Source of the DNA: Halopseudomonas pachastrellae
GTDB taxonomy: Bacteria; Pseudomonadota; Gammaproteobacteria; Pseudomonadales; Pseudomonadaceae
Assembly: GCF_900114765.1 (NCBI RefSeq)
Contig: NZ_FOUD01000006.1
Span: 62,001-126,000 of the forward strand
Direction: 5' to 3'
Length of the DNA stretch: 64,000 bases
Below the pieces are notes generated by a model that was not told the origin of the DNA, ran no database searches, and worked only from the letters and a program-made list of their open reading frames with translations. Made by a program: the position numbers and the translations under genes. Positions 1 to 64,000 of the stretch are shown piece after piece (position 1 is the stretch's first letter; every line of letters starts with the position of its first letter).

Positions 1-1101
1 GGCAAAGCGGTTCTTCACGTCGATCTCCAGCCAGTCGCTGCTTTCACCGCTCAGCTCACCAACGAACTGGTGACGGCTCATGCGTGAGGCGCCCTGCTCG
101 TAATTCTGGTACACGCCCGGTGGATGACGGCGGTAGAAACCTTCGGTGTAGCCACGGTTGGCAAGGCTCTCCAGATCGTCCATCAAGCCGAGGTTGAACG
201 GGCGGCCGGCCACCGCGTCGTCGATGGCTTGGCGGTACACCTGTACCGTGCGGGCGACGTAGAAGTGCGACTTGGTGCGGCCTTCAATCTTCAGGGAATC
301 AACCCCCATCTGCACAAAGCGCTCGACATGCTGCACTGCACGGAGGTCTTTGGAGTTCATGATGTAGGTGCCGTGCTCATCTTCTTCGATGGCCATCGGC
401 TCATCCGGCTTGTCGTGCTGGGTGATGATCTGCACCGGCTGTGCCAGCGGCTCGATATTGCCCTCGGCGGTTTCGACCGCGGGTTGCACGTCGTACTGCC
501 AGCGGCAGGCGTTGGTGCAGGCACCCTGGTTGGCGTCGCGGTGGTTAAAGTAGCCGGACAGCAGGCAGCGGCCGGAGTAGGCGATGCATAGGGCGCCGTG
601 TACGAATACCTCAAGGCCCACGTCCGGGCAGCGTTGGCGGATTTCTTCAACCTCTTCCAGCGACAGCTCGCGCGACAGAATGATACGTTCCAGCCCCAGC
701 TGCTGCCAGAACTTCACCGTCGCCCAGTTGACCGCATTGGCCTGTACCGAGAGGTGTACCGGCAGGTCTGGCCAGCGCTCGCGCACCAGCATGATCAGCC
801 CCGGGTCAGACATGATCAGCGCATCTGGCCCCATGGCGACCACCGGGTTAAGGTCGCGCAGGTAGGTGGCGACCTTGCTGTTGTGGGCCGCGATATTGCT
901 GGCCAGGTAGAAACGCTTGCCGAGTGCGTGTGCCTCCTTGATGCCCTCGGCCATGACCTCCGGGTTATGGAAGTCGTTCTCGCGCACGCGCAGACTGTAG
1001 CGCGGCTGACCGGCGTACACCGCGTCGGCGCCATAGGCGAAGGCGTAGCGCATGGCTTTGAGGGTGCCGGCCGGAGCCAGCAGTTCGGGAGCGTTAAGCA
1101 T
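1..1101 (-). CDS. trhP: tRNA hydroxylation protein TrhP/YegQ (peptidase U32 family), 3' end cut by window
   Basis: Peptidase-U32 family protein that, in Escherichia coli (YegQ/TrhP), is needed for 5-hydroxyuridine formation at tRNA wobble U34. The start ATG is at 1101-1099 and 367 codons are present before the window edge; the family is about 450 residues, so the C-terminus is missing. The N-terminus MLNAPELLAPAGTLKAMRYA, the block YAGQPRYSLRVREN, and the cysteine-bearing stretch around HGALCIAYSGRCLLSGY followed by NQGACTNACRWQY match the YegQ branch. They do not match the shorter UbiU/UbiV branch. Four cysteines of this type hold an iron-sulfur cluster in related U32 proteins. It is transcribed away from the LysR gene at 1235, and an Anr-like box lies just upstream. 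Identification is firm at family level and strong for the YegQ branch. Confidence 0.9.
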   Translation of the reverse strand, partial: MLNAPELLAPAGTLKAMRYAFAYGADAVYAGQPRYSLRVRENDFHNPEVMAEGIKEAHALGKRFYLASNIAAHNSKVATYLRDLNPVVAMGPDALIMSDPGLIMLVRERWPDLPVHLSVQANAVNWATVKFWQQLGLERIILSRELSLEEVEEIRQRCPDVGLEVFVHGALCIAYSGRCLLSGYFNHRDANQGACTNACRWQYDVQPAVETAEGNIEPLAQPVQIITQHDKPDEPMAIEEDEHGTYIMNSKDLRAVQHVERFVQMGVDSLKIEGRTKSHFYVARTVQVYRQAIDDAVAGRPFNLGLMDDLESLANRGYTEGFYRRHPPGVYQNYEQGASRMSRHQFVGELSGESSDWLEIDVKNRFA

Positions 1102-1155
1102 GATCGGGACCTGCGAAAAAAGGCGGCAGCATAGTGGCTTGTCCTGTCTTGCGTA

Positions 1156-1169
1156 TTGATCGAGATCAG
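1156..1169. promoter_or_regulatory. Candidate Anr/FNR box between trhP and the LysR gene
   Basis: The sequence TTGATCGAGATCAG differs from the FNR/Anr consensus TTGAT-N4-ATCAA only at its last base. It lies 55 bp upstream of the trhP start and 66 bp upstream of the LysR start, so it could act on either gene. That it is used is inference. Confidence 0.45.
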
Positions 1170-1234
1170 CGCTTGGCTTGGCCGCCGCTGGCGGATGCCG
1201 CACAATGCCGGCTCACTCGCGATGAGCCCGACCG

Positions 1235-2089
1235 ATGGATATCAGCCTCGCCAGAACCTTTCTTGAAGTCGTCCGCAGCGGCAGTCTGATCGCCGCCTCA
1301 GAGCAGCTGCACGTGACCCAGGCGGCGGTGACGGCGCGCATCCAGAGCCTGGAGTCGCAGCTCAATTGCCGCCTGTTTGTGCGCAACCGCGGCGGCGCCA
1401 GGCTGACCCGCGACGGTGAGCTGTTTGTTACCTATGCCAACCAGCTGGTGCAGACCTGGGAGGCGGCGCAGCGCGACCTGCCGTTGATCAGAGGTATCGA
1501 CAGCGTCTTGCACCTGGGCTGCGAAACCAGCCTCTACAATCCGCTGATGCTGCATTGGGTGCGCTTGTTGCGGGCGGAGCAGGGCAGTCAGGCGGTGCAC
1601 ACCGAGGTCGGCGAAGGTGCGGCGCTGCAGCGCCGCCTGGAGCAGGGCACGCTGGATGCGGCGCTGGTGTTCCAGCCAAGCTACTGGCCGGGCCTGCAGG
1701 TGGAGGAGCTGCTGGAAGAAAAGCTGATTCAGGTTTGCCTGCCGAGCCAGCCCGAGCCCTATATCTACATCGACTGGGGCGAGGCCTTTCGTCAGCAGCA
1801 TGATCGCGCTCTGCCGGATAAGGCCAAGGCCGAGCTGACCTTCAACCTGGGGCCCATGGCGCTGCAGTATCTGCTCAGCTGTGGCGGCAGTGGCTATTTT
1901 CGGACCCGGGTGGTGCAGAGCTACCTGGATAGCGGCCAGTTGCAGCGGGTGCCACGCGCGCCGGAGTTCAGCTTCCCGGCCTGGCTGGTCTATCCCCGTG
2001 AGCGTGACAGCGAGGCGCTGCAGCAGGCGATCGCGCTATTGCGCCGCGCCGCCGCCGACAGTCACGACTGGTCGCAGCGCTGGGGCTGA
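1235..2089 (+). CDS. LysR-family transcriptional regulator (HdfR-like)
   Basis: A 284-residue LysR-type DNA-binding regulator. Residues about 1-60 form the winged helix-turn-helix, with FLEVVRSGSLIAASEQLHVT and QAAVTARIQSLESQL typical of the family. The rest is the effector-binding domain, here somewhat divergent. The N-terminus MDISLARTFLEVV resembles HdfR-type regulators, but the target cannot be inferred from that. It is divergent from trhP and ends 12 bp before the convergent HPP-CBS gene. The ATG start is the first in frame and fits the family N-terminus. Confidence 0.85.
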   Translation: MDISLARTFLEVVRSGSLIAASEQLHVTQAAVTARIQSLESQLNCRLFVRNRGGARLTRDGELFVTYANQLVQTWEAAQRDLPLIRGIDSVLHLGCETSLYNPLMLHWVRLLRAEQGSQAVHTEVGEGAALQRRLEQGTLDAALVFQPSYWPGLQVEELLEEKLIQVCLPSQPEPYIYIDWGEAFRQQHDRALPDKAKAELTFNLGPMALQYLLSCGGSGYFRTRVVQSYLDSGQLQRVPRAPEFSFPAWLVYPRERDSEALQQAIALLRRAAADSHDWSQRWG

Positions 2090-2101
2090 GCGCCCGCGTA
2101 G

Positions 2102-3247
2102 TCAGCCGCGCATCAGCAGGTTGTCCTGCAGTGCGGCAATCAGGTCGGTCTGGGTGACCATGCCGACCAGTCTGTTCTGCTCGACCACCGGCAGGCAATG
2201 CAGGCCCTGACTCGACAGCATGGGTATCAGCTCGCTGACAGGCAGCTGCGGTGACACCGCAATGACCGGCGAGGTCATGACCTCACTGAGTGGTGACTTT
2301 TCTCCTCCGCCGCGTCGCAGCAGGCGAAAGCTGCCGCTGCGCCCGACAAAGTTGGCCAGGTCGGTCAGGCTGACAATACCCACCAGCGCCTGCTCGGCAT
2401 CCAGCACCGGCAGCACCCGCAGACGGTGCGCATGCAGCAGGTCGAGTGCTTCACGTACCCGGGTCTCTGGTGTGGCGCAGCGCAGGTCACGCGACATGAT
2501 GTCGGCCACCTGGGCTGTGCCCATGCTGCGCCGCCGCGCGGCATCTTCTACCTTGCGCACCAGCTGTGTCAGGTCTTCGCGGGTCAGGTCGACAAAGCCG
2601 CCAATGTCCGCCAGCGCGGCGTCCAGGTCGGCATCGGAAAAGCCGACCCGCTGCAGCGCAGGTTGATCGCTGGTGTGCTGCAGGTTGACCTCGGGCAGCG
2701 GGCGTTTGGGATAACGCACGCCGGTCAGGTTGTTGTAGAACAGTGCGATGGCGATCAGCGTGAGCGCGTTGAGCATCACCGGTAGCACAGCCTTTTCGTC
2801 CAGCGCCTGCAGCGCCGGGCCGGCCAGCACCCCGCAGAGCGCGACCGCGCCGCCGGGTGGATGCAGGCAGCGCAGCGCGAACATGGCAATCAACGACAGG
2901 GCAACGGCCAATGCCGCCATTTCCAGACTGTGGCCGCCCAGTTGCGCCACCAGCGTCGCCACTATGGCCGATACCAGATAACCGCCAAAGATCGACCAGG
3001 GCTGGGCCAACGCGCCGGACGGTACAGAAAACAGCAGGATGGCCGAGGCACCAACCGGACCGATCAGCAGGGTGGCGACCGCTGCGCCAAACACCAGTTG
3101 GCATACCCAGACGCTGACAAACAGCCCGATTGCCGCGCCGCAAGTGGCGCGCAGCCATTCGCGCGGGCGGGTATGCAGTTGCTGGCCCGGTAGCAGGGTC
3201 AGACGTTGGGGGGCGGCTTTGCTGGTGATGCTGGTGGTATCGGTCAT
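2102..3247 (-). CDS. HPP-family membrane protein with two CBS domains
   Basis: An inner-membrane protein with an N-terminal HPP domain (about residues 25-175, several hydrophobic helices, with the signature LHPPGGA) and a C-terminal pair of CBS domains (about residues 235-380; ADIMSRDLRCATPETRV and SEVMTSPVIAVSPQLPVSEL). CBS pairs usually bind adenine nucleotides and gate activity. Some HPP proteins have been linked to nitrite transport in plastids and cyanobacteria, but the role here is unknown. The frame continues upstream to a TTG, but the ATG at 3247 (MTDTTSITSK) is preferred. It is divergent from nrdD, and the Anr box in between could serve both. Confidence 0.85.
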   Translation of the reverse strand: MTDTTSITSKAAPQRLTLLPGQQLHTRPREWLRATCGAAIGLFVSVWVCQLVFGAAVATLLIGPVGASAILLFSVPSGALAQPWSIFGGYLVSAIVATLVAQLGGHSLEMAALAVALSLIAMFALRCLHPPGGAVALCGVLAGPALQALDEKAVLPVMLNALTLIAIALFYNNLTGVRYPKRPLPEVNLQHTSDQPALQRVGFSDADLDAALADIGGFVDLTREDLTQLVRKVEDAARRRSMGTAQVADIMSRDLRCATPETRVREALDLLHAHRLRVLPVLDAEQALVGIVSLTDLANFVGRSGSFRLLRRGGGEKSPLSEVMTSPVIAVSPQLPVSELIPMLSSQGLHCLPVVEQNRLVGMVTQTDLIAALQDNLLMRG

Positions 3248-3444
3248 GATGGCGCTTGTCGGTAAAGCAGGGGATGAGTGTTGCGGGCGCCAGTTTGCCG
3301 CCGTGGTTTGATTTGGTCTAATCAATAATAATTTTTCATAAATTAGATTTTATTTGATTAATTTGGTCGCTTTGCTGGCCCTGACTGTCGATGTGCGGGC
3401 CCGCAGCGGATGCTGCGCAGCTCTTTTGGAAAACCTGCCGTCCA

Positions 3445-3458
3445 TTGATCTCGATCAA
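3445..3458. promoter_or_regulatory. Perfect Anr/FNR box upstream of nrdD
   Basis: TTGATCTCGATCAA is an exact match to TTGAT-N4-ATCAA. Its centre is about 96 bp upstream of the nrdD ATG, consistent with class II FNR/Anr activation from a start site about 55 bp before the gene. The 300-bp gap (3248-3547) between the HPP gene and nrdD otherwise holds only AT-rich sequence around 3320-3365 and no further gene. Confidence 0.8.
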
Positions 3459-3547
3459 GATACCGTCGCCATTTCTGTCGGCAGAATGCGCACCATGTTG
3501 TGTTTGTGTTTAATTTTTCTACTACATGATGTGTTCTGGAGGCGCGA

Positions 3548-5572
3548 ATGGATATGCAGACCCAAAGCTGGCCACGGTGGTTGAACAAGCGCGATGACAG
3601 CCGCGTGGCCTTTGACTCGAGCAAGATCGAGCGCGCCATTGAACGCGCTGGTGCGGCCACCGGGGAGCTGGGCGCCGAGCAGGCGCACATCCTGACCCGC
3701 GCGGTGCTGCCGTTGCTGCCCGAGGGGCCTGAGCTGACGGTGGAGCAGATTCAAGACTGCGTCGAGCGGGTGCTGATGGACGCCGGTTACTATCCCACCG
3801 CCCGCGCCTATATCGTCTATCGTGAACGCCACGGGCGGCTGCGGCGTGAGCGGCGCAGTCTGGTGGACGTGGCAGCCTCCATGAACGAATACCTGCGGCG
3901 TGAAGACTGGCGCGTGCAGGCCAACGCCAATCAGGGTTACTCCCTTGGCGGGCTGATTCTCAATGTGTCGGGCAAGGTGGTTGCCAACTACTGGCTGGAC
4001 GAGGTGTACAGCCCGGAAATCGGCGCCGCCCACCGCGAGGCCGATCTGCACATCCACGACCTCGACATGCTGGCCGGCTATTGCGCCGGCTGGTCGCTGC
4101 GCAGCCTGTTGCACGAGGGCCTCAACGGTGTGCCGGGGCGTATCGAGGCGGGGCCGCCAAAACACCTGTCGAGCGCCCTGGGGCAGATGGTGAACTTTCT
4201 CGGGACCCTGCAGAACGAGTGGGCCGGCGCGCAGGCATTCAGCTCCTTTGACACCTATCTGGCACCCTACGTGCGCAAGGACAGCCTGACCTTTGAACAG
4301 GTGCGCCAGTTGCTGCAGGAGTTTATCTACAACCTCAACGTGCCGTCGCGCTGGGGGACCCAGACGCCCTTTACCAACCTGACCTTTGACTGGGTGTGTC
4401 CGCAGGATCTGCGTGAACAGGTGCCGGTCATCGGTGGCGAGGAAATGCCTTTCTGTTACGGCGATCTGCAGCACGAGATGGACCTGATCAACCGCGCCTA
4501 CATTGACGTGATGATGGCCGGCGACGCGCGCGGTCGGGTGTTTACCTTCCCGATTCCGACCTACAACATTACCCACGACTTTCCCTGGGACAGCGACAAC
4601 GCCACGCGGCTGTTCGAGATGACCGCGCGCTACGGGCTGCCGTACTTCCAGAACTTCCTTAACTCCGACATGCAGCCCAACCAAGTGCGCTCGATGTGCT
4701 GCCGCCTGCAACTGGACGTGCGCGAGCTGCTCAAGCGCGGCAACGGCCTGTTTGGCTCGGCAGAGCAGACCGGCTCGCTGGGTGTGGTGACCCTCAACTG
4801 CGCGCGGCTGGGTCACGTGCATGCAGGTGATTTGCCGGCGCTGCTGGCGCGGCTGGACCAGTTGCTGGATCTGGCCTTTGAGAGCCTGGAGGTCAAGCGC
4901 AAGGTCATTCAGCACCATATGGATGCCGGCCTGTATCCCTACACCAAGCGCTATTTGGGCACCCTGCGCAATCACTTCTCGACCATTGGCGTTAACGGTG
5001 TGCACGAGATGCTGCGCAACTTCACGGCCGACCGCGAGGGCATGCACACCGAGGCGGGTGCCGAGCTGGCCTTGCGGGTGCTGGACCATGTGCGCGCACG
5101 GCTGGTCGAGTATCAGGAGCGCAGCGGGCACCTCTATAACCTGGAGGCAACGCCAGCCGAGGGCACGACCTATCGTTTTGCCAAAGAGGACCGCAAGCGT
5201 TATCCCGACATTTTGCAGGCCGGCTGCAGCGAGGCGCCGTATTACACCAACTCCTCGCAGTTGCCGGTGGGCCTGACCGACGACCCCTTCGAGGCGCTGT
5301 CGCTGCAGGATGCTGCCCAGTGCAAGTACACCGGCGGCACGGTACTGCACCTGTATATGGGGGAGCGGATCTCCTCGGCGGCCGCCTGCCGGCAGCTGGT
5401 ACGCGCCGCGCTGTCGCGCTTTCGCCTGCCGTATCTGACCATCACGCCGACCTTTTCGATCTGCCCGGTGCACGGCTATCTGGCCGGCGAGCACGAGTTT
5501 TGTCCGCGTTGCGACGAGGCGCTGCTGCAACAGCAGGCCAGTATCTGTTGCGGCGCCTGCAGCGACGCTTAA
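3548..5572 (+). CDS. nrdD: Anaerobic (class III) ribonucleoside-triphosphate reductase, catalytic chain lacking its glycyl-radical tail
   Basis: Reduces ribonucleoside triphosphates to deoxyribonucleotides without oxygen, using a glycyl radical installed by NrdG. The 674-residue chain has an N-terminal ATP-cone (about residues 10-100, allosteric) and the NrdD barrel. The barrel includes VPSRWGTQTPFTNLTFDW, the active-site cysteine region RSMCCRLQLD, and a C-terminal zinc-site pattern CPVHGYLAGEHEFCPRCDE. The frame stops at 5572 just after that cysteine-rich segment. The RVxGY...NxGKQ glycyl-radical loop normally at the extreme C-terminus is absent from this protein and is encoded by the small gene at 5602. 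The ATG at 3548 follows GGAGGCGCGA. A perfect Anr box lies upstream and nrdG downstream, forming an oxygen-controlled operon. Confidence 0.93.
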   Translation: MDMQTQSWPRWLNKRDDSRVAFDSSKIERAIERAGAATGELGAEQAHILTRAVLPLLPEGPELTVEQIQDCVERVLMDAGYYPTARAYIVYRERHGRLRRERRSLVDVAASMNEYLRREDWRVQANANQGYSLGGLILNVSGKVVANYWLDEVYSPEIGAAHREADLHIHDLDMLAGYCAGWSLRSLLHEGLNGVPGRIEAGPPKHLSSALGQMVNFLGTLQNEWAGAQAFSSFDTYLAPYVRKDSLTFEQVRQLLQEFIYNLNVPSRWGTQTPFTNLTFDWVCPQDLREQVPVIGGEEMPFCYGDLQHEMDLINRAYIDVMMAGDARGRVFTFPIPTYNITHDFPWDSDNATRLFEMTARYGLPYFQNFLNSDMQPNQVRSMCCRLQLDVRELLKRGNGLFGSAEQTGSLGVVTLNCARLGHVHAGDLPALLARLDQLLDLAFESLEVKRKVIQHHMDAGLYPYTKRYLGTLRNHFSTIGVNGVHEMLRNFTADREGMHTEAGAELALRVLDHVRARLVEYQERSGHLYNLEATPAEGTTYRFAKEDRKRYPDILQAGCSEAPYYTNSSQLPVGLTDDPFEALSLQDAAQCKYTGGTVLHLYMGERISSAAACRQLVRAALSRFRLPYLTITPTFSICPVHGYLAGEHEFCPRCDEALLQQQASICCGACSDA

Positions 5573-5601
5573 TCCCGTTACCCACAGCAAGGAGCAACAT
5601 C

Positions 5602-5751
5602 ATGAGCCAATGCAACACCCTGCCCACCGAGCAGCGTCAGCGCTGCGAAGTCTGGACGCGCGTCATGGGTTATCACCGTCCGGTGTCGGCCTTCAACCCG
5701 GGCAAGCAGTCCGAGCACCGCGAACGCCAACACTTCAGCGAGCCGCGCTGA
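5602..5751 (+). CDS. Stand-alone glycyl-radical domain of NrdD (49 residues)
   Basis: A 49-residue protein with its own ribosome-binding site (AAGGAG, 7 bp before the ATG), 29 bp after the nrdD stop. Residues 14-45 align by eye with the C-terminal tail of Escherichia coli NrdD: RCEVWTRVMGYHRP then AFNPGKQSEHRERQ corresponds to the E. coli RVCGY...FNAGKQ loop. Gly23 takes the place of the radical glycine. The reading frame differs from nrdD, with a TAA and a full Shine-Dalgarno between, so this is a separate gene and not a single-base frameshift. It would have to dock into NrdD to be activated by NrdG, much as GrcA/YfiD replaces a damaged pyruvate formate-lyase tail. It may be a conserved arrangement in Pseudomonas. 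Confidence 0.85.
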   Translation: MSQCNTLPTEQRQRCEVWTRVMGYHRPVSAFNPGKQSEHRERQHFSEPR

Positions 5752-5760
5752 GCAACCGCT

Positions 5761-5784
5761 GCATCCGGCCTGCGGGCCGGGTGC
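5761..5784. repeat. GC-rich hairpin between the glycyl-radical gene and nrdG
   Basis: GCATCCGGCC and GGCCGGGTGC form a 10-bp stem (one T-G wobble) around the loop TGCG. No T-tract follows, so it resembles a REP-like mRNA-stabilising hairpin more than a terminator. Confidence 0.5.
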
Positions 5785-5799
5785 GCTACGGGAAAGCCC

Positions 5800-6519
5800 A
5801 TGAAAGCCTGTTCTGCTCAGGCCGCCGACAGCTTGCGCATTGGCGGCCTGTTACCCATGACCACTCTGGATTACCCCGACCACCTGTCCTGCGTGCTGTT
5901 CTGTCAGGGCTGCGCCTGGCGTTGCCGGTATTGTCACAACCCTGAGCTGATCGCTGCGCGCGGTAAGGCGCCGCATGACTGGCGCAGCGTCTTGCGCTTT
6001 TTGCAACAGCGCCAGGGCCTGCTTGATGCGGTGGTTTTCAGTGGCGGCGAAGCCACCCTGCAGCCGGCTTTGCCTGAGGCGATGCAGGCGGTGCGGTCGC
6101 TCGGCTTCAAGGTTGGTTTGCACAGCGCCGGTATCAAGCCTGCTGCGCTGGAGCGGGTGTTGCCCTGGTGTGACTGGGTGGGGTTTGACGTCAAGGGGTT
6201 GGAGGATCAGGTCGAGCTGATCACCGGCACGCCGCGCAGCGGTCAGGCCAACTGGCAGAGCCTGCGACTGCTGCACGATAGCGGTGTTGACTATGAATGC
6301 CGCACCACCGTGCACTGGCAACTGTTCGACAGCGGCGCTGTACTGCGCCTGGCCTATCGGCTGGCACGGCAGGGTGTACGCCGCTTTACCGTGCAACTGG
6401 CGCGCCCCGCGCGCATGCTGGACCCCACGCTGGGGCTGAGTACTGCCCCGCCCGAAGCGGCCAGTCTGTGGCTGCAGCTGCACGGGCTTTTTGAGCGCTT
6501 CGAGCTGCGCGAGGCCTGA
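5800..6519 (+). CDS. nrdG: Anaerobic ribonucleotide reductase activating protein (radical SAM)
   Basis: Radical S-adenosylmethionine enzyme that generates the glycyl radical of the class III reductase. The 239-residue protein carries the cluster motif CQGCAWRCRYC, containing the CxxxCxxC that binds the [4Fe-4S] cluster, near residues 35-45. The SAM-binding VVFSGGEATLQP follows near residue 80. The opening GGLLPMTTLDYPDHLSCVLF is typical of the NrdG/pyruvate formate-lyase activase family. It lies 48 bp after the small glycyl-radical gene, whose Gly23 is the expected substrate, so the three genes form one functional unit. Confidence 0.92.
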   Translation: MKACSAQAADSLRIGGLLPMTTLDYPDHLSCVLFCQGCAWRCRYCHNPELIAARGKAPHDWRSVLRFLQQRQGLLDAVVFSGGEATLQPALPEAMQAVRSLGFKVGLHSAGIKPAALERVLPWCDWVGFDVKGLEDQVELITGTPRSGQANWQSLRLLHDSGVDYECRTTVHWQLFDSGAVLRLAYRLARQGVRRFTVQLARPARMLDPTLGLSTAPPEAASLWLQLHGLFERFELREA

Positions 6520-6555
6520 CACGACTACTGTCGCCGCCATCTGCAGCCCGTCCAC

Positions 6556-6569
6556 TTGACCCAGGTCAG
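6556..6569. promoter_or_regulatory. Candidate Anr/FNR box upstream of the cytochrome c peroxidase
   Basis: TTGACCCAGGTCAG matches TTGAY-N4-RTCAA except for the last base. Its centre is 72 bp upstream of the preferred ATG at 6635. A weaker TTGACCATGATCTT half-match is at 6587-6600. Anr control of cytochrome c peroxidase is known in Pseudomonas; use of this site is inferred. Confidence 0.5.
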
Positions 6570-6634
6570 TGAGTGGTTGCGGCCTATTGACCATGATCTT
6601 TATGTGGTTAATGGATAAGCAGCCGAGGTGGCAT

Positions 6635-7624
6635 ATGAAGATCCGTGTATTGCTCCTGTGTATGGCCGGCATCGCACCGGCGATGGCGATGACACCGAAC
6701 AACGAACCAATCCAGCCCATTTTGCCCGCGCAGATAACCGACCCGGCCAAGGTGGAGCTGGGCAAGCAGCTGTTTTTTGACCCGCGCCTGTCGCGCTCGG
6801 GTTTTATTTCCTGCAACTCCTGTCACAACTTGAGCATGGGCGGCAGCGACAACCTGCAAACCTCCATTGGGCACAACTGGCAGCAGGGCCCGATCAACTC
6901 ACCGACCGTACTCAACTCCAGCCTCAACGTAGCGCAGTTCTGGGATGGCCGCGCGGCAGACCTCAAGGAGCAGGCCGCCGGGCCCATCGCCAACCCGGGC
7001 GAAATGGCGTTTACCCACACCCTGGCGGTCGATACCCTGCGCTCGATTCCGCAGTACAGCGACGCCTTTGCCCGAGTCTACGGTGTGGAGCAGATCACCA
7101 TCGACGAGGTGACCGACGCCATCGCCGAGTTCGAGGAAACCCTAGTCACACCATTCTCGCGTTTTGATCGCTGGTTGCTGGGTGATACCCAGGCGATGAT
7201 AGAGGACGAACTGCGCGGCTATCAGCTGTTCAAGGACACCGGTTGTGTGGCCTGTCATAACGGCCCGGCCGCCGGTGGCAACAGCTTTCAGAAAATGGGG
7301 CTGGTCAGTGCCTATGAAACCGCCAACCCGGCCGAGGGCGTTGCCGGGCTGACTGGCCAGGACGCCGACCGCTTCAAGTTCAAGGTGCCGACCCTGCGTA
7401 ACGTCGAGCTGACCTATCCCTACTTCCATGATGGCGCCTACTGGACGCTGGAAGAGGCGGTTGACGTGATGGCCCGGCTGCAACTGGGGCGCCAGCTGGG
7501 CGACGAGGATATTGCCAGCATTACTGCCTTCCTCAAGACCTTGACCGGCCAGCAACCCAGCTTTGCGCTGCCGATTCTGCCGCCGTCCAATAACGCCACA
7601 CCGCGGCCGAAACCCTTCGAGTAG
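6635..7624 (+). CDS. Di-haem cytochrome c peroxidase
   Basis: Periplasmic enzyme reducing hydrogen peroxide to water with electrons from small c-type cytochromes. The frame is open further upstream, but the ATG at 6635 follows GAGGTGGCAT and starts a proper signal peptide (MKIRVLLLCMAGIAPAMA). The 329-residue product has two CxxCH haem sites: C60-N-S-C63-H64 in the high-potential-type N-terminal domain and C204-V-A-C207-H208 in the C-terminal domain. The segments LGKQLFFDPRLS and VPTLRNVELTYPYFHDGAYW are typical of the CcpA/MauG family. The tyrosine that MauG uses as haem ligand was not assessed, but length and motifs favour a true peroxidase. It ends 20 bp before the convergent TetR gene. 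Confidence 0.9.
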   Translation: MKIRVLLLCMAGIAPAMAMTPNNEPIQPILPAQITDPAKVELGKQLFFDPRLSRSGFISCNSCHNLSMGGSDNLQTSIGHNWQQGPINSPTVLNSSLNVAQFWDGRAADLKEQAAGPIANPGEMAFTHTLAVDTLRSIPQYSDAFARVYGVEQITIDEVTDAIAEFEETLVTPFSRFDRWLLGDTQAMIEDELRGYQLFKDTGCVACHNGPAAGGNSFQKMGLVSAYETANPAEGVAGLTGQDADRFKFKVPTLRNVELTYPYFHDGAYWTLEEAVDVMARLQLGRQLGDEDIASITAFLKTLTGQQPSFALPILPPSNNATPRPKPFE

Positions 7625-7643
7625 GGCGCTCGGCGGATGCAGG

Positions 7644-8273
7644 TTACTGCGCTGGCGGCGAGCAGCTGGCTGCCAGCGCAGCAAAACCCTGCAGTGTGCG
7701 GTCGACAAAGCGCTCATCGCTGTACTCGGCTGCGCCCGGCAGCAACCCGTGAATGACCAGAGAGGTCAGGCCATGGGTGTAAGACCAGGCGGCGACCGAT
7801 GCCTTGCGCACCTCGGAGCAGTCCAGCTCCTGTCCCAGCGTATCGGCCACCATGCGCTTAAGCTCGCCGAAGGCGGCCAGCCGTTCGCGCTGCAGTGCCG
7901 GAATCATGGTCTGCTCGGTAAATTCCGGACCAAACATCAATTGATAGAGCGCCGGATTGCTGCGCGCAAAGTGCAGGTAGGCGAGGCTGCCGGCGCGCAG
8001 CTTGTCCAGCCCGGAGCCGTTGCTGTAGGCGCGCTGTAGCGCGCGAGCCAGCTCGGAGAAGCCTTGCGCGGCAAGCTGACCGATCAGCTCGTTACGGTTC
8101 TGAAAATGGTGATAGGCCGCCGTGGCGCTGACGCCTACCCGCTCGGACACCGCGCGCAAAGACAGCTTGGTTGGCCCCACTTCTTCCAGCAAGGCACGCG
8201 CTGCTGCCAGCAGCTGGGGCGCCAGGTTGCCGACGTGGTAGGTATCGCGGGCGCGTTTTGCGGGCTTTGCCAT
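7644..8273 (-). CDS. TetR-family transcriptional regulator
   Basis: A 209-residue TetR-type repressor. The helix-turn-helix occupies about residues 15-62 (LLAAARALLEEVGPTKLSLR then SERVGVSATAAYHHFQNRNE). The C-terminal ligand-binding domain includes VAAWSYTHGLTSLVIHGLLP, a WHG-type pattern. It is divergent from the acyl-CoA ligase gene, with two similar 18-bp sites in the gap, so it probably controls that gene and itself, perhaps in response to an acyl-CoA. The ligand is inferred from context only. Confidence 0.87.
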   Translation of the reverse strand: MAKPAKRARDTYHVGNLAPQLLAAARALLEEVGPTKLSLRAVSERVGVSATAAYHHFQNRNELIGQLAAQGFSELARALQRAYSNGSGLDKLRAGSLAYLHFARSNPALYQLMFGPEFTEQTMIPALQRERLAAFGELKRMVADTLGQELDCSEVRKASVAAWSYTHGLTSLVIHGLLPGAAEYSDERFVDRTLQGFAALAASCSPPAQ

Positions 8274-8330
8274 AAGCGGGTTCTCTGCGGGTGGTCAGGT
8301 TGAGCAGGCCCGAATCTTAACACGGGCAAG

Positions 8331-8436
8331 TATCTTGACATTGATAAGATTGCTCCGTACTTTCCTTCAGCAGTTGAGCGAGATAACTACCAAGAGCCGC
8401 CGCGGCTGCGTCTGACTTTATCTTAACGATGATAAG
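8331..8436. promoter_or_regulatory. Paired candidate TetR operators
   Basis: Two 18-bp sites, TATCTTGACATTGATAAG (8331-8348) and TATCTTAACGATGATAAG (8419-8436), share 15 of 18 bases. Both keep TATC and GATA ends in inverted orientation. They lie 88 bp apart in the 196-bp gap between the divergent TetR and acyl-CoA ligase genes, the usual place for TetR operators. Confidence 0.6.
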
Positions 8437-8469
8437 TTTGCTGCGCACTGCAACACAAGGAGCCTGTGC

Positions 8470-10125
8470 ATGACCGAACCCCGCCTTTGGGAGCGTCGCT
8501 ACCCACCCGCACTGAAGCACTATCAGCCGTCGCCCGAGCTGTTGCTGGGCAACCTGGCGCAATTGCCAGAGCTGCTGGCCGAGCGTTACGGCGATAGCCC
8601 GGCGTTTACCCTGGTGCTGCCTAACGGACTGACCGCTGACCTGTCGTTCAGCCAAGTACATGCGCTGTCGGACCAGTTTGCTGCCTGGCTGATCCATGAG
8701 CAGAAGATGCAGGTGGGTGAGGTGGTGGCGATTCAGCTGCCGAACAGTCTGCATTACCCGGTCGCGGTGCTGGGCGCCTGGAAGGCCGGACTGATCGTGA
8801 CCAACGTGAACCCGTTGTATACCGAGCGGGAGGTGCGTAGCCAGCTGGCTGACAGCGGCGCGCGGTTGCTGATCGCCTGCGATCTGTTCGTTGAGCGCGC
8901 CTTGCCGGTGGCGCAAGAGCTGGGGGTACCGCTGCTGACGACCAGCCTTGGTGACTTCTTTGTGCCGGAGATCGGACGGGCAGTTGCCGCGCAGGCGGGG
9001 GTGGATGCTTCCGGCTTGCCGCGCTTTGTCGATGCACTGGCCGTTGGGGCGCGTTTGGCACTGACTGACTATCGCGCCAACCCGGTTGCGCTTTATCAGT
9101 ACACCGGCGGCACCACCGGGCGCAGCAAGGGCGCGGTGCTGACCCACGCCAATCTGCTGGCGGTGTTGCAGATGGCTGAGGACTACATCACCGGGTTCGG
9201 CATGCCCTTCGAGCCGGGGGATGTGATTCTGACCGTGCCGCCGCTGTATCACATCTTCGCCTTCAACTTTAACTTCCTGCTGCTGTATCGCAGCGGCGGA
9301 CGCAATCTGCTGGTGCCCAATCCGCGCCCGCTGAGCAATCTGCAGCGGGCGTTCGAGCAGTTTCCTGTGCGCTGGATGACCGGCGTCGACACGCTGTTCG
9401 CAGGCTTGCTGGCTGAGTCCTGGTTGCAGGCCAATCCGCCGCAGCTCAAGGCTGCCGTATCCGGCGGCACCGCGTTGCGCCCCGCCACCGGCGAGCGTTG
9501 GCGTGCGCTGGCCGGCCAGATACTGGAGGGTTACGGGCTGACCTAGAGCAGCTGCTTTGTTGCCTTCAATCCGCCGGGTGAGCATTGCCGCCCCGGTACG
9601 GTTGGGCTGCCGCTGCCCGGTTGCGATGTGTTGCTTCGTGACGCTGACGGCAAGGCCTGCGCGCCGGGTGAGCCGGGCGAGTTATTGATCCGTGGCCCAC
9701 ACGTGGTAGGCAGCTACCTGAATCGGCCGGATGAGAACCGTGAGGCCTTCTGTGACGGCTGGTTCAACACCGGCGACATCGCGGTGATGGACGAGCAGGG
9801 CTATCTGCGCATCGTTGATCGCAAGAAAGACCTGATTCTGGTGTCCGGTTTTAACGTTTACCCGAACGAGGTGGAAGACGTGTTGGCCGAGCACCCGGAT
9901 GTAGCCGAGGTCGCGGTGGTGGGTGTGCCGGATGACAGCACCGGCGAGGCCATTCGCGCATTCGTTGCCCTGCGCCGTGCGGGCGTCTCGGCCGAGCAGC
10001 TGATCCTGCACTGCCGCGAGCGCCTGACCGCCTACAAGGTGCCGCGGCAGATTCTGTTCCGCGAGCAACTGCCCAAATCACCCGTTGGCAAGATACTGCG
10101 CGCCGAGTTGCGCGCCGAACAATGA
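8470..10125 (+). pseudogene. Long-chain acyl-CoA ligase (FadD-like) interrupted by an amber codon
   Basis: AMP-forming ligase that would activate a fatty acid to acyl-CoA. The frame opens at 8470 after AAGGAG and would run 551 residues to 10125, but codon 359 (9544-9546) is TAG. Both halves are in the same frame. The first ends EGYGLT and the second resumes SSCFVAFNPPGE, so the stop sits exactly where the family has the conserved magnesium-binding glutamate of the YGxTE motif; a single G-to-T change from GAG explains it. The ATP-binding loop YTGGTTGRSKGAVLTH (about residue 215) and the C-terminal LDRKKD-like IVDRKKDLI and PKSPVGKILR are intact. No degeneration is seen elsewhere, so this is a recent mutation, a base-call error, or an amber read through by a suppressor. 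The second half alone (from 9628) is unlikely to be active. Confidence 0.85.
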
Positions 10126-10160
10126 CGGCCGTTCTGGCCACTTACAAAAAGGAAAACACC

Positions 10161-10595
10161 ATGTCAGATCTGCAACTTCAACCGGCCGCCGCCGCCACGC
10201 TTGAGCACTGGCACCAGATGGTCGAACGCAAGGACCTGGGCGAGCTGATCGGCCTGCTGGACGCCAACGCGGTGTTTCGCTCGCCGATGGCGCACTCGCC
10301 GTACCCGGGCGCGGAGGTGGTGTCGACCATTCTCAGTACCGTACTGCAGGTTTTCGAAAACTTTACCTATCACCGTCAGCTGGCGACCGGTGACGGGCTC
10401 AACGTGGTGCTGGAATTTAGCGCTGAAGTACATGGCCGTCAGCTCAAGGGTATCGACATGATTCGCTTCAACGAGGCGGGCAAGATCATCGAATTTGAAG
10501 TCATGGTGCGGCCGCTGAGCGGCCTGCAGGCGCTGGGGCAGGAGATGGGCGGCCGACTGGCCAGTTATCTGGCGGCAGCCAAGGCCAAAGCCTGA
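10161..10595 (+). CDS. NTF2/SnoaL-like protein
   Basis: A 144-residue protein with the NTF2-like fold pattern: an early helix (LEHWHQMVERKDLGELIGLL), DANAVFRSPMAHSPYPG, and a final strand series ending EFEVMVRPLSGLQAL. The ATG at 10161 follows AAAAAGGAAA; the frame extends upstream but without a site. Such folds serve small hydrolases, isomerases or ligand carriers. It follows the acyl-CoA ligase by 35 bp and may be co-transcribed. No specific reaction can be assigned. Confidence 0.75.
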   Translation: MSDLQLQPAAAATLEHWHQMVERKDLGELIGLLDANAVFRSPMAHSPYPGAEVVSTILSTVLQVFENFTYHRQLATGDGLNVVLEFSAEVHGRQLKGIDMIRFNEAGKIIEFEVMVRPLSGLQALGQEMGGRLASYLAAAKAKA

Positions 10596-10598
10596 TAC

Positions 10599-10620
10599 AG
10601 CGGGGCCGTTTGGCCCCGCT
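10599..10620. terminator. Hairpin between convergent genes
   Basis: AGCGGGGCC and GGCCCCGCT form a perfect 9-bp stem with loop GTTT, between the NTF2-like gene and the convergent DUF4105 gene. No clear T-tract follows on either strand, so terminator function is probable but not certain. Confidence 0.55.
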
Positions 10621-10622
10621 GC

Positions 10623-12482
10623 TCAGTAGTAGTACCAGCGCAGTTGCAGGGCGAACTCCGTCTGCGGTGCGCTGAACTGACTGAACTCACGCGAGGCCTG
10701 CAGGCGCAGTCCGAGGTCGCGGCCCAGCTCCCACTGCTGGGCCAGCTGCAGGCTGCGACGCACCTCGCCGTTGTCGAAGTAATCGCCGCGTCCTTCCAGC
10801 AGCAGGTTGCCCAGCGGGTTGCGCCAGAGCAGCCCCGCGTTAAAACCGGCTGCAGCACTCAAGGGCGCATCAAAGTCGCGGTGGTGCTCCAGCCGCATTG
10901 TCGCCATGCTGTAGCCCAGCACGCCGTCCCACGGTTGCCAGGCAAAACCGCCGCCGCCGTTGAGGTGCGGCACCAGCCGGCGCTGGCCGTCTTCACCGGC
11001 CACCCGCTCCCAGCCCGCTTCAACCTGCCATGACCAAGGCTTGAGCAGAGCGCTGCGCGGTGTCAGCGAGCGAATATTGACCAGTCCGAACTCTTCCAGC
11101 TGCCAGTGATTGCCCTCGTACTGGCGCAGCTTGATGTCGCCCAGCTCGATCTGCGCACCCAGCGGGAAGCCGGCCAGGTTGTCGGCCAGATCGTGGTAGG
11201 CCATGCGCAGGCCGTATTCGGCAAAGGCGCGGCCTTCGCGGCTGCCGGCGGCAAGCTGCCAGGTGCGCGACTCGTGGCCAAATTCCGGGTAGGTCGGTGT
11301 TTCAATCTGCAGTGCCGGCGGCGGATTGCGGTTGATCGCCTGCAGCAACTGGTAGCTGCGGGCGGCATTGGCACTGTCGCGCTGCTGACCGGCGGCCTCA
11401 TAGCGCACCAGGCGGTAGGCGGCTTCCTGAATCAGCGCACGCCGGGGCGCGGGCAAGGCCTGATACTCGCTGCTCTGCAGCACGCCGTCGTCGTCTGCCA
11501 GCTGGCGTACCCAATGCAGCTCTGGCGGCGTCAGCGGCTCGGCCCGGGCCAGCAGCTCACGCTCACGCGAGGGGCGGTAATGTACATCGCTGATCATGCC
11601 CGCCTCGCGCACGGCACGTACGGTGTCGGCAGGGATTGCGGTCAGCGGAAACTGCTCGGTCAGACGCAGGCCGGGGCGGGCCACTTCGAGCAGCTCCAGC
11701 AGGCGGTAGGAGCAGTTCTCGTCGAAGAAGAAGTAGTCAAAGATGACCTGACGCAGCTCCCAGACATGCTCGACCATGCGCGCGGTTTCTTCCGGGCTGA
11801 GGTCCAGCTGGTACTCCCACAGGTCGCGGTTTTCCAGGCGGCTGTACTCGCCGATCTTGTCACGGTAAGGCAGCAGCGAGAATTGCCCCGGGTAGCCGCC
11901 GGCCAGCCCTTTCCAGGCGTACAGCATGCTGTTGTCCATGCTCTCGACCATGGCGCCAAAGTTGAGAGCGTAGGTCAGCAGGCTGGTGCCGCTGGCCTGG
12001 GTGTCGGGCGAGTCGATGCGCAGCAGGGTGTGGCCGAACATCGAGGAGGGGCTGTTCAGGTAGGCATCCGGGAACACCAGCACGGTCGCGTGTGGGTTGA
12101 TGTCCTCATACCACTCGCGGTACTCGCTGCACTCGGGTGTCGGCAGGCCGCTGAGCTGCAACTGCTCGCTCAGCCAGCGGGTGCGCGACGGGTAACGGCA
12201 CTGGGCGTGCTGGTTGGAGTCATCGCCCACCGGTGCATACAGCGCCTGCAGCGTGGCCTGCAGCTCGCTTGCCGGGTTGCTGGCGCCATCGGCAGCCAGA
12301 AAGAAACTGTCGTCATCTACATAGCTGCGCCATCCGCTGAAACGGCCGGGCTGGTAGTGCCCAAGGTTCAGCCAGTGGCGCTCTGTTGCCAGGGCCTGCA
12401 GCTGACTGTCGGTCACCGTGGGTGCAGCATGCACACCAAGGCTGATGCTGCCGAGCAGCAGGGGAATCAGGCGTTTGAGCAT
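10623..12482 (-). CDS. DUF4105 (Lnb-type N-terminal domain) envelope protein with C-terminal barrel-like region
   Basis: A 619-residue exported protein. Residues 1-19 form a signal peptide ending VHAA. The central part has the DUF4105 pattern: VLVFPDAYLNSPSSMFGHTL, SLLTYALNFGA, and FDYFFFDENCSYRLLELLE. The FGHT histidine and ENC cysteine are positioned as in papain-like transferases/peptidases of this family. The last 200 residues are rich in alternating aromatic strands and end QLRWYYY, suggesting outer-membrane insertion. The N-terminal domain of lacto-N-biosidase carries the same family name. The substrate is unknown. A conserved Pseudomonas envelope protein of unassigned role is the best description. 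Confidence 0.8.
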   Translation of the reverse strand: MLKRLIPLLLGSISLGVHAAPTVTDSQLQALATERHWLNLGHYQPGRFSGWRSYVDDDSFFLAADGASNPASELQATLQALYAPVGDDSNQHAQCRYPSRTRWLSEQLQLSGLPTPECSEYREWYEDINPHATVLVFPDAYLNSPSSMFGHTLLRIDSPDTQASGTSLLTYALNFGAMVESMDNSMLYAWKGLAGGYPGQFSLLPYRDKIGEYSRLENRDLWEYQLDLSPEETARMVEHVWELRQVIFDYFFFDENCSYRLLELLEVARPGLRLTEQFPLTAIPADTVRAVREAGMISDVHYRPSRERELLARAEPLTPPELHWVRQLADDDGVLQSSEYQALPAPRRALIQEAAYRLVRYEAAGQQRDSANAARSYQLLQAINRNPPPALQIETPTYPEFGHESRTWQLAAGSREGRAFAEYGLRMAYHDLADNLAGFPLGAQIELGDIKLRQYEGNHWQLEEFGLVNIRSLTPRSALLKPWSWQVEAGWERVAGEDGQRRLVPHLNGGGGFAWQPWDGVLGYSMATMRLEHHRDFDAPLSAAAGFNAGLLWRNPLGNLLLEGRGDYFDNGEVRRSLQLAQQWELGRDLGLRLQASREFSQFSAPQTEFALQLRWYYY

Positions 12483-12507
12483 TGGAGGGGATAGCAGCAG
12501 AGGGAGG

Positions 12508-12537
12508 AAAAAACGGAGCCGGCAAGTGCCGGCTCCG
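12508..12537 (-). terminator. Rho-independent terminator of the DUF3015 gene
   Basis: On the minus strand, CGGAGCCGGCA and TGCCGGCTCCG form an 11-bp stem with a 2-nt loop, followed by TTTTTT (plus-strand A-run 12508-12513). It lies 18 bp after the DUF3015 stop and before the DUF4105 start. Confidence 0.85.
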
Positions 12538-12554
12538 GGATCAGTCGTGACTGA

Positions 12555-13043
12555 TTACGCCTGTTCTGCGTACTTGGCCAGGATCGGATCCTTGCTCATC
12601 AGGCTCAGGGTGGTCGCGTGAACCTGCTCGGCGGTCACGTCGGCGCTCGGGAAGATCTCGCTGAAGTGCGCGTGGGTAACCGCAGCAAAGTGGTCACGGT
12701 CTTCAACGTCGATACCCAGCACGACGGCGTAGGTGGTCAGCGCTTCGCCTTCACCGCGGGCAACGTCTTCAGACAGCTCGCTCATGATGCTGCTCAGTAC
12801 CAGCATGGGCTTGCCGTTGTAGGCCAGACGACCGCTGGTGTCACAGCCGTTGGTACCGGAGGTCATGCCGAAGGTGGCGTTACCGGAGGTGCCGTTGGTG
12901 ATGGAGGCGATCAGGTGCGAAGGCAGGCCGCTCTGACCTTCAAACAGCATGTTGCCCCAACCGCAACCGGGGCCGCCCGGTGCAACAGCAAAGGCATTCA
13001 TGGAGGCAGCTGCGAGTACAGTACCAATCAGGATCCGTTTCAT
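12555..13043 (-). CDS. DUF3015 family exported protein
   Basis: A 162-residue protein with a signal peptide (MKRILIGTVLAAASMNAFA). The mature part begins VAPGGPGCGWGNMLFEGQSG and contains TSGTNGCDTSG; these conserved glycines and two cysteines define DUF3015. The cysteines could form a disulfide in the periplasm. Function is unknown. A strong terminator follows it and no partner gene is evident. Confidence 0.85.
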   Translation of the reverse strand: MKRILIGTVLAAASMNAFAVAPGGPGCGWGNMLFEGQSGLPSHLIASITNGTSGNATFGMTSGTNGCDTSGRLAYNGKPMLVLSSIMSELSEDVARGEGEALTTYAVVLGIDVEDRDHFAAVTHAHFSEIFPSADVTAEQVHATTLSLMSKDPILAKYAEQA

Positions 13044-13530
13044 GATGGAATTTCCGTTTTATGGGGGGAGCTTGGAATCTAGCAAGTTCACCGCGTTCAT
13101 TGCAATTGTGTGAATCGATTGCTGCTATCTGATGTCGACTGGTTGGCTGAAAAGGGCTGTAGCTCCAACGCTTTATCGTGGGAAAAGGCGAGCGCTAGTG
13201 CCTTGCTAGCTGCCTCACCTGCGGGGCTGGACCTCAGGAGATGGCGCTGGAAGACAGCGTTGCTCTGTAAGTAGCCTTTGACCGAGCCCTCGTCTCAAAG
13301 GCAGGTCGGATGACCATCTTACGGCTGCGGCATCGTTTGGAGGGCAGGGGACCATGAGCGCTCAGGGTGGACGCCACTTCCACCGTGCAGGCGCCTGCAG
13401 GCCCCCGAGCCGGAGCTGGCGATTTCCCGTCCGTCAGAACGCCCATGATCCGCGGAGAGTATAACCATCCCATTGCTTTCGTTCGCTTACAGATCATGGC
13501 TTTGCAGTCGATATCAGCGCTATAGTGCGG
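13044..13530. other. Intergenic strip without a recognisable gene
   Basis: About 490 bp between the DUF3015 gene and the toxin-antitoxin promoter. Short frames exist (for example 13234-13497 minus), but their arginine- and serine-rich translations match no family I know and lack convincing ribosome sites. The first 90 bp should hold the DUF3015 promoter. The rest may be a decayed gene or insertion-site scar next to the parDE pair. Confidence 0.5.
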
Positions 13531-13540
13531 TTCATACTAC

Positions 13541-13560
13541 GACGTATTACAACGTATTGC
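13541..13560. promoter_or_regulatory. Direct-repeat operator candidate before the parD-like gene
   Basis: ACGTATTAC and ACGTATTGC repeat at a 10-bp spacing, immediately before the GGAGGG ribosome site of the antitoxin gene. One-turn spaced repeats suit binding by ribbon-helix-helix dimers, so autoregulation is likely. Confidence 0.5.
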
Positions 13561-13569
13561 GGAGGGCTT

Positions 13570-13842
13570 ATGGCTGTCACAACCGTACGCTTGCAGGCCG
13601 AGGTCGAGCAGCATCTGGAAGCGATCGCTGACCGCCTGCAGCGAAGCAAGGGCTGGGTAATTAATCAGGCATTGGCGGAATATGTTGAACGCCACCAGCT
13701 GGAGCAGGAGCGATGGCAGCAGACGCTCACGGCGATGGAGTCAGCGGCGCAAGGCAAGCTGGTGGATGGCAATGAGGTGCATGAGTGGCTTGCCAGCTGG
13801 GGTACCGAGGCCGAGCGCGATGCGCCAGGGCCGCGCAAGTGA
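13570..13842 (+). CDS. Ribbon-helix-helix antitoxin (ParD/CopG type)
   Basis: A 90-residue antitoxin. The N-terminal ribbon-helix-helix reads TTVRLQAEVEQHLEAIADRL then SKGWVINQALAEYVE, typical of DNA-binding antitoxins that neutralise RelE/ParE toxins. The C-terminal half (about residues 50-90) would wrap the toxin. The ATG at 13570 follows GGAGGG; an upstream in-frame ATG at 13525 lies inside the probable operator. The stop overlaps the toxin start as GTGA, a translational coupling normal for such pairs. Confidence 0.85.
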   Translation: MAVTTVRLQAEVEQHLEAIADRLQRSKGWVINQALAEYVERHQLEQERWQQTLTAMESAAQGKLVDGNEVHEWLASWGTEAERDAPGPRK

Positions 13843-14120
13843 AGCTGGTCTATACCCAAGACGCGGTGGATGACCTGAATCGTTTGCGTGAGTTTATCGC
13901 AGTGCATAACCCGGCAGCGGCTCGTCGGGTTGCAGTCGAGCTGGTGGACAAGATTGCCTCGCTGACAGAGTTTCCTCCGCGAGGCGTGCCGGTGTTGCTG
14001 GCGCCAGCGCCCGCGACGATCCGCGATCTGGTGTTCGGCAGATGTGTGATTCGATACTCGGTACATCCAGAAACCCTGATCATCCTGCGTATCTGGCATC
14101 AGGTGGAAGGCGAAAGGTAA
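13839..14120 (+). CDS. ParE/RelE-type toxin
   Basis: A 93-residue toxin of the RelE/ParE superfamily. The opening KLVYTQDAVDDLNRLREFI, the middle FPPRGVPVLL, and the ending LVFGRCVIRYSVHPETLIIL then RIWHQVEGER follow the ParE layout, with the conserved arginines near the C-terminus. The start is the GTG at 13839 that overlaps the antitoxin stop; an in-frame ATG at 13785 lies inside the antitoxin gene. Family members either poison DNA gyrase (ParE) or cut ribosomal mRNA (RelE); sequence alone does not decide which. Confidence 0.85.
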   Translation: MKLVYTQDAVDDLNRLREFIAVHNPAAARRVAVELVDKIASLTEFPPRGVPVLLAPAPATIRDLVFGRCVIRYSVHPETLIILRIWHQVEGER

Positions 14121-14406
14121 GGGCAGGTAGTTCTCGCCATATGACCTTTTGATGGTAGACGGCGGGCGGGCCGGCGTTTCATTTGTTGCCTTATCACTCT
14201 CTGGGCGTGGCAGCCTGCGGACAGGACCTGGTCGCGTTGCCTTCTTTCTCTCTGCAGCCTTTGGCTGATGATCTGGGGTGGCGTGTTGCTCAGGTCGAGT
14301 CCCTCTTTGTCTTCTTTCTGCATTACACGATGTGGGCAGGTTGCCAGCGCCTTCCGAGACCTCGCGTTGTGTTTCAGCAGGAGGCAGAGGCTCTGTGTGG
14401 CTTGTG
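14121..14406. other. Gap without a recognisable gene
   Basis: About 290 bp between the toxin gene and the Hpt fragment. Only short frames without family features are present. With the adjacent fragment it suggests erosion of an older gene. Confidence 0.4.
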
Positions 14407-14850
14407 CTAGTCGGAGGACCTGTCGGCTTCTGTTTGCTCCAGCTTCGCCACCTCTGCTTCCAGCAGTGAAACCGCTTGCTCCAGCTCGGTGCGCAGCGCC
14501 GTACTCCACTCGCTCATGGCGAGGGCTGCTTGCGGGTCTCTTCTGAACGCCTGCTCCAGCTTGGCGCAGTGGCGTGACAGCCGAGTTGCGCCCATGGTGC
14601 CTGAGCTGCCCTTGAGGGTGTGCAGGTGATACAGGATGGCGTCGATGTCGGCGCCGTCCATCTGCTGTTGCAGGTCGTCTCTGTCGAAGGCAGGCCGGTG
14701 ATCTTGAGAGCACAGCTCGCCATGTCGGGCAGGGCGGATTGCGAGCATCTGGTGCGGCGCTTTCTGCGGCGCACCACGCCTGTGCAGGTGCGGGCCATTA
14801 ATCGGCGCTGCAGGGCTGAAAACACGGTAATAGAGCGGTGGCACGATCAA
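14407..14850 (-). pseudogene. Hpt phosphotransfer domain, probably a remnant
   Basis: The C-terminal part of this 147-codon frame has the Hpt signature AILYHLHTLKGSSGTMGATR with the phospho-accepting histidine in HTLKGS, then LSRHCAKLEQAF and a coiled C-terminal tail. The roughly 70 residues before it do not resemble the first helices of an Hpt domain. No receiver or kinase domain is adjacent. It may be the stub of a hybrid histidine kinase, or a small orphan Hpt protein with a later start. It is divergent from the BMP operon. Confidence 0.45.
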
Positions 14851-14868
14851 TGCTTAGTGGTGTGCACA

Positions 14869-14880
14869 TTGGTATACAAG
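14869..14880. promoter_or_regulatory. Candidate GntR operator upstream of the BMP operon
   Basis: TTGGTATACAAG contains the near-palindrome TTGGTATACAA, close to the TTGTATACAA type bound by FCD-class GntR proteins. It lies about 80 bp upstream of the first gene of the operon that ends with its own GntR gene (22415). Confidence 0.45.
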
Positions 14881-14960
14881 CTGGTATTCAACTGGCCGTC
14901 GAGCGGTTACCACGTCGACGGCTGGTGGAATGGCAGCGTCATCTTCCCAAGGAGCTATCC

Positions 14961-16070
14961 ATGTCGAATATTGATCGCCGCACACTCTTGAAACTGGCCG
15001 GGTTGATCGGCGTTACTGCCGCCATGCCATTCAGCTTTGCACGCGCTGCAGATAACCCGCTGGTGGTGGGCTTTATCTATGTCGGCGCCCGTGACGATTT
15101 TGGCTACAACCAGGCGCATGCCGAGGCCGCGGCCATCATCAAGACGCTGCCGAACGTGGTGGTGGTTGAAGAAGAGAACGTGCCTGAGACAGTGGCCGTG
15201 CAAAAGTCGATGGAAGCGATGATCCGTCAGGATGGCGCTACGCTGATCTTCCCGACTTCCTTCGGTTACTTCGACCCGCACGTCATCAAGATGGCCGAGC
15301 GCTTCCCGGACGTACACTTTGCCCATTGCGGTGGCCTGTGGACCGAGGGTGTGCACCCGACCAATGCCGGCAGCTTCTTCGGTTACATCGACGAGGGCCA
15401 GTATCTCAATGGTGTGGTCGCCGGTTTTGCCAGCCAAACCAAGAAGCTGGGCTTTATTGCCGCCAAGCCGGTGCCGCAGGTACTGCGCAACATCAACGCC
15501 TTTACCCTGGGCGCGCGCTCGGTTGATCCGGAAATTACCACTACCGTGATATTCACCGGCGACTGGTCGTTGCCGATCAAGGAAGCAGAAGCCGCCAACA
15601 GCCTGATCGACCAGAGCTGTGACGTGCTGACCTGCCACGTGGATGGCCCCAAGGTGATCGTTGAAACGGCCGAGAAGCGTGGCGCCATGACCTGCGGCTA
15701 TCACGCCGACCAGTCTGCACTGGCGCCCAACGGTTACCTGACCGGTGCCGAGTGGAACTGGGAAACCCCCTATCGCGCCCATGTGGCTGCTTCCCAGGCG
15801 GGTGAGCCGATGATCAACTTCCTACGTGGCGGCCTGAAGGAAGGCTTCGTCAAGACCTCGCCGTACGGGCCCCTGGTCAGCGCTGAAGCCAAGGCCCGCG
15901 CCGATGCCATCAAGGCCGAGATGATGGCCGGCGGCTTTGCCATCTTTACCGGCCCGCTGAAGGACAATCAGGGCAACGAGGTAATCGCTGCGGGGACTGC
16001 GCTGGGTCAGACCGATGTCGTGCTGGAGAGCATGGACTATCTGGTTGAAGGCGTACGCGGCCAGATCTGA
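14961..16070 (+). CDS. BMP-family ABC transporter substrate-binding protein
   Basis: Periplasmic binding protein of the basic-membrane-protein/PnrA family, whose members bind nucleosides, purines and related bases. The ATG at 14961 follows AAGGAGCTATCC; the frame is open further upstream but lacks a site. The N-terminus MSNIDRRTLLKLAG carries an RR-x-L-L-K motif, then a hydrophobic core ending FARA, so a Tat-type signal is likely. The mature part holds LVVGFIYVGARDDFGYNQAH and GFIAAKPVPQVLRNINAFTLGA. It is the first gene of an eight-to-nine-gene operon with two permeases and a double ATPase. The AtzT protein of the Pseudomonas ADP atrazine plasmid belongs to the same type. Confidence 0.88.
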   Translation: MSNIDRRTLLKLAGLIGVTAAMPFSFARAADNPLVVGFIYVGARDDFGYNQAHAEAAAIIKTLPNVVVVEEENVPETVAVQKSMEAMIRQDGATLIFPTSFGYFDPHVIKMAERFPDVHFAHCGGLWTEGVHPTNAGSFFGYIDEGQYLNGVVAGFASQTKKLGFIAAKPVPQVLRNINAFTLGARSVDPEITTTVIFTGDWSLPIKEAEAANSLIDQSCDVLTCHVDGPKVIVETAEKRGAMTCGYHADQSALAPNGYLTGAEWNWETPYRAHVAASQAGEPMINFLRGGLKEGFVKTSPYGPLVSAEAKARADAIKAEMMAGGFAIFTGPLKDNQGNEVIAAGTALGQTDVVLESMDYLVEGVRGQI

Positions 16071-16078
16071 GGTAACTG

Positions 16079-17185
16079 ATGAATCCTCGCAATGCGATCT
16101 ATCGGGCCGGGGCGCTGCTGCTCCCCGGTCTGCCTACGCTACTCGCTGCGCTGACCACCTTTGTGCTGTTCATGCTGTTTCTGGCGTTGCAGGGCAAACC
16201 TGCCTGGCAGGCCTGCCAACTGGTAGTACAAGGCGCGTTCGGCTCGGCGTTTGCCTGGGAGAACACGCTGCAACGTGCGGCGCCGCTGATGTTGACGGCG
16301 TTGTGCGTTGCGCTGCCGGCGCGTGCCGGCCTGATCATTATTGGTGGTGAGGGCGCGCTGGTACTGGGCGGGCTTGCCGCTGCGGTGACGCCGCTGTGGC
16401 TGCCGGCCATGCCGGTGACGCTGTTGCTGCTGTGCATGGCACTGTCGGCCATGGTGGTGGGTGGTTTCTGGATTGGCCTCAATGGCTGGATGCGTCAGAA
16501 ACGCGGCCTGAACGAAACCATCGGCAGCCTGCTGCTTTCCTACGTGGCCATCGCCATTTTCAACCAGCTGGTCGAAGGCCCGCTGCGCGATCCGGCCAGT
16601 CTCAACAAGCCCTCAACCATACCGCTGGATGACAGCGTGATGATCGGCCCGATCAGCGATGCCTTTCAGGTTCACTGGGGGCTAGTGGTCGGCGTTATCG
16701 CCTGCATTCTTGCGCAAGTGCTGGTGCGCAACAGCGTGACCGGCTTTTCCTTGCAGGTGGTCGGCGGCAACGTGCGCACCGCGCGCATGATCGGCCTGCC
16801 GGTGGATCGCCTGGTGATTCTCACCTGTGTGCTAGGCGGTGCCTGTGCCGGTCTGGCCGGCATGTTTGAGGTGGCGGCGGTGCAGGGCAGTGCCAATGCG
16901 GCGATTATCGCCGGCTATGGCGCAAGCGGCATTCTGGTGGCCTTTGCCGCGCGGCAGAACCCGCTGGCAATCATTGCCTGCGCCATTTTGCTCGGTGGTA
17001 TCGAAGCCAGTGGCAGCTTGCTGCAACGTCGCCTCGGCCTGCCGGATGCGACCACGCTGATCCTGGAGGGGATTCTGTTTACCAGCCTGCTGGCCTGGGA
17101 AGCATTGACCCCGCGCATTGTCGCCTGGCGGCTGCGTCTGAACGAACGTGCAATACAGGCGCAGGGGGCGTTGCAACATGGCTGA
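16079..17185 (+). CDS. ABC transporter permease, BMP/nucleobase type (first subunit)
   Basis: A 368-residue inner-membrane permease with about eight to ten hydrophobic segments. Family landmarks are ALPARAGLIIIGGEGALVLGG and LNETIGSLLLSYVAIAIFNQ, as in the RbsC/BMP-associated permeases. The ATG follows GAGGTAACTG, eight bases after the binding-protein gene, and its end overlaps the start of the second permease. The two permeases probably form a heterodimer. Confidence 0.88.
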   Translation: MNPRNAIYRAGALLLPGLPTLLAALTTFVLFMLFLALQGKPAWQACQLVVQGAFGSAFAWENTLQRAAPLMLTALCVALPARAGLIIIGGEGALVLGGLAAAVTPLWLPAMPVTLLLLCMALSAMVVGGFWIGLNGWMRQKRGLNETIGSLLLSYVAIAIFNQLVEGPLRDPASLNKPSTIPLDDSVMIGPISDAFQVHWGLVVGVIACILAQVLVRNSVTGFSLQVVGGNVRTARMIGLPVDRLVILTCVLGGACAGLAGMFEVAAVQGSANAAIIAGYGASGILVAFAARQNPLAIIACAILLGGIEASGSLLQRRLGLPDATTLILEGILFTSLLAWEALTPRIVAWRLRLNERAIQAQGALQHG

Positions 17186-18098
17186 TCTTGATCTGGCAAC
17201 TTTCTTTCTGGCGCTGCTGGCCGGCGCCATTCGTGTCGGTACGCCCTTCATCTTTGTCAGCCTCGGTGAGTGTCTGACGGAAAAGAGCGGGCGTATCAAC
17301 CTGGGCCTTGAAGGCATTCTGGTCAGTGGCGCCATGGCCGGTTACGCGGTGGCCTACCTCAGTGGCTCTGCCTGGACCGGCGTGCTGGCCGCAGGCGGTA
17401 CCGGGTTGCTGCTGGGCTTGCTGCACGGTGCGATCTGCTCGCTGCCGCGGGTCAACGACATCGCCGTGGGTATCGCCTTGATGGTGCTGGGCACCGGCCT
17501 GGCGTTCTTTCTTGGCAAGAGCTTCATTCAGCCGCAGGCACCGTCGCTTGTGGCTATCGGCCTGGGCGGATGGAGCGAGGACGAGCGCGTGCGCTCGGCG
17601 CTGAGCATCAATGTGCTGTTCTTTATCGGCGTGGCGCTGGCCTTTGTGCTGCATTGGGGTCTGCGCAGCACCCGCTGGGGGCTGATGTTGCGGCTGGTCG
17701 GTGATCACGCCGAGTCCGCTCGGGCGCTGGGTTACCGCCCGGTGCTGGTGCGCATTGCCGCGACTGCCGCTGGTGGTTTTCTGGCCGGTATCGGCGGCGC
17801 CTATCTGTCGTTGTATTACCCCGGCAGCTGGAACGAGGGACTGTCGAGCGGGCAGGGGATCATGGCCGTGGCACTGGTGATCTTTGCCCGCTGGCAACCG
17901 CTGCGCTGTCTGTGGGCCGCCTTGCTGTTCGGCGCTGCCGGCGCCATTGGCCCGGCCCTGCAATCGGTCGGCATCAGCGCCGGTTACTACCTGTTTGCCG
18001 CTGCACCCTATGCACTCACGCTGGCGGTGATGTTCATCACCTGCCGTCCCAATCAAACCCTGAGTGGCGCCCCGGGCGAACTCAGTCTGACTCGATAG
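17178..18098 (+). CDS. ABC transporter permease, BMP/nucleobase type (second subunit)
   Basis: A 306-residue membrane protein with the family opening GTPFIFVSLGECLTEKSGRI then NLGLEGILVSGAMAGYA, and DIAVGIALMVLGTGLAFFLG. The ATG at 17178 overlaps the stop of the previous permease, giving MADLDLATFF; an upstream in-frame ATG would read through hydrophilic residues and is less likely. It partners the permease before it. The next gene starts nine bases after its stop. Confidence 0.88.
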   Translation: MADLDLATFFLALLAGAIRVGTPFIFVSLGECLTEKSGRINLGLEGILVSGAMAGYAVAYLSGSAWTGVLAAGGTGLLLGLLHGAICSLPRVNDIAVGIALMVLGTGLAFFLGKSFIQPQAPSLVAIGLGGWSEDERVRSALSINVLFFIGVALAFVLHWGLRSTRWGLMLRLVGDHAESARALGYRPVLVRIAATAAGGFLAGIGGAYLSLYYPGSWNEGLSSGQGIMAVALVIFARWQPLRCLWAALLFGAAGAIGPALQSVGISAGYYLFAAAPYALTLAVMFITCRPNQTLSGAPGELSLTR

Positions 18099-18107
18099 GA
18101 GCTAACT

Positions 18108-19115
18108 ATGTCCAGTGGTCTGGGTGGTCTCAACAAGTCGCCGAACGGCGTTGTCATCGGTCTGGCGCAACTGGCGTTGCCTGATCCGCATACCCGCGCA
18201 GAGCTGTGGGAGCAGACCCAAAAGGTCGTTGCCATGGTCGGCAAGGCGCGTCGCAGCGTCGCCGGTATGGATTTGATCGTGTTCCCGGAATACTCGCTGC
18301 ACGGCCTGTCGATGGATACCTCCGACGACATCATGTGCACCCTCGACGGGCCGGAAGTAGCCGCGCTGCGTCAGGCCTGCGTCGATAACGCGATCTGGGG
18401 CTGCTTCTCGATCATGGAAGCCAACCCCAACGGCAACCCCTACAACAGCGGTATCATCGTCAACGATCAGGGCGAGATTCAGCTGTATTACCGCAAGCTG
18501 CATCCGTGGGTCCCGGTCGAACCGTGGGAGCCGGGCAACCTGGGTATTCCGGTTTGTGACGGGCCCAAGGGCAGCAAGCTGGCGCTGATTATCTGCCACG
18601 ATGGGATGTTCCCCGAGATGGCGCGTGAATGTGCCTACAAGGGCGCGGAGATCATGATTCGTACCGCCGGTTACACCGCGCCCATTCGCCACTCCTGGCA
18701 GATCACCAATCAGGCCAACAGCTTCTGCAACTTGATGCAGACCGCGAGCGTTTGCATGTGCGGCTCGGACGGCACCTTCGACTCCATGGGCGAGGCGATG
18801 TTTGTCGACTTTGACGGCACGCCAATGGCCGTTGGCGGCGGCCGCGCTGACGAGATTGTCAGCTGCGAGATGCGGCCTGATCTGGTGCGCGAGGCGCGCG
18901 TTCACTGGGGGGTGGAGAACAACATCTACCAGTTCGGTCACCGCGGCTATACGGCCGTCAAAGGTGGCGCGCAGGATGCGCCCTACAGCTATATGCACGA
19001 CCTGGTCGCCGGTAAATACCGCCTGCCGTGGGAAGACGAGGTGGTGCATACCGATGGCACTTCCTGCGGCTTTGACACTCCCGAACGCACCTATCAACCG
19101 GCTGAGGAGAACTGA
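18108..19115 (+). CDS. Formamidase/aliphatic amidase (AmiF-like nitrilase superfamily)
   Basis: Hydrolyses a short amide, in AmiF formamide to formate and ammonia. The 335-residue length equals Helicobacter AmiF. The nitrilase triad is visible as Glu61 (VFPEYSLHG), Lys130 (YYRKLHPWVPVEPWEPG) and Cys163 (IICHDGMFPEMARECAYKGA). The same family includes acetamide-cleaving AmiE, so the substrate could be wider. Its place between the nucleobase-type permease and a biuret-hydrolase-like gene suggests it removes formyl or amide nitrogen from ring-opening products. The ATG follows GGAGCTAACT. Confidence 0.88.
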   Translation: MSSGLGGLNKSPNGVVIGLAQLALPDPHTRAELWEQTQKVVAMVGKARRSVAGMDLIVFPEYSLHGLSMDTSDDIMCTLDGPEVAALRQACVDNAIWGCFSIMEANPNGNPYNSGIIVNDQGEIQLYYRKLHPWVPVEPWEPGNLGIPVCDGPKGSKLALIICHDGMFPEMARECAYKGAEIMIRTAGYTAPIRHSWQITNQANSFCNLMQTASVCMCGSDGTFDSMGEAMFVDFDGTPMAVGGGRADEIVSCEMRPDLVREARVHWGVENNIYQFGHRGYTAVKGGAQDAPYSYMHDLVAGKYRLPWEDEVVHTDGTSCGFDTPERTYQPAEEN

Positions 19116-19118
19116 GCC

Positions 19119-19808
19119 ATGACCGAGCGTTATCTGCAGTCTGCTCCCTATCCCTGGCCCTACAACGGCAACCTGACGCCTGAGAACACTGCGCTGATCG
19201 TTATCGACATGCAGACCGACTTCTGCGGCAAGGGCGGTTATGTCGACTCGATGGGCTATGACCTGTCGCTGACCCGCGCGCCGATCGAGCCGATTAGCCG
19301 AGTGCTGGAGGTGCTGCGCGAGCAGGGCTTCTGGATCATCCACACCCGTGAAGGGCATCGTCCGGATCTGTCTGATCTGCCGGCCAACAAGCGTTGGCGT
19401 TCGCAGCGTATCGGCGCGGGTATCGGCGATACCGGCCCGTGCGGGCGCATTCTGGTGCGCGGCGAGCCAGGCTGGGAAATCATCCCCGAGCTGGCGCCAA
19501 TCGACGGCGAGATCATCATCGACAAGCCGGGCAAGGGCTCGTTCTGCGCTACCGATCTGGAACTGATTCTGCGTACTCGCGGTATCGAGAACATCATTCT
19601 GGCCGGCATCACCACCGACGTCTGCGTGCACACCACCATGCGCGAAGCGAATGACCGCGGTTTTGAGTGCATCCTGCTGGAAGACTGCTGCGGCGCGACC
19701 GATCACGCCAACCACCTGGCGGCTCTGAGCATGGTCAAGATGCAGGGCGGGGTGTTCGGCGCCATTGGTGATTCGGCCATGCTGATCGACTGCCTCAAGC
19801 AGGTGTGA
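19119..19808 (+). CDS. Biuret hydrolase-like cysteine hydrolase (isochorismatase superfamily)
   Basis: Probable biuret amidohydrolase, converting biuret to allophanate and ammonia. The 229-residue protein has the catalytic triad Asp30 (VIDMQTDFC), Lys136 ([15 protein letters not shown]) and Cys169 ([19 protein letters not shown]). The 106- and 33-residue spacings equal those I recall for the Rhizobium biuret hydrolase BiuH. Extended matches to that enzyme include [41 protein letters not shown] and LEDCCGATD. The close resemblance is from memory and was not aligned by program. The ATG follows GAGGAGAACTGAGCC, three bases after the formamidase stop. Confidence 0.85.
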
Positions 19809-19810
19809 CT

Positions 19811-21352
19811 ATGCGCGCCCTGAGTCTGGAAACCATCGGCGCTGGCAAGGTATTTGGCAGCTTTCGCGCGCTGGATGACGTCTCCATGCAGGTCCGTGCC
19901 GGCACCGTCCACGCGCTGCTGGGTGAGAACGGCGCGGGCAAGAGCACGCTGGTCAAGGGCATTGTCGGATACGGCCCGCTGGATGAGGGCAGTGTGCTGG
20001 TGGGCGGCCGGGAGCAGAGCATCGCCTCGCCCCGCGACTCACATGGTCTGGGCATCGGCATGGTGTACCAGCACTTTACCGTCGCCCCCGGCCTGAGCGT
20101 GGCGGAAAACCTGGTGCTCTCGCGCGGCGAGCTGCCTTGGGCTATTGACTGGAAACAGGAGCGGGCGGCGCTGGATGCCTTTATGGCCCGCATGCCGTTC
20201 AAGCTGGATGTTGAGCGCGCGGTCAGTTCGCTGGCCGCTGGCGAAAAGCAGAAGCTGGAGATCCTCAAGCAGCTGTATCTGGATCGGCGTTTCATCATTC
20301 TCGACGAGCCCACCTCGGTGCTGACGCCGCAGGAGGCCGAGGAAGTATTGGGCCTGATGCAGCAACTGGCGCACGCCGGTGAGCTGTCGGTGCTGATGAT
20401 CACCCACAAGTTTGGCGAGGTCATGCGCTTTGCCGACGACGTGACGGTGCTGCGGCGCGGCAAACTGGTCGGCAGCAAGGCGGTGGCTGACACTGACGAG
20501 GCCGAGCTGTCGGCCTGGATGATGGGCGAGAGCCGCGAACAGCAGAGCGCGCTGGAGCGGGTGGAGCATCTGGCCGAACGCACGCCGGGGCTGGAGGTCA
20601 GCAACCTCAAGGTTGCCAATGACCGTGGCACCTTGGCGGTCAAGGGCGTTTCGCTGTCGGTGCTGCCGGGGGAGATCGTCGGTATCGCGGGCATTTCCGG
20701 CAACGGCCAGCGCGAGCTGACCGAAGCGCTGCTTGGCCAACGCCCGACCAGCTCGGGCGAGGTGCGCGTCAACGGCCGGCCCTACGCTGCCAGCCGTGTC
20801 GAAATGCAACGTGAAAAGGTCTACAGCCTGCCGGAAGAGCCGCTGCGCAACGCTTGCATCGCCGGCATGAGCGTGGCGGAGAACCTGGCCCTGCGTGATT
20901 ACGACCACGCACCGTTGTGTCGCAGTGGCTGGCTGATCAACCGCCGGGCTATTCGTGAGCGTGCCCGCGAGCTGATCAGCCGCTTTCAGGTGCGCCCGGA
21001 TGACCCGGACCGGCCCATCGGCACGCTGTCTGGCGGCAACGTGCAGCGCGCCGTGCTGGCCCGCGAGCTGACCGAAGACGTGGCGGTGCTGATTGTCTCC
21101 AACCCGGTGTTCGGTCTGGACTTTGCCTCTGTGGCGCTGATTCACCGGCGACTGCTGGAAGCGCGCAACCGTGGCGCCGCCGTGCTGTTGCTCAGCGAAG
21201 ACCTGGATGAACTACTGGAGCTGTCGGACCGGATTCTGGTCATCCACGATGGCGAAATAAACCACGAAACCGTCCCCGCAGCGGCCGAGCGTCAGGTGCT
21301 CGGGCGCTACATGGCCGGTACCGAGCAAGCGGCTCAACAGGTGGCAGGATGA
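19811..21352 (+). CDS. ABC transporter ATPase with two nucleotide-binding domains (BMP/sugar type)
   Basis: Energises the BMP-type importer. The 513-residue protein has two ATPase domains. The first holds Walker [10 protein letters not shown] (about residue 38), signature [11 protein letters not shown] and Walker [10 protein letters not shown]. The second has the degenerate Walker [10 protein letters not shown] and signature [10 protein letters not shown], the asymmetric arrangement usual for RbsA/BMP-type ATPases. The ATG at 19811 is preferred over a GTG two codons upstream. It overlaps the next gene by ATGA. Confidence 0.9.
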
Positions 21353-22023
21353 TCGAGGTAACAGCGGTACCGGACAACTTTGCCTTTGACCCCGAGCGTA
21401 CCGCGCTGGTGGTCATCGACATGCAGCGCGACTTTATCGAACCCGGCGGCTTTGGTGCGGCGCTGGGTAACGATGTTACACCGCTCGCGGCCATCATCCC
21501 GGCGGTGCAGCAGCTGCTGGACATCGCGCGACAAGCCGGTCTGCTGGTGATTCATACCCGTGAGTCGCACCTGCCGGATCTGTCTGACTGCCCACCCGCC
21601 AAGCGCGCCGGTGGGCCGCCGGGCATGCAGATTGGTGACGTTGGCCCCATGGGCCGGATCCTGGTGCGTGGCGAGCCCGGTAACCAGATTCTGGAGGCGG
21701 TTGCGCCGCTGGCCGGCGAGTGGGTGATCGACAAGCCCGGCAAGGGCATGTTCTACGCCACCGGCCTGCACGAGCGCCTACAGCAGCAGGGCATTGACAG
21801 CCTGATCTTTGCCGGTGTGACCACCGAAGTTTGTGTGCAGACCAGCATGCGCGAGGCCAATGATCGCGGTTACCGTTGCCTGCTGATCGATGAGGCCACA
21901 GAGAGCTATTTCCCTGAATTCAAACAGGCGACGTTGGCCATGATTACCGCGCAAGGCGGAATCGTTGGCCGTGTTGCCCGACTGCAGCAGCTGCAGGCAA
22001 GCCTTGGAGTGAGCAATGACTGA
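21349..22023 (+). CDS. Second cysteine hydrolase of the isochorismatase superfamily
   Basis: A 224-residue amidohydrolase related to the biuret-hydrolase-like protein but clearly diverged. The triad is Asp24 (VVIDMQRDF), Lys129 ([13 protein letters not shown]) and Cys162 ([19 protein letters not shown]). It keeps [18 protein letters not shown] and [11 protein letters not shown]. The superfamily includes biuret and triuret hydrolases, N-carbamoylsarcosine amidase and RutB, so a ureide amide bond is the likely target. Translationally coupled to the ATPase (ATGA) and overlapping the AtzH-like gene by eight bases. Confidence 0.82.
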
Positions 22024-22408
22024 TATCAACCTGCCGGCGGTCGTCAAAGAGGTGACCGAGGCGTTTACTGACTACGAGCGGGCGCTACTGGTCAATGAGA
22101 TGGACACCCTGGACCACTACTTCTGGGACAGCGAACACACCGTGCGCTACGGCGTGGCCGAGAACCTCTATGGCGCCAAGGCGATTGCCGATTACCGCCG
22201 GGTGTGCGTGCCGGTCAGCCCCGGCCGCGAACTCTACAACACCGTGGTCAGCACCTTTGGCGAGGACTATGCCACCGTCAGCACTCAATTCCGCGATGGT
22301 GAGACGACGCGTGTTGGTCGCCAGATGCAGACTTGGGCGCGGATTGACGGGCGTTGGCAGGTCGTTGCTGCGCATGTCAGTATCGATCTGTCTTCTCTTC
22401 AGGAATAA
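22016..22408 (+). CDS. AtzH/HpxZ-like protein (DUF3225, NTF2 fold)
   Basis: A 130-residue NTF2-fold protein of the DUF3225 type. AtzH occurs in the cyanuric acid operon atzDEF region and HpxZ in oxalurate catabolism. Visible features are the opening helix [20 protein letters not shown] and [20 protein letters not shown], then [16 protein letters not shown]. The exact step is not certain for any member. Its presence beside two ureide-type hydrolases supports a pathway for linear urea derivatives. The start ATG overlaps the preceding hydrolase gene. Confidence 0.8.
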
Positions 22409-22414
22409 GCGCAC

Positions 22415-23101
22415 ATGGCGCAACTGCAGGCAGTTTCCCTGGCCGATCAGGTATACCAGCGGGTCAAACAGGACATCTTTGACTTTGTTCTGCTGCCCCA
22501 CGACCGCTTCAGCGAGAACCAGATAGCCGAGCGCTATCAGGTTTCGCGTACGCCGGTGCGCGATGCGCTGTATCGGCTGGAGCGCGAAGGCTATCTGGAA
22601 GTGGGGCTGCGCCGGGGCTGGTCGGTCAAGCCGCTGGACTTTGAACGCATCGATGAGCTCTACGAGGTGCGCATCACCCTGGAGTGCGCGGCGCTGGACA
22701 GGCTTTGTGCCGCCGCCGATATCCGGGACCGGCTGCAGCCGCTCTGCGCCACCTGGATGGTGCCGGCCGATGACCGCGAGGACGGCATGCAGATCATGGC
22801 CGAGCTGGATGAACAGTTTCACTGCGAGCTGGTGCGCATCGCCGGCAACGGTGAGGCCGCGCGCATGCATCAGGAGGTGTGCGAGCGTATCCGTATCGTT
22901 CGCCGTCTGGACTTTTATCAGGCGCAGCGGATCGAGAAGACCTATGAAGAGCACGCGCTGATTCTGCAGGCGCTGCTCGATCGCCAGCGCGATGTGGCTC
23001 AGCACCTGCTCTGCACGCATATCGAACAAAGCCGCCAGTCGGTGCACAAGATCAGCCTGTCGATGCTGGAGGCCGCTCGGCGCAGCTATCGCGCTGGCTG
23101 A
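22415..23101 (+). CDS. GntR-family regulator with FCD domain
   Basis: A 228-residue regulator with an N-terminal winged helix (LADQVYQRVKQDIFDFVLLP, RYQVSRTPVRDALYRLEREG) and an all-helical FCD ligand domain (RIDELYEVRITLECAALDRL to the C-terminus). FCD proteins bind small carboxylates or related metabolites. As last gene of the BMP operon it is the obvious local regulator. A TTGGTATACAA site before the operon is its candidate operator. Confidence 0.88.
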   Translation: MAQLQAVSLADQVYQRVKQDIFDFVLLPHDRFSENQIAERYQVSRTPVRDALYRLEREGYLEVGLRRGWSVKPLDFERIDELYEVRITLECAALDRLCAAADIRDRLQPLCATWMVPADDREDGMQIMAELDEQFHCELVRIAGNGEAARMHQEVCERIRIVRRLDFYQAQRIEKTYEEHALILQALLDRQRDVAQHLLCTHIEQSRQSVHKISLSMLEAARRSYRAG

Positions 23102-23125
23102 ATTACAGTCTTTAGCGAGTACAAT

Positions 23126-23149
23126 AAAGCCCCGCAGCTGCGGGGCTTT
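23126..23149. terminator. Bidirectional terminator between the two catabolic operons
   Basis: AAAGCCCCGCAG and CTGCGGGGCTTT form a perfect 12-bp palindrome, with T-rich sequence following on the plus strand (TTTGTTGTTTC) and T's on the minus strand. It lies 24 bp after the GntR stop and 18 bp from the end of the opposing ring-opening amidohydrolase gene. Confidence 0.9.
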
Positions 23150-23167
23150 GTTGTTTCTAGTGCTGCT

Positions 23168-24262
23168 TTACGGGCGCAGAATCAGTGCCAGCGGGCCGCC
23201 GCCGTTGGGCCCCTGATGCTCGGCACCGCCAGACACAAACAACCGGGTGTCGCCGAGCCTGCCGGCCAGCACGCCACCAACCAGCGAGCGAGCATGGCGT
23301 GAGCCGTTGATGTCGCTGTCGTCGCTCATCACGTGGCGGTTGCCGCGAATCTCACCTGACGCTGAGGGCTCGGCCTTGACCAGCAGGCCGGTCATGTTGT
23401 CGGGCGTGATGGTCAGCTGCGCGCCGCCGGGCATGCTGGCCAGCGCGCGGTCGATGGCGGCGGTATCCAGGGCGTCTTCCATGACCGCGTGGCCGATGCG
23501 GTAGGCCGGGTCCCAGCCGGCGGCGTTGCCCAGCACCAGCACTTCGTTACGCAGCAGCTCGATACCGGCCGAGGTGCTGGCGCGGGTGGAGTAGAGCGAC
23601 CAGTCGCTACAGATTTTCTCGTTACTCAGCTGCTCTGCCGTCAGATCGCCCAGCGCTACGGCGACGCCCAGTGCCGAGGCACCGCGTGAGTAGCCCATGG
23701 ACTCGTAGGTGTCGTGGCAGGCGGTGGTGTGCCCGCGCGATGCCGCTTCGCTTATGCGCGAGGCGGTCAGCAGCGGGCATTTGATCTGCACAAAGTGCAC
23801 GTCATCTTCGCGCTGGATGCCGGCGCTGGCCATGGCACGGCGCACCGCGTCGCGGGTTTCCATGACCTGTTCCAGGCGGCCGATTTCTTCCGGTTTGAAG
23901 TCGCGGGTAAAGGCGACGCCGGCCGCCAGTCCAGGCAGGCTGTAATCGGCGTTTTCATCGCTGCTGTCGACTTCAAATACCAGCCAGTGCGGGCTCAGAC
24001 CGCCCTCGGTGCCACCGGACATGACAAAGGCAATACGCTCCTCAACCTTGGCTTCCGACAAGGTCAGTTGCTGGGCAAAGAAACGGCGCAGGGTGCTGGT
24101 CGCAAAGGCGCGGGTAAAGTCATTCACGCAGCCGTTGCCTTCGGTCTTGCCGAGTACGGCAATGACGCGGGTAGGGTCGATCTGGCCGTTGCTGATGGCC
24201 TGGGCCAGGGTAGAGATGTCGTCTGGCGAGCTGGCGCTCAGACGGGTGACGCGCGTTTTCAT
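23168..24262 (-). CDS. Ring-opening amidohydrolase (cyanuric acid amidohydrolase/barbiturase family)
   Basis: Opens a six-membered cyclic imide; known members act on cyanuric acid (AtzD, TrzD) or barbituric acid. The 364-residue protein has the three-repeat layout with a Ser-Lys pair in each: Lys39 (VLGKTEGNGCVNDFTR) with Ser82 (FVMSGGTEGGLSP), Lys161 (VQIKCPLLT) with Ser231 (STSAGIEL), and Lys296 (LLVKAEPS) with Ser344 (FVSGGAEHQGPNGGGP). The spacings of the first two pairs match AtzD as I remember it. Cyanuric acid versus barbiturate specificity cannot be read here. Last gene of the minus-strand operon. Confidence 0.9.
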   Translation of the reverse strand: MKTRVTRLSASSPDDISTLAQAISNGQIDPTRVIAVLGKTEGNGCVNDFTRAFATSTLRRFFAQQLTLSEAKVEERIAFVMSGGTEGGLSPHWLVFEVDSSDENADYSLPGLAAGVAFTRDFKPEEIGRLEQVMETRDAVRRAMASAGIQREDDVHFVQIKCPLLTASRISEAASRGHTTACHDTYESMGYSRGASALGVAVALGDLTAEQLSNEKICSDWSLYSTRASTSAGIELLRNEVLVLGNAAGWDPAYRIGHAVMEDALDTAAIDRALASMPGGAQLTITPDNMTGLLVKAEPSASGEIRGNRHVMSDDSDINGSRHARSLVGGVLAGRLGDTRLFVSGGAEHQGPNGGGPLALILRP

Positions 24263-24282
24263 GGGCAGTACCTTTTCAACTA

Positions 24283-24318
24283 GGTCAGGTCAAATGGGTC
24301 AGGTCGAATGCGTCAGGC
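24283..24318. repeat. 14-bp tandem repeat at the end of the DUF3830 gene
   Basis: GGTCAGGTCAAATG (24283-24296) and GGTCAGGTCGAATG (24297-24310) differ at one base. A partial third copy CGTCAGG overlaps the DUF3830 stop codon (24313-24315). Slippage appears to have lengthened the spacer before the last gene of the operon. Confidence 0.7.
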
Positions 24319-24738
24319 GAGCTCGAAACTGATGTCCTGAGCGCCCTCCCAGAGGGTCTTCATGCCGAGGGCACGCAGGTTCTCACGGCCCTCGATGATG
24401 GTCAGAAAGTGGTTGCCGGCCAGCTGTCCGAGCTTGCTGGAGAAGCTGCAGGCGCCGTAGGCCATGATGATCTCGGTCTCGCTGTAACCACCGGGGTAGA
24501 AGAGCACGTCGCCAACCGAGGGGTGGCTGGTGTGGTTTTCAAAGCCGATCGGCTGCTCGCCGTTCTTGAGCTGATAGTCGCCCAGCGGCACCCAGGCGCC
24601 TTCGCCGCTCCAGCGCACGTGGATCAGTTTCTGGTGGTAGGGCAGCAGCGAGAGAAAGGCCGCCACGGTGTCGGGCGCGTCGGGGTGGCACTCGGCAATA
24701 AAGTCGAAGCCGCCGGCGCTGATCTTGATACGGGTCAT
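24313..24738 (-). CDS. DUF3830 family protein
   Basis: A 141-residue protein of the DUF3830 family, which is thought to have a cyclophilin-like barrel. Recognisable stretches are FDFIAECHPDAPDTVAAFLS, LPYHQKLIHVRWSGEGAWVP and SVGDVLFYPGGYSETEIIMA. No catalytic residues can be named. The role is unknown; its place between the LOG-type enzyme and the ring-opening amidohydrolase ties it to the same pathway. The ATG follows AGGAATCCCCCC. Confidence 0.75.
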   Translation of the reverse strand: MTRIKISAGGFDFIAECHPDAPDTVAAFLSLLPYHQKLIHVRWSGEGAWVPLGDYQLKNGEQPIGFENHTSHPSVGDVLFYPGGYSETEIIMAYGACSFSSKLGQLAGNHFLTIIEGRENLRALGMKTLWEGAQDISFELA

Positions 24739-24754
24739 GGGGGGATTCCTTGTG

Positions 24755-25354
24755 TCAGGAGCCGGGCTGGCCGATCCATTTGGTGACGGTGGGCGCTTTC
24801 CACTGGTCGATTTGCTCCAGCGCTTTGAGCGGGTCGGCTTCGAGAATCAACATGTCGCAGTGCTCAATCTTCATGAAGCCTTCCGCGGTGGCGTGGGTCA
24901 GCATGTTGCGCAGCGGCACAAAAAAGTCGCGCACGTTGAGGCAGGCCAGAGCCTTCTGGTGCTCGGCCAGCTGGGTCAGGGTGGCGACTTCAAACAGCTC
25001 TTCCAGCGTGCCCAGCCCGCCGGGCAGGGCGACAAAGGCGTCGGCCAGCTCGGCCATGCGCGCCTTGCGCTCGCGCATGCCGGAGACCACTTCGTGTCCG
25101 GTCAGCTTGGGGTGCAGGTGCCCACGCGCTTGCAGGCGTTCGGTGATCACGCCGATGACCTCGCCGCCGGCGTCCAGCGCGGCATCGGCAACCACGCCCA
25201 TCAGGCCCTTGGTGGTGCCGCCGTAGACCAGGCGCTGGCCTCGCTCGGCAAGGGTCTGGCCGAGCTTTTTTGCTTGCTCGATGTAGTCTTCATGGGCGCC
25301 AAAGTTGGAGCCGGAGAACACCGCGATGCTGTTGATGTTCGGGTTACGGGTCAT
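24755..25354 (-). CDS. LOG-family phosphoribohydrolase (TIGR00730, Rossmann fold)
   Basis: Family members cleave a base from its nucleoside 5'-monophosphate, as the plant and bacterial LOG enzymes do for cytokinins; many were once mislabelled lysine decarboxylase. The 199-residue protein shows IAVFSGSNFGAHEDYIEQAK, LVYGGTTKGLMG, the signature PGGLGTLEELFE and, upstream of it, MRERKARM. The ATG at 25354 overlaps the permease stop as ATGA; an upstream in-frame ATG at 25387 lies inside the permease gene. In this operon it could release a free cyclic base for ring opening. Confidence 0.85.
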   Translation of the reverse strand: MTRNPNINSIAVFSGSNFGAHEDYIEQAKKLGQTLAERGQRLVYGGTTKGLMGVVADAALDAGGEVIGVITERLQARGHLHPKLTGHEVVSGMRERKARMAELADAFVALPGGLGTLEELFEVATLTQLAEHQKALACLNVRDFFVPLRNMLTHATAEGFMKIEHCDMLILEADPLKALEQIDQWKAPTVTKWIGQPGS

Positions 25355-26133
25355 GCGGCCTCCGAGCCTTTGCCACGTTGGGTCCAACTGGTGAAACGGC
25401 TTTCAACCAGCGCTGATACTGAATAAAGCGCGACGCCCAGGGCGGCCAGAATGAACAGCCCGGCAAACACCAGCGGTACGTCGAAGTTGCCACTGGCAAT
25501 CATCATCACGTTGCCGATGCCTTTGTTGGAGGCCACGGTTTCGGCCAGTACGGTGCCGATAAACGCCGAGGTCAGGGCGATCTTCAGTGAGGCGAACAGG
25601 TAGGGCAGGGTGCGCGGCAGGCCGACATTCCAGAGGATGTCGCGCTTCTTGGCGCCGAGCACGCGCAGCACGTCTTCCAGCTCCGGCTCGGTGGTGGCGA
25701 GGCCCGTTGCCACGTTGACCACCACCGGGAAGATGCCGATGACCATGGAGGTCAGAATCGCCGGGATGGTGCCCGAGCCAAACCAGACCACAAAGATCGG
25801 CACCACGGCGACCTTGGGAATACTGGAAAAGCCCACCAGCAGTGGATAGGCGATGTCGTAGGCGACCCGCGAGGAGCCGATGATCACGCCGATCAGCAGG
25901 CCGATGAATACCCCCAGAAAGAAGCCGACCAGCGTGGTCATCAGCGTTTGCTGGGTGTGCGGCCAGAGAATCGGCATCTTCTCGATCAGCACCGCAGCAA
26001 TCTGGCTGGGCACCGGCAACACCAGCTCGGAGACGCCCAGCAGCCGGCACAGCACTTCCCAGAGCAGGAAGAAGCCGATCATCGCCGAGAAAGACAACAG
26101 GTTGCGCCGCCAGCGCGGCAGGGGCTTGCTCAT
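25351..26133 (-). CDS. ABC transporter permease (NitT/TauT, SsuC type)
   Basis: A 260-residue permease with about six membrane helices. The family EAA-like loop is visible as EPELEDVLRVLGAKKRDILW then VGLPRTLPYLFASLKIALTS. Related permeases carry nitrate, taurine, sulfonates, or thiamine-pyrimidine precursors. It overlaps the ATPase stop (ATGA) and the LOG start (ATGA), so the three are translationally coupled. GGAGGT precedes the ATG. Confidence 0.88.
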   Translation of the reverse strand: MSKPLPRWRRNLLSFSAMIGFFLLWEVLCRLLGVSELVLPVPSQIAAVLIEKMPILWPHTQQTLMTTLVGFFLGVFIGLLIGVIIGSSRVAYDIAYPLLVGFSSIPKVAVVPIFVVWFGSGTIPAILTSMVIGIFPVVVNVATGLATTEPELEDVLRVLGAKKRDILWNVGLPRTLPYLFASLKIALTSAFIGTVLAETVASNKGIGNVMMIASGNFDVPLVFAGLFILAALGVALYSVSALVESRFTSWTQRGKGSEAA

Positions 26134-26999
26134 GCGGATACCTCCTCAGGCTGACGTTGTGCGGCAGTGCGCTGGGTGCTGCCGGGCGCGCGGGCCTCGG
26201 CAATGCTCATGCGCAGTGACTGCACCAGACTGGTGAAATCGGGTTGGTAGCTTGATTCGAGCGTGCGCGGGCGCGCGAAGGTGACGCGCTGATCTTCGAT
26301 GATGCGGCCGGGGCGCGAACTCATCACGCAGATGCGGCTGGCCAGATAGGCCGACTCGCGCAGATCGTGGGTCACCAGCAACACGGTCGGTCGGCGGTTG
26401 ATCCACAGATCCTGCATGGTGTCCCACAGCTCTTCCCGGGTGAATTGATCAAGGGCGCCGAAGGGTTCGTCGAGCAGCAGAATGTCGGGCTCATGCACCA
26501 GCGCCCGGCACAGAGAGGCGCGCTGCAACATGCCGCCGGACAGCTGCCAGGGCCGCTTGTTGCCGAAGCCGGCCAGACCGACCTGCTCCAGCAGAGCCTC
26601 GGCGCGTTCGCGGAACTCGCCTTTGCGCTTGCGGCGGTAGTCCTGACGGAATGGCTCGACGATCTTCAGCGGGATCATCACGTTATCCAGAATGCTCAGC
26701 CACGGCAGCATGGTCGGGTTCTGGAAGGCCAGACCCAGGCGCTTGGCGTGGCTGCCGATGGCGCCGACCTCGCGGCCGCCGACAATGGCGGCGCCGGCGG
26801 TCGGTTCCAGCAGGCCGGCGACCAGCTTGAGAATGGTGGATTTGCCGCAGCCGCTGGGCCCGACAAGAGCAACAAAGTCGCCCTTGTCGATGCGCAGCGT
26901 GGTGTTGTCCAACGCGACCACATTGCCGCCATAACGAACCGTCACATCGGACAGTTCGATCATTGGCCGCGTGGCGCTGATGGATTGGGTGTCAGTCAT
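26130..26999 (-). CDS. ABC transporter ATP-binding protein (NitT/TauT, SsuB type)
   Basis: A single-domain ATPase of 289 residues: Walker A GPSGCGKST (about residue 57), Q-loop region FQNPTMLPWLSI, signature LSGGMLQRASL, Walker B ILLLDEPFGALD and switch histidine LLVTHDLRES. The ATG at 26999 (MTDTQSISAT) is preferred over one further upstream. It works with the permease that follows and the binding protein at 29282, although two enzyme genes separate them. Confidence 0.9.
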   Translation of the reverse strand: MTDTQSISATRPMIELSDVTVRYGGNVVALDNTTLRIDKGDFVALVGPSGCGKSTILKLVAGLLEPTAGAAIVGGREVGAIGSHAKRLGLAFQNPTMLPWLSILDNVMIPLKIVEPFRQDYRRKRKGEFRERAEALLEQVGLAGFGNKRPWQLSGGMLQRASLCRALVHEPDILLLDEPFGALDQFTREELWDTMQDLWINRRPTVLLVTHDLRESAYLASRICVMSSRPGRIIEDQRVTFARPRTLESSYQPDFTSLVQSLRMSIAEARAPGSTQRTAAQRQPEEVSA

Positions 27000-27015
27000 G
27001 AGTCTGCTCCTGCGC

Positions 27016-28464
27016 TCAGCGCCGTGGCTCCGCGGTCGGGCGCACACCTTCAGGCGTGCTCAGGATCGCGTTGGTGTAGTGCTCGGTGTTCTGCGGGCGC
27101 GGTGTCGGCATTTGCTGGATGGCTTTGACCGAACGGCCCCAGCCAGCGGCCTCGGTGACCAGCTCGCCGTTGCGCATCACAAATTTGCCGCGCACCAGCG
27201 TATGCAGCGGATAGCCCTTGACCGGGCGACCATGCCAGGGCGAGATCTTGCTGGTGCTGTGCAGCTGGTTTTCCGAGAGGATGCCGCTGCGCTGCATATC
27301 GACAATGGCGATGTCGGCGTCGGCGCCGGGGGTGATCACGCCCTTTTTGCCGTAGATGCCCCAGGCTTTGGCCGGGCTGACCGAACTCCAGCGCACGTAG
27401 TCCATCAGGCTGGCGCGTTCGCGGTTGACCTCGGTGAGCATCAGCGCCATCTGGGTTTCGATGCCGGGGAAGCCGCAGTCACACTCCCAGATGTTCTCGC
27501 GGGTCTTCTCTTCCGGCGCGTGTGGCGCATGGTCGGTGGCGATCATGTCGATGGTGCCGTCCATCAGCGCATCCCACAGCGGCTGGTTGTGCCGGGGCTC
27601 GCGAATCGGCGGGTTCAGCCGCAGGATGCCACCCAGGCGGTCGGTATGGTCGGTGTTGAGCAGCAGATACTGCGGGCAGGTCTCAACGGTCACGTCGACG
27701 CCACGGCGCTTGGCCTCGCGGATCAGAAACAGCGAATCGGCGGCGCTGTGGTGGGCGATGTGCACCCGTGCGCCGGTCCATTCGGCCAGGGTCAGCACGC
27801 GGCCAATGGCTTCAATCTCGGCGACCACCGGGCGGGCGGCTAAATGCGCCAACGCGTCGATGCGACCGGCGTCCTGCATGCGCTTCTGGCGGCGGGAGAG
27901 AATAGACGAGTTCTCGGCGTGCACCACGGTACGAATGCCCAGCGGGGCCAGTTTCTCGAAGCCTTCGAGCAGCGCGCCATCGGTGGGCGCCGGCAGGTTG
28001 CCGAAGGTGTTGCCGACAAAGGCCTTGAAGCTGGTGCAGCCGGCGTCGATCAACTCTTCCAGGTGGCCGACGGTGTCGTCACCCAGCAGGCCGTGAATGC
28101 CGTAGTCAACGTAGGACGACTCGGCGGCTTTCTGCTTCATGCGCAGGGCTTCGATGGTGCCGGTCGGCGGGTTGGTGTTGGGCATGTCGAAGACGGTGGT
28201 TACGCCACCACAGGCCGCAGCGGCCGAGCCGGTCTTCCAGGTTTCCTTGTGGGCGTAGCCCGGGTCACGGAAGTGCACGTGGCTGTCGATCGCACCCGGC
28301 AGCAGGTACAGGCCGTCGGCTTGTACTACCTCGCGGGCAGATGGCATCAGCTCATCGCGGCCCACGGCAACGATCTTCTCGCCGTCGATGGCCACCGATG
28401 CTTCGATTATCTGGTGGTCTGATACAACGCGGGCGCCGCGGATCAGCAGGTCAACTTGGTTCAT
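27016..28464 (-). CDS. Cyclic amidohydrolase (dihydroorotase/allantoinase/hydantoinase class)
   Basis: A 482-residue TIM-barrel metal enzyme that hydrolyses a cyclic amide or imide. Metal ligands are visible: HxH in GAIDSHVHFRDPGYAHKETW, the lysine in CTSFKAFVGNTFG likely to be carboxylated, histidines in RTVVHAENSS and VHIAHHSAADS, and the aspartate in MIATDHAPHAPEEK. The pattern fits class I dihydroorotase and allantoinase equally. Because pyrimidine synthesis genes are not nearby and ureide hydrolases are, a catabolic ring such as a hydantoin, allantoin or dihydropyrimidine is more probable. The C-terminal tail after about residue 440 is longer than usual. Confidence 0.85.
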   Translation of the reverse strand: MNQVDLLIRGARVVSDHQIIEASVAIDGEKIVAVGRDELMPSAREVVQADGLYLLPGAIDSHVHFRDPGYAHKETWKTGSAAAACGGVTTVFDMPNTNPPTGTIEALRMKQKAAESSYVDYGIHGLLGDDTVGHLEELIDAGCTSFKAFVGNTFGNLPAPTDGALLEGFEKLAPLGIRTVVHAENSSILSRRQKRMQDAGRIDALAHLAARPVVAEIEAIGRVLTLAEWTGARVHIAHHSAADSLFLIREAKRRGVDVTVETCPQYLLLNTDHTDRLGGILRLNPPIREPRHNQPLWDALMDGTIDMIATDHAPHAPEEKTRENIWECDCGFPGIETQMALMLTEVNRERASLMDYVRWSSVSPAKAWGIYGKKGVITPGADADIAIVDMQRSGILSENQLHSTSKISPWHGRPVKGYPLHTLVRGKFVMRNGELVTEAAGWGRSVKAIQQMPTPRPQNTEHYTNAILSTPEGVRPTAEPRR

Positions 28465-28473
28465 CAGGTACTC

Positions 28474-29265
28474 CTAAAGCATGGCCCAGCCGCCATCGAC
28501 CGGGAGGTCGACGCCGGTGATCTGGCGGGAGACGTCGCTGCCGAGAAACAGGCAGGCATTGGCAACGTCCTGGTCGGTGGAGACGCGCTTGAGCGCGTAG
28601 TCGGCGGCGTGGCGGGTGGCGGCTTCTTCCGGGCTGATGCCCAGCGTTTTGGCCATGTTGGCGCACACCTTGTCGCGAAAGCGCGGGCCATCCACCATGC
28701 CGGGGGCAACGCAGTTGACGTTGATACCGTGCGGGCCGGCTTCCAGCGCAAAGCTCTTGGTAATGCCGCGCAGGCCCCACTTGGAGGCGGAATAGGCCAT
28801 GCGGCCGGCGCGTCCGCGCATGCCGAAGGTGCCGCCAACGTTGACGATCTTGCCGCTGCCTTGCTCGATCATCGCGGGCATTACTGCGCGCATGGTGTTG
28901 AAGCAGCCGGTCATGTTGAGCTGAACGATCTCGTCGAACTCGCTCTGGGTGGTGTCCCAGCCGGTCTTGCCAATCGGGCCGGAGCCGCCGGCCACGTTGA
29001 CCAGTACGTCGATGCGGCCGAAGCAGTCCAGTGCCGCGGCCGCAAGGGCCTCGGCATCTGCACTGCGGGTCATGTCGCATGGCACCACTTCTACCTCGCT
29101 GCCCAGTTCGGTGACTTCGCGGGCGACCGGCGCGATGGCGTCCAGATCGCGGCCGGCCAGCACCAGGCGGGCGCCTTCGCGGGCAAAGGCGAGGGTGACG
29201 GCCCGGCCCATCCCTTTGGCCGGGCCGGTGATGACAACGACTTTGTCCTGCAGATCAAGATTCAT
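28474..29265 (-). CDS. Short-chain dehydrogenase/reductase
   Basis: A 263-residue NAD(P)-dependent oxidoreductase of the classical SDR type. Cofactor loop TGPAKGMGRAVTLAFA (residues about 14-29), NVAGG, and the active-site YSASKWGLRG are present. The C-terminal SRQITGVDLPVDGGWAML is the usual ending. It may oxidise or reduce the ring or a side chain before hydrolysis; the substrate is unknown. It starts 16 bp after the binding-protein gene. Confidence 0.88.
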   Translation of the reverse strand: MNLDLQDKVVVITGPAKGMGRAVTLAFAREGARLVLAGRDLDAIAPVAREVTELGSEVEVVPCDMTRSADAEALAAAALDCFGRIDVLVNVAGGSGPIGKTGWDTTQSEFDEIVQLNMTGCFNTMRAVMPAMIEQGSGKIVNVGGTFGMRGRAGRMAYSASKWGLRGITKSFALEAGPHGINVNCVAPGMVDGPRFRDKVCANMAKTLGISPEEAATRHAADYALKRVSTDQDVANACLFLGSDVSRQITGVDLPVDGGWAML

Positions 29266-29281
29266 CAGTGTCTCCCGTCGC

Positions 29282-30325
29282 TCACAGTTTGCTCGGGCGG
29301 TCAGCCCGGGCCGGCAGGAAGCTGCGGTCGAAGATCTGGGTCGGGGCCGGTGCGTTCTCCAGCTGGTTGGCCTTGACCACGATGTCGATGTTCTGCTGCA
29401 GGCGGTCGTCGCTGACGTCGCCCAGGCCGATGTCGGCGATTTCCGGGTGGCTCATGTCGTTGCGTACGGTGGTCAGCATCTTGTCGGTCTCGACCGCGCG
29501 GTTGAGCAGCGGCTCGCGGCGCATCAGTGCGTCGATGGCTTCTTCGGGGTTGGCGACGGCGTCCTGAATGGCCTGGTTGATGGCGGCGACAAAGCCACGC
29601 ACGGCCTCAGGGTGCTCGGCGATGAACTCCTGGGAGAAGAAGATCGAGTTGGAGTACAGGTCCATGCCGTGATCGCCGTAGCGAATGAAGCGCAGCTCCT
29701 CGTCCGGGTTGATGCCCATGCCCTTGGCGCTGAAGCTGATGGTGGTGATGTAACCGAAGGCAGCGTCGATCTGGCCGCGCATCAGCAACTGCTCACGCAG
29801 GTTGGGCGCCATGTTGTTGATGGTGACCTTGGACTGGTCTATGCCGGTCATCTCGGCAAAGGCCGGGAACAGCTTCAGGGCGGCGTCGTTAGCCGGGGCG
29901 CCGACGATCTTGCCTTCCAGATCCTGCGGTTCGGTGATCGGACTGTCGCTCTTGACCGCAATCACGAACGGCGGGGTGTTGTAGATCATGTAAACGCCCA
30001 CCGGCGCACGCTCCGGCTGGGTCGAGGCCAGCTGGATCAGCGCGTTGGTGTCACCAAAGCCCGCGTCGTAGACACCTGAGGCCACCTTCGGAATGGAAGC
30101 GGCAGAGCCTTCGCCCTGATCGATGGTGACGTTCAGGTCGTGCTCCTTGAAGTAGCCCTTGTCTTCGGCGAGGAAGAACCAGGCCTGGGCGCCTTCGTAC
30201 TTCCAGTTCAGAACCAGGTCGATATCGGTCGCCGCCTGTGCGTTGGCCGCGGCGAACATGCCCAAGCCAAGGCTGAGGGCGCTAAGGGTTTTGGCCAGAC
30301 GTGGCCGGCGGATTTTTGCTGACAT
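29282..30325 (-). CDS. ABC transporter substrate-binding protein (NitT/TauT, SsuA/ThiY type)
   Basis: A 347-residue periplasmic binding protein. The N-terminus MSAKIRRPRLAKTLSALSLG with a hydrophobic stretch ending AANAQA is a Sec signal peptide. The mature protein opens DIDLVLNWKYEGAQAWFFLA and has GYFKEHDLNVTIDQGEGSAA, typical of the NMT1/ThiY-like group that binds pyrimidine-like and sulfonate ligands. It pairs with the permease and ATPase at 25351-26999. The ATG follows GGAGTCTTGAAT, and the gene begins two bases after the cysteine hydrolase stop. Confidence 0.88.
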   Translation of the reverse strand: MSAKIRRPRLAKTLSALSLGLGMFAAANAQAATDIDLVLNWKYEGAQAWFFLAEDKGYFKEHDLNVTIDQGEGSAASIPKVASGVYDAGFGDTNALIQLASTQPERAPVGVYMIYNTPPFVIAVKSDSPITEPQDLEGKIVGAPANDAALKLFPAFAEMTGIDQSKVTINNMAPNLREQLLMRGQIDAAFGYITTISFSAKGMGINPDEELRFIRYGDHGMDLYSNSIFFSQEFIAEHPEAVRGFVAAINQAIQDAVANPEEAIDALMRREPLLNRAVETDKMLTTVRNDMSHPEIADIGLGDVSDDRLQQNIDIVVKANQLENAPAPTQIFDRSFLPARADRPSKL

Positions 30326-30327
30326 AT

Positions 30328-31125
30328 TCAAGACTCCTGATGGTGTGATGCGATGGCGGTATTCAGCGCAGCGGCCGTGGCAACAAAGCCGTGGCACTGC
30401 GCAACAAGAAAGTGGATGGCGCGGCTGACATAGGCCGGCGAGGGGGTAGAGCAGGCGTCGCGCAGCAGCACGCAGTCGTAGCCGAGAAAGGCCGCGTCCT
30501 GCAGGGTGGAAAAGACACAGCGGTCGGTGTTGATACCGGCGAACAGCAGACTGGTGATGCCCTGGCCGCGCAGGATGCTGTCCAGTTCGTTGTCCCAGAA
30601 GCCGCTCAGGCGGTGTTTGCACACCTGAATATCGGCGGGCTCGGGCGGCAGTTCGCTGATCACCTCCGCGCCCCAGCTGCCCTGCACCAGTGCCGGGCCG
30701 TGGTCGATTGGCGAGTGCTCGCCATAGCCCACCTCGCCCGCGCCTCGCTTGCCGACAAAGTGCACCACCGGCGGCAGATTCAGGCGGTCGGCGCGGATGC
30801 CCCAGTTGAGCCAGACCACACGGCCGCCCGCCTGGCGCCAGGCTGGCAGCAGCTTGCGCAGCGGTGCGATGGGGCGCCGTGTGGCGCGCATGCTGGCGCC
30901 TTTTTGCGCGAACCAGCCCTCGGGGTGGCAGAAGTCGTTCTGCATGTCGACCACGACCACTGCGCTGGTGCTGATGTCCAGCTCCAGGTTGCCCTGATCA
31001 CTGCCGAACAGCAGCGGCTGCGGGGTGTGGGGCGGACGCAGCAGGCTGGTCACACCGTAGTGTCGGTGCCAGGCATTGTCCGGGTGAGGGCCGTAGGCCT
31101 CGGTGTCGTCGATGGTCTTTTTCAT
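30328..31125 (-). CDS. Third cysteine hydrolase (RutB-like isochorismatase superfamily)
   Basis: First gene of the minus-strand operon; 265 residues with an N-terminal extension of about 50. The triad is Asp60 (VVVDMQNDFC), Lys170 (VCKHRLSGFWDNELD) and Cys203 (GINTDRCVFST). The 33-residue spacing between Lys and Cys is as in the other two copies. The KHRxSGFxxxxLD block resembles RutB, the ureidoacrylate hydrolase of the pyrimidine Rut pathway. Upstream in-frame ATGs at 31149 and 31167 are possible; none has a good ribosome site, so the start is uncertain. Confidence 0.8.
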   Translation of the reverse strand: MKKTIDDTEAYGPHPDNAWHRHYGVTSLLRPPHTPQPLLFGSDQGNLELDISTSAVVVVDMQNDFCHPEGWFAQKGASMRATRRPIAPLRKLLPAWRQAGGRVVWLNWGIRADRLNLPPVVHFVGKRGAGEVGYGEHSPIDHGPALVQGSWGAEVISELPPEPADIQVCKHRLSGFWDNELDSILRGQGITSLLFAGINTDRCVFSTLQDAAFLGYDCVLLRDACSTPSPAYVSRAIHFLVAQCHGFVATAAALNTAIASHHQES

Positions 31126-31190
31126 GCTGGCAGACGATGCAGTGCACATGCCATTAGTGACTATCAAATGTCACCTTTTAGCGTGCATTG

Positions 31191-31209
31191 CGTTGCCGTT
31201 TAGGCAACG
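31191..31209. promoter_or_regulatory. Palindrome between the LysR gene and the minus-strand operon
   Basis: CGTTGCC-GTTTA-GGCAACG has perfect 7-bp arms around a 5-bp centre. It sits 66 bp upstream of the minus operon's first gene and 184 bp before the LysR gene at 31393. It contains a T-N11-A LysR pattern, so it is the best operator candidate. No further gene is seen in the 267-bp gap. Confidence 0.55.
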
Positions 31210-31392
31210 GTTATGCTGCAGCCGGGATGCCGGGCGGCTTGCCGGTCATTGGCTTGCTTCGCGCGTCGTTCAAGGGTTCGGGCTATGCGGCAGTCTGGGT
31301 GAGGTATGCATGGTTGGCGAGTGCGACCGCCCGGCAATGAATGCACTCATGCTGTGCGGTTTGCTGCACTGTGACGGTGCTCAGGAGAAGCT

Positions 31393-32280
31393 ATGAACCA
31401 CCTGCGTTTTTTGCACTATCTGGATGAAGTGGCCCGGGTGGGGTCGATTCGCCAGGCCGCCGAGCGTCTGCACGTGGCGCCCTCGGCGGTCAATCGGCGT
31501 ATTCAGGATCTGGAGGACGAGCTGGGCACGCCGCTGTTCGAGCGCCTGCCCAGGGGCATGCGCCTGACCGCGGCGGGTGAGCTGTTTGTGCAGTACATCC
31601 GCAGCCGCGCCGCGCATCTGGAGCAGGTGCGCTCGGAGATAGAAGACTTGCAGGGGCTGCGCCGGGGGCGTGTGCGTATCGTGGTCAGCCAGGCGGCAGC
31701 CGGCAGCTACCTGCCCAAGCGTATTGCCGGCTTTCGCCAGCAACACCCGCTGGTGGAGTTTCAGGTACAGGTGGGTGATCACCATCGGGCACTGGATGCG
31801 CTGCGCAGCTTTGAGTCTGATCTAGCGCTGATCTTTCATCTCACCCCGGAGACCGACATCCAGCGCATGCATGAGCTGGTGCAGCCGCTGTGCGTGGTCA
31901 TGCACCGAGACCATCCGCTGGCGGCTCAGCCGGGCGCCATCAGTCTGCGACAGTGTCTGGATTTCCCGGTGGTGCTGCCCAGCCGGGAAACCGCCGGCCG
32001 GCAGCTGCTGGACACCTATCTGGCGCGGCGCTCGATCAAGTTGCGGGCGCTGGTCGAGAGCAACAGCTTTGAATTTCTGCTCGGTTACCTGCGCTATGAG
32101 CAGGCGTTGAGCTTTCAGATTCAGATTGGGGTACCGCAGGCAGGTGACGAGCTGGTCAGCCGCGAAATTGCCGATAGGGGCTTTCCGGCGGCTAACCTGG
32201 TGCTGGCCTCGCTGCAAAATCGCCAGCTACCGGTGGTGGCCTACGCCTTTGTCGAGTACCTGATGCACGCAACGGGTTGA
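31393..32280 (+). CDS. LysR-family regulator divergent from the minus-strand catabolic operon
   Basis: A 295-residue LysR protein. The DNA-binding part covers residues about 1-62: RFLHYLDEVARVGSIRQAAE and LHVAPSAVNRRIQDLEDELG. The C-terminal domain is a periplasmic-binding-protein-like effector fold. It is transcribed away from the operon that starts at 31125, with a palindrome in between, the usual LysR arrangement. It likely senses a substrate or intermediate of that pathway. Confidence 0.88.
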   Translation: MNHLRFLHYLDEVARVGSIRQAAERLHVAPSAVNRRIQDLEDELGTPLFERLPRGMRLTAAGELFVQYIRSRAAHLEQVRSEIEDLQGLRRGRVRIVVSQAAAGSYLPKRIAGFRQQHPLVEFQVQVGDHHRALDALRSFESDLALIFHLTPETDIQRMHELVQPLCVVMHRDHPLAAQPGAISLRQCLDFPVVLPSRETAGRQLLDTYLARRSIKLRALVESNSFEFLLGYLRYEQALSFQIQIGVPQAGDELVSREIADRGFPAANLVLASLQNRQLPVVAYAFVEYLMHATG

Positions 32281-32362
32281 TTGGCGCTTGCGCTAAGGCA
32301 CCAGAAAACAGGCGCCTGACTGGTGGTAGAGTGCGCCGATATTCATCACGGGGGATGCAGGC

Positions 32363-33175
32363 ATGGGTGTGTGCGATAGCGAGTTGGCCGATAGCTGGGC
32401 GCTGTATCAACGGCTGCGCGAACAGACGCCACTGGTGCAATGCATCACCAATTACGTGGCTATGAACATGACCGCCAACGTGCTGCTGGCCGCAGGCGCC
32501 TCGCCTGCTATGGTGCACAGCGATGCGGAGACTGGCGAGTTTGCGGCCCTGGCCTCTGCGCTGAGCATCAATATGGGCACACCTTCGCCGCAGTGGGCTG
32601 AGGGTATGCGCACCGCCATTACCGGCGCCCGAGGGGCTGGCGTGCCCTGGGTGCTGGACCCGGTAGCGCACGCGGCAACCGCCTACCGCCGTGGCCTGGT
32701 TGCCGAGCTGCTGGCGCTGCAGCCGGCGGCGATTCGCGGTAATGCCTCGGAGATCATTGCGTTGGCTGGCGCCGCCGGGCAGGGGCGTGGCATGGACAGC
32801 GGCGATTCGGTGGATAGCGCAGCAGAGGCGGCGCAGCAGTTGGCGCGGGCGCAGGGCTGCGTGGTGCTGGTGACCGGCGAGACCGACCTGGCCACCGACG
32901 GCCAGCGCAGCCTGCGTATTGTCGGCGGCAGCCATTTGATGCCGCAGGTAACCGCCATGGGCTGTGCCCTCAGCGCGCTGCTGGCCGGTTTTGTTGCCAT
33001 TGCCCGGGATCAGCCGCTGGCGGCGGCGGTGGCAGCGGCGCGGGTATTTGCTGCGGCCGGGCAACGAGCGCAGGAGCAGGCCGCGGGGCCCGGCAGCTTT
33101 TTGCCGGCTTTTCTTGATGCGCTCTATCTGCTGCAGCCGGCTGACCTGGCGCGCTGCCCGGCGACGGCCAGCTAA
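32363..33175 (+). CDS. thiM: Hydroxyethylthiazole kinase
   Basis: Phosphorylates the thiazole alcohol for thiamine salvage. The 270-residue protein has the family landmarks LVQCITNYVAMNMTANVLLA, WVLDPVAHAATAYR, IRGNASEI and the catalytic VTAMGCALSALLAG near residue 198. thiE and thiD, often adjacent, are absent here, and I see no TPP riboswitch in the 82-bp upstream gap. It faces the arsJ gene, five bases apart. Confidence 0.9.
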   Translation: MGVCDSELADSWALYQRLREQTPLVQCITNYVAMNMTANVLLAAGASPAMVHSDAETGEFAALASALSINMGTPSPQWAEGMRTAITGARGAGVPWVLDPVAHAATAYRRGLVAELLALQPAAIRGNASEIIALAGAAGQGRGMDSGDSVDSAAEAAQQLARAQGCVVLVTGETDLATDGQRSLRIVGGSHLMPQVTAMGCALSALLAGFVAIARDQPLAAAVAAARVFAAAGQRAQEQAAGPGSFLPAFLDALYLLQPADLARCPATAS

Positions 33176-33180
33176 GGCTG

Positions 33181-34404
33181 TCAGCCCTGCTGCGGTGCGC
33201 GCTGCGCCGGCAGACCCAGCGAAATTAACCCGGCCAGCAGCACAAAGGCGCTGGAGGTCCACAGGCAGGCGGCCAGCCCGTATTGCTGGTAGACCCAGCC
33301 CGACAGCAGGGTGCCGATCAGCCGCCCCATGGCGTTGGACATATAGTAGAAGCCGACGTCCAGCGACACGCCGTCGCCCTTGGCGTAGCTGACAATCAGG
33401 TAGCTGTGCAGCGACGAGTTGATGGCGAACACCACGCCAAACAGCAGCAGGCCACCAATCAGCACGGCGCTGGCGCTCTGCGGCGCGAGCTGCATGCCCA
33501 GGGCAATGGCGGCGGGTAACAGGGCCAGCAACAACGCCCAGCCAGCAGCGCTGCGCCCGGCCGGCACCTGCTGCCGGCCGGTCAGTCGTGGCGCTATCGA
33601 CTGCACCAGCCCGTAGCCGATCACCCAGCTGGCCATAAAGCCGCCGACCAGCCAGAAGTCCCAGCCCAGCGCGCTGCTCAGGTACACCGGCAGGGCAATC
33701 ACAAACCACACATCACGCGCGCCAAACAGGAACAGGCGCGCGGCCGAGAGCAGGTCGATGGCCCGGCTTTTGGACAACAGGTCGCGGAATTTAGGTTTAG
33801 CGCTGGCACGCCCCAGGTCCTGCTTCAGCAGGCGCAAGCTGATCAGCCACACCGCCGCCAGCGCAATCGCCATAGCCAGTACCGCGCCGGCAAAGCCGAG
33901 CAGCACCAGCAGCGCACCACCCAGAAAGAAGCCCACGCCCTTTAAGGCATTTTTGGAGCCGGTGAGAATGGCCACCCACTTGTATAACGTGCCTTGTTGC
34001 TGATCAGGCACCAGCAGCTTGATGGCGCTCTTGGCGCTCATCTTGTTCAGGTCCTTGGCGATGCCGGACAGCGCCTGCGCCGCCATCACCCATGGCACGC
34101 TGAGGGCGCTGGCCGGTAGCGTCAGCATCAACAGCGCCACCACCTGCAAGGCCAGGCCCAGATTCATGGTGCGGTTCAGGCCGATACGCGCGCCCAGCCA
34201 GCCGCCGATCAGGTTGGTGACCACGCCAAAGATTTCGTAGAACAGAAACAGCGCGGCAATCTCCAGCGGCGCGTAGCCCAGACTGTGAAAGTGCAGCACC
34301 ACCAGCATGCGCAGCGCGCCGTCGGTCAGGGTAAAGGCCCAGTAGTTGGCGGTGACCACCAGATACTGGCGCACGGCAGCCGGCAGGCTGGACAGTGTGC
34401 GCAT
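33181..34404 (-). CDS. arsJ: Organoarsenical efflux transporter ArsJ (MFS)
   Basis: A 407-residue major-facilitator transporter. ArsJ exports 1-arseno-3-phosphoglycerate made from arsenate by the companion glyceraldehyde-3-phosphate dehydrogenase. The opening YLVVTANYWAFTLTDGALRM and SGIAKDLNKMSAKSAIKLL then GTLYKWVAILTGSKNALKG are characteristic. The ATG at 34404 (MRTLSSLPAA) is preferred over an upstream one that reads through hydrophilic sequence. It lies 11 bp after the gapdh stop, last in the arsenic operon. Confidence 0.92.
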   Translation of the reverse strand: MRTLSSLPAAVRQYLVVTANYWAFTLTDGALRMLVVLHFHSLGYAPLEIAALFLFYEIFGVVTNLIGGWLGARIGLNRTMNLGLALQVVALLMLTLPASALSVPWVMAAQALSGIAKDLNKMSAKSAIKLLVPDQQQGTLYKWVAILTGSKNALKGVGFFLGGALLVLLGFAGAVLAMAIALAAVWLISLRLLKQDLGRASAKPKFRDLLSKSRAIDLLSAARLFLFGARDVWFVIALPVYLSSALGWDFWLVGGFMASWVIGYGLVQSIAPRLTGRQQVPAGRSAAGWALLLALLPAAIALGMQLAPQSASAVLIGGLLLFGVVFAINSSLHSYLIVSYAKGDGVSLDVGFYYMSNAMGRLIGTLLSGWVYQQYGLAACLWTSSAFVLLAGLISLGLPAQRAPQQG

Positions 34405-34415
34405 CTCACGCGTCC

Positions 34416-35420
34416 TCAGGTGTATTGGCCGACCAACCGTGCCAACTCCACGGCGCGGTTGGCGTAACCCCACTCGTTGTCGTACCAGGCGTAGAGCTTG
34501 ACCTGGGTCTGGTTGATCACCATGGTCGACAGCGCGTCGATGATCGAGGAGCGCGGGTCGGTGCGGTAATCAATGGACACCAGCGGGCGTTCCTCATAAC
34601 CGAGAATGCCGCGCAGCGGGCCGTCCGCCGCCTGCTTGAGCAGGGCGTTGACCTCGTCCACGCTGGTAGGCCGTTCGACCTCAAAGACGCAGTCGGTGAG
34701 CGAGGCATTGGCCAGCGGCACGCGCACCGCATGGCCGTTCAGGCGGCCGCGCAGCTCGGGGAAAATCTCGGCAATCGCGGTAGCCGAGCCGGTGGTGGTG
34801 GGGATCAGGCTCATGCCGCTGGCGCGGGCACGGCGCAAGTCCTTGTGCGGTTGGTCGAGGATGCTCTGGGTGTTGGTCAGGTCGTGAATGGTGGTGATGG
34901 AGCCGTGGCGGATGCCCAGCGCCTCCTGAATCACCTTGACCACCGGCGCCAGACAGTTGGTGGTGCAGGAGGCGGCGGTAACAATGCGGTGTTGCTGCGG
35001 GTCAAAGCGGTCCTGGTTGACGCCCATCACCACATTCAGCGCGCCCGGCTCCTTGACCGGCGCACACACCACCACCCGTTTGACGCCCTGATCCAGATAC
35101 GGCTGCAGGCTGGCCAGGGTTTTCATCTTGCCGCTGGCCTCGATGACCAGATCGCAGTCGCTCCAGTCGGTATCGGCCAGCGCGCGATTGGCCGTAACCG
35201 TGATCGCCTTGCCCTCGATCAACACCTGCTCGGCGTTGCTGCCGGCCTCGTGCTGCCAGCGGCCGTGCACCGAATCAAAGTTGAGCAGGTGGGCGTGCGT
35301 CGCCGCGTCGCCCGCCGGGTCATTGATGCGCACAAACTCCAGCTCTGGCCAGTCCCAGGCTGCGCGCAGCGCCAGGCGACCAATGCGACCAAAACCGTTG
35401 ATACCTACCTTGATGCTCAT
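34416..35420 (-). CDS. ArsJ-associated glyceraldehyde-3-phosphate dehydrogenase
   Basis: A 334-residue GAPDH. It carries the NAD-binding [10 protein letters not shown] and the active-site [16 protein letters not shown], with the catalytic cysteine in SCTTNC. The C-terminal [15 protein letters not shown] is conserved. In arsenic operons this enzyme uses arsenate in place of phosphate to make 1-arseno-3-phosphoglycerate, which ArsJ removes. Context makes this role likely over glycolysis. The ATG follows AGGAGTCCGCT. Confidence 0.92.
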
Positions 35421-35442
35421 AGCGGACTCCTGCCTTGTGAGG

Positions 35443-36465
35443 TCACTCTGTGCTTGGGAACCAGTGACGGGTGCGGTTGGCAAAGGCCACCAGCGACAGC
35501 ATGACCGGTACCTCGACCAGCACGCCGACCACCGTGGCCAGGGCCGCACCGGAGTGCAGCCCGAACAGCGAGATGGCGACAGCGACGGCCAGCTCAAAGA
35601 AGTTGGAGGTGCCGATCATGCAGGCGGGCGCTGCAATCGGATGCGGCAGGCGCAGCTTCCAGGCGGCCACATAGGCCAGCGCGAAGATGCCGTAGGTCTG
35701 CACCAGCAGCGGGATGGCAATCAGCACAATGGTCAGCGGCTGGCTCAGCAGGGTGTCGGCCTGCAGACCGAACAGCAGTGCCACGGTGCCGAGCAGGCCC
35801 AATACCGACCAGGGCTTGAGGCGCTGCAGCAGCTGCGGCAACTGCTCGGGCGCCCGGCGCTGCAGCCACTGGCGGGTCAGCACGCCCGCGCCAAGCGGCA
35901 GCACCACGTAGAGCAGCACCGACAGCAGCAGCGTCGCCCATGGCACCTGAATATCGCTCACGCCCAGCAGCAGGCTGACCAGCGGCGCAAAGGCAAACAC
36001 CATGATCAGGTCGTTCACCGACACCTGCACCAGCGTGTAGTTGGGGTCGCCACGGGTCAGCTGACTCCAGACAAACACCATGGCAGTGCAGGGCGCCACG
36101 CCCAGCAGGATCATGCCGGCGATGTATTCGCCCGCGCTTTGCGGGTCCACCCAGTCGGCAAACAGCACACGAAAGAACAACCAGCCCAGCAACGCCATGG
36201 TGAAGGGTTTGATCAGCCAGTTGACGATGAGTGTCAGTACCAGCCCGCGCGGACGTTTGCCGACATCTCGCACGGCGGCAAAGTCGATCTGCACCATCAT
36301 CGGGTAGATCATTACCCAGATCAGCACCGCCACCAGCAGATTGACGTGGGCAAACTCCAGCGCCGCCACACCGGCAAACAGCGCCGGAAACAGCGAGCCC
36401 AACACCACACCCACAGCGATAGCCAGTGCAACCCACAGGCTCAGCCAGCGTTCAAACAGTCCCAT
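35443..36465 (-). CDS. Arsenite efflux permease, ACR3 type
   Basis: A 340-residue membrane protein with about ten helices that exports arsenite. ACR3 landmarks are [40 protein letters not shown] with its conserved cysteine, and [21 protein letters not shown]. It belongs to the ACR3/BASS fold and not to the larger ArsB family. It follows arsH by nine bases. Confidence 0.92.
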
Positions 36466-36474
36466 GATCCATCC

Positions 36475-37191
36475 TCAAATTTGCTGCTGGTTGACCCGCG
36501 CCGACAGCTGCTCGGCCGACTCGCGCCGCTCGGAGTAGCGGTCTACCAGGTAGTCGCTGTGCTCGCGCAGCAGCAGGGTGAATTTCACCAGCTCTTCCAT
36601 GACATCCACTACCCGCTCATAGAACGGTGAGGGGCGCATGCGCCCGGCCTCGTCAAACTCCAGAAACGCCTTGGGCACCGACGACTGGTTGGGGATGGTG
36701 AACATGCGCATCCAGCGGCCCAGTAGCCGCAACTGGTTCACCACGTTGAATGACTGCGAGCCGCCGCACACCTGCATGACCGCCAGCGTCTTGCCCTGGG
36801 TTGGACGCACCGCGCCGATGCTCAGCGGCACCCAGTCGATTTGCGCCTTGAACACCGCCGTCATCGCGCCGTGACGCTCGGGCGAACACCACACCTGCCC
36901 CTCGGACCACTGCATCAGCTTACGCAGCTCAACCACCTTGGGGTGGGTGTCCGGCGCATCGTCCGGCAGCGGCAGGCCAGATGGATCAAAGATGCGGGTT
37001 TCAGCGCCAAAGTGGGCCAGCAAGCGTGCGGCTTCTTCGACCAGCAGGCGGCTGTAGGAGCGCTCACGCGTCGAGCCGTGCAGCAGCAGAATGCGCGGCG
37101 CATGCGTGGCGCGCAGCGGGCTGTGCAGGCTTTGCGGATCGGGGGCGGGGGCCAGGTCGAGATCCAGATTGGGCAGGTCAGGGTGAGACAT
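36475..37191 (-). CDS. arsH: Arsenical resistance flavoprotein ArsH
   Basis: A 238-residue NADPH-dependent FMN reductase that oxidises trivalent organoarsenicals. The flavodoxin-like motif [20 protein letters not shown], the [20 protein letters not shown] block and [20 protein letters not shown] are typical of ArsH. It lies between arsR and acr3 in the operon. Confidence 0.92.
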
Positions 37192-37203
37192 GCAGACTCC
37201 GAT

Positions 37204-37584
37204 TCAGCTAATTGAGGGGGCGGCAGGCGAGCAGCAGAGCGCGTTGCGCTCGGGCCGCTCACCCATCTGCTGCAGCCGCCGGCTGTCTGCGCTCAGCCAA
37301 TGGCGATTGCTTGCCAGCGTGGTATCCAGCACCTTAGCCACCCAGTCCGGCAGGTTGGGGTGCAAACGGTAATACACCCACTGCCCCTGCCGCCGATCCG
37401 CCAGCAACCCGCCGGTACGCAACTGCGCCAGGTGGCGGGAAATCTTCGGCTGACTCAGCTCCAACGCCGCCGTCAACTCACACACGCACAGCTCACCCTC
37501 GGCGGCGATCAGCAGCATCAGACGCGTGCGGGTCTCATCGGCCAGGCACTTGAAGACGGTGGGTGGGGTGAGGTGTTCGAGCAT
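37204..37584 (-). CDS. arsR: Arsenic-responsive repressor ArsR
   Basis: A 126-residue ArsR/SmtB winged-helix repressor. Residues about 30-70 hold GELCVCELTAALELSQPKIS then RHLAQLRTGGLLADRRQGQW, and the CVC of ELCVCEL is the arsenite-binding site in the recognition helix region. A further Cys-Cys pair is near the C-terminus (ALCCSP). The start at 37584 (MLEHLTPPTV) fits the family; an upstream ATG would add 49 atypical residues. First gene of the operon. Confidence 0.93.
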   Translation of the reverse strand: MLEHLTPPTVFKCLADETRTRLMLLIAAEGELCVCELTAALELSQPKISRHLAQLRTGGLLADRRQGQWVYYRLHPNLPDWVAKVLDTTLASNRHWLSADSRRLQQMGERPERNALCCSPAAPSIS

Positions 37585-37610
37585 GTTTTTGGCCAGGCCG
37601 GTTCTATCAG

Positions 37611-37626
37611 TGAATATGCATATATG
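37611..37626. promoter_or_regulatory. Candidate ArsR operator
   Basis: TGAATATGCATATATG is an AT-rich near-palindrome centred on ATGCAT, 27 bp upstream of arsR. ArsR sites of this ATTCATATATG type are common in Pseudomonas. Confidence 0.5.
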
Positions 37627-37973
37627 GATTAGCGTATGCGATGGTACGGCTGTCTTGTTTGCTGGGTCAATGGGTGCGCAATTGAGCAAGCGTATTGGCA
37701 ATTTGGTCGTACACAGCCCCTCAGGAAGCATTGATCAGTGCTGCCTTAAACAGCCCGCCACTGTTGCTGCCCGATCCGCAGGCTCGGCTGCAGGGGGTAA
37801 CGCGGGTAAACATGCAGTTCCCCTCGGCGCTTTAAAGGTCGTCAACAGTAAGGCTCATGCGCCTGGCATCCTTTTACATTGCCGGCCTCACCCGGCGCCG
37901 ATAGACTCAAAGCCTTTTGCTACGCGCTTGGGCACCGTCGCCCACGCCTATTTCAATAGATGGAATTCATTGA
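37627..37973. other. Gap between the arsenic operon and hsdM
   Basis: About 350 bp with no convincing gene. It marks the boundary between the arsenic operon and the defence block and must contain the hsdM promoter. No integrase, repeat or tRNA was seen. Confidence 0.5.
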
Positions 37974-39717
<1,744 letters not shown>

Positions 39718-39725
<8 letters not shown>

Positions 39726-40992
39726 GGCTGCGCCTTCTGGTTGGGAGTTGACCACGCTGGGCAGAAATGCACAGCTGATAACCGACGGCGCCCATGCCTC
39801 TCCCCCTACGCATGAGGGTGGGAGACCGATAGCGACAGTTCAGAATATGGGGTCAAGATTTATTGATTTCGCGTCGTGCCGTTTGATTTCAGAGAATGAC
39901 TTTAACTCCTTGGTTAGAGGTAATTGCGCTCCTGAGGTTGGGGATGTTCTTTTTTCGAAAGATGGCACTGTGGGGAAAACCTTTGTTTACCGTCAATCAG
40001 AAAAGGTTGTGCTGCTTTCATCGATAGCCATTATCAGACTGGACGAAAGCAATATTGATCCTGAATTCTGCAGCCAGTTTTTACTCTCTCCGCTATTTTA
40101 TCAGCAGCTCGAAAGTGCAAAGTCAGGATCTGCCATTCGGAGAATCGTTCTTAATGAGTTAAAGAAGATAGAGATTCCTAGACCTCCTCTCCCCGAACAA
40201 AAAAAAATTGCGGAGATTTTGTCATCCGTCGATGACATGGTCGAAAAAATACGCGCTCAGCTCGACAAGCTGAAAGACTTGAAAGCCGGCATGATGCAGG
40301 AGCTGCTGGTCAACGGTATTGGGCCGGACGGCGCCCCGCATAGCGCGTTCAAGGATTCGCCGGCGGGTTTCGTTCCAGCAGAGTGGAGTGTGGTTGAACT
40401 TAAAGAAGTAGCCAAAGTGAAAGGTGGTAAGCGAATGCCAAAAGGCCGACCTTTCGCGGAAAACAAAACTCCTTACCCCTACATTCGAGTAAGTGATTTT
40501 AGTAACGGTACTATCAAAGGTGACAATTTAAGATACGTCCTACCAGAAGATAGGGAGTTAATAAAACGGTACACCATCAGCAAAAATGACCTTTATATTT
40601 CAATTGCAGGCACGATAGGCGTTACGGGGTCTGTTCCGGATAAGCTTGATGGGGCTCAGCTTACAGAGAATGCGGCAAAAATTGTTCTCACTGATACGCA
40701 AAGAGCATGTGCTGGCTTCCTCAAACACCTTATGTCCTCCAACCAGGTTCAGGACCAACTAAACCAAGAGAAAGGTACGGGCGGGGGCGTTCCCAAGCTT
40801 GCCTTATTTCGCATAGAGTCAATTCTCATTAAACTTCCGCCGATGCGAGAGCAGATAGTCATAGCCAGATCTCTGGACTCTATTGACCATCGTCTAGATT
40901 CTGCCAATAAGAAACTCGCCGCATTGCTGCTAGTAAAAAAAGCCCTAATGCAAGACCTCCTTACCGGAAAGGTTCGCGTAAAGGTGGATTAA
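39718..40992 (+). CDS. hsdS: Type I restriction-modification system, specificity subunit
   Basis: A 424-residue specificity subunit with two target-recognition domains separated by a conserved coiled coil. The first domain spans residues 5-155 and ends [20 protein letters not shown]. The central helix runs to about 205, the second domain covers about 215-385 and the second helix closes the protein ([19 protein letters not shown]). Base composition is visibly lower in GC than hsdM and hsdR, as expected for recombining target domains. The recognised DNA sequence cannot be predicted. Confidence 0.92.
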
Positions 40993-40996
40993 CCAC

Positions 40997-41839
40997 ATGC
41001 CTTCATTTAAACCAAAAGATTTGGCTGCCATCGAATACCACGGGGCAAGCGGGATAACTCAGCACTGTTTGGATGCTGTAGCGCGATTGATCCACTTTGG
41101 CGATAAAATCTATGTGGCCAAGCTGCTCACCTGCCTTGATCGTCATAACTGCGGTGATCACGGGCTGCTGTTGACGATGGAACATGAGCATTTTGTTGCC
41201 ATAAAGCCCGGCTTTTCTTCTGGCTATAACGGCGAAGGCCCCACCGGGTTATCAACGGTCTTGCGGATGTTGCAGTGGCAGGGGGCAGACATTGAAGAAT
41301 ACGATGTTTCACCCGCAATCATGGAACGTCTCAATGCAGGCTGCCTGTTGAGTAAAGATGTGGATTATCTGGAGCTGGCTAAGCCGGTTTTGCCCGTGCG
41401 TTATTACGACTACATGCTGGGTTCACATCGTGACTTGCAGCGATACTTTCCACCCACCATTAATTTCGGGTTACTGGACAAGCGCCTTGTGGATCTGGCG
41501 CTGAACTTTCCCGAAAACCCTGGCTATGCCATTGATTCCGCGTTTAAACGCCTGGAAGACCAGATTCGCCGGCGGATCGATATGCCGGGAGAAAGTGGCA
41601 GCAAGTTGCTGACCAAGGCTTTTTTGGGGGAGGGCTCTATTCTCCACTGGGGTGATGAAAACCCAAGCGAGCAAAGTAGCAAAGCCAACCTGTTCAAATC
41701 GGTTTTCGGGGCTTATCGCAATCCCCGTGCGCATCGTGAGGTAGCGGCAAGCGATGACGAAGCGGTGCGCGAGTTTATGCTGGTGAACTCACTTTACCTG
41801 CTTGAAGCTGCAGCAGTAGCCAGGAAGCCGAATGCCTGA
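40997..41839 (+). CDS. TIGR02391/Ymh-type HEPN-domain protein
   Basis: A 280-residue protein whose C-terminal part (about residues 165-275) resembles the TIGR02391 (hypothetical Ymh) domain: SGSKLLTKAFLGEGSILHWG then KSVFGAYRNPRAHREVAASD. The RNPRAH segment fits the R-x4-6-H motif of HEPN ribonucleases. The N-terminal half is unassigned. It starts five bases after hsdS, so it is co-transcribed with the restriction genes and is a plausible RNA-cleaving defence accessory. That activity is inferred. Confidence 0.7.
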   Translation: MPSFKPKDLAAIEYHGASGITQHCLDAVARLIHFGDKIYVAKLLTCLDRHNCGDHGLLLTMEHEHFVAIKPGFSSGYNGEGPTGLSTVLRMLQWQGADIEEYDVSPAIMERLNAGCLLSKDVDYLELAKPVLPVRYYDYMLGSHRDLQRYFPPTINFGLLDKRLVDLALNFPENPGYAIDSAFKRLEDQIRRRIDMPGESGSKLLTKAFLGEGSILHWGDENPSEQSSKANLFKSVFGAYRNPRAHREVAASDDEAVREFMLVNSLYLLEAAAVARKPNA

Positions 41840-41892
41840 CAGCAAGATGCAGCTACCGGGAGAGCTGCGAAAGGTTTAAAAATGGCGTGGAA

Positions 41893-41983
41893 TACGGCGT
41901 TTCTCGCCGTAATGGCTTGATAAGTTAAACCAGTACGCTACGCTGGTTTAAAAATCCCTATAAGTACGGCGCTGATCGCCGTA
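41893..41983. promoter_or_regulatory. Inverted-repeat array upstream of abiEi
   Basis: TACGGCG-TTTCT-CGCCGTA (41893-41911) and TACGGCG-CTGAT-CGCCGTA (41965-41983) are 19-bp inverted repeats with identical arms, 72 bp apart. Between them TTAAACCAG and CTGGTTTAA (41925-41951) form a 9-bp-arm palindrome. AbiEi antitoxins repress their own promoter by binding inverted repeats, so these are its probable operators and the block likely has its own promoter. Confidence 0.7.
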
Positions 41984-42036
41984 AAGTCTTAACCACTTAA
42001 ACCGTTACCCTCACGTTATGGTGTATTCAGCCTGCT

Positions 42037-42867
42037 ATGTCTGATGACTCCCGCCCTAAAACCGCCGCCGCTGGCGCTGATACGCTGAGCACGCTGCTGC
42101 CGATGGGCATGGTGGCGAGTCGGGCGTGGTTGCTGGCGCACGGCCTGAGCAAGGACAGGCTGGATAACCATGTCAAAAGCGGCCGGCTCAGAAAGTTGGC
42201 CCGTGGCGTTTTTTGTCAGCAGCATGCGGCATTGAACTGGGAGAATGTGGTGGCGTCCTTCTCCTTGTCGATGGATATCCCGGCCTATGCCGGGGGGCTG
42301 ACTGCTCTGGAGGAATACGGCTACAGCCAGTACCTCACGCTGGGTGCCCAGCGGGTGATAGAGGTATACAGCACCTTGCCGGAACCCAGCTGGCTGCAGG
42401 TGCTGGCCGGGCAAGTTGAGGGCGTGCGCTTTCGCTGGCACAAAACGCAGCGCCTCTGGCAGCCGGAGGCCGTTGAACAGCAAATCGGCGTGCTCCATCG
42501 CCCCTGGAGCCCCGGCGCCAATGCTCAGGTATTGGCGCGTGCCGAGACGGCCTATATCGAGCTGCTGCATGAGGTGCCGGAGCAGATCAGTTTTGAGCAC
42601 GCCGATGAGATCATGCAAGGCTTGACCAGCCTGTCACCCCGCAAGGTAAGCCTGATGTTGGCGCACTGTAAGAGCATCAAGGCCAAGCGCCTGTTTTGCT
42701 GGTTTGCTGATCGGCACTCCCACAGCTGGTGGAAAACGCTGAACGACCAGGAGGTGGACTTGGGCAAGGGCAAGCGGGTGATCGAAAAGGGCGGGCGCCT
42801 GGATAAACGCTATTGGATAACAGTGCCGGCCAGCCTGTATCAATACTATCCCGACGACCAAACCTGA
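42037..42867 (+). CDS. AbiEi-family antitoxin/transcriptional regulator
   Basis: A 276-residue type IV antitoxin of the AbiEi_3 kind. The N-terminal winged helix reads LLPMGMVASRAWLLAHGLSK then DRLDNHVKSGRLRKLARGVF, followed by YAGGLTALEEYGYSQYLTLG and the C-terminal antitoxin domain (EVPEQISFEHADEIMQGLTS). Such proteins repress the operon and counter the AbiEii nucleotidyltransferase. The partner starts 15 bp downstream. Confidence 0.85.
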   Translation: MSDDSRPKTAAAGADTLSTLLPMGMVASRAWLLAHGLSKDRLDNHVKSGRLRKLARGVFCQQHAALNWENVVASFSLSMDIPAYAGGLTALEEYGYSQYLTLGAQRVIEVYSTLPEPSWLQVLAGQVEGVRFRWHKTQRLWQPEAVEQQIGVLHRPWSPGANAQVLARAETAYIELLHEVPEQISFEHADEIMQGLTSLSPRKVSLMLAHCKSIKAKRLFCWFADRHSHSWWKTLNDQEVDLGKGKRVIEKGGRLDKRYWITVPASLYQYYPDDQT

Positions 42868-42882
42868 TGAGCACTGTGCTGA

Positions 42883-43821
42883 ATGGATAATACAGAGCGC
42901 TATCGAAAGCAGGTGCAGCTGCTGTTGCAGGTGTTGCCGCTGGTGGACAAGGAACGCTGTTTTGCCTTGAAAGGCGGCACCGCCATTAACTTGTTCGTTC
43001 GGGACTTTCCGCGGCTGTCTGTGGATATCGACCTGGTCTATTTGCCTATCGAAAGTCGAGACACGTCGCTGGAGAATATTCAGCAGGCCTTGGCTCGTAT
43101 TGCCGAAGATATTGAGCGCCGTTTGCGCGGGGTAACTGTTACCCAAGCCTATGAAGCAAAACCGGATGCGTTGCGTTTGGTGGTGCAGCGCGGCACGGTG
43201 CTGATCAAGGTAGAGTTGTCTCCGGTGTTACGGGGCTCGGTGTATGAACCCGAGCGCAGAGCCGTCTCCGAACGGGTTGAAGACGAATTCGGCTATGCCG
43301 AGATGCAGGTTGTCAGTCTGGCTGACCTGTATGCCGGCAAGATTTGCGCTGCCTTGGACAGGCAGCACCCTCGCGATTTGTATGACATCCACCTGCTATT
43401 GCAGAACGAAGGGCTGACCGAGGCAATACGTAAAGCGACCTTGGTGTACATCATCAGTCATCATCGACCGATAGCCGAGCTGCTAAACCCCCACCGCAAA
43501 GACATTAGCGACGTGTATCGTGGTGAATTTGCCGGCATGGCAAGCGATGATGTGCCACAAGAGACTCTGGAGGCGGCCAGAGAGCAGCTGATCCGCTTGC
43601 TCCATTGTTCTATCAGTGATGCTGAAAAGCAGTTTTTGTTGTCCTTTAAAAACAAAACGCCGGATTGGGCCTTGTTAGGGCTGGAAGGCATTGAGGCGCT
43701 GCCCGCGGTACGTTGGAAGATGAAAAATCTTGAGCAGATGCGCGCGCCAAGCCATCTGCAGGCGTATAAAACGCTAGAGGACGTATTACACAGACTCGGT
43801 AGGGACGAGGAGTTGGAGTGA
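42883..43821 (+). CDS. AbiEii-family nucleotidyltransferase toxin
   Basis: A 312-residue nucleotidyltransferase toxin. The active site is visible as FALKGGTAINLF followed by RLSVDIDLVY, the DxD of the polymerase-beta-like fold, with AGKICAALDRQHPRDLYDIH as third motif. Members halt growth by modifying tRNA ends, giving phage abortive infection. Its TGA overlaps the GTG start of hsdR (GTGA), so toxin and restriction subunit are translationally coupled. Confidence 0.87.
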   Translation: MDNTERYRKQVQLLLQVLPLVDKERCFALKGGTAINLFVRDFPRLSVDIDLVYLPIESRDTSLENIQQALARIAEDIERRLRGVTVTQAYEAKPDALRLVVQRGTVLIKVELSPVLRGSVYEPERRAVSERVEDEFGYAEMQVVSLADLYAGKICAALDRQHPRDLYDIHLLLQNEGLTEAIRKATLVYIISHHRPIAELLNPHRKDISDVYRGEFAGMASDDVPQETLEAAREQLIRLLHCSISDAEKQFLLSFKNKTPDWALLGLEGIEALPAVRWKMKNLEQMRAPSHLQAYKTLEDVLHRLGRDEELE

Positions 43822-46800
43822 CTCAGGACGAATACGACAAGGTTGAAAGCCCCGCTTTAGCTCAGCTGCAACAATTGGGCTGGTGCTTCATTCCGGGAGC
43901 TGCGCTAGCCCCTGACGCGGCTGGTCAGGAGCGGACGTATTTCCGCGATGTGGTACTGGCCAAGCGGCTGGAGGCGGCGCTGCGGCGCCTGAACCCGTGG
44001 ATCAGCGACGAGAACCTGCGCAAGGTGCTGCGCGGCTTTACCCACCCCAACTTTGCCGGGTTAGTTGAGTACAACAAGGCCATTTGGGAAATGCTCTGCG
44101 GTACCGGCGATAACGCCATTGCCGTGGAGCAGGATCTTGGCGCAGGCCGCAAGGGCCAGACCGTTACCGTGGTGGATTTTGATAACCCGGCCAATAACGA
44201 CTTTCTCTGCACCAGCCAGTTCAAGGTCGAAGGGCCTAACCAGACGATCATTCCCGATATTGTTTGCTTCGTGAACGGCCTGCCGCTGGCGGTGATCGAG
44301 TGCAAATCGCCCTATGCCGCCGATGCCATGGGTGAGGGCATTAACCAGCTGCGCCGTTACGCCAACCTGCGCCGCCCGGAAGACGATGAGGGCGCGCAGA
44401 AGCTGTTCTGGTACAACCAGTTGATGGTCGCCACCTGCCGGGATCAGGCGCGGGTTGGCACCATCAGCTCCATGGCCCAGCACTACGGCGACTGGAAAGA
44501 CGCCTACCCCTATACCGATGCAGATATTCAGGCGCTGGCTCAGCCGGCAGCGACACAGGGCGTCACCGATATCCCTTCTGCGGCCTATCTGGTGGCTGCG
44601 CAGCAGGTGGCCGCGGGCAACGCCGCGACTGCTGATGAGGTGACTGCCCAGCAGCGGCTGCTGATGGGCATGTTCAGCCGCGATACCTTCCTCGACCTGA
44701 TCCGCAACTTCATCCTGTTCGAGCCGGTGGAGGGGCGGTTGATCAAAAAGGTCGCCCGCTATCAGCAGTACCGCGCGGTCAATAAGGTGATCGCACGGCT
44801 GAAACACGGCAAGGATCGCAAGGAAAAGTCTGGCGTGGTGTGGCACACCCAGGGCTCGGGCAAGTCGCTGACCATGGTGATGCTGGCGGTGAAAATGCGC
44901 CGCGACCCGCAGCTGCAAAAGTACAAGCTGGTGTTCGTCACCGACCGCACTCAGCTGGACAGCCAGCTCTCGGCCACCTTCCGCGATGCGCAGAACGAAA
45001 CCATCCACAACGCCACCTCGGTCGCCAAGCTCAAGGAGCTGCTGACCCGCGATGCGTCCGACATTGTGACGGCTATGGTGCAGAAGTTTCAGGATGCTGC
45101 CGAGGCCGGTGATTTTGCCGACCTGAACCCCAGCGACAAGATCATCGTGCTGGCGGATGAAGCACACCGCACCCAGTTTGGCGGGCTGGCCGCGACCATC
45201 AACGCGGCGCTGCCCAACGCACCCAAAATCGGCTTTACCGGTACGCCGCTGCTGAAAAACCAGAAAATGGATCAGGCCTTTGGCGGCTATATCGACCAGT
45301 ACAAGATCAACGAAGCGGTGGAAGATGGCGCGACGGTGCGCATCATCTACGAAGGCCGTCAGGTAAGAACAGAGGTGGCGGGAGAGTCGCTGGACGCGCT
45401 GTTCGACGAGTACTTCAAGGATTACAGCGACGACGAAAAGCGTGAGATCAAAAAGAAATATGGCGTAGAGCGCGCAGTGCGCGAAGCCCCGGCGCGGATT
45501 CGCTGGGTGTGTATCGACCTGCTCAAGCACTTCCGGGAAAAGATTCAGCCCGACGGCTTCAAGGCGATGATTGTGGTGGGCAGCCGCCACGCCGCCACGC
45601 TGTACAAGAAAGCCCTGGATGAGCTGGGCGCGCCGCCATCCGAGGTGATCATCAGCGGCAACCATAATGACCCGCTGTACATTGCCCAATACACCGACAA
45701 AACCCGGCACAAGCACGCCATTGACGCCTTCAAAAAGCCCCTGAGCGAAAGCCCGTTGGCCTTCTTGATCGTGAAGGACATGCTGCTGACCGGCTTTGAT
45801 GCGCCCATTGCCCAGGTGATGTACATCGACCGCAGCCTGAAGGATCACACCCTGATGCAGGCCATCGCCCGGGTGAACCGCGCCTACAAGGGTAAGGAGG
45901 CCGGTTTTGTGGAGGATTACTACGGGCTGTCGGATTACCTCGCCGAGGCGCTGGAGCAGTTCAGCACTGACGACGTAGAGGGTACCTACCATACCCTCAA
46001 AGATGAAATCCCGAGGCTGAAAGCTGCGCACACGCGGGTGGCCCAGCTATTTGCGGGAGTGCAAGGCAAGGACATTGATGCCTACGTGCTGGCGCTTAAG
46101 GGAGAAGACCTTCGCCAGCAGTTTGAGCTGGCTTTCAAACGCTTTGCCAAACAAATGGACGTGGTGTTGCCCGACCCGGCAGCCCGGCCGTTTATTGCCG
46201 ACCTGAAGCTGTGGGGTAAGGTGCAGAACTCCGCCCGCACCCGTTACCGTGACCCGGGCCTGAATATCAATGACGCCGGAGAAAAGGTCAGGCAGCTGGT
46301 GAATGAGCACATCCTCAGCACCGGTGTTGATCCGAAGATTCCACCTGTGGATCTGATGGCGGCCAACTTTCGCGAATCGGTGCAGCAGATCAAGTCACCG
46401 GAGTCGCGCGCCTCCGAGATCGAGAGCGCCATCAAGCACCACATCACCGTCAACCTGGAAGAAGACCCGGAATACTACAAATCACTTAGCCTGCGCCTGC
46501 GCGACATCATCGAGAAGACCAACGGCAAGTGGGATCAGCAACTGGAATTGCTGCTGGCCATGGTCAGTACCCTTGAGAGCGACCGTAAGCAGGCCGCCAA
46601 AGACCTGGGCCTCACTGAAACCGAGCTGGCGTTCTACAACATCCTGATGGCCGAGGTGATTCGCCTGAGTGGCGACGAGGTGGTGGACGAGGCCGTGCAT
46701 GAGGAGATCAAGGCGACCACCCGTGCGCTGGTCGAGATGTTCGACGAAGCCACCCAGATCGTTGATTTCTTCAAGAAGGACGAAGAGATCAAGCGCATGA

Positions 46801-46907
46801 AAAAGGCGATCAAGCGCGCCATTCTCGATTGCGCCTTCGCCGACCCGGCGCTGGTGAAGGTGGTGCAGGATCGCTTTATGGAATTGGCCAAGAGTAAGTT
46901 CGCCTGA
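43818..46907 (+). CDS. hsdR: Type I restriction-modification system, restriction/translocase subunit
   Basis: A 1029-residue motor-nuclease. The N-terminal nuclease domain has IIPDIVCFVNGLPLAVIECK (PD...ExK, near residues 145-160). Walker A WHTQGSGKSL is near residue 343 and the DEAH box LADEAHRTQFG near 446. Helicase motif VI-like TLMQAIARVNRAYKGKE follows, with a long helical C-terminal domain. The start is a GTG at 43818 overlapping the AbiEii stop. Although separated from hsdM-hsdS by three genes, it completes the R-M-S complex. Confidence 0.93.
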   Translation: MTQDEYDKVESPALAQLQQLGWCFIPGAALAPDAAGQERTYFRDVVLAKRLEAALRRLNPWISDENLRKVLRGFTHPNFAGLVEYNKAIWEMLCGTGDNAIAVEQDLGAGRKGQTVTVVDFDNPANNDFLCTSQFKVEGPNQTIIPDIVCFVNGLPLAVIECKSPYAADAMGEGINQLRRYANLRRPEDDEGAQKLFWYNQLMVATCRDQARVGTISSMAQHYGDWKDAYPYTDADIQALAQPAATQGVTDIPSAAYLVAAQQVAAGNAATADEVTAQQRLLMGMFSRDTFLDLIRNFILFEPVEGRLIKKVARYQQYRAVNKVIARLKHGKDRKEKSGVVWHTQGSGKSLTMVMLAVKMRRDPQLQKYKLVFVTDRTQLDSQLSATFRDAQNETIHNATSVAKLKELLTRDASDIVTAMVQKFQDAAEAGDFADLNPSDKIIVLADEAHRTQFGGLAATINAALPNAPKIGFTGTPLLKNQKMDQAFGGYIDQYKINEAVEDGATVRIIYEGRQVRTEVAGESLDALFDEYFKDYSDDEKREIKKKYGVERAVREAPARIRWVCIDLLKHFREKIQPDGFKAMIVVGSRHAATLYKKALDELGAPPSEVIISGNHNDPLYIAQYTDKTRHKHAIDAFKKPLSESPLAFLIVKDMLLTGFDAPIAQVMYIDRSLKDHTLMQAIARVNRAYKGKEAGFVEDYYGLSDYLAEALEQFSTDDVEGTYHTLKDEIPRLKAAHTRVAQLFAGVQGKDIDAYVLALKGEDLRQQFELAFKRFAKQMDVVLPDPAARPFIADLKLWGKVQNSARTRYRDPGLNINDAGEKVRQLVNEHILSTGVDPKIPPVDLMAANFRESVQQIKSPESRASEIESAIKHHITVNLEEDPEYYKSLSLRLRDIIEKTNGKWDQQLELLLAMVSTLESDRKQAAKDLGLTETELAFYNILMAEVIRLSGDEVVDEAVHEEIKATTRALVEMFDEATQIVDFFKKDEEIKRMKKAIKRAILDCAFADPALVKVVQDRFMELAKSKFA

Positions 46908-47632
46908 TGTCGGCCGCCCGGGAACCTGAATACCGCGATGGTCACGGCTTTATTGTCGAGGTCATCCGCACCCGCCGCCGCAAGTCAGCGGATATCCGCG
47001 TGGAAGAGGGCGCGGTGTCGGTGGTGGTTCCGCTCGACACGCCGGTAGAGAAAATCGACCAGTTGCTGGCCAGCAAGCGCAGCTGGGTCAGGGAAAAGAT
47101 CGCCCTGCACCAGGAGGCAGTCCCGGTCAGGGCCAAACGATACGTCTCTGGCGAAGCCTTCAGCTACCTGGGCCGCAACTACCGCCTGAAGGTGGAAACG
47201 GGCAATTTTGCGCCGGTGAAACTAACCAATGGTCGGCTGCTGGTCACGGTACCTGCTGGCGCGGAGCAGCCGCATATCGTGCGAAACGCGCTGGTGCGCT
47301 GGTACAAGCGGCAAGCCGAGCAGAAGCTGCAGGAAAAGGTGACGCGCTACGCACCGATGGTCGGTGCTCATCCCGCTGGCGTCAGTGTGCGCTCGTTCAA
47401 GTCCCGCTGGGGCAGTTGCACTGCCAAGGGCGCCGTTGAGTTCAACTGGCAGATCATGATGGCGCCGACGCGCATGATCGATTACGTTGTCGTCCACGAA
47501 CTGTGCCACCTGATCCGCCACGACCATTCGCAGGCATTCTGGCGCGAGGTGGAACGGGTGATGCCGGATTATCAGCAGTGCCGTGACTGGTTAAGGGCCA
47601 ACGCCGCGAAGCTGGTATTTGATGCGCCTTGA
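46907..47632 (+). CDS. YgjP/DUF45-family zinc metallopeptidase
   Basis: A 241-residue protein with the zinc motif VVVHELCHLIRHDHSQAFW near residue 195 and the preceding SFKSRWGSCTAKGAVEFNW, both typical of the YgjP-like (SprT-related) group. Its ATG overlaps the hsdR stop. This family often accompanies type I hsdR genes, but its role there, perhaps turnover of the restriction subunit, is not established. Confidence 0.85.
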   Translation: MSAAREPEYRDGHGFIVEVIRTRRRKSADIRVEEGAVSVVVPLDTPVEKIDQLLASKRSWVREKIALHQEAVPVRAKRYVSGEAFSYLGRNYRLKVETGNFAPVKLTNGRLLVTVPAGAEQPHIVRNALVRWYKRQAEQKLQEKVTRYAPMVGAHPAGVSVRSFKSRWGSCTAKGAVEFNWQIMMAPTRMIDYVVVHELCHLIRHDHSQAFWREVERVMPDYQQCRDWLRANAAKLVFDAP

Positions 47633-47699
47633 AGGTAAATAGCGCGGTGCCAGCCTCAGGCTGACACCCCTATTGCTGGATCGCCCCGGCCGCCTACCT

Positions 47700-47737
47700 G
47701 CAAAAATGCGACGAGTGCCTGATGTCGATATTTTTGC
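47700..47737. repeat. Imperfect inverted repeat between the defence block and ssrA
   Basis: GCAAAAATGCGAC (47700-47712) and GTCGATATTTTTGC (47724-47737) are imperfect inverted copies. TGCC...TGTCG/CGACA...TGGCA pairing overlaps the same place. It could be a recombination core or a hairpin; no T-tract supports a terminator. Confidence 0.4.
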
Positions 47738-47762
47738 GACACTGGCATAAGCCAGAAAGCAA

Positions 47763-47797
47763 AAAGCCCTGAAAATCACTTGGGTTATCAGGGCTTT
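47763..47797 (-). terminator. Terminator of ssrA
   Basis: On the minus strand AAAGCCCTGA and TCAGGGCTTT form a 10-bp stem followed by more T's (plus-strand AAAAA at 47761-47765), 15 bp beyond the tmRNA 3' end. Confidence 0.8.
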
Positions 47798-47811
47798 AGG
47801 TCTTGCTAATT

Positions 47812-48165
47812 TGGTGGAGCCGGGGGGATTTGAACCCCCGTCCGCCAGTCCTCCGCTATCGGTTCTACATGCTTAGCCATCTCTACTTAGTTAACTCCGC
47901 GCCGCCCGAGTGGCAGGGTGCTTGGAGCGAGCTGTATAAGTTTTAGCCGTTACGTCTACAGCAAACTTGGCGGCGATCCTGTTCTATCTGTCGGTCAACT
48001 TCGGGTTTACAGGCATCCCCTGGTGACCGCTAGCCGGCTTAAGCGGCTAGTGCGTAGTTGTCGTCGTTGGCAACTATAAATGTGCAGCAGCGAATTTACG
48101 AGATCTGCTACCAACTCGGCATGCCCCTCAAGTTTTGTAACCGTCGTCGAATCCAAATCGGCCCC
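47812..48165 (-). ncRNA. ssrA: Transfer-messenger RNA (tmRNA)
   Basis: A 354-nt tmRNA that rescues stalled ribosomes with SmpB. The minus strand begins GGGGCCGATTTGGATTCGAC and ends in the tRNA-like GGTTCAAATCCC acceptor arm followed by GCTCCACCA. The internal frame GCC-AAC-GAC-GAC-AAC-TAC-GCA-CTA-GCC-GCT-TAA (48074-48042) encodes the proteolysis tag ANDDNYALAA, as in other Pseudomonas. The 3' CCA is encoded. The 3' end faces the defence block, the usual side for island integration. Confidence 0.96.
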
Positions 48166-48194
48166 AAATCTTGCTGGTCTGTTACTGAGACGGG

Positions 48195-48200
48195 ATTGTA
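48195..48200 (-). promoter_or_regulatory. Likely ssrA promoter -10 box
   Basis: TACAAT on the minus strand lies 29 bp upstream of the mature tmRNA 5' end, which is made by RNase P from a longer transcript. No strong -35 element was found at the right distance. Confidence 0.4.
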
Positions 48201-48238
48201 CGCGAAAGGTTCCGTGCGGAACAGGGCGTGATGCAGGC

Positions 48239-48263
48239 AAAAAAATACCCTGACGTATCAGGG
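48239..48263 (-). terminator. Terminator of smpB
   Basis: On the minus strand CCCTGA-TACG-TCAGGG is followed by TATTTTTTT, about 105 bp after the smpB stop. Confidence 0.75.
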
Positions 48264-48368
48264 CATAGGGCGTTACATGCTTTAAACCATAAACAGGCGG
48301 GTGGAGCGACCTGCCTGTCATAAGCTGTGACCGGGTGTTATCGGGTTGGTTCCGAGACGGTGAAAAAA

Positions 48369-48851
48369 TTAGCGATTATTTTCGCGTACGACCCGCTGCT
48401 TCTCGCGATCCCAGTCGCGTTCTTTCAGGCTCTGGCGCTTGTCGAAGTCTTTCTTGCCGCGTACCAGGGCGATTTCGCATTTGACCAGGTGGCCTTTCCA
48501 GTACAGCGCCAGCGGCACGCAGGCAAAGCCCTTGGCTTGTACGCCGCCGATCAGCTTGTCTAGCTCGCGGGCGTGCAGCAGCAGTTTGCGTGTGCGGGTT
48601 GGGTCGGCAATCACGTGGGTGCTGGCGGTTTTCAGCGGGGTGATGTGGGCGCCGAGCAGAAAGGCTTCGTTGTTCTTGAGCATGATGTAGCTGTCGACCA
48701 GTTGCACCTTGCCTTCGCGCAGGCTTTTTACTTCCCAGCCTGTCAGGGCAATGCCGGCTTCGAAGCGTTGCTCGATGAAGTAGTCGTGTTTGGCCTTTTT
48801 GTTCAGGGCAATGGTGCCGCTGTTGGCCGCTGGTTTCTTTGGTTTGCTCAT
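48369..48851 (-). CDS. smpB: SsrA-binding protein SmpB
   Basis: A 160-residue protein that brings tmRNA to the ribosomal A site. Typical blocks are [40 protein letters not shown] and [20 protein letters not shown], with a basic C-terminal tail. It lies just upstream of ssrA on the same strand, with its own terminator in between. Confidence 0.95.
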
Positions 48852-48998
48852 GGGCGGCGATTATACCTGTATTTGCGGGGTTTTAGCGTGGAGTTTTCGC
48901 GCAGTAGGCCTACCCTTCATTAATACGCTAGCTCTTGTGGGTGTTGGTCAAAATCTGGACAATGCCTTCCTTTTTTTCAGGGCTAACCGGGAACGCTC

Positions 48999-50402
48999 AT
49001 GAGCAAAGACACTGTCTCCATTCACGGGATCTGGGCAAGTCGCTGGGTCTTCATTCTTGCTGCGACCGGCTCAGCCGTAGGCCTCGGTAATATCTGGAAG
49101 TTCCCGTACATGACCGGCATGTATGGCGGCGGCGCCTTTGTGCTGGTCTATCTGGTGTGCATTGCGCTGATCGGTTTGCCGGTGATGTTGGCTGAGACGC
49201 TGCTGGGCCGTCGCGGCCGGCAGAGCCCGGTTAATACCCTGAGCACGCTGGCGCGCTGCTCGGGTGCCTCCGAGCGCTGGTCTTGGGCGGCGGTTATGGG
49301 GATGATCGGGGCGCTGCTGATTCTGTCCTTTTACAGTGTGGTTGCCGGCTGGGCGCTGGATTATATCCTCGGCATGGTGCGCGGAGAGTTCAGCGGTATT
49401 GATGGCGCCGGTGCCGGCCAGCGCTTCGGCGGCCTGACCAGCGACCCGGTGCGGCTGACCATTTGGCACTCTCTATTTATGCTGCTGACTGCCTGGGTGA
49501 TCGCCCGTGGGGTGGTGGCGGGGCTGGAGCGCACGCTGCGCATTCTGATGCCTTTGCTGTTTGTGCTGCTGCTGGCGCTGCTGGGGTACAGCATGACCAC
49601 CGGGCACTTTATGGAAGGCGTGCGCTTTCTGTTCGATTTTGACCTGGCCAAGGTGCCGGACGGCATTCTTGCCGCCATGGGACATGCCTTCTTTACCCTG
49701 AGCGTGGGTGTCGGCTCGATCATGGTGTTTGGTGCCTATATGCCGCGCAAGGCGTCGATTGGCTCGACCGTGCTCACTGTCGGGCTGCTGGATACCGTGG
49801 TGGCGTTGACGGCCGGGATGGCGCTGTTCCCGGTGGTCTTTGCCGCCGGGCTGCAGCCCAATGAAGGGCCGGGGCTGATGTTTGTCACGCTGCCGATTGC
49901 CTTCGGCAACATCGCCGGTGGCAACGTGTTTGGTGTGGTGTTCTTCCTGCTGGTGACCGTGGCTGCCTGGAGTTCTGCGATCTCGATGCTGGAGCCGGCG
50001 GTGGCGTTTTTTGTCGAGCGTACCGGCCGCAGCCGCGGCCAGGTGACCTCCGTTATTGCGCTGCTGTGCTGGGTGGTTGGCCTGGGCACGGTGCTGTCGT
50101 TCAACCTGCTGGCTGATGCGCGTTTCTTTGTCACCGATGCTGACGGCTGGCACCTGTATCGCTGGACCAGTGAGGGCGGCATGACCTTCTTTGAGTCTAT
50201 CGATTACCTCACCAGTCGCATAATGTTGCCGTTGGGCGGGCTGCTGTTTGTGCTGTTTGCTGGCTGGGTGCTGGATCGCGATGTATTCCGGGATGAGCTG
50301 GCGCTGCGGCATCAGCGCCTGTTCTCGTTGGTCTATTCGCTGTTACGCTATGTTGCCCCTGCGGGCATTCTGATCATTCTCGTAACTGAACTGAGCAAGT
50401 GA
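48999..50402 (+). CDS. Sodium-dependent transporter (NSS/SNF family)
   Basis: A 467-residue membrane protein with about twelve helices. The NSS signature IWASRWVFILAATGSAVGLG then NIWKFPYMTGMYGGGAFVLV is clear, including the residues that form the first sodium site. Bacterial members import amino acids with sodium; the substrate is not predictable. It starts eight bases after CCGGGAACGC with no strong ribosome site. Confidence 0.9.
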   Translation: MSKDTVSIHGIWASRWVFILAATGSAVGLGNIWKFPYMTGMYGGGAFVLVYLVCIALIGLPVMLAETLLGRRGRQSPVNTLSTLARCSGASERWSWAAVMGMIGALLILSFYSVVAGWALDYILGMVRGEFSGIDGAGAGQRFGGLTSDPVRLTIWHSLFMLLTAWVIARGVVAGLERTLRILMPLLFVLLLALLGYSMTTGHFMEGVRFLFDFDLAKVPDGILAAMGHAFFTLSVGVGSIMVFGAYMPRKASIGSTVLTVGLLDTVVALTAGMALFPVVFAAGLQPNEGPGLMFVTLPIAFGNIAGGNVFGVVFFLLVTVAAWSSAISMLEPAVAFFVERTGRSRGQVTSVIALLCWVVGLGTVLSFNLLADARFFVTDADGWHLYRWTSEGGMTFFESIDYLTSRIMLPLGGLLFVLFAGWVLDRDVFRDELALRHQRLFSLVYSLLRYVAPAGILIILVTELSK

Positions 50403-50409
50403 AAACGGC

Positions 50410-50844
50410 ATGACGCATATTCAGCGCTCGGCTTTGCTGCCTTACCCGGCGAGCCATTTGTATGAGCTGGTAAATCGGGTGGAGCATTACCCCGAATTTC
50501 TGCCCTGGTGTTCCGGGGCGACCATTCTCAGTGAGTCCGAGCATGAGATGTGCGCGCGGCTGGACATCGCCAAGGCGGGTGTCAGTCAGTCTTTTACCAC
50601 GCGCAACACCCTGGTCCCGGGCGAGCGCATCGCTCTGCAACTGGTAGACGGGCCGTTCAGTGATTTTCGCGGGGTCTGGGAGTTCAAGGCGCTGAGCGAC
50701 TCTGCCTGCAAGATCACCCTGGATCTGCACTTCGAGTACGCCGGTGCTCTGGTCAAGGCAACCCTTGGGCCGCTGTTCAATCAAGCAGCCAATGCCATGG
50801 TGGATGCCTTCTGTCAGCGCGCCAAGGAGACCTGGCGTGGCTGA
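50410..50844 (+). CDS. ratA: RatA-family START-domain protein
   Basis: A 144-residue START/polyketide-cyclase-fold protein. RatA was described as a toxin that blocks 70S ribosome assembly; other evidence links the family (Coq10-like) to ubiquinone function. The opening RSALLPYPASHLYELVNRVE, HYPEFLPWCSGATIL and the ending AFCQRAKETW are diagnostic. Its stop overlaps rnfH by eight bases. Confidence 0.9.
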   Translation: MTHIQRSALLPYPASHLYELVNRVEHYPEFLPWCSGATILSESEHEMCARLDIAKAGVSQSFTTRNTLVPGERIALQLVDGPFSDFRGVWEFKALSDSACKITLDLHFEYAGALVKATLGPLFNQAANAMVDAFCQRAKETWRG

Positions 50845-51148
50845 TAAAAGCGTTGTGGTGGAGGTGGCCTATGCGCTGCCGCACAAGCAGAAGATCCTGT
50901 CGTTGACGGTGCCGGAAGGCACCAGCATGCGTGCTGCGGTGTGTCAGTCGGGCATTGAGCAGCACTTTCCTGAGATTGATCCGCTGCAGTGTCCGCTGGG
51001 GATATTCGGTAAGGCGGTGCCCAAGCCGGATGAGCGGGTGCTGGCGGCAGGGGAGCGGGTGGAAATCTATCGCCCGTTGATTGCCGATCCGAAGGAGGTG
51101 CGCAAGCAGCGCGCTGCCAAGGCCAAGGCGGCCAAGGCGGAGGATTAA
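50837..51148 (+). CDS. RnfH/RatB family ubiquitin-like protein
   Basis: A 103-residue protein of the RnfH (RatB) family with a ubiquitin-like fold. Family features are VEVAYALPHKQKILSLTVPE and GIFGKAVPKPDERVLAAGER then VEIYRPLIADPKEVRKQRAA. The GTG at 50837 is the only suitable start and overlaps the ratA end. The function is unclear. Confidence 0.9.
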   Translation: MADKSVVVEVAYALPHKQKILSLTVPEGTSMRAAVCQSGIEQHFPEIDPLQCPLGIFGKAVPKPDERVLAAGERVEIYRPLIADPKEVRKQRAAKAKAAKAED

Positions 51149-51197
51149 GCGCGTAGGAGGCGGGCAGCGCTGTGGTGATTGCGCTGCCTTGGGGAGG

Positions 51198-51626
51198 TTA
51201 CTCGCCGGTGCCGAGCGGGGCACCCAGATCGACCGGGTAGGTCTCGACGCCGCTGCCGCTCATGATCTCTTCGTCTGAGCTTTTGCCCGGCATGAAGTCG
51301 CCGGCTAGGCCGACCAGGCGGTTGTCTTCAAAGGTCAGGCTGATGCGCTCTTGCACGCGATCGTTGTGACCGGATTCCATGCTGTACAGGTAGTCCCAGC
51401 GATTCGGGTGGAAGGTGTCCTGAATCAGCGGCGTGCCCATGATGAAGCGAACCTGGCGGGTGGTCATGCCCGGGCGCAGCTGATCAACCATCTCCTGGGT
51501 GACGACGTTGCCCTGCTGAATGTCGATTTTGTAAATGCCCGGGATGATGCCGCAACCGGAAAGCAGGGTGATAGATGCACTGCATAGCAGTATGCAAAGG
51601 TTTCGATTAAAGCTTTTTCGCGTCAC
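51198..51626 (-). CDS. bamE: Outer-membrane assembly lipoprotein BamE (OmlA)
   Basis: A 142-residue lipoprotein of the beta-barrel assembly machinery. The signal peptide ends in the lipobox LLSGC (cysteine at about residue 25). The mature protein has [20 protein letters not shown] then [20 protein letters not shown], the SmpA/OmlA fold. It is divergent from fur, the usual Pseudomonas arrangement. Confidence 0.93.
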
Positions 51627-51716
51627 GTGCTAACATCCGCTATCGTGGAATGGCTGAAAAGGCCGATCATACCCGACTCATCCCGCCCTGCGAAGCGCTG
51701 AACGAGAATACTAGCC

Positions 51717-52124
51717 ATGCTTGAAAATCAAGAACTCCGCAAAGCCGGCCTCAAGGTCACCCTGCCCCGGGTCAAGATCCTGCAGATGCTGGACGGCTCG
51801 ACTGAGCGCCACATGAGCGCAGAGGACGTATACAAAGCACTCATGGAGGCAGGCGAAGACGTTGGTCTGGCCACTGTTTATCGTGTGTTGACCCAATTTG
51901 AGGCTGCCGGTCTGGTGGTGCGCCATAACTTTGATGGCGGCCATGCTGTATTCGAGCTGGCAGACGGTGAGCACCATGACCACATGGTGTGCGTCGACTC
52001 GGGTGAAGTCGTTGAGTTCTTTGATGCAGAGATTGAGCGCCGTCAGCGCGAGATCGTCAAGGAACACGGCTTTGAGCTGGTCGACCATAATCTGGTGCTG
52101 TACGTGCGCAAGCCGCAAAAATAA
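51717..52124 (+). CDS. fur: Ferric uptake regulator Fur
   Basis: A 135-residue iron-responsive repressor. The DNA-binding part contains GLKVTLPRVKILQMLDGSTE and MEAGEDVGLATVYRVLTQFE. The metal-binding HHDHMVCVDSGEVVEF motif follows near residue 86. As in other Pseudomonas Fur, the second C-terminal CxxC found in E. coli Fur is absent. Start and length match the family. Confidence 0.95.
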   Translation: MLENQELRKAGLKVTLPRVKILQMLDGSTERHMSAEDVYKALMEAGEDVGLATVYRVLTQFEAAGLVVRHNFDGGHAVFELADGEHHDHMVCVDSGEVVEFFDAEIERRQREIVKEHGFELVDHNLVLYVRKPQK

Positions 52125-52140
52125 GTGCATCGCCACACAA

Positions 52141-52170
52141 AAAAAACCGGGCCTGGTGTCCGGTTTTTTT
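52141..52170. terminator. Bidirectional terminator between fur and recN
   Basis: AAAAAACCGG and CCGGTTTTTTT flank GCCTGGTGT, giving a stem with A- and T-runs on both sides, between the convergent fur and recN genes. Confidence 0.88.
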
Positions 52171-52185
52171 GTGCCTGCGCCAAGG

Positions 52186-53862
52186 TCAGTCGGCGGTGGC
52201 GCTCAGCAGCTTGCGGGCGTGGGCCAGCGATTCATCGGTCAGGTCAATGCCGCCCAGCATGCGGGCTACTTCCTGAATGCGGGCATCGGTGTCCAGTTGG
52301 TCGATGCAGGTGCGGGTGCTGTTGCGGGTCTGCTGTTTGCGCACGAACAGGTGTTGGTGCCCCTGCGCTGCAACCTGTGGCAGGTGGGTGACGGTCAGCA
52401 CTTGCCCGCGGGCGCCGAGCTGGCGCAGCAGTTGGCCGACAATCTCTGCGGTCGGCCCGCCAATACCCACATCCACCTCATCAAATACCAGCGTGGGCAC
52501 GCGGGATGTTTGCGCTGTGATCACCTGGATGCCGAGGCTGATGCGTGACAACTCGCCGCCGGAGGCGACCTTGGCAAGCGGCTTGGCGGGTTGGCCCGGG
52601 TTGGCGCTGACCAGAAATTCAACATTCTCCAGGCCGGTGACCGGGTAAGTGTCTGCATCCAGCGGCGTCAGTTGCAGCTCGATGCGTCCGCCCGGCATAC
52701 CAAGGCGCTGAATCTCCTGGGTAACCGCCTTAGCCAGTTTGCCGGCGCCTTTGCTGCGCTGGGCCGAGAGTTTTTCGCTGAGCTGACGGTAGTGCGCTTG
52801 ATAGGCGGTTAGCTCTTCCTGTAGGCGCTCGGCGTCGGCGGCCTGCTGTTGCTGGCCTTCGAGTTCGTCAATCAGTTGCTGCTGCAAAACCGGCAGCTCG
52901 GCCGGCTGGATGCGATGCTTGCGGGCCAGCTCAAAGATCGCACTCAGGCGTTCTTCTACATATTGCTGGCGCTCCGGGTCGGCCTCGAAATGATCCAGAT
53001 AGCGGGTCAGCTCGCCCACGGCTTCTTCAATCTGAATCTGGGCGCTGGCGATCAGGTCGCTGGCTTCGCCCAGCTGGCTGCTGTGGCTTTTGAAGCTGTC
53101 CAAACGCTGCAGGCTGGCGGTCAGAGCTTCGAGCACGCTGCCGGCATCGTTCTCACTGCAGATATTGATGACCTGCTGGCACGAGTGCAGTATCTGGTCG
53201 GCACTGGCCAACTGGCGCTGTTCGTTTTCCAGCTCTTCCAGTTCACCGTCCTGCAGGCTGAGGTTGTCCAGTTCGTCCAGCTGGTAGGCCAGCAACTGCT
53301 GGCGCGCGCTTTGCTCTTCGCTCTGGCGGCTGGCCTGTAACAGGGCCTTTTCAGTCTGGCGGCAACGCTGTGCGGCAAGCTGAACCTGGCGCGCCAGCTC
53401 CCCGGCCCCTGCGTATTCGTCGAGCAGGCGGCGGTGGGTGTCGGTTTTCAGTAGCGACTGGTGTTCATGCTGGCTGTGAATGTCGATGAGCATTTCGCCA
53501 AGGGCGCGCAGATCCTGCTGGGGGCAGGGGGAGCCGTTGATGTAACCGCGTGAGCGACCTTCTGCGGTGATGACGCGGCGCAGGATGACCTGCTCGTCGT
53601 CTTGCGTCAGGTCGCGCTCATCCAGCCACTGGCGTGCCTCCGGGATGTGACTGATGTCGAAGGTGGCGAGGATGTCCGCCTTGTCGCTGCCCGGGCGCAC
53701 GGCGCCGCTGTCGGCGCGGTCGCCGAGGGTCAGGGCCAGAGCGTCGAGCATGATCGATTTGCCGGCGCCGGTTTCCCCGGTGATCACACTCATGCCGCCG
53801 CCCAGATCCAGCTCCAGGTTGTCGACGATGGCGTAGTTGTTGACCGCGAGATGGACCAGCAT
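52186..53862 (-). CDS. recN: DNA repair protein RecN
   Basis: A 558-residue SMC-like ATPase for double-strand break repair. The N-terminus holds NNYAIVDNLELDLGGGMSVI and Walker A TGETGAGKSIMLDALALTLG. Long helical coiled-coil regions lie in the centre. The C-terminal part contains ASGGELSRISLGIQVI and Walker B TLVFDEVDVGIGG. Length and start match the family. Confidence 0.94.
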   Translation of the reverse strand: MLVHLAVNNYAIVDNLELDLGGGMSVITGETGAGKSIMLDALALTLGDRADSGAVRPGSDKADILATFDISHIPEARQWLDERDLTQDDEQVILRRVITAEGRSRGYINGSPCPQQDLRALGEMLIDIHSQHEHQSLLKTDTHRRLLDEYAGAGELARQVQLAAQRCRQTEKALLQASRQSEEQSARQQLLAYQLDELDNLSLQDGELEELENEQRQLASADQILHSCQQVINICSENDAGSVLEALTASLQRLDSFKSHSSQLGEASDLIASAQIQIEEAVGELTRYLDHFEADPERQQYVEERLSAIFELARKHRIQPAELPVLQQQLIDELEGQQQQAADAERLQEELTAYQAHYRQLSEKLSAQRSKGAGKLAKAVTQEIQRLGMPGGRIELQLTPLDADTYPVTGLENVEFLVSANPGQPAKPLAKVASGGELSRISLGIQVITAQTSRVPTLVFDEVDVGIGGPTAEIVGQLLRQLGARGQVLTVTHLPQVAAQGHQHLFVRKQQTRNSTRTCIDQLDTDARIQEVARMLGGIDLTDESLAHARKLLSATAD

Positions 53863-53950
53863 GGCGCGTGCTCCTGTTGTTTGTTCTGGTTGTTTATACA
53901 GTAGTTTTCCCGGTGTCTACAAGCCCCCTCAATCTGTCTTTTGATCTCCC

Positions 53951-53978
53951 CTTGAAGGTTGTGGGAATGGCCCCATAT
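53951..53978 (+). promoter_or_regulatory. Sigma-32 heat-shock promoter of grpE
   Basis: CTTGAAG (53951-53957) and CCCCATAT (53971-53978) with a 13-bp spacer match the sigma-32 consensus CTTGAAA-N13-CCCCATnT almost exactly. It lies about 95 bp upstream of grpE and explains heat induction of grpE-dnaK-dnaJ. Confidence 0.9.
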
Positions 53979-54073
53979 AGGTTGCCAGGCAACGCCAGTG
54001 ACGCTGGCGGATCATCATTGACAGGCTGTGAGCCCAGCGCCGCAGCGCCATAACCCTATGACAGGAGAAAGAC

Positions 54074-54646
54074 ATGGCAGAGGAACAGAGACCGGATCTG
54101 CAGGATCAGGACGCGGCTACCGAGGCAGCCGTTGAAACGCCTGAGGGCGATCTTGCGGCGCGTGTGGCAAGTCTGGAAGAACAGCTTGCTGCCGCTCAGG
54201 ATCAGGCTCTGCGGGCCGTCGCCGATGTGCAGAACGCCCGCCGCCGTGCCGAGCAGGACGTAGAAAAGGCGCACAAGTTTGCGCTTGAGCGCTTTGCCAA
54301 TGACCTGCTGCCGATCGTCGACAGCCTGGAGCGGGGCCTGGAGCTGTCCAATGCCGACGATGAAGCCATCAAGCCGATGCGCGAAGGTATCGAGCTGACC
54401 CTGAAAATGTTCGCCGACACCCTGGCCCGTTTCCAGGTGGTGCCGGTCGTACCCGAGGGTGAGCCCTTCAACCCGGAGCTGCATCAGGCCATGGCGATGG
54501 AAGAAAGCGCCGCCGTTGAAGCCAACACCGTGCTCAAGGTTTTCCAGAAGGGTTACACCCTGAGTGGTCGCCTGCTGCGCCCGGCAATGGTTGTGGTGAG
54601 CAAGGCTCCAGCCGCCGGCACTCAGTCGATTGACGAGCAGGCTTGA
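54074..54646 (+). CDS. grpE: Nucleotide exchange factor GrpE
   Basis: A 190-residue cochaperone that releases ADP from DnaK. It has an acidic N-terminus, a long helix ([20 protein letters not shown] then [20 protein letters not shown]) and the beta domain with [12 protein letters not shown] and [20 protein letters not shown]. The ATG follows AGGAGAAAGAC. First of three chaperone genes. Confidence 0.95.
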
Positions 54647-54734
54647 AATTGATTTTGCAGACCCCATCAAGGGTTCATGCACAGATAAACAGCGCCGCTG
54701 ACTGAACGCGGCAGCCAGATTCGGAGAGAAGCAT

Positions 54735-56657
54735 ATGGGCAAGATTATCGGTATCGACCTGGGGACCACCAACTCCTGTGTCGCCATTTTGGAAAACGGT
54801 TCCGCCAAGGTTATCGAGAACGCCGAGGGTGCGCGCACCACGCCGTCCATCGTCGCCTACACCAATGACGGCGAAACTCTGGTTGGCCAGTCTGCCAAGC
54901 GTCAGGCGGTCACCAACCCGCAGAACACCCTGTACGCGGTCAAGCGTTTGATCGGCCGCCGTTTTGAAGAAGACGTCGTACAGAAAGACATCAAGCTGGT
55001 GCCCTACAAGATCGTCAAAGCCGACAACGGTGACGCCTGGGTTCAGGTAAATGACGAGAAGATGGCGCCGCCGCAGGTGTCGGCCGAAGTGCTGAAGAAG
55101 ATGAAGAAAACCGCCGAAGACTACCTCGGCGAGCCGGTCACTGAAGCGGTTATCACCGTACCGGCCTACTTCAACGACAGTCAGCGTCAGGCCACCAAAG
55201 ACGCCGGTCGCATCGCTGGTCTGGAAGTCAAGCGCATCATCAACGAGCCGACCGCAGCTGCTCTGGCCTACGGTATGGACAAGGCGCGTGGCGACTCCAC
55301 CGTTGTCGTATACGACCTGGGTGGCGGTACCTTTGACGTGTCCGTGATCGAAATTGCCGAAGTTGACGGCGAGCACCAGTTTGAAGTGCTGGCCACCAAC
55401 GGTGACACCTTCCTGGGTGGTGAAGATTTCGACATGCGTCTGATCGACTACCTGGCAGACGAGTTCAAGAAAGAGAACGGCGTTGATCTGCACAACGATC
55501 CGCTGGCTCTGCAGCGTCTGAAAGAAGCGGCTGAAAAGGCCAAGATCGAGCTGTCTTCCAGTCAGCAAACTGACGTTAACCTGCCGTACATCACTGCAGA
55601 TGCGTCCGGTCCGAAGCACCTGAACGTCAAGGTCACTCGCGCCAAGCTGGAATCGCTGGTTGAAGACCTGATCAAGCGCAGCATCGAGCCTTGCCGCATC
55701 GCAATGCAGGATGCTGGCCTGGATGTGACCGATATCAACGAAGTGATTCTGGTGGGTGGTCAGACCCGCATGCCGCTGGTACAGAAGACCGTTGCCGAGT
55801 TCTTCAACAAAGAGCCGCGCAAAGACGTTAACCCGGACGAAGCGGTTGCCATTGGCGCTTCCATCCAGGGCGCGGTTCTGGCTGGTGACGTGAAAGACGT
55901 GCTGCTGCTGGACGTGACCCCGCTGTCGCTGGGTATCGAAACCATGGGCGGCGTGATGACTACGCTGATCGAGAAGAACACCACCATCCCGACCAAGAAG
56001 TCGCAGGTGTTCTCCACTGCTGACGATAACCAGACTGCCGTGACCATTCACGTGCTGCAGGGTGAGCGTAAGCAGGCGTCGCAGAACAAGTCGCTGGGTC
56101 GTTTCGATCTGGCCGACATTCCGCCGGCGCAGCGTGGCGTACCGCAGATCGAAGTCAGCTTTGACATCGACGCCAACGGTATTCTGAACGTGTCTGCCAA
56201 AGACAAGGCGACTGGCAAAGAGCAGTCCATCGTGATCAAGGCGTCTTCCGGTCTGTCGGATGACGAAATCGACAAGATGGTGCGTGATGCCGAGGCCAAT
56301 GCCGAGGAAGATCGTAAGTTCGAAGAGCTGGTGACCGTGCGCAACCAGGCCGATCAGCTGGTCCATGCGACTCGCAAGACGCTGACCGAGGCTGGCGACA
56401 AGGCGACCGACGAAGAGAAGGCTGCTATTGAAACCGCGCTGAGCGATCTGGAAGCGGCGATCAAGACCGGTGACAAGGAAGAGATCGAAGCCAAGATCAA
56501 CGCCCTGTCCGAAGCGTCTGGTCCGCTGGTTCAGAAAATGTACGCCGAACAGGCTCAGGCCGGTCAGGCTGATGGCGCAGCGGCCGGCGCGGAGTCTGGC
56601 AACGATGCCGACGACGTGGTCGATGCCGAGTTCGAAGAGGTCAAGGACAACAAGTAA
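54735..56657 (+). CDS. dnaK: Chaperone DnaK (Hsp70)
   Basis: A 640-residue Hsp70. The ATPase domain opens [20 protein letters not shown] and holds [16 protein letters not shown] and [14 protein letters not shown]. The substrate-binding domain and helical lid follow, with the acidic tail ending EFEEVKDNK. It works with GrpE upstream and DnaJ downstream. Confidence 0.97.
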
Positions 56658-56714
56658 GTCCTTGATGAACCGGGCCGGGCGGTGCGTTGAGCGCGCCGCC
56701 TGACCACTCTGCCT

Positions 56715-56743
56715 GGCAACGCGGGAGCTTCTCCCGCGTTGCC
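56715..56743. repeat. Strong hairpin between dnaK and dnaJ
   Basis: GGCAACGCGGGAG and CTCCCGCGTTGCC form a perfect 13-bp stem with loop CTT. Only a weak GTTTGTG follows, so it may partly terminate or stabilise the dnaK message and lower dnaJ output. Confidence 0.7.
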
Positions 56744-56780
56744 GTTTGTGCCGAGTGTCTCTCTGAGGGAAATCGAACAC

Positions 56781-58735
<1,955 letters not shown>

Positions 58736-58750
58736 GTCTGTTGGGCGCAG

Positions 58751-58789
58751 AAAAAAGGCACCGCGAGCGTAAGCTGCGGTGCCTTTTTT
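58751..58789. terminator. Bidirectional terminator after dapB
   Basis: AAAAAAGGCACCGC and GCGGTGCCTTTTTT flank an 11-nt loop. It serves dapB and the convergent gene at 58799. Confidence 0.9.
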
Positions 58790-58798
58790 GTTGTTACG

Positions 58799-59575
58799 TT
58801 ACGGGGTGCCGGCGTTGGCCTCGGCAAGATTGGCCTTCTCGCGGGACAGCTCGTCGAGGGTCTCGGTGTTTTTGCTCAGGTAGAACGCGGCAATGGTGGG
58901 TACCCAGTCGGCGTGATGGTTGATCAGTCGCGGCTGGATGAAACTGTACTGCTTGTCCAGCTGCTCGAAGGTAGCCTCGTGCTCTGGCAGCAGCTTTTTC
59001 AGTTCGCCCGAGCCGGCATGGATGCGTGCGTCCAGTTCATCAAAGATGCCTTCCTTGCTCGGCAGGAAGTAAACCCCGACGGAGCTGAACATGTTGTTCT
59101 GGTAAAGCAGCAGAATGCGATGGGTTTCGATGCTCTGGCGATGCAGGGCGAGCAGGTCCTCAGGGGCGTCGGTAGCCTCGGCGGCATACAGTTCGGCGGC
59201 TGCGGTTTCGAGCTTGCCGTGGGCCATCATGATGCGGTTGACGGTCGCCAGGCTGTAATGGGCCTGATCTTCGGCCATGCCTTCGAGTTCGCGGATCAAC
59301 GCTACGAAGTCGTTGTACAGAGGGCGCAGGTCGCCAGGGTTGTTCATCTGGCGTAGCAGGGCGTCCATTCGGCGCAGGGAGGTATTGTAGATTTCGCGGT
59401 TGCCTGGCTCGCGCACGCGCTCGTACAGGTTGTTGTCGATCAGCAGGTAGGTGCCTGCCTCGAAGCCTTCACTGCGGAATTCATGCAGTGCCTGCAGGCG
59501 AAGTGGATCGGCATGGGCCAGAGAGGCGATGAGCAGCAACGGCAGCACAAGGATGCGTTTCAAGTGCATATGCAT
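58799..59575 (-). CDS. Exported protein of unknown function
   Basis: A 258-residue protein with a signal peptide (MHMHLKRILVLPLLLIASLA ending AHA). The mature part is almost wholly helical, with regions such as NREIYNTSLRRMDALLRQMN and TVNRIMMAHGKLETAAAELY. It faintly recalls PilJ-type sensor input domains, but I cannot assign a family. No membrane anchor beyond the signal is seen, so it is probably periplasmic. It sits between dapB and carA, which are adjacent in Pseudomonas aeruginosa. Confidence 0.75.
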   Translation of the reverse strand: MHMHLKRILVLPLLLIASLAHADPLRLQALHEFRSEGFEAGTYLLIDNNLYERVREPGNREIYNTSLRRMDALLRQMNNPGDLRPLYNDFVALIRELEGMAEDQAHYSLATVNRIMMAHGKLETAAAELYAAEATDAPEDLLALHRQSIETHRILLLYQNNMFSSVGVYFLPSKEGIFDELDARIHAGSGELKKLLPEHEATFEQLDKQYSFIQPRLINHHADWVPTIAAFYLSKNTETLDELSREKANLAEANAGTP

Positions 59576-59779
59576 GATTAGGTGTCCCCGAGTCCTGTGT
59601 TGTTCTTGTTGTGTTATCCGGGCGCAAGTGCGCTCCGGTGACGGTCTTTGCCGTCTGTTCTGGGCTCCTGCCCGGCGGTTAGCAAGTCGTGTTGTAACAC
59701 AGACGAGACGGATATTGAAGATGCGAGATGGGTCTGGCGCCCGGCGGTGGCGCGGGCGACGGCAGTGGATATTTCACCC

Positions 59780-59807
59780 TTGAGCCGTTAAACTATTGCG
59801 CTAATCT
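59780..59807 (+). promoter_or_regulatory. Candidate carA promoter
   Basis: TTGAGC and TAATCT with a 16-bp spacer resemble a sigma-70 promoter, about 35 bp upstream of the attenuator hairpin. The 350-bp gap 59576-59925 holds this promoter, the attenuator and no recognised gene. Confidence 0.5.
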
Positions 59808-59841
59808 GTCTATTCAGCGCGTATCTGACAATGCCTTTGCG

Positions 59842-59880
59842 AGCGGGATGTTGTGTTCAACACTTCATTCCCGCTTTTTT
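59842..59880 (+). terminator. Transcription attenuator in the carAB leader
   Basis: AGCGGGA (59842-59848) pairs with TCCCGCT (59869-59875), with an inner GTTG/CAAC stem, followed by TTTTTT. Lying downstream of the candidate promoter and 46 bp before carA, it should stop part of the transcription and so regulate carAB, perhaps by pyrimidine or arginine supply. Confidence 0.75.
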
Positions 59881-59925
59881 GCAGCCCGCGTTTAGTGAAA
59901 TGTGTCAGTTCTTTCGGAGGTTTTC

Positions 59926-61062
59926 TTGTCCAAGCCAGCCATTCTCGCACTCGCCGACGGCAGCGTTTTTCGCGGTGAGTCCATCGGCGCCGACGGTTCC
60001 AGTGTTGGCGAGGTCGTGTTCAACACGGCTATGACCGGTTACCAGGAGATCCTCACCGATCCCTCCTATGCGCGTCAAATTGTGACGCTGACCTATCCCC
60101 ATATCGGCAACACCGGTGTCACTCCTGAAGATATCGAATCCGACGCGGTTCAGGCCGCCGGTCTGGTTATCCGCGATCTGCCGCTGCTCGCCAGCAACTG
60201 GCGCTGCAAGCAAACGCTGGATGACTACCTGCGCGAGAACGGCATTGTTGCCATCGCCGGTATCGATACTCGCCGCCTGACGCGCATTTTGCGTGAGAAG
60301 GGCTCCCAGAACGGTTGCCTGCTGGCCGGTGATGATATCTCGGAAGAAAAAGCGCTGGAGCTGGCACGCGGCTTCCCGGGCCTGAAAGGCATGGATTTGG
60401 CGAAAGAGGTGTCGGTCAAGCAGAGCTATGAGTGGCGCTCCAGTGTCTGGAACCTGGAAACCGACAGCCACCCTGAGCTGGCTGATGCCGAGCTGCCGCA
60501 CCACGTTGTCGCCTTTGACTACGGCGTGAAATACAACATCCTGCGCATGCTGGTCGCGCGTGGCTGCCGCCTGACCGTTGTGCCGGCGCAGACGCCTGCC
60601 TCCGAGGTGCTGGCGCTGAATCCGGACGGCGTGTTTCTGTCCAACGGCCCCGGTGACCCGGAGCCGTGCGACTACGCCATTGCGGCAATCAAGGACATTC
60701 TGGAAACGGACATCCCGGTCTTCGGCATCTGCCTGGGGCACCAGCTGCTGGCCTTGGCCTCTGGCGCCAAGACAGTGAAGATGGGCCACGGCCACCACGG
60801 TGCCAACCACCCGGTTCAGGATCTGGACACCGGCGTTGTGATGATCACCAGTCAGAACCACGGCTTTGCGGTTGATGAAACCAGCCTGCCGGCCAACCTG
60901 CGTCCGACCCACAAGTCGCTGTTCGATGGCACCCTGCAAGGTATTGAGCGTACCGACAAGGCTGCCTTCAGCTTCCAGGGGCACCCTGAGGCGAGCCCGG
61001 GCCCGCACGATGTGGCACCGCTGTTCGACCGTTTCATTGACGCCATGAAAAAACGCGCCTGA
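59926..61062 (+). CDS. carA: Carbamoyl-phosphate synthase small (glutaminase) subunit
   Basis: Hydrolyses glutamine and channels ammonia to CarB for arginine and pyrimidine synthesis. The start is a TTG at 59926, five bases after CGGAGG, giving (M)[11 protein letters not shown] as in other Pseudomonas. An upstream ATG at 59902 would overlap this ribosome site and add unmatched residues. The 378-residue protein has the glutaminase cysteine in [16 protein letters not shown] and the [11 protein letters not shown] histidine-glutamate pair. carB follows after 32 bases. Confidence 0.95.
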
Positions 61063-61094
61063 ACCCCGGTACACCCTAGGATTTGTAAACGACT

Positions 61095-64000
<2,906 letters not shown>

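Follow-up and report, generated by a model that had tools for sequence, protein, structure and literature searches.

Known systems and the present locus

Several bacterial systems for triuret, biuret and cyanuric acid have been described, and we compared them with a locus of two operons, A and B, in a 64,000-nucleotide stretch of Halopseudomonas pachastrellae DNA (the window). According to the accessible parts of the report on Herbaspirillum sp. BH-1 (PMC7948467), its triuret operon encodes TrtA, BiuH, TrtB and AtzF, and chemical oxidation of uric acid is named there as a source of triuret and cyanuric acid. On the one hand, operon A has the TrtA key residues, BiuH and an AtzH/TrtB-like gene in common with that operon, and it resembles, in its nucleoside-type ABC importer, the triuret genes reported in nitrifiers (PMC12625717, available in part). 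On the other hand, it differs from the BH-1 operon as described in those parts in that a formamidase lies inside A, AtzF is on another contig and AtzD adjoins. With atzDGEHF of Pseudomonas sp. ADP (PMC6219798, accessible sections) the locus shares AtzD and an AtzH-like protein, but there is no AtzG or AtzE among its scanned genes; biuret would instead be processed via BiuH, as in the available account of Rhizobium leguminosarum (PMC5806882).

The Rut pyrimidine pathway has the RutB-like hydrolase fold of B9 in common with operon B, whereas neither RutA nor other Rut genes occur among the scanned genes of the locus; considering also that B9 falls under the RutB cut-off, we rejected a Rut-type pathway. 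B6 shares the fold family and signatures of dihydroorotases and allantoinases of the cyclic amidohydrolase superfamily, but unlike these it passes broad models only, and its context is a transporter, an SDR and a RutB-like gene.

The preliminary description of this DNA held that no described pathway contains the whole gene set. Since operon A has already been described (PMC7948467, PMC12625717, as far as their accessible text goes), this applies only to the union of A and B. No description of the B core gene set was found in the literature searched, a search that mostly did not reach subscription papers, and papers on oxonate/allantoxanate breakdown and, among the 12 listed of 214, on orotate catabolism gave no account of it either.

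Organisation of the locus

Operon A (14961-23101, + strand) and operon B (31125-23168, - strand) are convergent and share one hairpin between them. Positions 14961 and 31125 are start codons within slightly longer ORFs. The intergenic gaps are -38 to +9 bases in operon A and at most 50 bases in operon B, where an apparent overlap of -295 between B8 and B9 reflects an ORF whose start was called too early. The 66-base gap between A and B forms one strong hairpin (-28.4 kcal/mol, z -6.4, on the + strand; -22.7 kcal/mol, z -4.3, on the - strand), and folding of 23105-23160 placed this terminator-like element at 23126..23149 on both strands. The earlier observation of two convergent operons that meet at one such element is confirmed. 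This hairpin was absent from the hits of a terminator scan of the window, which gave 15 hits against a shuffled mean of 12.3, that is, near chance; the promoter and terminator scan of the window contributed nothing further. A LysR regulator (31393..32280, + strand; NCBIfam LysR matches) is divergent from operon B. Pfam and NCBIfam profile searches recovered all families named in the preliminary description, and the search of other genomes that it had proposed found the gene order again, indicating that the arrangement goes beyond chance.

Operon A and the probable cyanuric acid hydrolase

Judging from its genes, which are all on the + strand, operon A is very probably the described triuret/biuret operon with a formamidase added, and the same operon was found in other genomes. 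A BMP/PnrA-type ABC substrate-binding protein (A1, 14961..16070; PF02608 123.7 bits; start inside ORF 14838-16070), two BPD_transp_2 permeases (A2, 16079..17185, and A3, 17148..18098; PF02653) and a nucleoside/sugar-type ABC ATPase with two ATPase stretches (A6, 19805..21352; PF00005 153 bits) may import triuret and biuret. The formamidase AmiF (A4, 18108..19115; NF009803 563 bits, cut-off 406) precedes the biuret hydrolase BiuH (A5, 19119..19808; NF050097 420, cut-off 370), which lies in one operon with the isochorismatase-like triuret hydrolase TrtA (A7, 21349..22023; best PDB match 6XIX, 327 bits). The catalytic and triuret-selective key residues of TrtA given in the accessible text of PMC7948467 are D24, F29, F35, N41, E72, K129, K132, A134, T158, E160, C162, Y187, Q202 and I205. 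A7 matches 13 of these 14, with methionine for A134 as the sole mismatch, and A5 carries Y, Y, S, D, T, Q and V at TrtA positions 35, 41, 134, 160, 187, 202 and 205. The AtzH-like A8 (22016..22408; PF11533 168 bits; NF033625 155, cut-off 135) is probably TrtB, the carboxybiuret decarboxylase; the Tyr and Arg reported as catalytic in AtzH (Tyr22/Arg46; PMC6219798, in part) fit only under an assumed offset of 2, under which 4 of the 6 other listed AtzH residues do not fit. The operon ends with a GntR/FCD regulator (A9, 22415..23101; PF00392, PF07729).

B1, the last gene of operon B (23168..24262, - strand), most likely encodes the cyanuric acid hydrolase AtzD (NF052395 538, cut-off 360). Its PDB matches favour 6BUM (403 bits) over the barbiturase 5HWE (266 bits), the Ser/Lys dyad motifs (K39, S82, K161, K296, S344) and the metal loop GGxEHQGPxGG are present, and RASTS aligns to the stretch with Ser226. 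Position 188, Arg in AtzD and Gln in barbiturases according to the accessible part of PMC4051656, is Arg in B1, within SRGASALG. The same Arg is found in all 37 AtzD-family sequences readable by alignment, distant ones included (the fragment L118 was unreadable); accordingly, it counts against a barbiturase, yet is weakly specific. The barbiturase reading was rejected on the profile scores together with this residue.

In the proposed route, TrtA would convert triuret, and B1 would open cyanuric acid, to carboxybiuret, which A8 would probably decarboxylate to biuret; BiuH would then give allophanate, and AtzF, encoded on another contig of the same genome (G000:C37; TIGR02713 808 bits), would finish the degradation.

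The core genes of operon B

The remaining genes of operon B are also on the - strand. An NMT1/THI5-type substrate-binding protein (B8, 29282..30325, start near 30325 from the ORF; PF09084 137 bits), weakly akin to the THI5 and ThiY structures, is accompanied by an SsuB/TauB-type ABC ATPase (B5, 26130..27047; PF00005) and an SsuC/TauC-type permease (B4, 25351..26133; PF00528). B7 (28474..29265; PF00106, PF13561) is a short-chain dehydrogenase/reductase (SDR). The RutB-like isochorismatase-fold cysteine hydrolase B9 (30328..31125; PF00857 127 bits) matches RutB 8BKD best in the PDB (112 bits), but scores far below the RutB equivalog cut-off (TIGR03614, 128.8 against 377.95); D74, K184 and C217 are invariant in 12 aligned sequences.

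B6 (27016..28464), a dihydroorotase/allantoinase-like cyclic amidohydrolase, exceeds the cut-offs of TIGR03178 (371, cut-off 358) and TIGR00857 (341, cut-off 279), but does not reach the more stringent allantoinase model NF004839 (392, cut-off 631) or the dihydroorotase equivalog cut-offs shown, such as NF006559 (359, cut-off 482). Its nearest structures are the allantoinase 3HM7 and the L-hydantoinase 1GKR. R66, N96 and H315, looked for as dihydroorotase signature residues, and the DHAPH motif are invariant in 13 sequences.

B3 (24755..25387) is a LOG-type protein (Rossmann, lysine-decarboxylase-like; TIGR00730 172, cut-off 96) that does not reach the LOG equivalog NF058542 (100, cut-off 300). 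B2 (24313..24738; PF12903 100 bits) is a DUF3830 protein conserved across B loci, with no literature match and no convincing solved relative (3KOP only, E 0.22). Neither has a role in the B scheme proposed below.

Recurrence of the B core and co-occurrence with operon A

From 223 relatives, 80 were kept (L028-L107), of which 56 (L028-L083) were mapped with thresholds set by hand and L084-L107 were left unmapped. The B core recurs in 39 of the 56 mapped B6 loci. Among the 26 loci with 6 kb flanks, LysR, SDR and B6 are present in all (SDR and B6 because the loci were selected on them), the NMT1 protein, ATPase and permease in 25, B9 in 18, DUF3830 in 17, an ATZ/TRZ-type deaminase (X7) in 16, AtzD in 14 and LOG in 13. 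With its LysR, NMT1-type importer, B6, SDR, B9 and, in many cases, LOG and DUF3830, the B core forms a conserved module of its own. Within one B6 clade an ornithine-cyclodeaminase-like reductase replaces the SDR, and in Burkholderiales AtzD sits inside B, between B6 and B5. By parsimony, AtzD would have joined B at least twice, in separate lineages.

Independent occurrence of the enzymes, which the preliminary description had set against a common system, was found in part. Operon-A genes other than GntR lie near B6 in only two of the 56 mapped loci, L028 and L049 (flanks of at most 10 kb per side), the sequence stretches of L015, L016 and L116 contain operon A and none of B6, B7 and B9, and L029, whose B6 is 97% identical, has B1 and no operon A within 6 kb beyond it. 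The contrary evidence is that A adjoins B in L049, in an arrangement unlike that in Pseudomonas, and that co-occurrence across genomes is strong; in L045/L114, TrtA lies about 15 kb from B on the same contig.

Module B tracks AtzD, TrtA and AtzF across gammaproteobacterial (Burkholderiales included, as in GTDB) and alphaproteobacterial genomes. Uncorrected for relatedness, AtzD is found in 29 of 38 B genomes against 14 of 398 control genomes, TrtA in 23 against 35 and AtzF in 34 against 73. TrtA was counted from an identity of 54% upwards, a line set for this analysis, and no counted match in the B genomes is below 56%; any match at E 1e-30 gives 24/38 and 45/398. As 13 of the 14 control genomes with AtzD also hold TrtA at 54% or more, the AtzD and TrtA enrichments are not independent. 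Among 22 B genomes without AtzD in the B locus sequence, 13 carry it elsewhere; it is absent from 9 of the 38. B occurs without both AtzD and TrtA in all three Halomonadaceae genomes, Methyloversatilis, L072 and L076.

To obtain the 38 B genomes, we started from the 39 loci carrying both B6 and an SDR, removed the short contigs L043 and L055 and added L046, where the contig begins within B6; L029 and L061 were excluded as well. Related B genomes are not independent, many are MAGs, and a family count of 10/12 covers the 27 that carry a family label. Quality information covered the control genomes alone, 338 of 398 being high-quality. The control includes the genome of the window (G000) and G289, apparently the L060 genome by its identical coordinates; dropping both changes nothing.

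Interpretation and alternatives

We consider it reasonably likely that two modules meet at this locus, both serving to exploit poly-urea and ring nitrogen, with operon A and B1 forming the known route and the B core a separate system. The ureide/cyclic-imide catabolism first proposed for the whole locus stands for operon A and AtzD, and the rest of B is a separate module with an inferred substrate. With families, key residues, gene order and co-occurrence observed, we infer all B reactions, their order and their substrate as follows: B8, B5 and B4 would import a small heterocycle, the reductase (SDR B7, or the ornithine-cyclodeaminase-like enzyme in some relatives) would act on the ring or product, B6 would hydrolyse a cyclic ureide bearing a carboxylate, and B9 would remove the ureido nitrogen. 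Carboxylated cyclic-ureide catabolism is a tentative assignment for the B core, and since B6 also passes the broad allantoinase cut-off, it is uncertain whether its substrate bears a carboxylate.

An allantoin or hydantoin pathway, with ring opening of allantoin or a simple hydantoin by B6 and loss of the carbamoyl group through B9, would agree with the TIGR03178 score and the closest structures of B6. We regard it as unlikely, considering that R66, N96 and DHAPH of B6 correspond to N, L-N and DHSPS in 3HM7 (1GKR differs too), that B6 lies far under NF004839 and that no allantoate amidohydrolase is among the scanned genes of the locus. Somewhat less probable is a catabolic orotate/dihydroorotate route ending in aspartate, with a reductase, B6 as dihydroorotase and B9 as ureidosuccinate hydrolase. 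B6 passes TIGR00857, its DHAPH form also occurs in L090, L091 and L097, loci passing a dihydroorotase equivalog, and the ornithine-cyclodeaminase-like reductase can replace the SDR; however, this route leaves the link of B to AtzD, TrtA and AtzF unexplained, and we know of no SDR that reduces orotate.

The genome-wide co-occurrence, the differing A-B arrangements in Pseudomonas and L049 and the TrtA position in L045/L114 also make it quite improbable that A and B are adjacent by chance and scavenge nitrogen as unrelated modules, although each is found without the other nearby. The X7 deaminases and the AtzD gene within B in Burkholderiales, with the enrichment of AtzD in B genomes, would fit a single line in which deaminases of related loci and B enzymes turn amino- or oxo-triazines into cyanuric acid for AtzD. 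This we judge marginally more improbable still: no X7-like gene lies beside B in the window, genome matches to X7 reach only 25-30%, cyanuric acid production needs no ring-opening B6 or B9, and nine B genomes lack AtzD. A creatinine-like route consists of a deaminase, a hydantoinase and an N-carbamoylsarcosine amidase; it was rejected, as neither a deaminase next to B within the window nor a close relative of X7 elsewhere in the genome was seen.

Returning to carboxylated cyclic ureides, the B substrate class may be one that accompanies cyanuric acid and triuret, such as fragments of oxidised uric acid. The tracking of AtzD, TrtA and AtzF by B suggests a family of natural substrates that might jointly explain bacterial genes for triuret and cyanuric acid, and the module offers a testable enzyme (B6) and regulator (LysR). 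The boldest substrate candidate is oxonate (5-azaorotate, 4,6-dioxo-1,3,5-triazine-2-carboxylate); that the B core serves oxonate, or a closely related carboxylated cyclic ureide that arises when uric acid is oxidised, is a speculative and rather improbable proposal. The SDR or ornithine-cyclodeaminase-like enzyme would then reduce the cyclic C=N-carboxylate, B6 would open the reduced ring as with dihydroorotate, and B9 would cleave the ureido product. If so, the locus would be a full salvage set for what urate yields on non-enzymatic oxidation (triuret, cyanuric acid, oxonate), with formyl-ureas derived from 5-azauracil going to the formamidase.

Organisation of the locus

Within a genome of 3.93 Mb, operon A occupies positions 14961 to 23101 on the forward strand and operon B positions from about 31125 to 23168 on the reverse strand, and the 66-base gap between them contains a hairpin that folds well on both strands. 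The two convergent operons of the preliminary description are borne out, and every gene family that it listed was recovered by profile search. Its statement that it knew of no described pathway with the whole set must be divided. On the one hand, we found no description of the core of operon B, namely genes B9 to B2 and the divergent LysR gene, with AtzD left aside. On the other hand, operon A is a known triuret/biuret operon. The nearest named relative at the locus is Pseudomonas abyssi MT5 (locus L028), whose B6 is 99% identical.

Directly after the LysR gene lies a hydroxyethylthiazole kinase-like gene (PF02110; 32363-33175, forward strand), which in the flanks of the 56 mapped B6 loci is shared by L028 only. 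The reverse-strand genes at 33181-37731 encode an MFS transporter, GAPDH, an ORF without Pfam match, an FMN reductase and ArsR, a pattern that resembles arsenic resistance. Type I restriction is represented by hsdM and hsdS (37974-40992), with a tmRNA gene fairly close by at 47812-48165; between 40 and 42 kb, the GC content falls to 0.49.

Operon A

Gene by gene, operon A matches the published triuret/biuret system and recurs in other genomes, and it is therefore already known. A7 aligns with the crystallised TrtA 6XIX across nearly its full length; of the 14 catalytic and discriminating residues given in the available text of PMC7948467, it retains 13, while the BiuH alternatives occupy those discriminating positions in A5. 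A8 is AtzH-like. In the portions of PMC12625717 at hand, the abstract says atzH where the body text says trtB, from which we infer that TrtB is an AtzH homologue; the same portions report a bmpA-nupABC importer together with trtA and biuH. AtzF (808 bits) is encoded outside operon A, and inspection of its neighbourhood, by eye only, showed no urea carboxylase. The order A1-A8 is conserved in L015, L115, L116 and L118, and L016 has all eight with A8 at the opposite end. In the version from Beijerinckiaceae (L117), AtzD lies within the operon, and matches to A4 and A8 were not found there. The formamidase (A4) is the odd part of the operon. Since TrtA acts weakly on formylurea, at 0.3% of its triuret activity (PMC7948467, in part), a putative role of A4 on formyl-ureas is conceivable. 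A third TrtA/BiuH homologue, 51% identical to TrtA, lies elsewhere in the genome (G000:C23:114801-115427).

Conserved module of operon B

A scan of genome contigs with B6 yielded 223 relatives, from which 80 loci were retained and 56 mapped, and B6 occurred together with the SDR in 39 of these. Gene content was counted, with identity thresholds, in the 26 of the 39 that had at least 6 kb on each side. All 26 had LysR. The binding protein was present in 25, as were the ATPase and the permease; B9 was present in 18, DUF3830 in 17, AtzD in 14 and LOG in 13. An extra ATZ/TRZ-type deaminase (X7) occurred in 16, a cytosine-deaminase-like enzyme in four and an M20 deacylase in three; X7 scores far under every named deaminase cut-off shown, and the window's genome has matches to it of 25-30% only. 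The B core is a conserved module, and our search of the literature on the B gene set, DUF3830, oxonate/allantoxanate breakdown and orotate catabolism did not find it described. Two further families, X14 and X19, adjoin B in L032-L034, L037 and L061, and X14 alone in L036; from their sequence, they are presumably pyrD and rpiA.

The B6 tree places the orthologues of L040 and L050 (80% and 72% identical) within its SDR-linked clade. Neither locus gave an SDR match; in both, B6 is preceded by an ornithine-cyclodeaminase-like reductase that scores under its own model's cut-off (160 of 322). Because two unrelated reductase families fill the same slot, the gene order suggests a reduction step as part of the B pathway. 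L071-L074, L076, L078 and L083 have two B6 paralogues each, one with the SDR and the other with the cyclodeaminase-like reductase.

AtzD and its link to both operons

B1 adds a member to a known family. It scores over the cut-off of the cyanuric acid hydrolase model and matches hydrolase structures with up to 403 bits, against 266 for the barbiturase 5HWE. According to the accessible part of PMC4051656, most subgroups carry Arg at position 188 of 4NQ3 and barbiturases carry Gln; B1 has Arg. However, Arg is found in 37 of 37 readable family members, including L014 at 39% identity, which weakens it as sequence evidence; it therefore argues against a barbiturase and does not prove cyanuric acid as the substrate.

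A PF09663 (AtzD) gene is present in 29 of 38 genomes with module B, compared with 14 of 398 of the same phylum. TrtA-like proteins occur in 23 of 38 (at least 56% identity; 24 with any match) compared with 35 of 398 (at least 54%; 45 with any match), and AtzF over cut-off in 34 of 38 compared with 73 of 398. Fisher tests of co-occurrence are extreme, with the relatedness of the genomes uncorrected. AtzD lies inside the B locus in 16 of the 38 and elsewhere in 13 of the other 22. At least one member of 10 of 12 families has it (27 of the 38 genomes have a named family), and it is missing from Halomonadaceae (0 of 3) and Methyloversatilis (0 of 1). Among the 14 AtzD genomes of the 398, 13 also have TrtA, so this pair co-occurs regardless of B.

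Looking for the whole gene set in other genomes, as the preliminary description proposed, gave a mixed picture. L028 and L115 share the A-B junction of the window, and so, probably, do L031/L118, where a contig break interrupts it. L015, however, has operon A and AtzD without matches to B6, B7 or B9 in its 20 kb stretch; there AtzD is flanked by an NMT1-type binding protein on one side and that protein's ATPase and permease on the other. AtzD also adjoins operon A genes in L015, L016 and L116. Operon A is absent from the 6 kb beyond B1 in L029 and adjoins B in a different arrangement in L049. L045/L114 have TrtA and B on one contig, separated by about 15 kb. In a quick tree, the AtzDs at the end of B in Pseudomonas cluster with those of operon A (SH-aLRT 99), and those of Burkholderiales, located between B6 and B5, form a separate group (fork 92-94). 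Because these two sets group apart, AtzD would, by parsimony, have joined B at least twice.

Candidate substrates of module B

B6 has the motifs HVHFRDPG, MPNTNPP and DHAPH, and its R66, N96 and H315 are invariant among 13 sequences. L090, L091 and L097 pass a dihydroorotase equivalog and all show DHAPH; L097 additionally has the forms HVHLRDPG and MPNTNP, two sites that were not read by pattern in L090 and L091. The closest allantoinase and L-hydantoinase structures differ from B6 at these sites, although B6 is also over the broad allantoinase cut-off. The residues at these sites are presumably those that hold the carboxylate of dihydroorotate. Given this match to dihydroorotase forms and difference from allantoinase and hydantoinase, we tentatively favour a carboxylated cyclic ureide as the substrate class.

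Oxonate, or a close relative of it, would be consistent with the importer, with the reductase, with a hydrolase of dihydroorotase type and with the co-occurrence of AtzD and TrtA, and we propose it as a rather unlikely but specific candidate. Oxonate arises from uric acid, and hydrolysis of 5-azauracil passes through formylbiuret. Our literature search found no report of bacterial oxonate degradation. As far as the consulted sections go, uric acid oxidation can yield triuret and cyanuric acid (PMC7948467); oxonic acid (4,6-dioxo-1,3,5-triazine-2-carboxylate) gives 5-azauracil on decarboxylation and is an inhibitor of pyrimidine biosynthesis (PMC4011208); and oxonate inhibits orotate phosphoribosyltransferase (PMC3837334).
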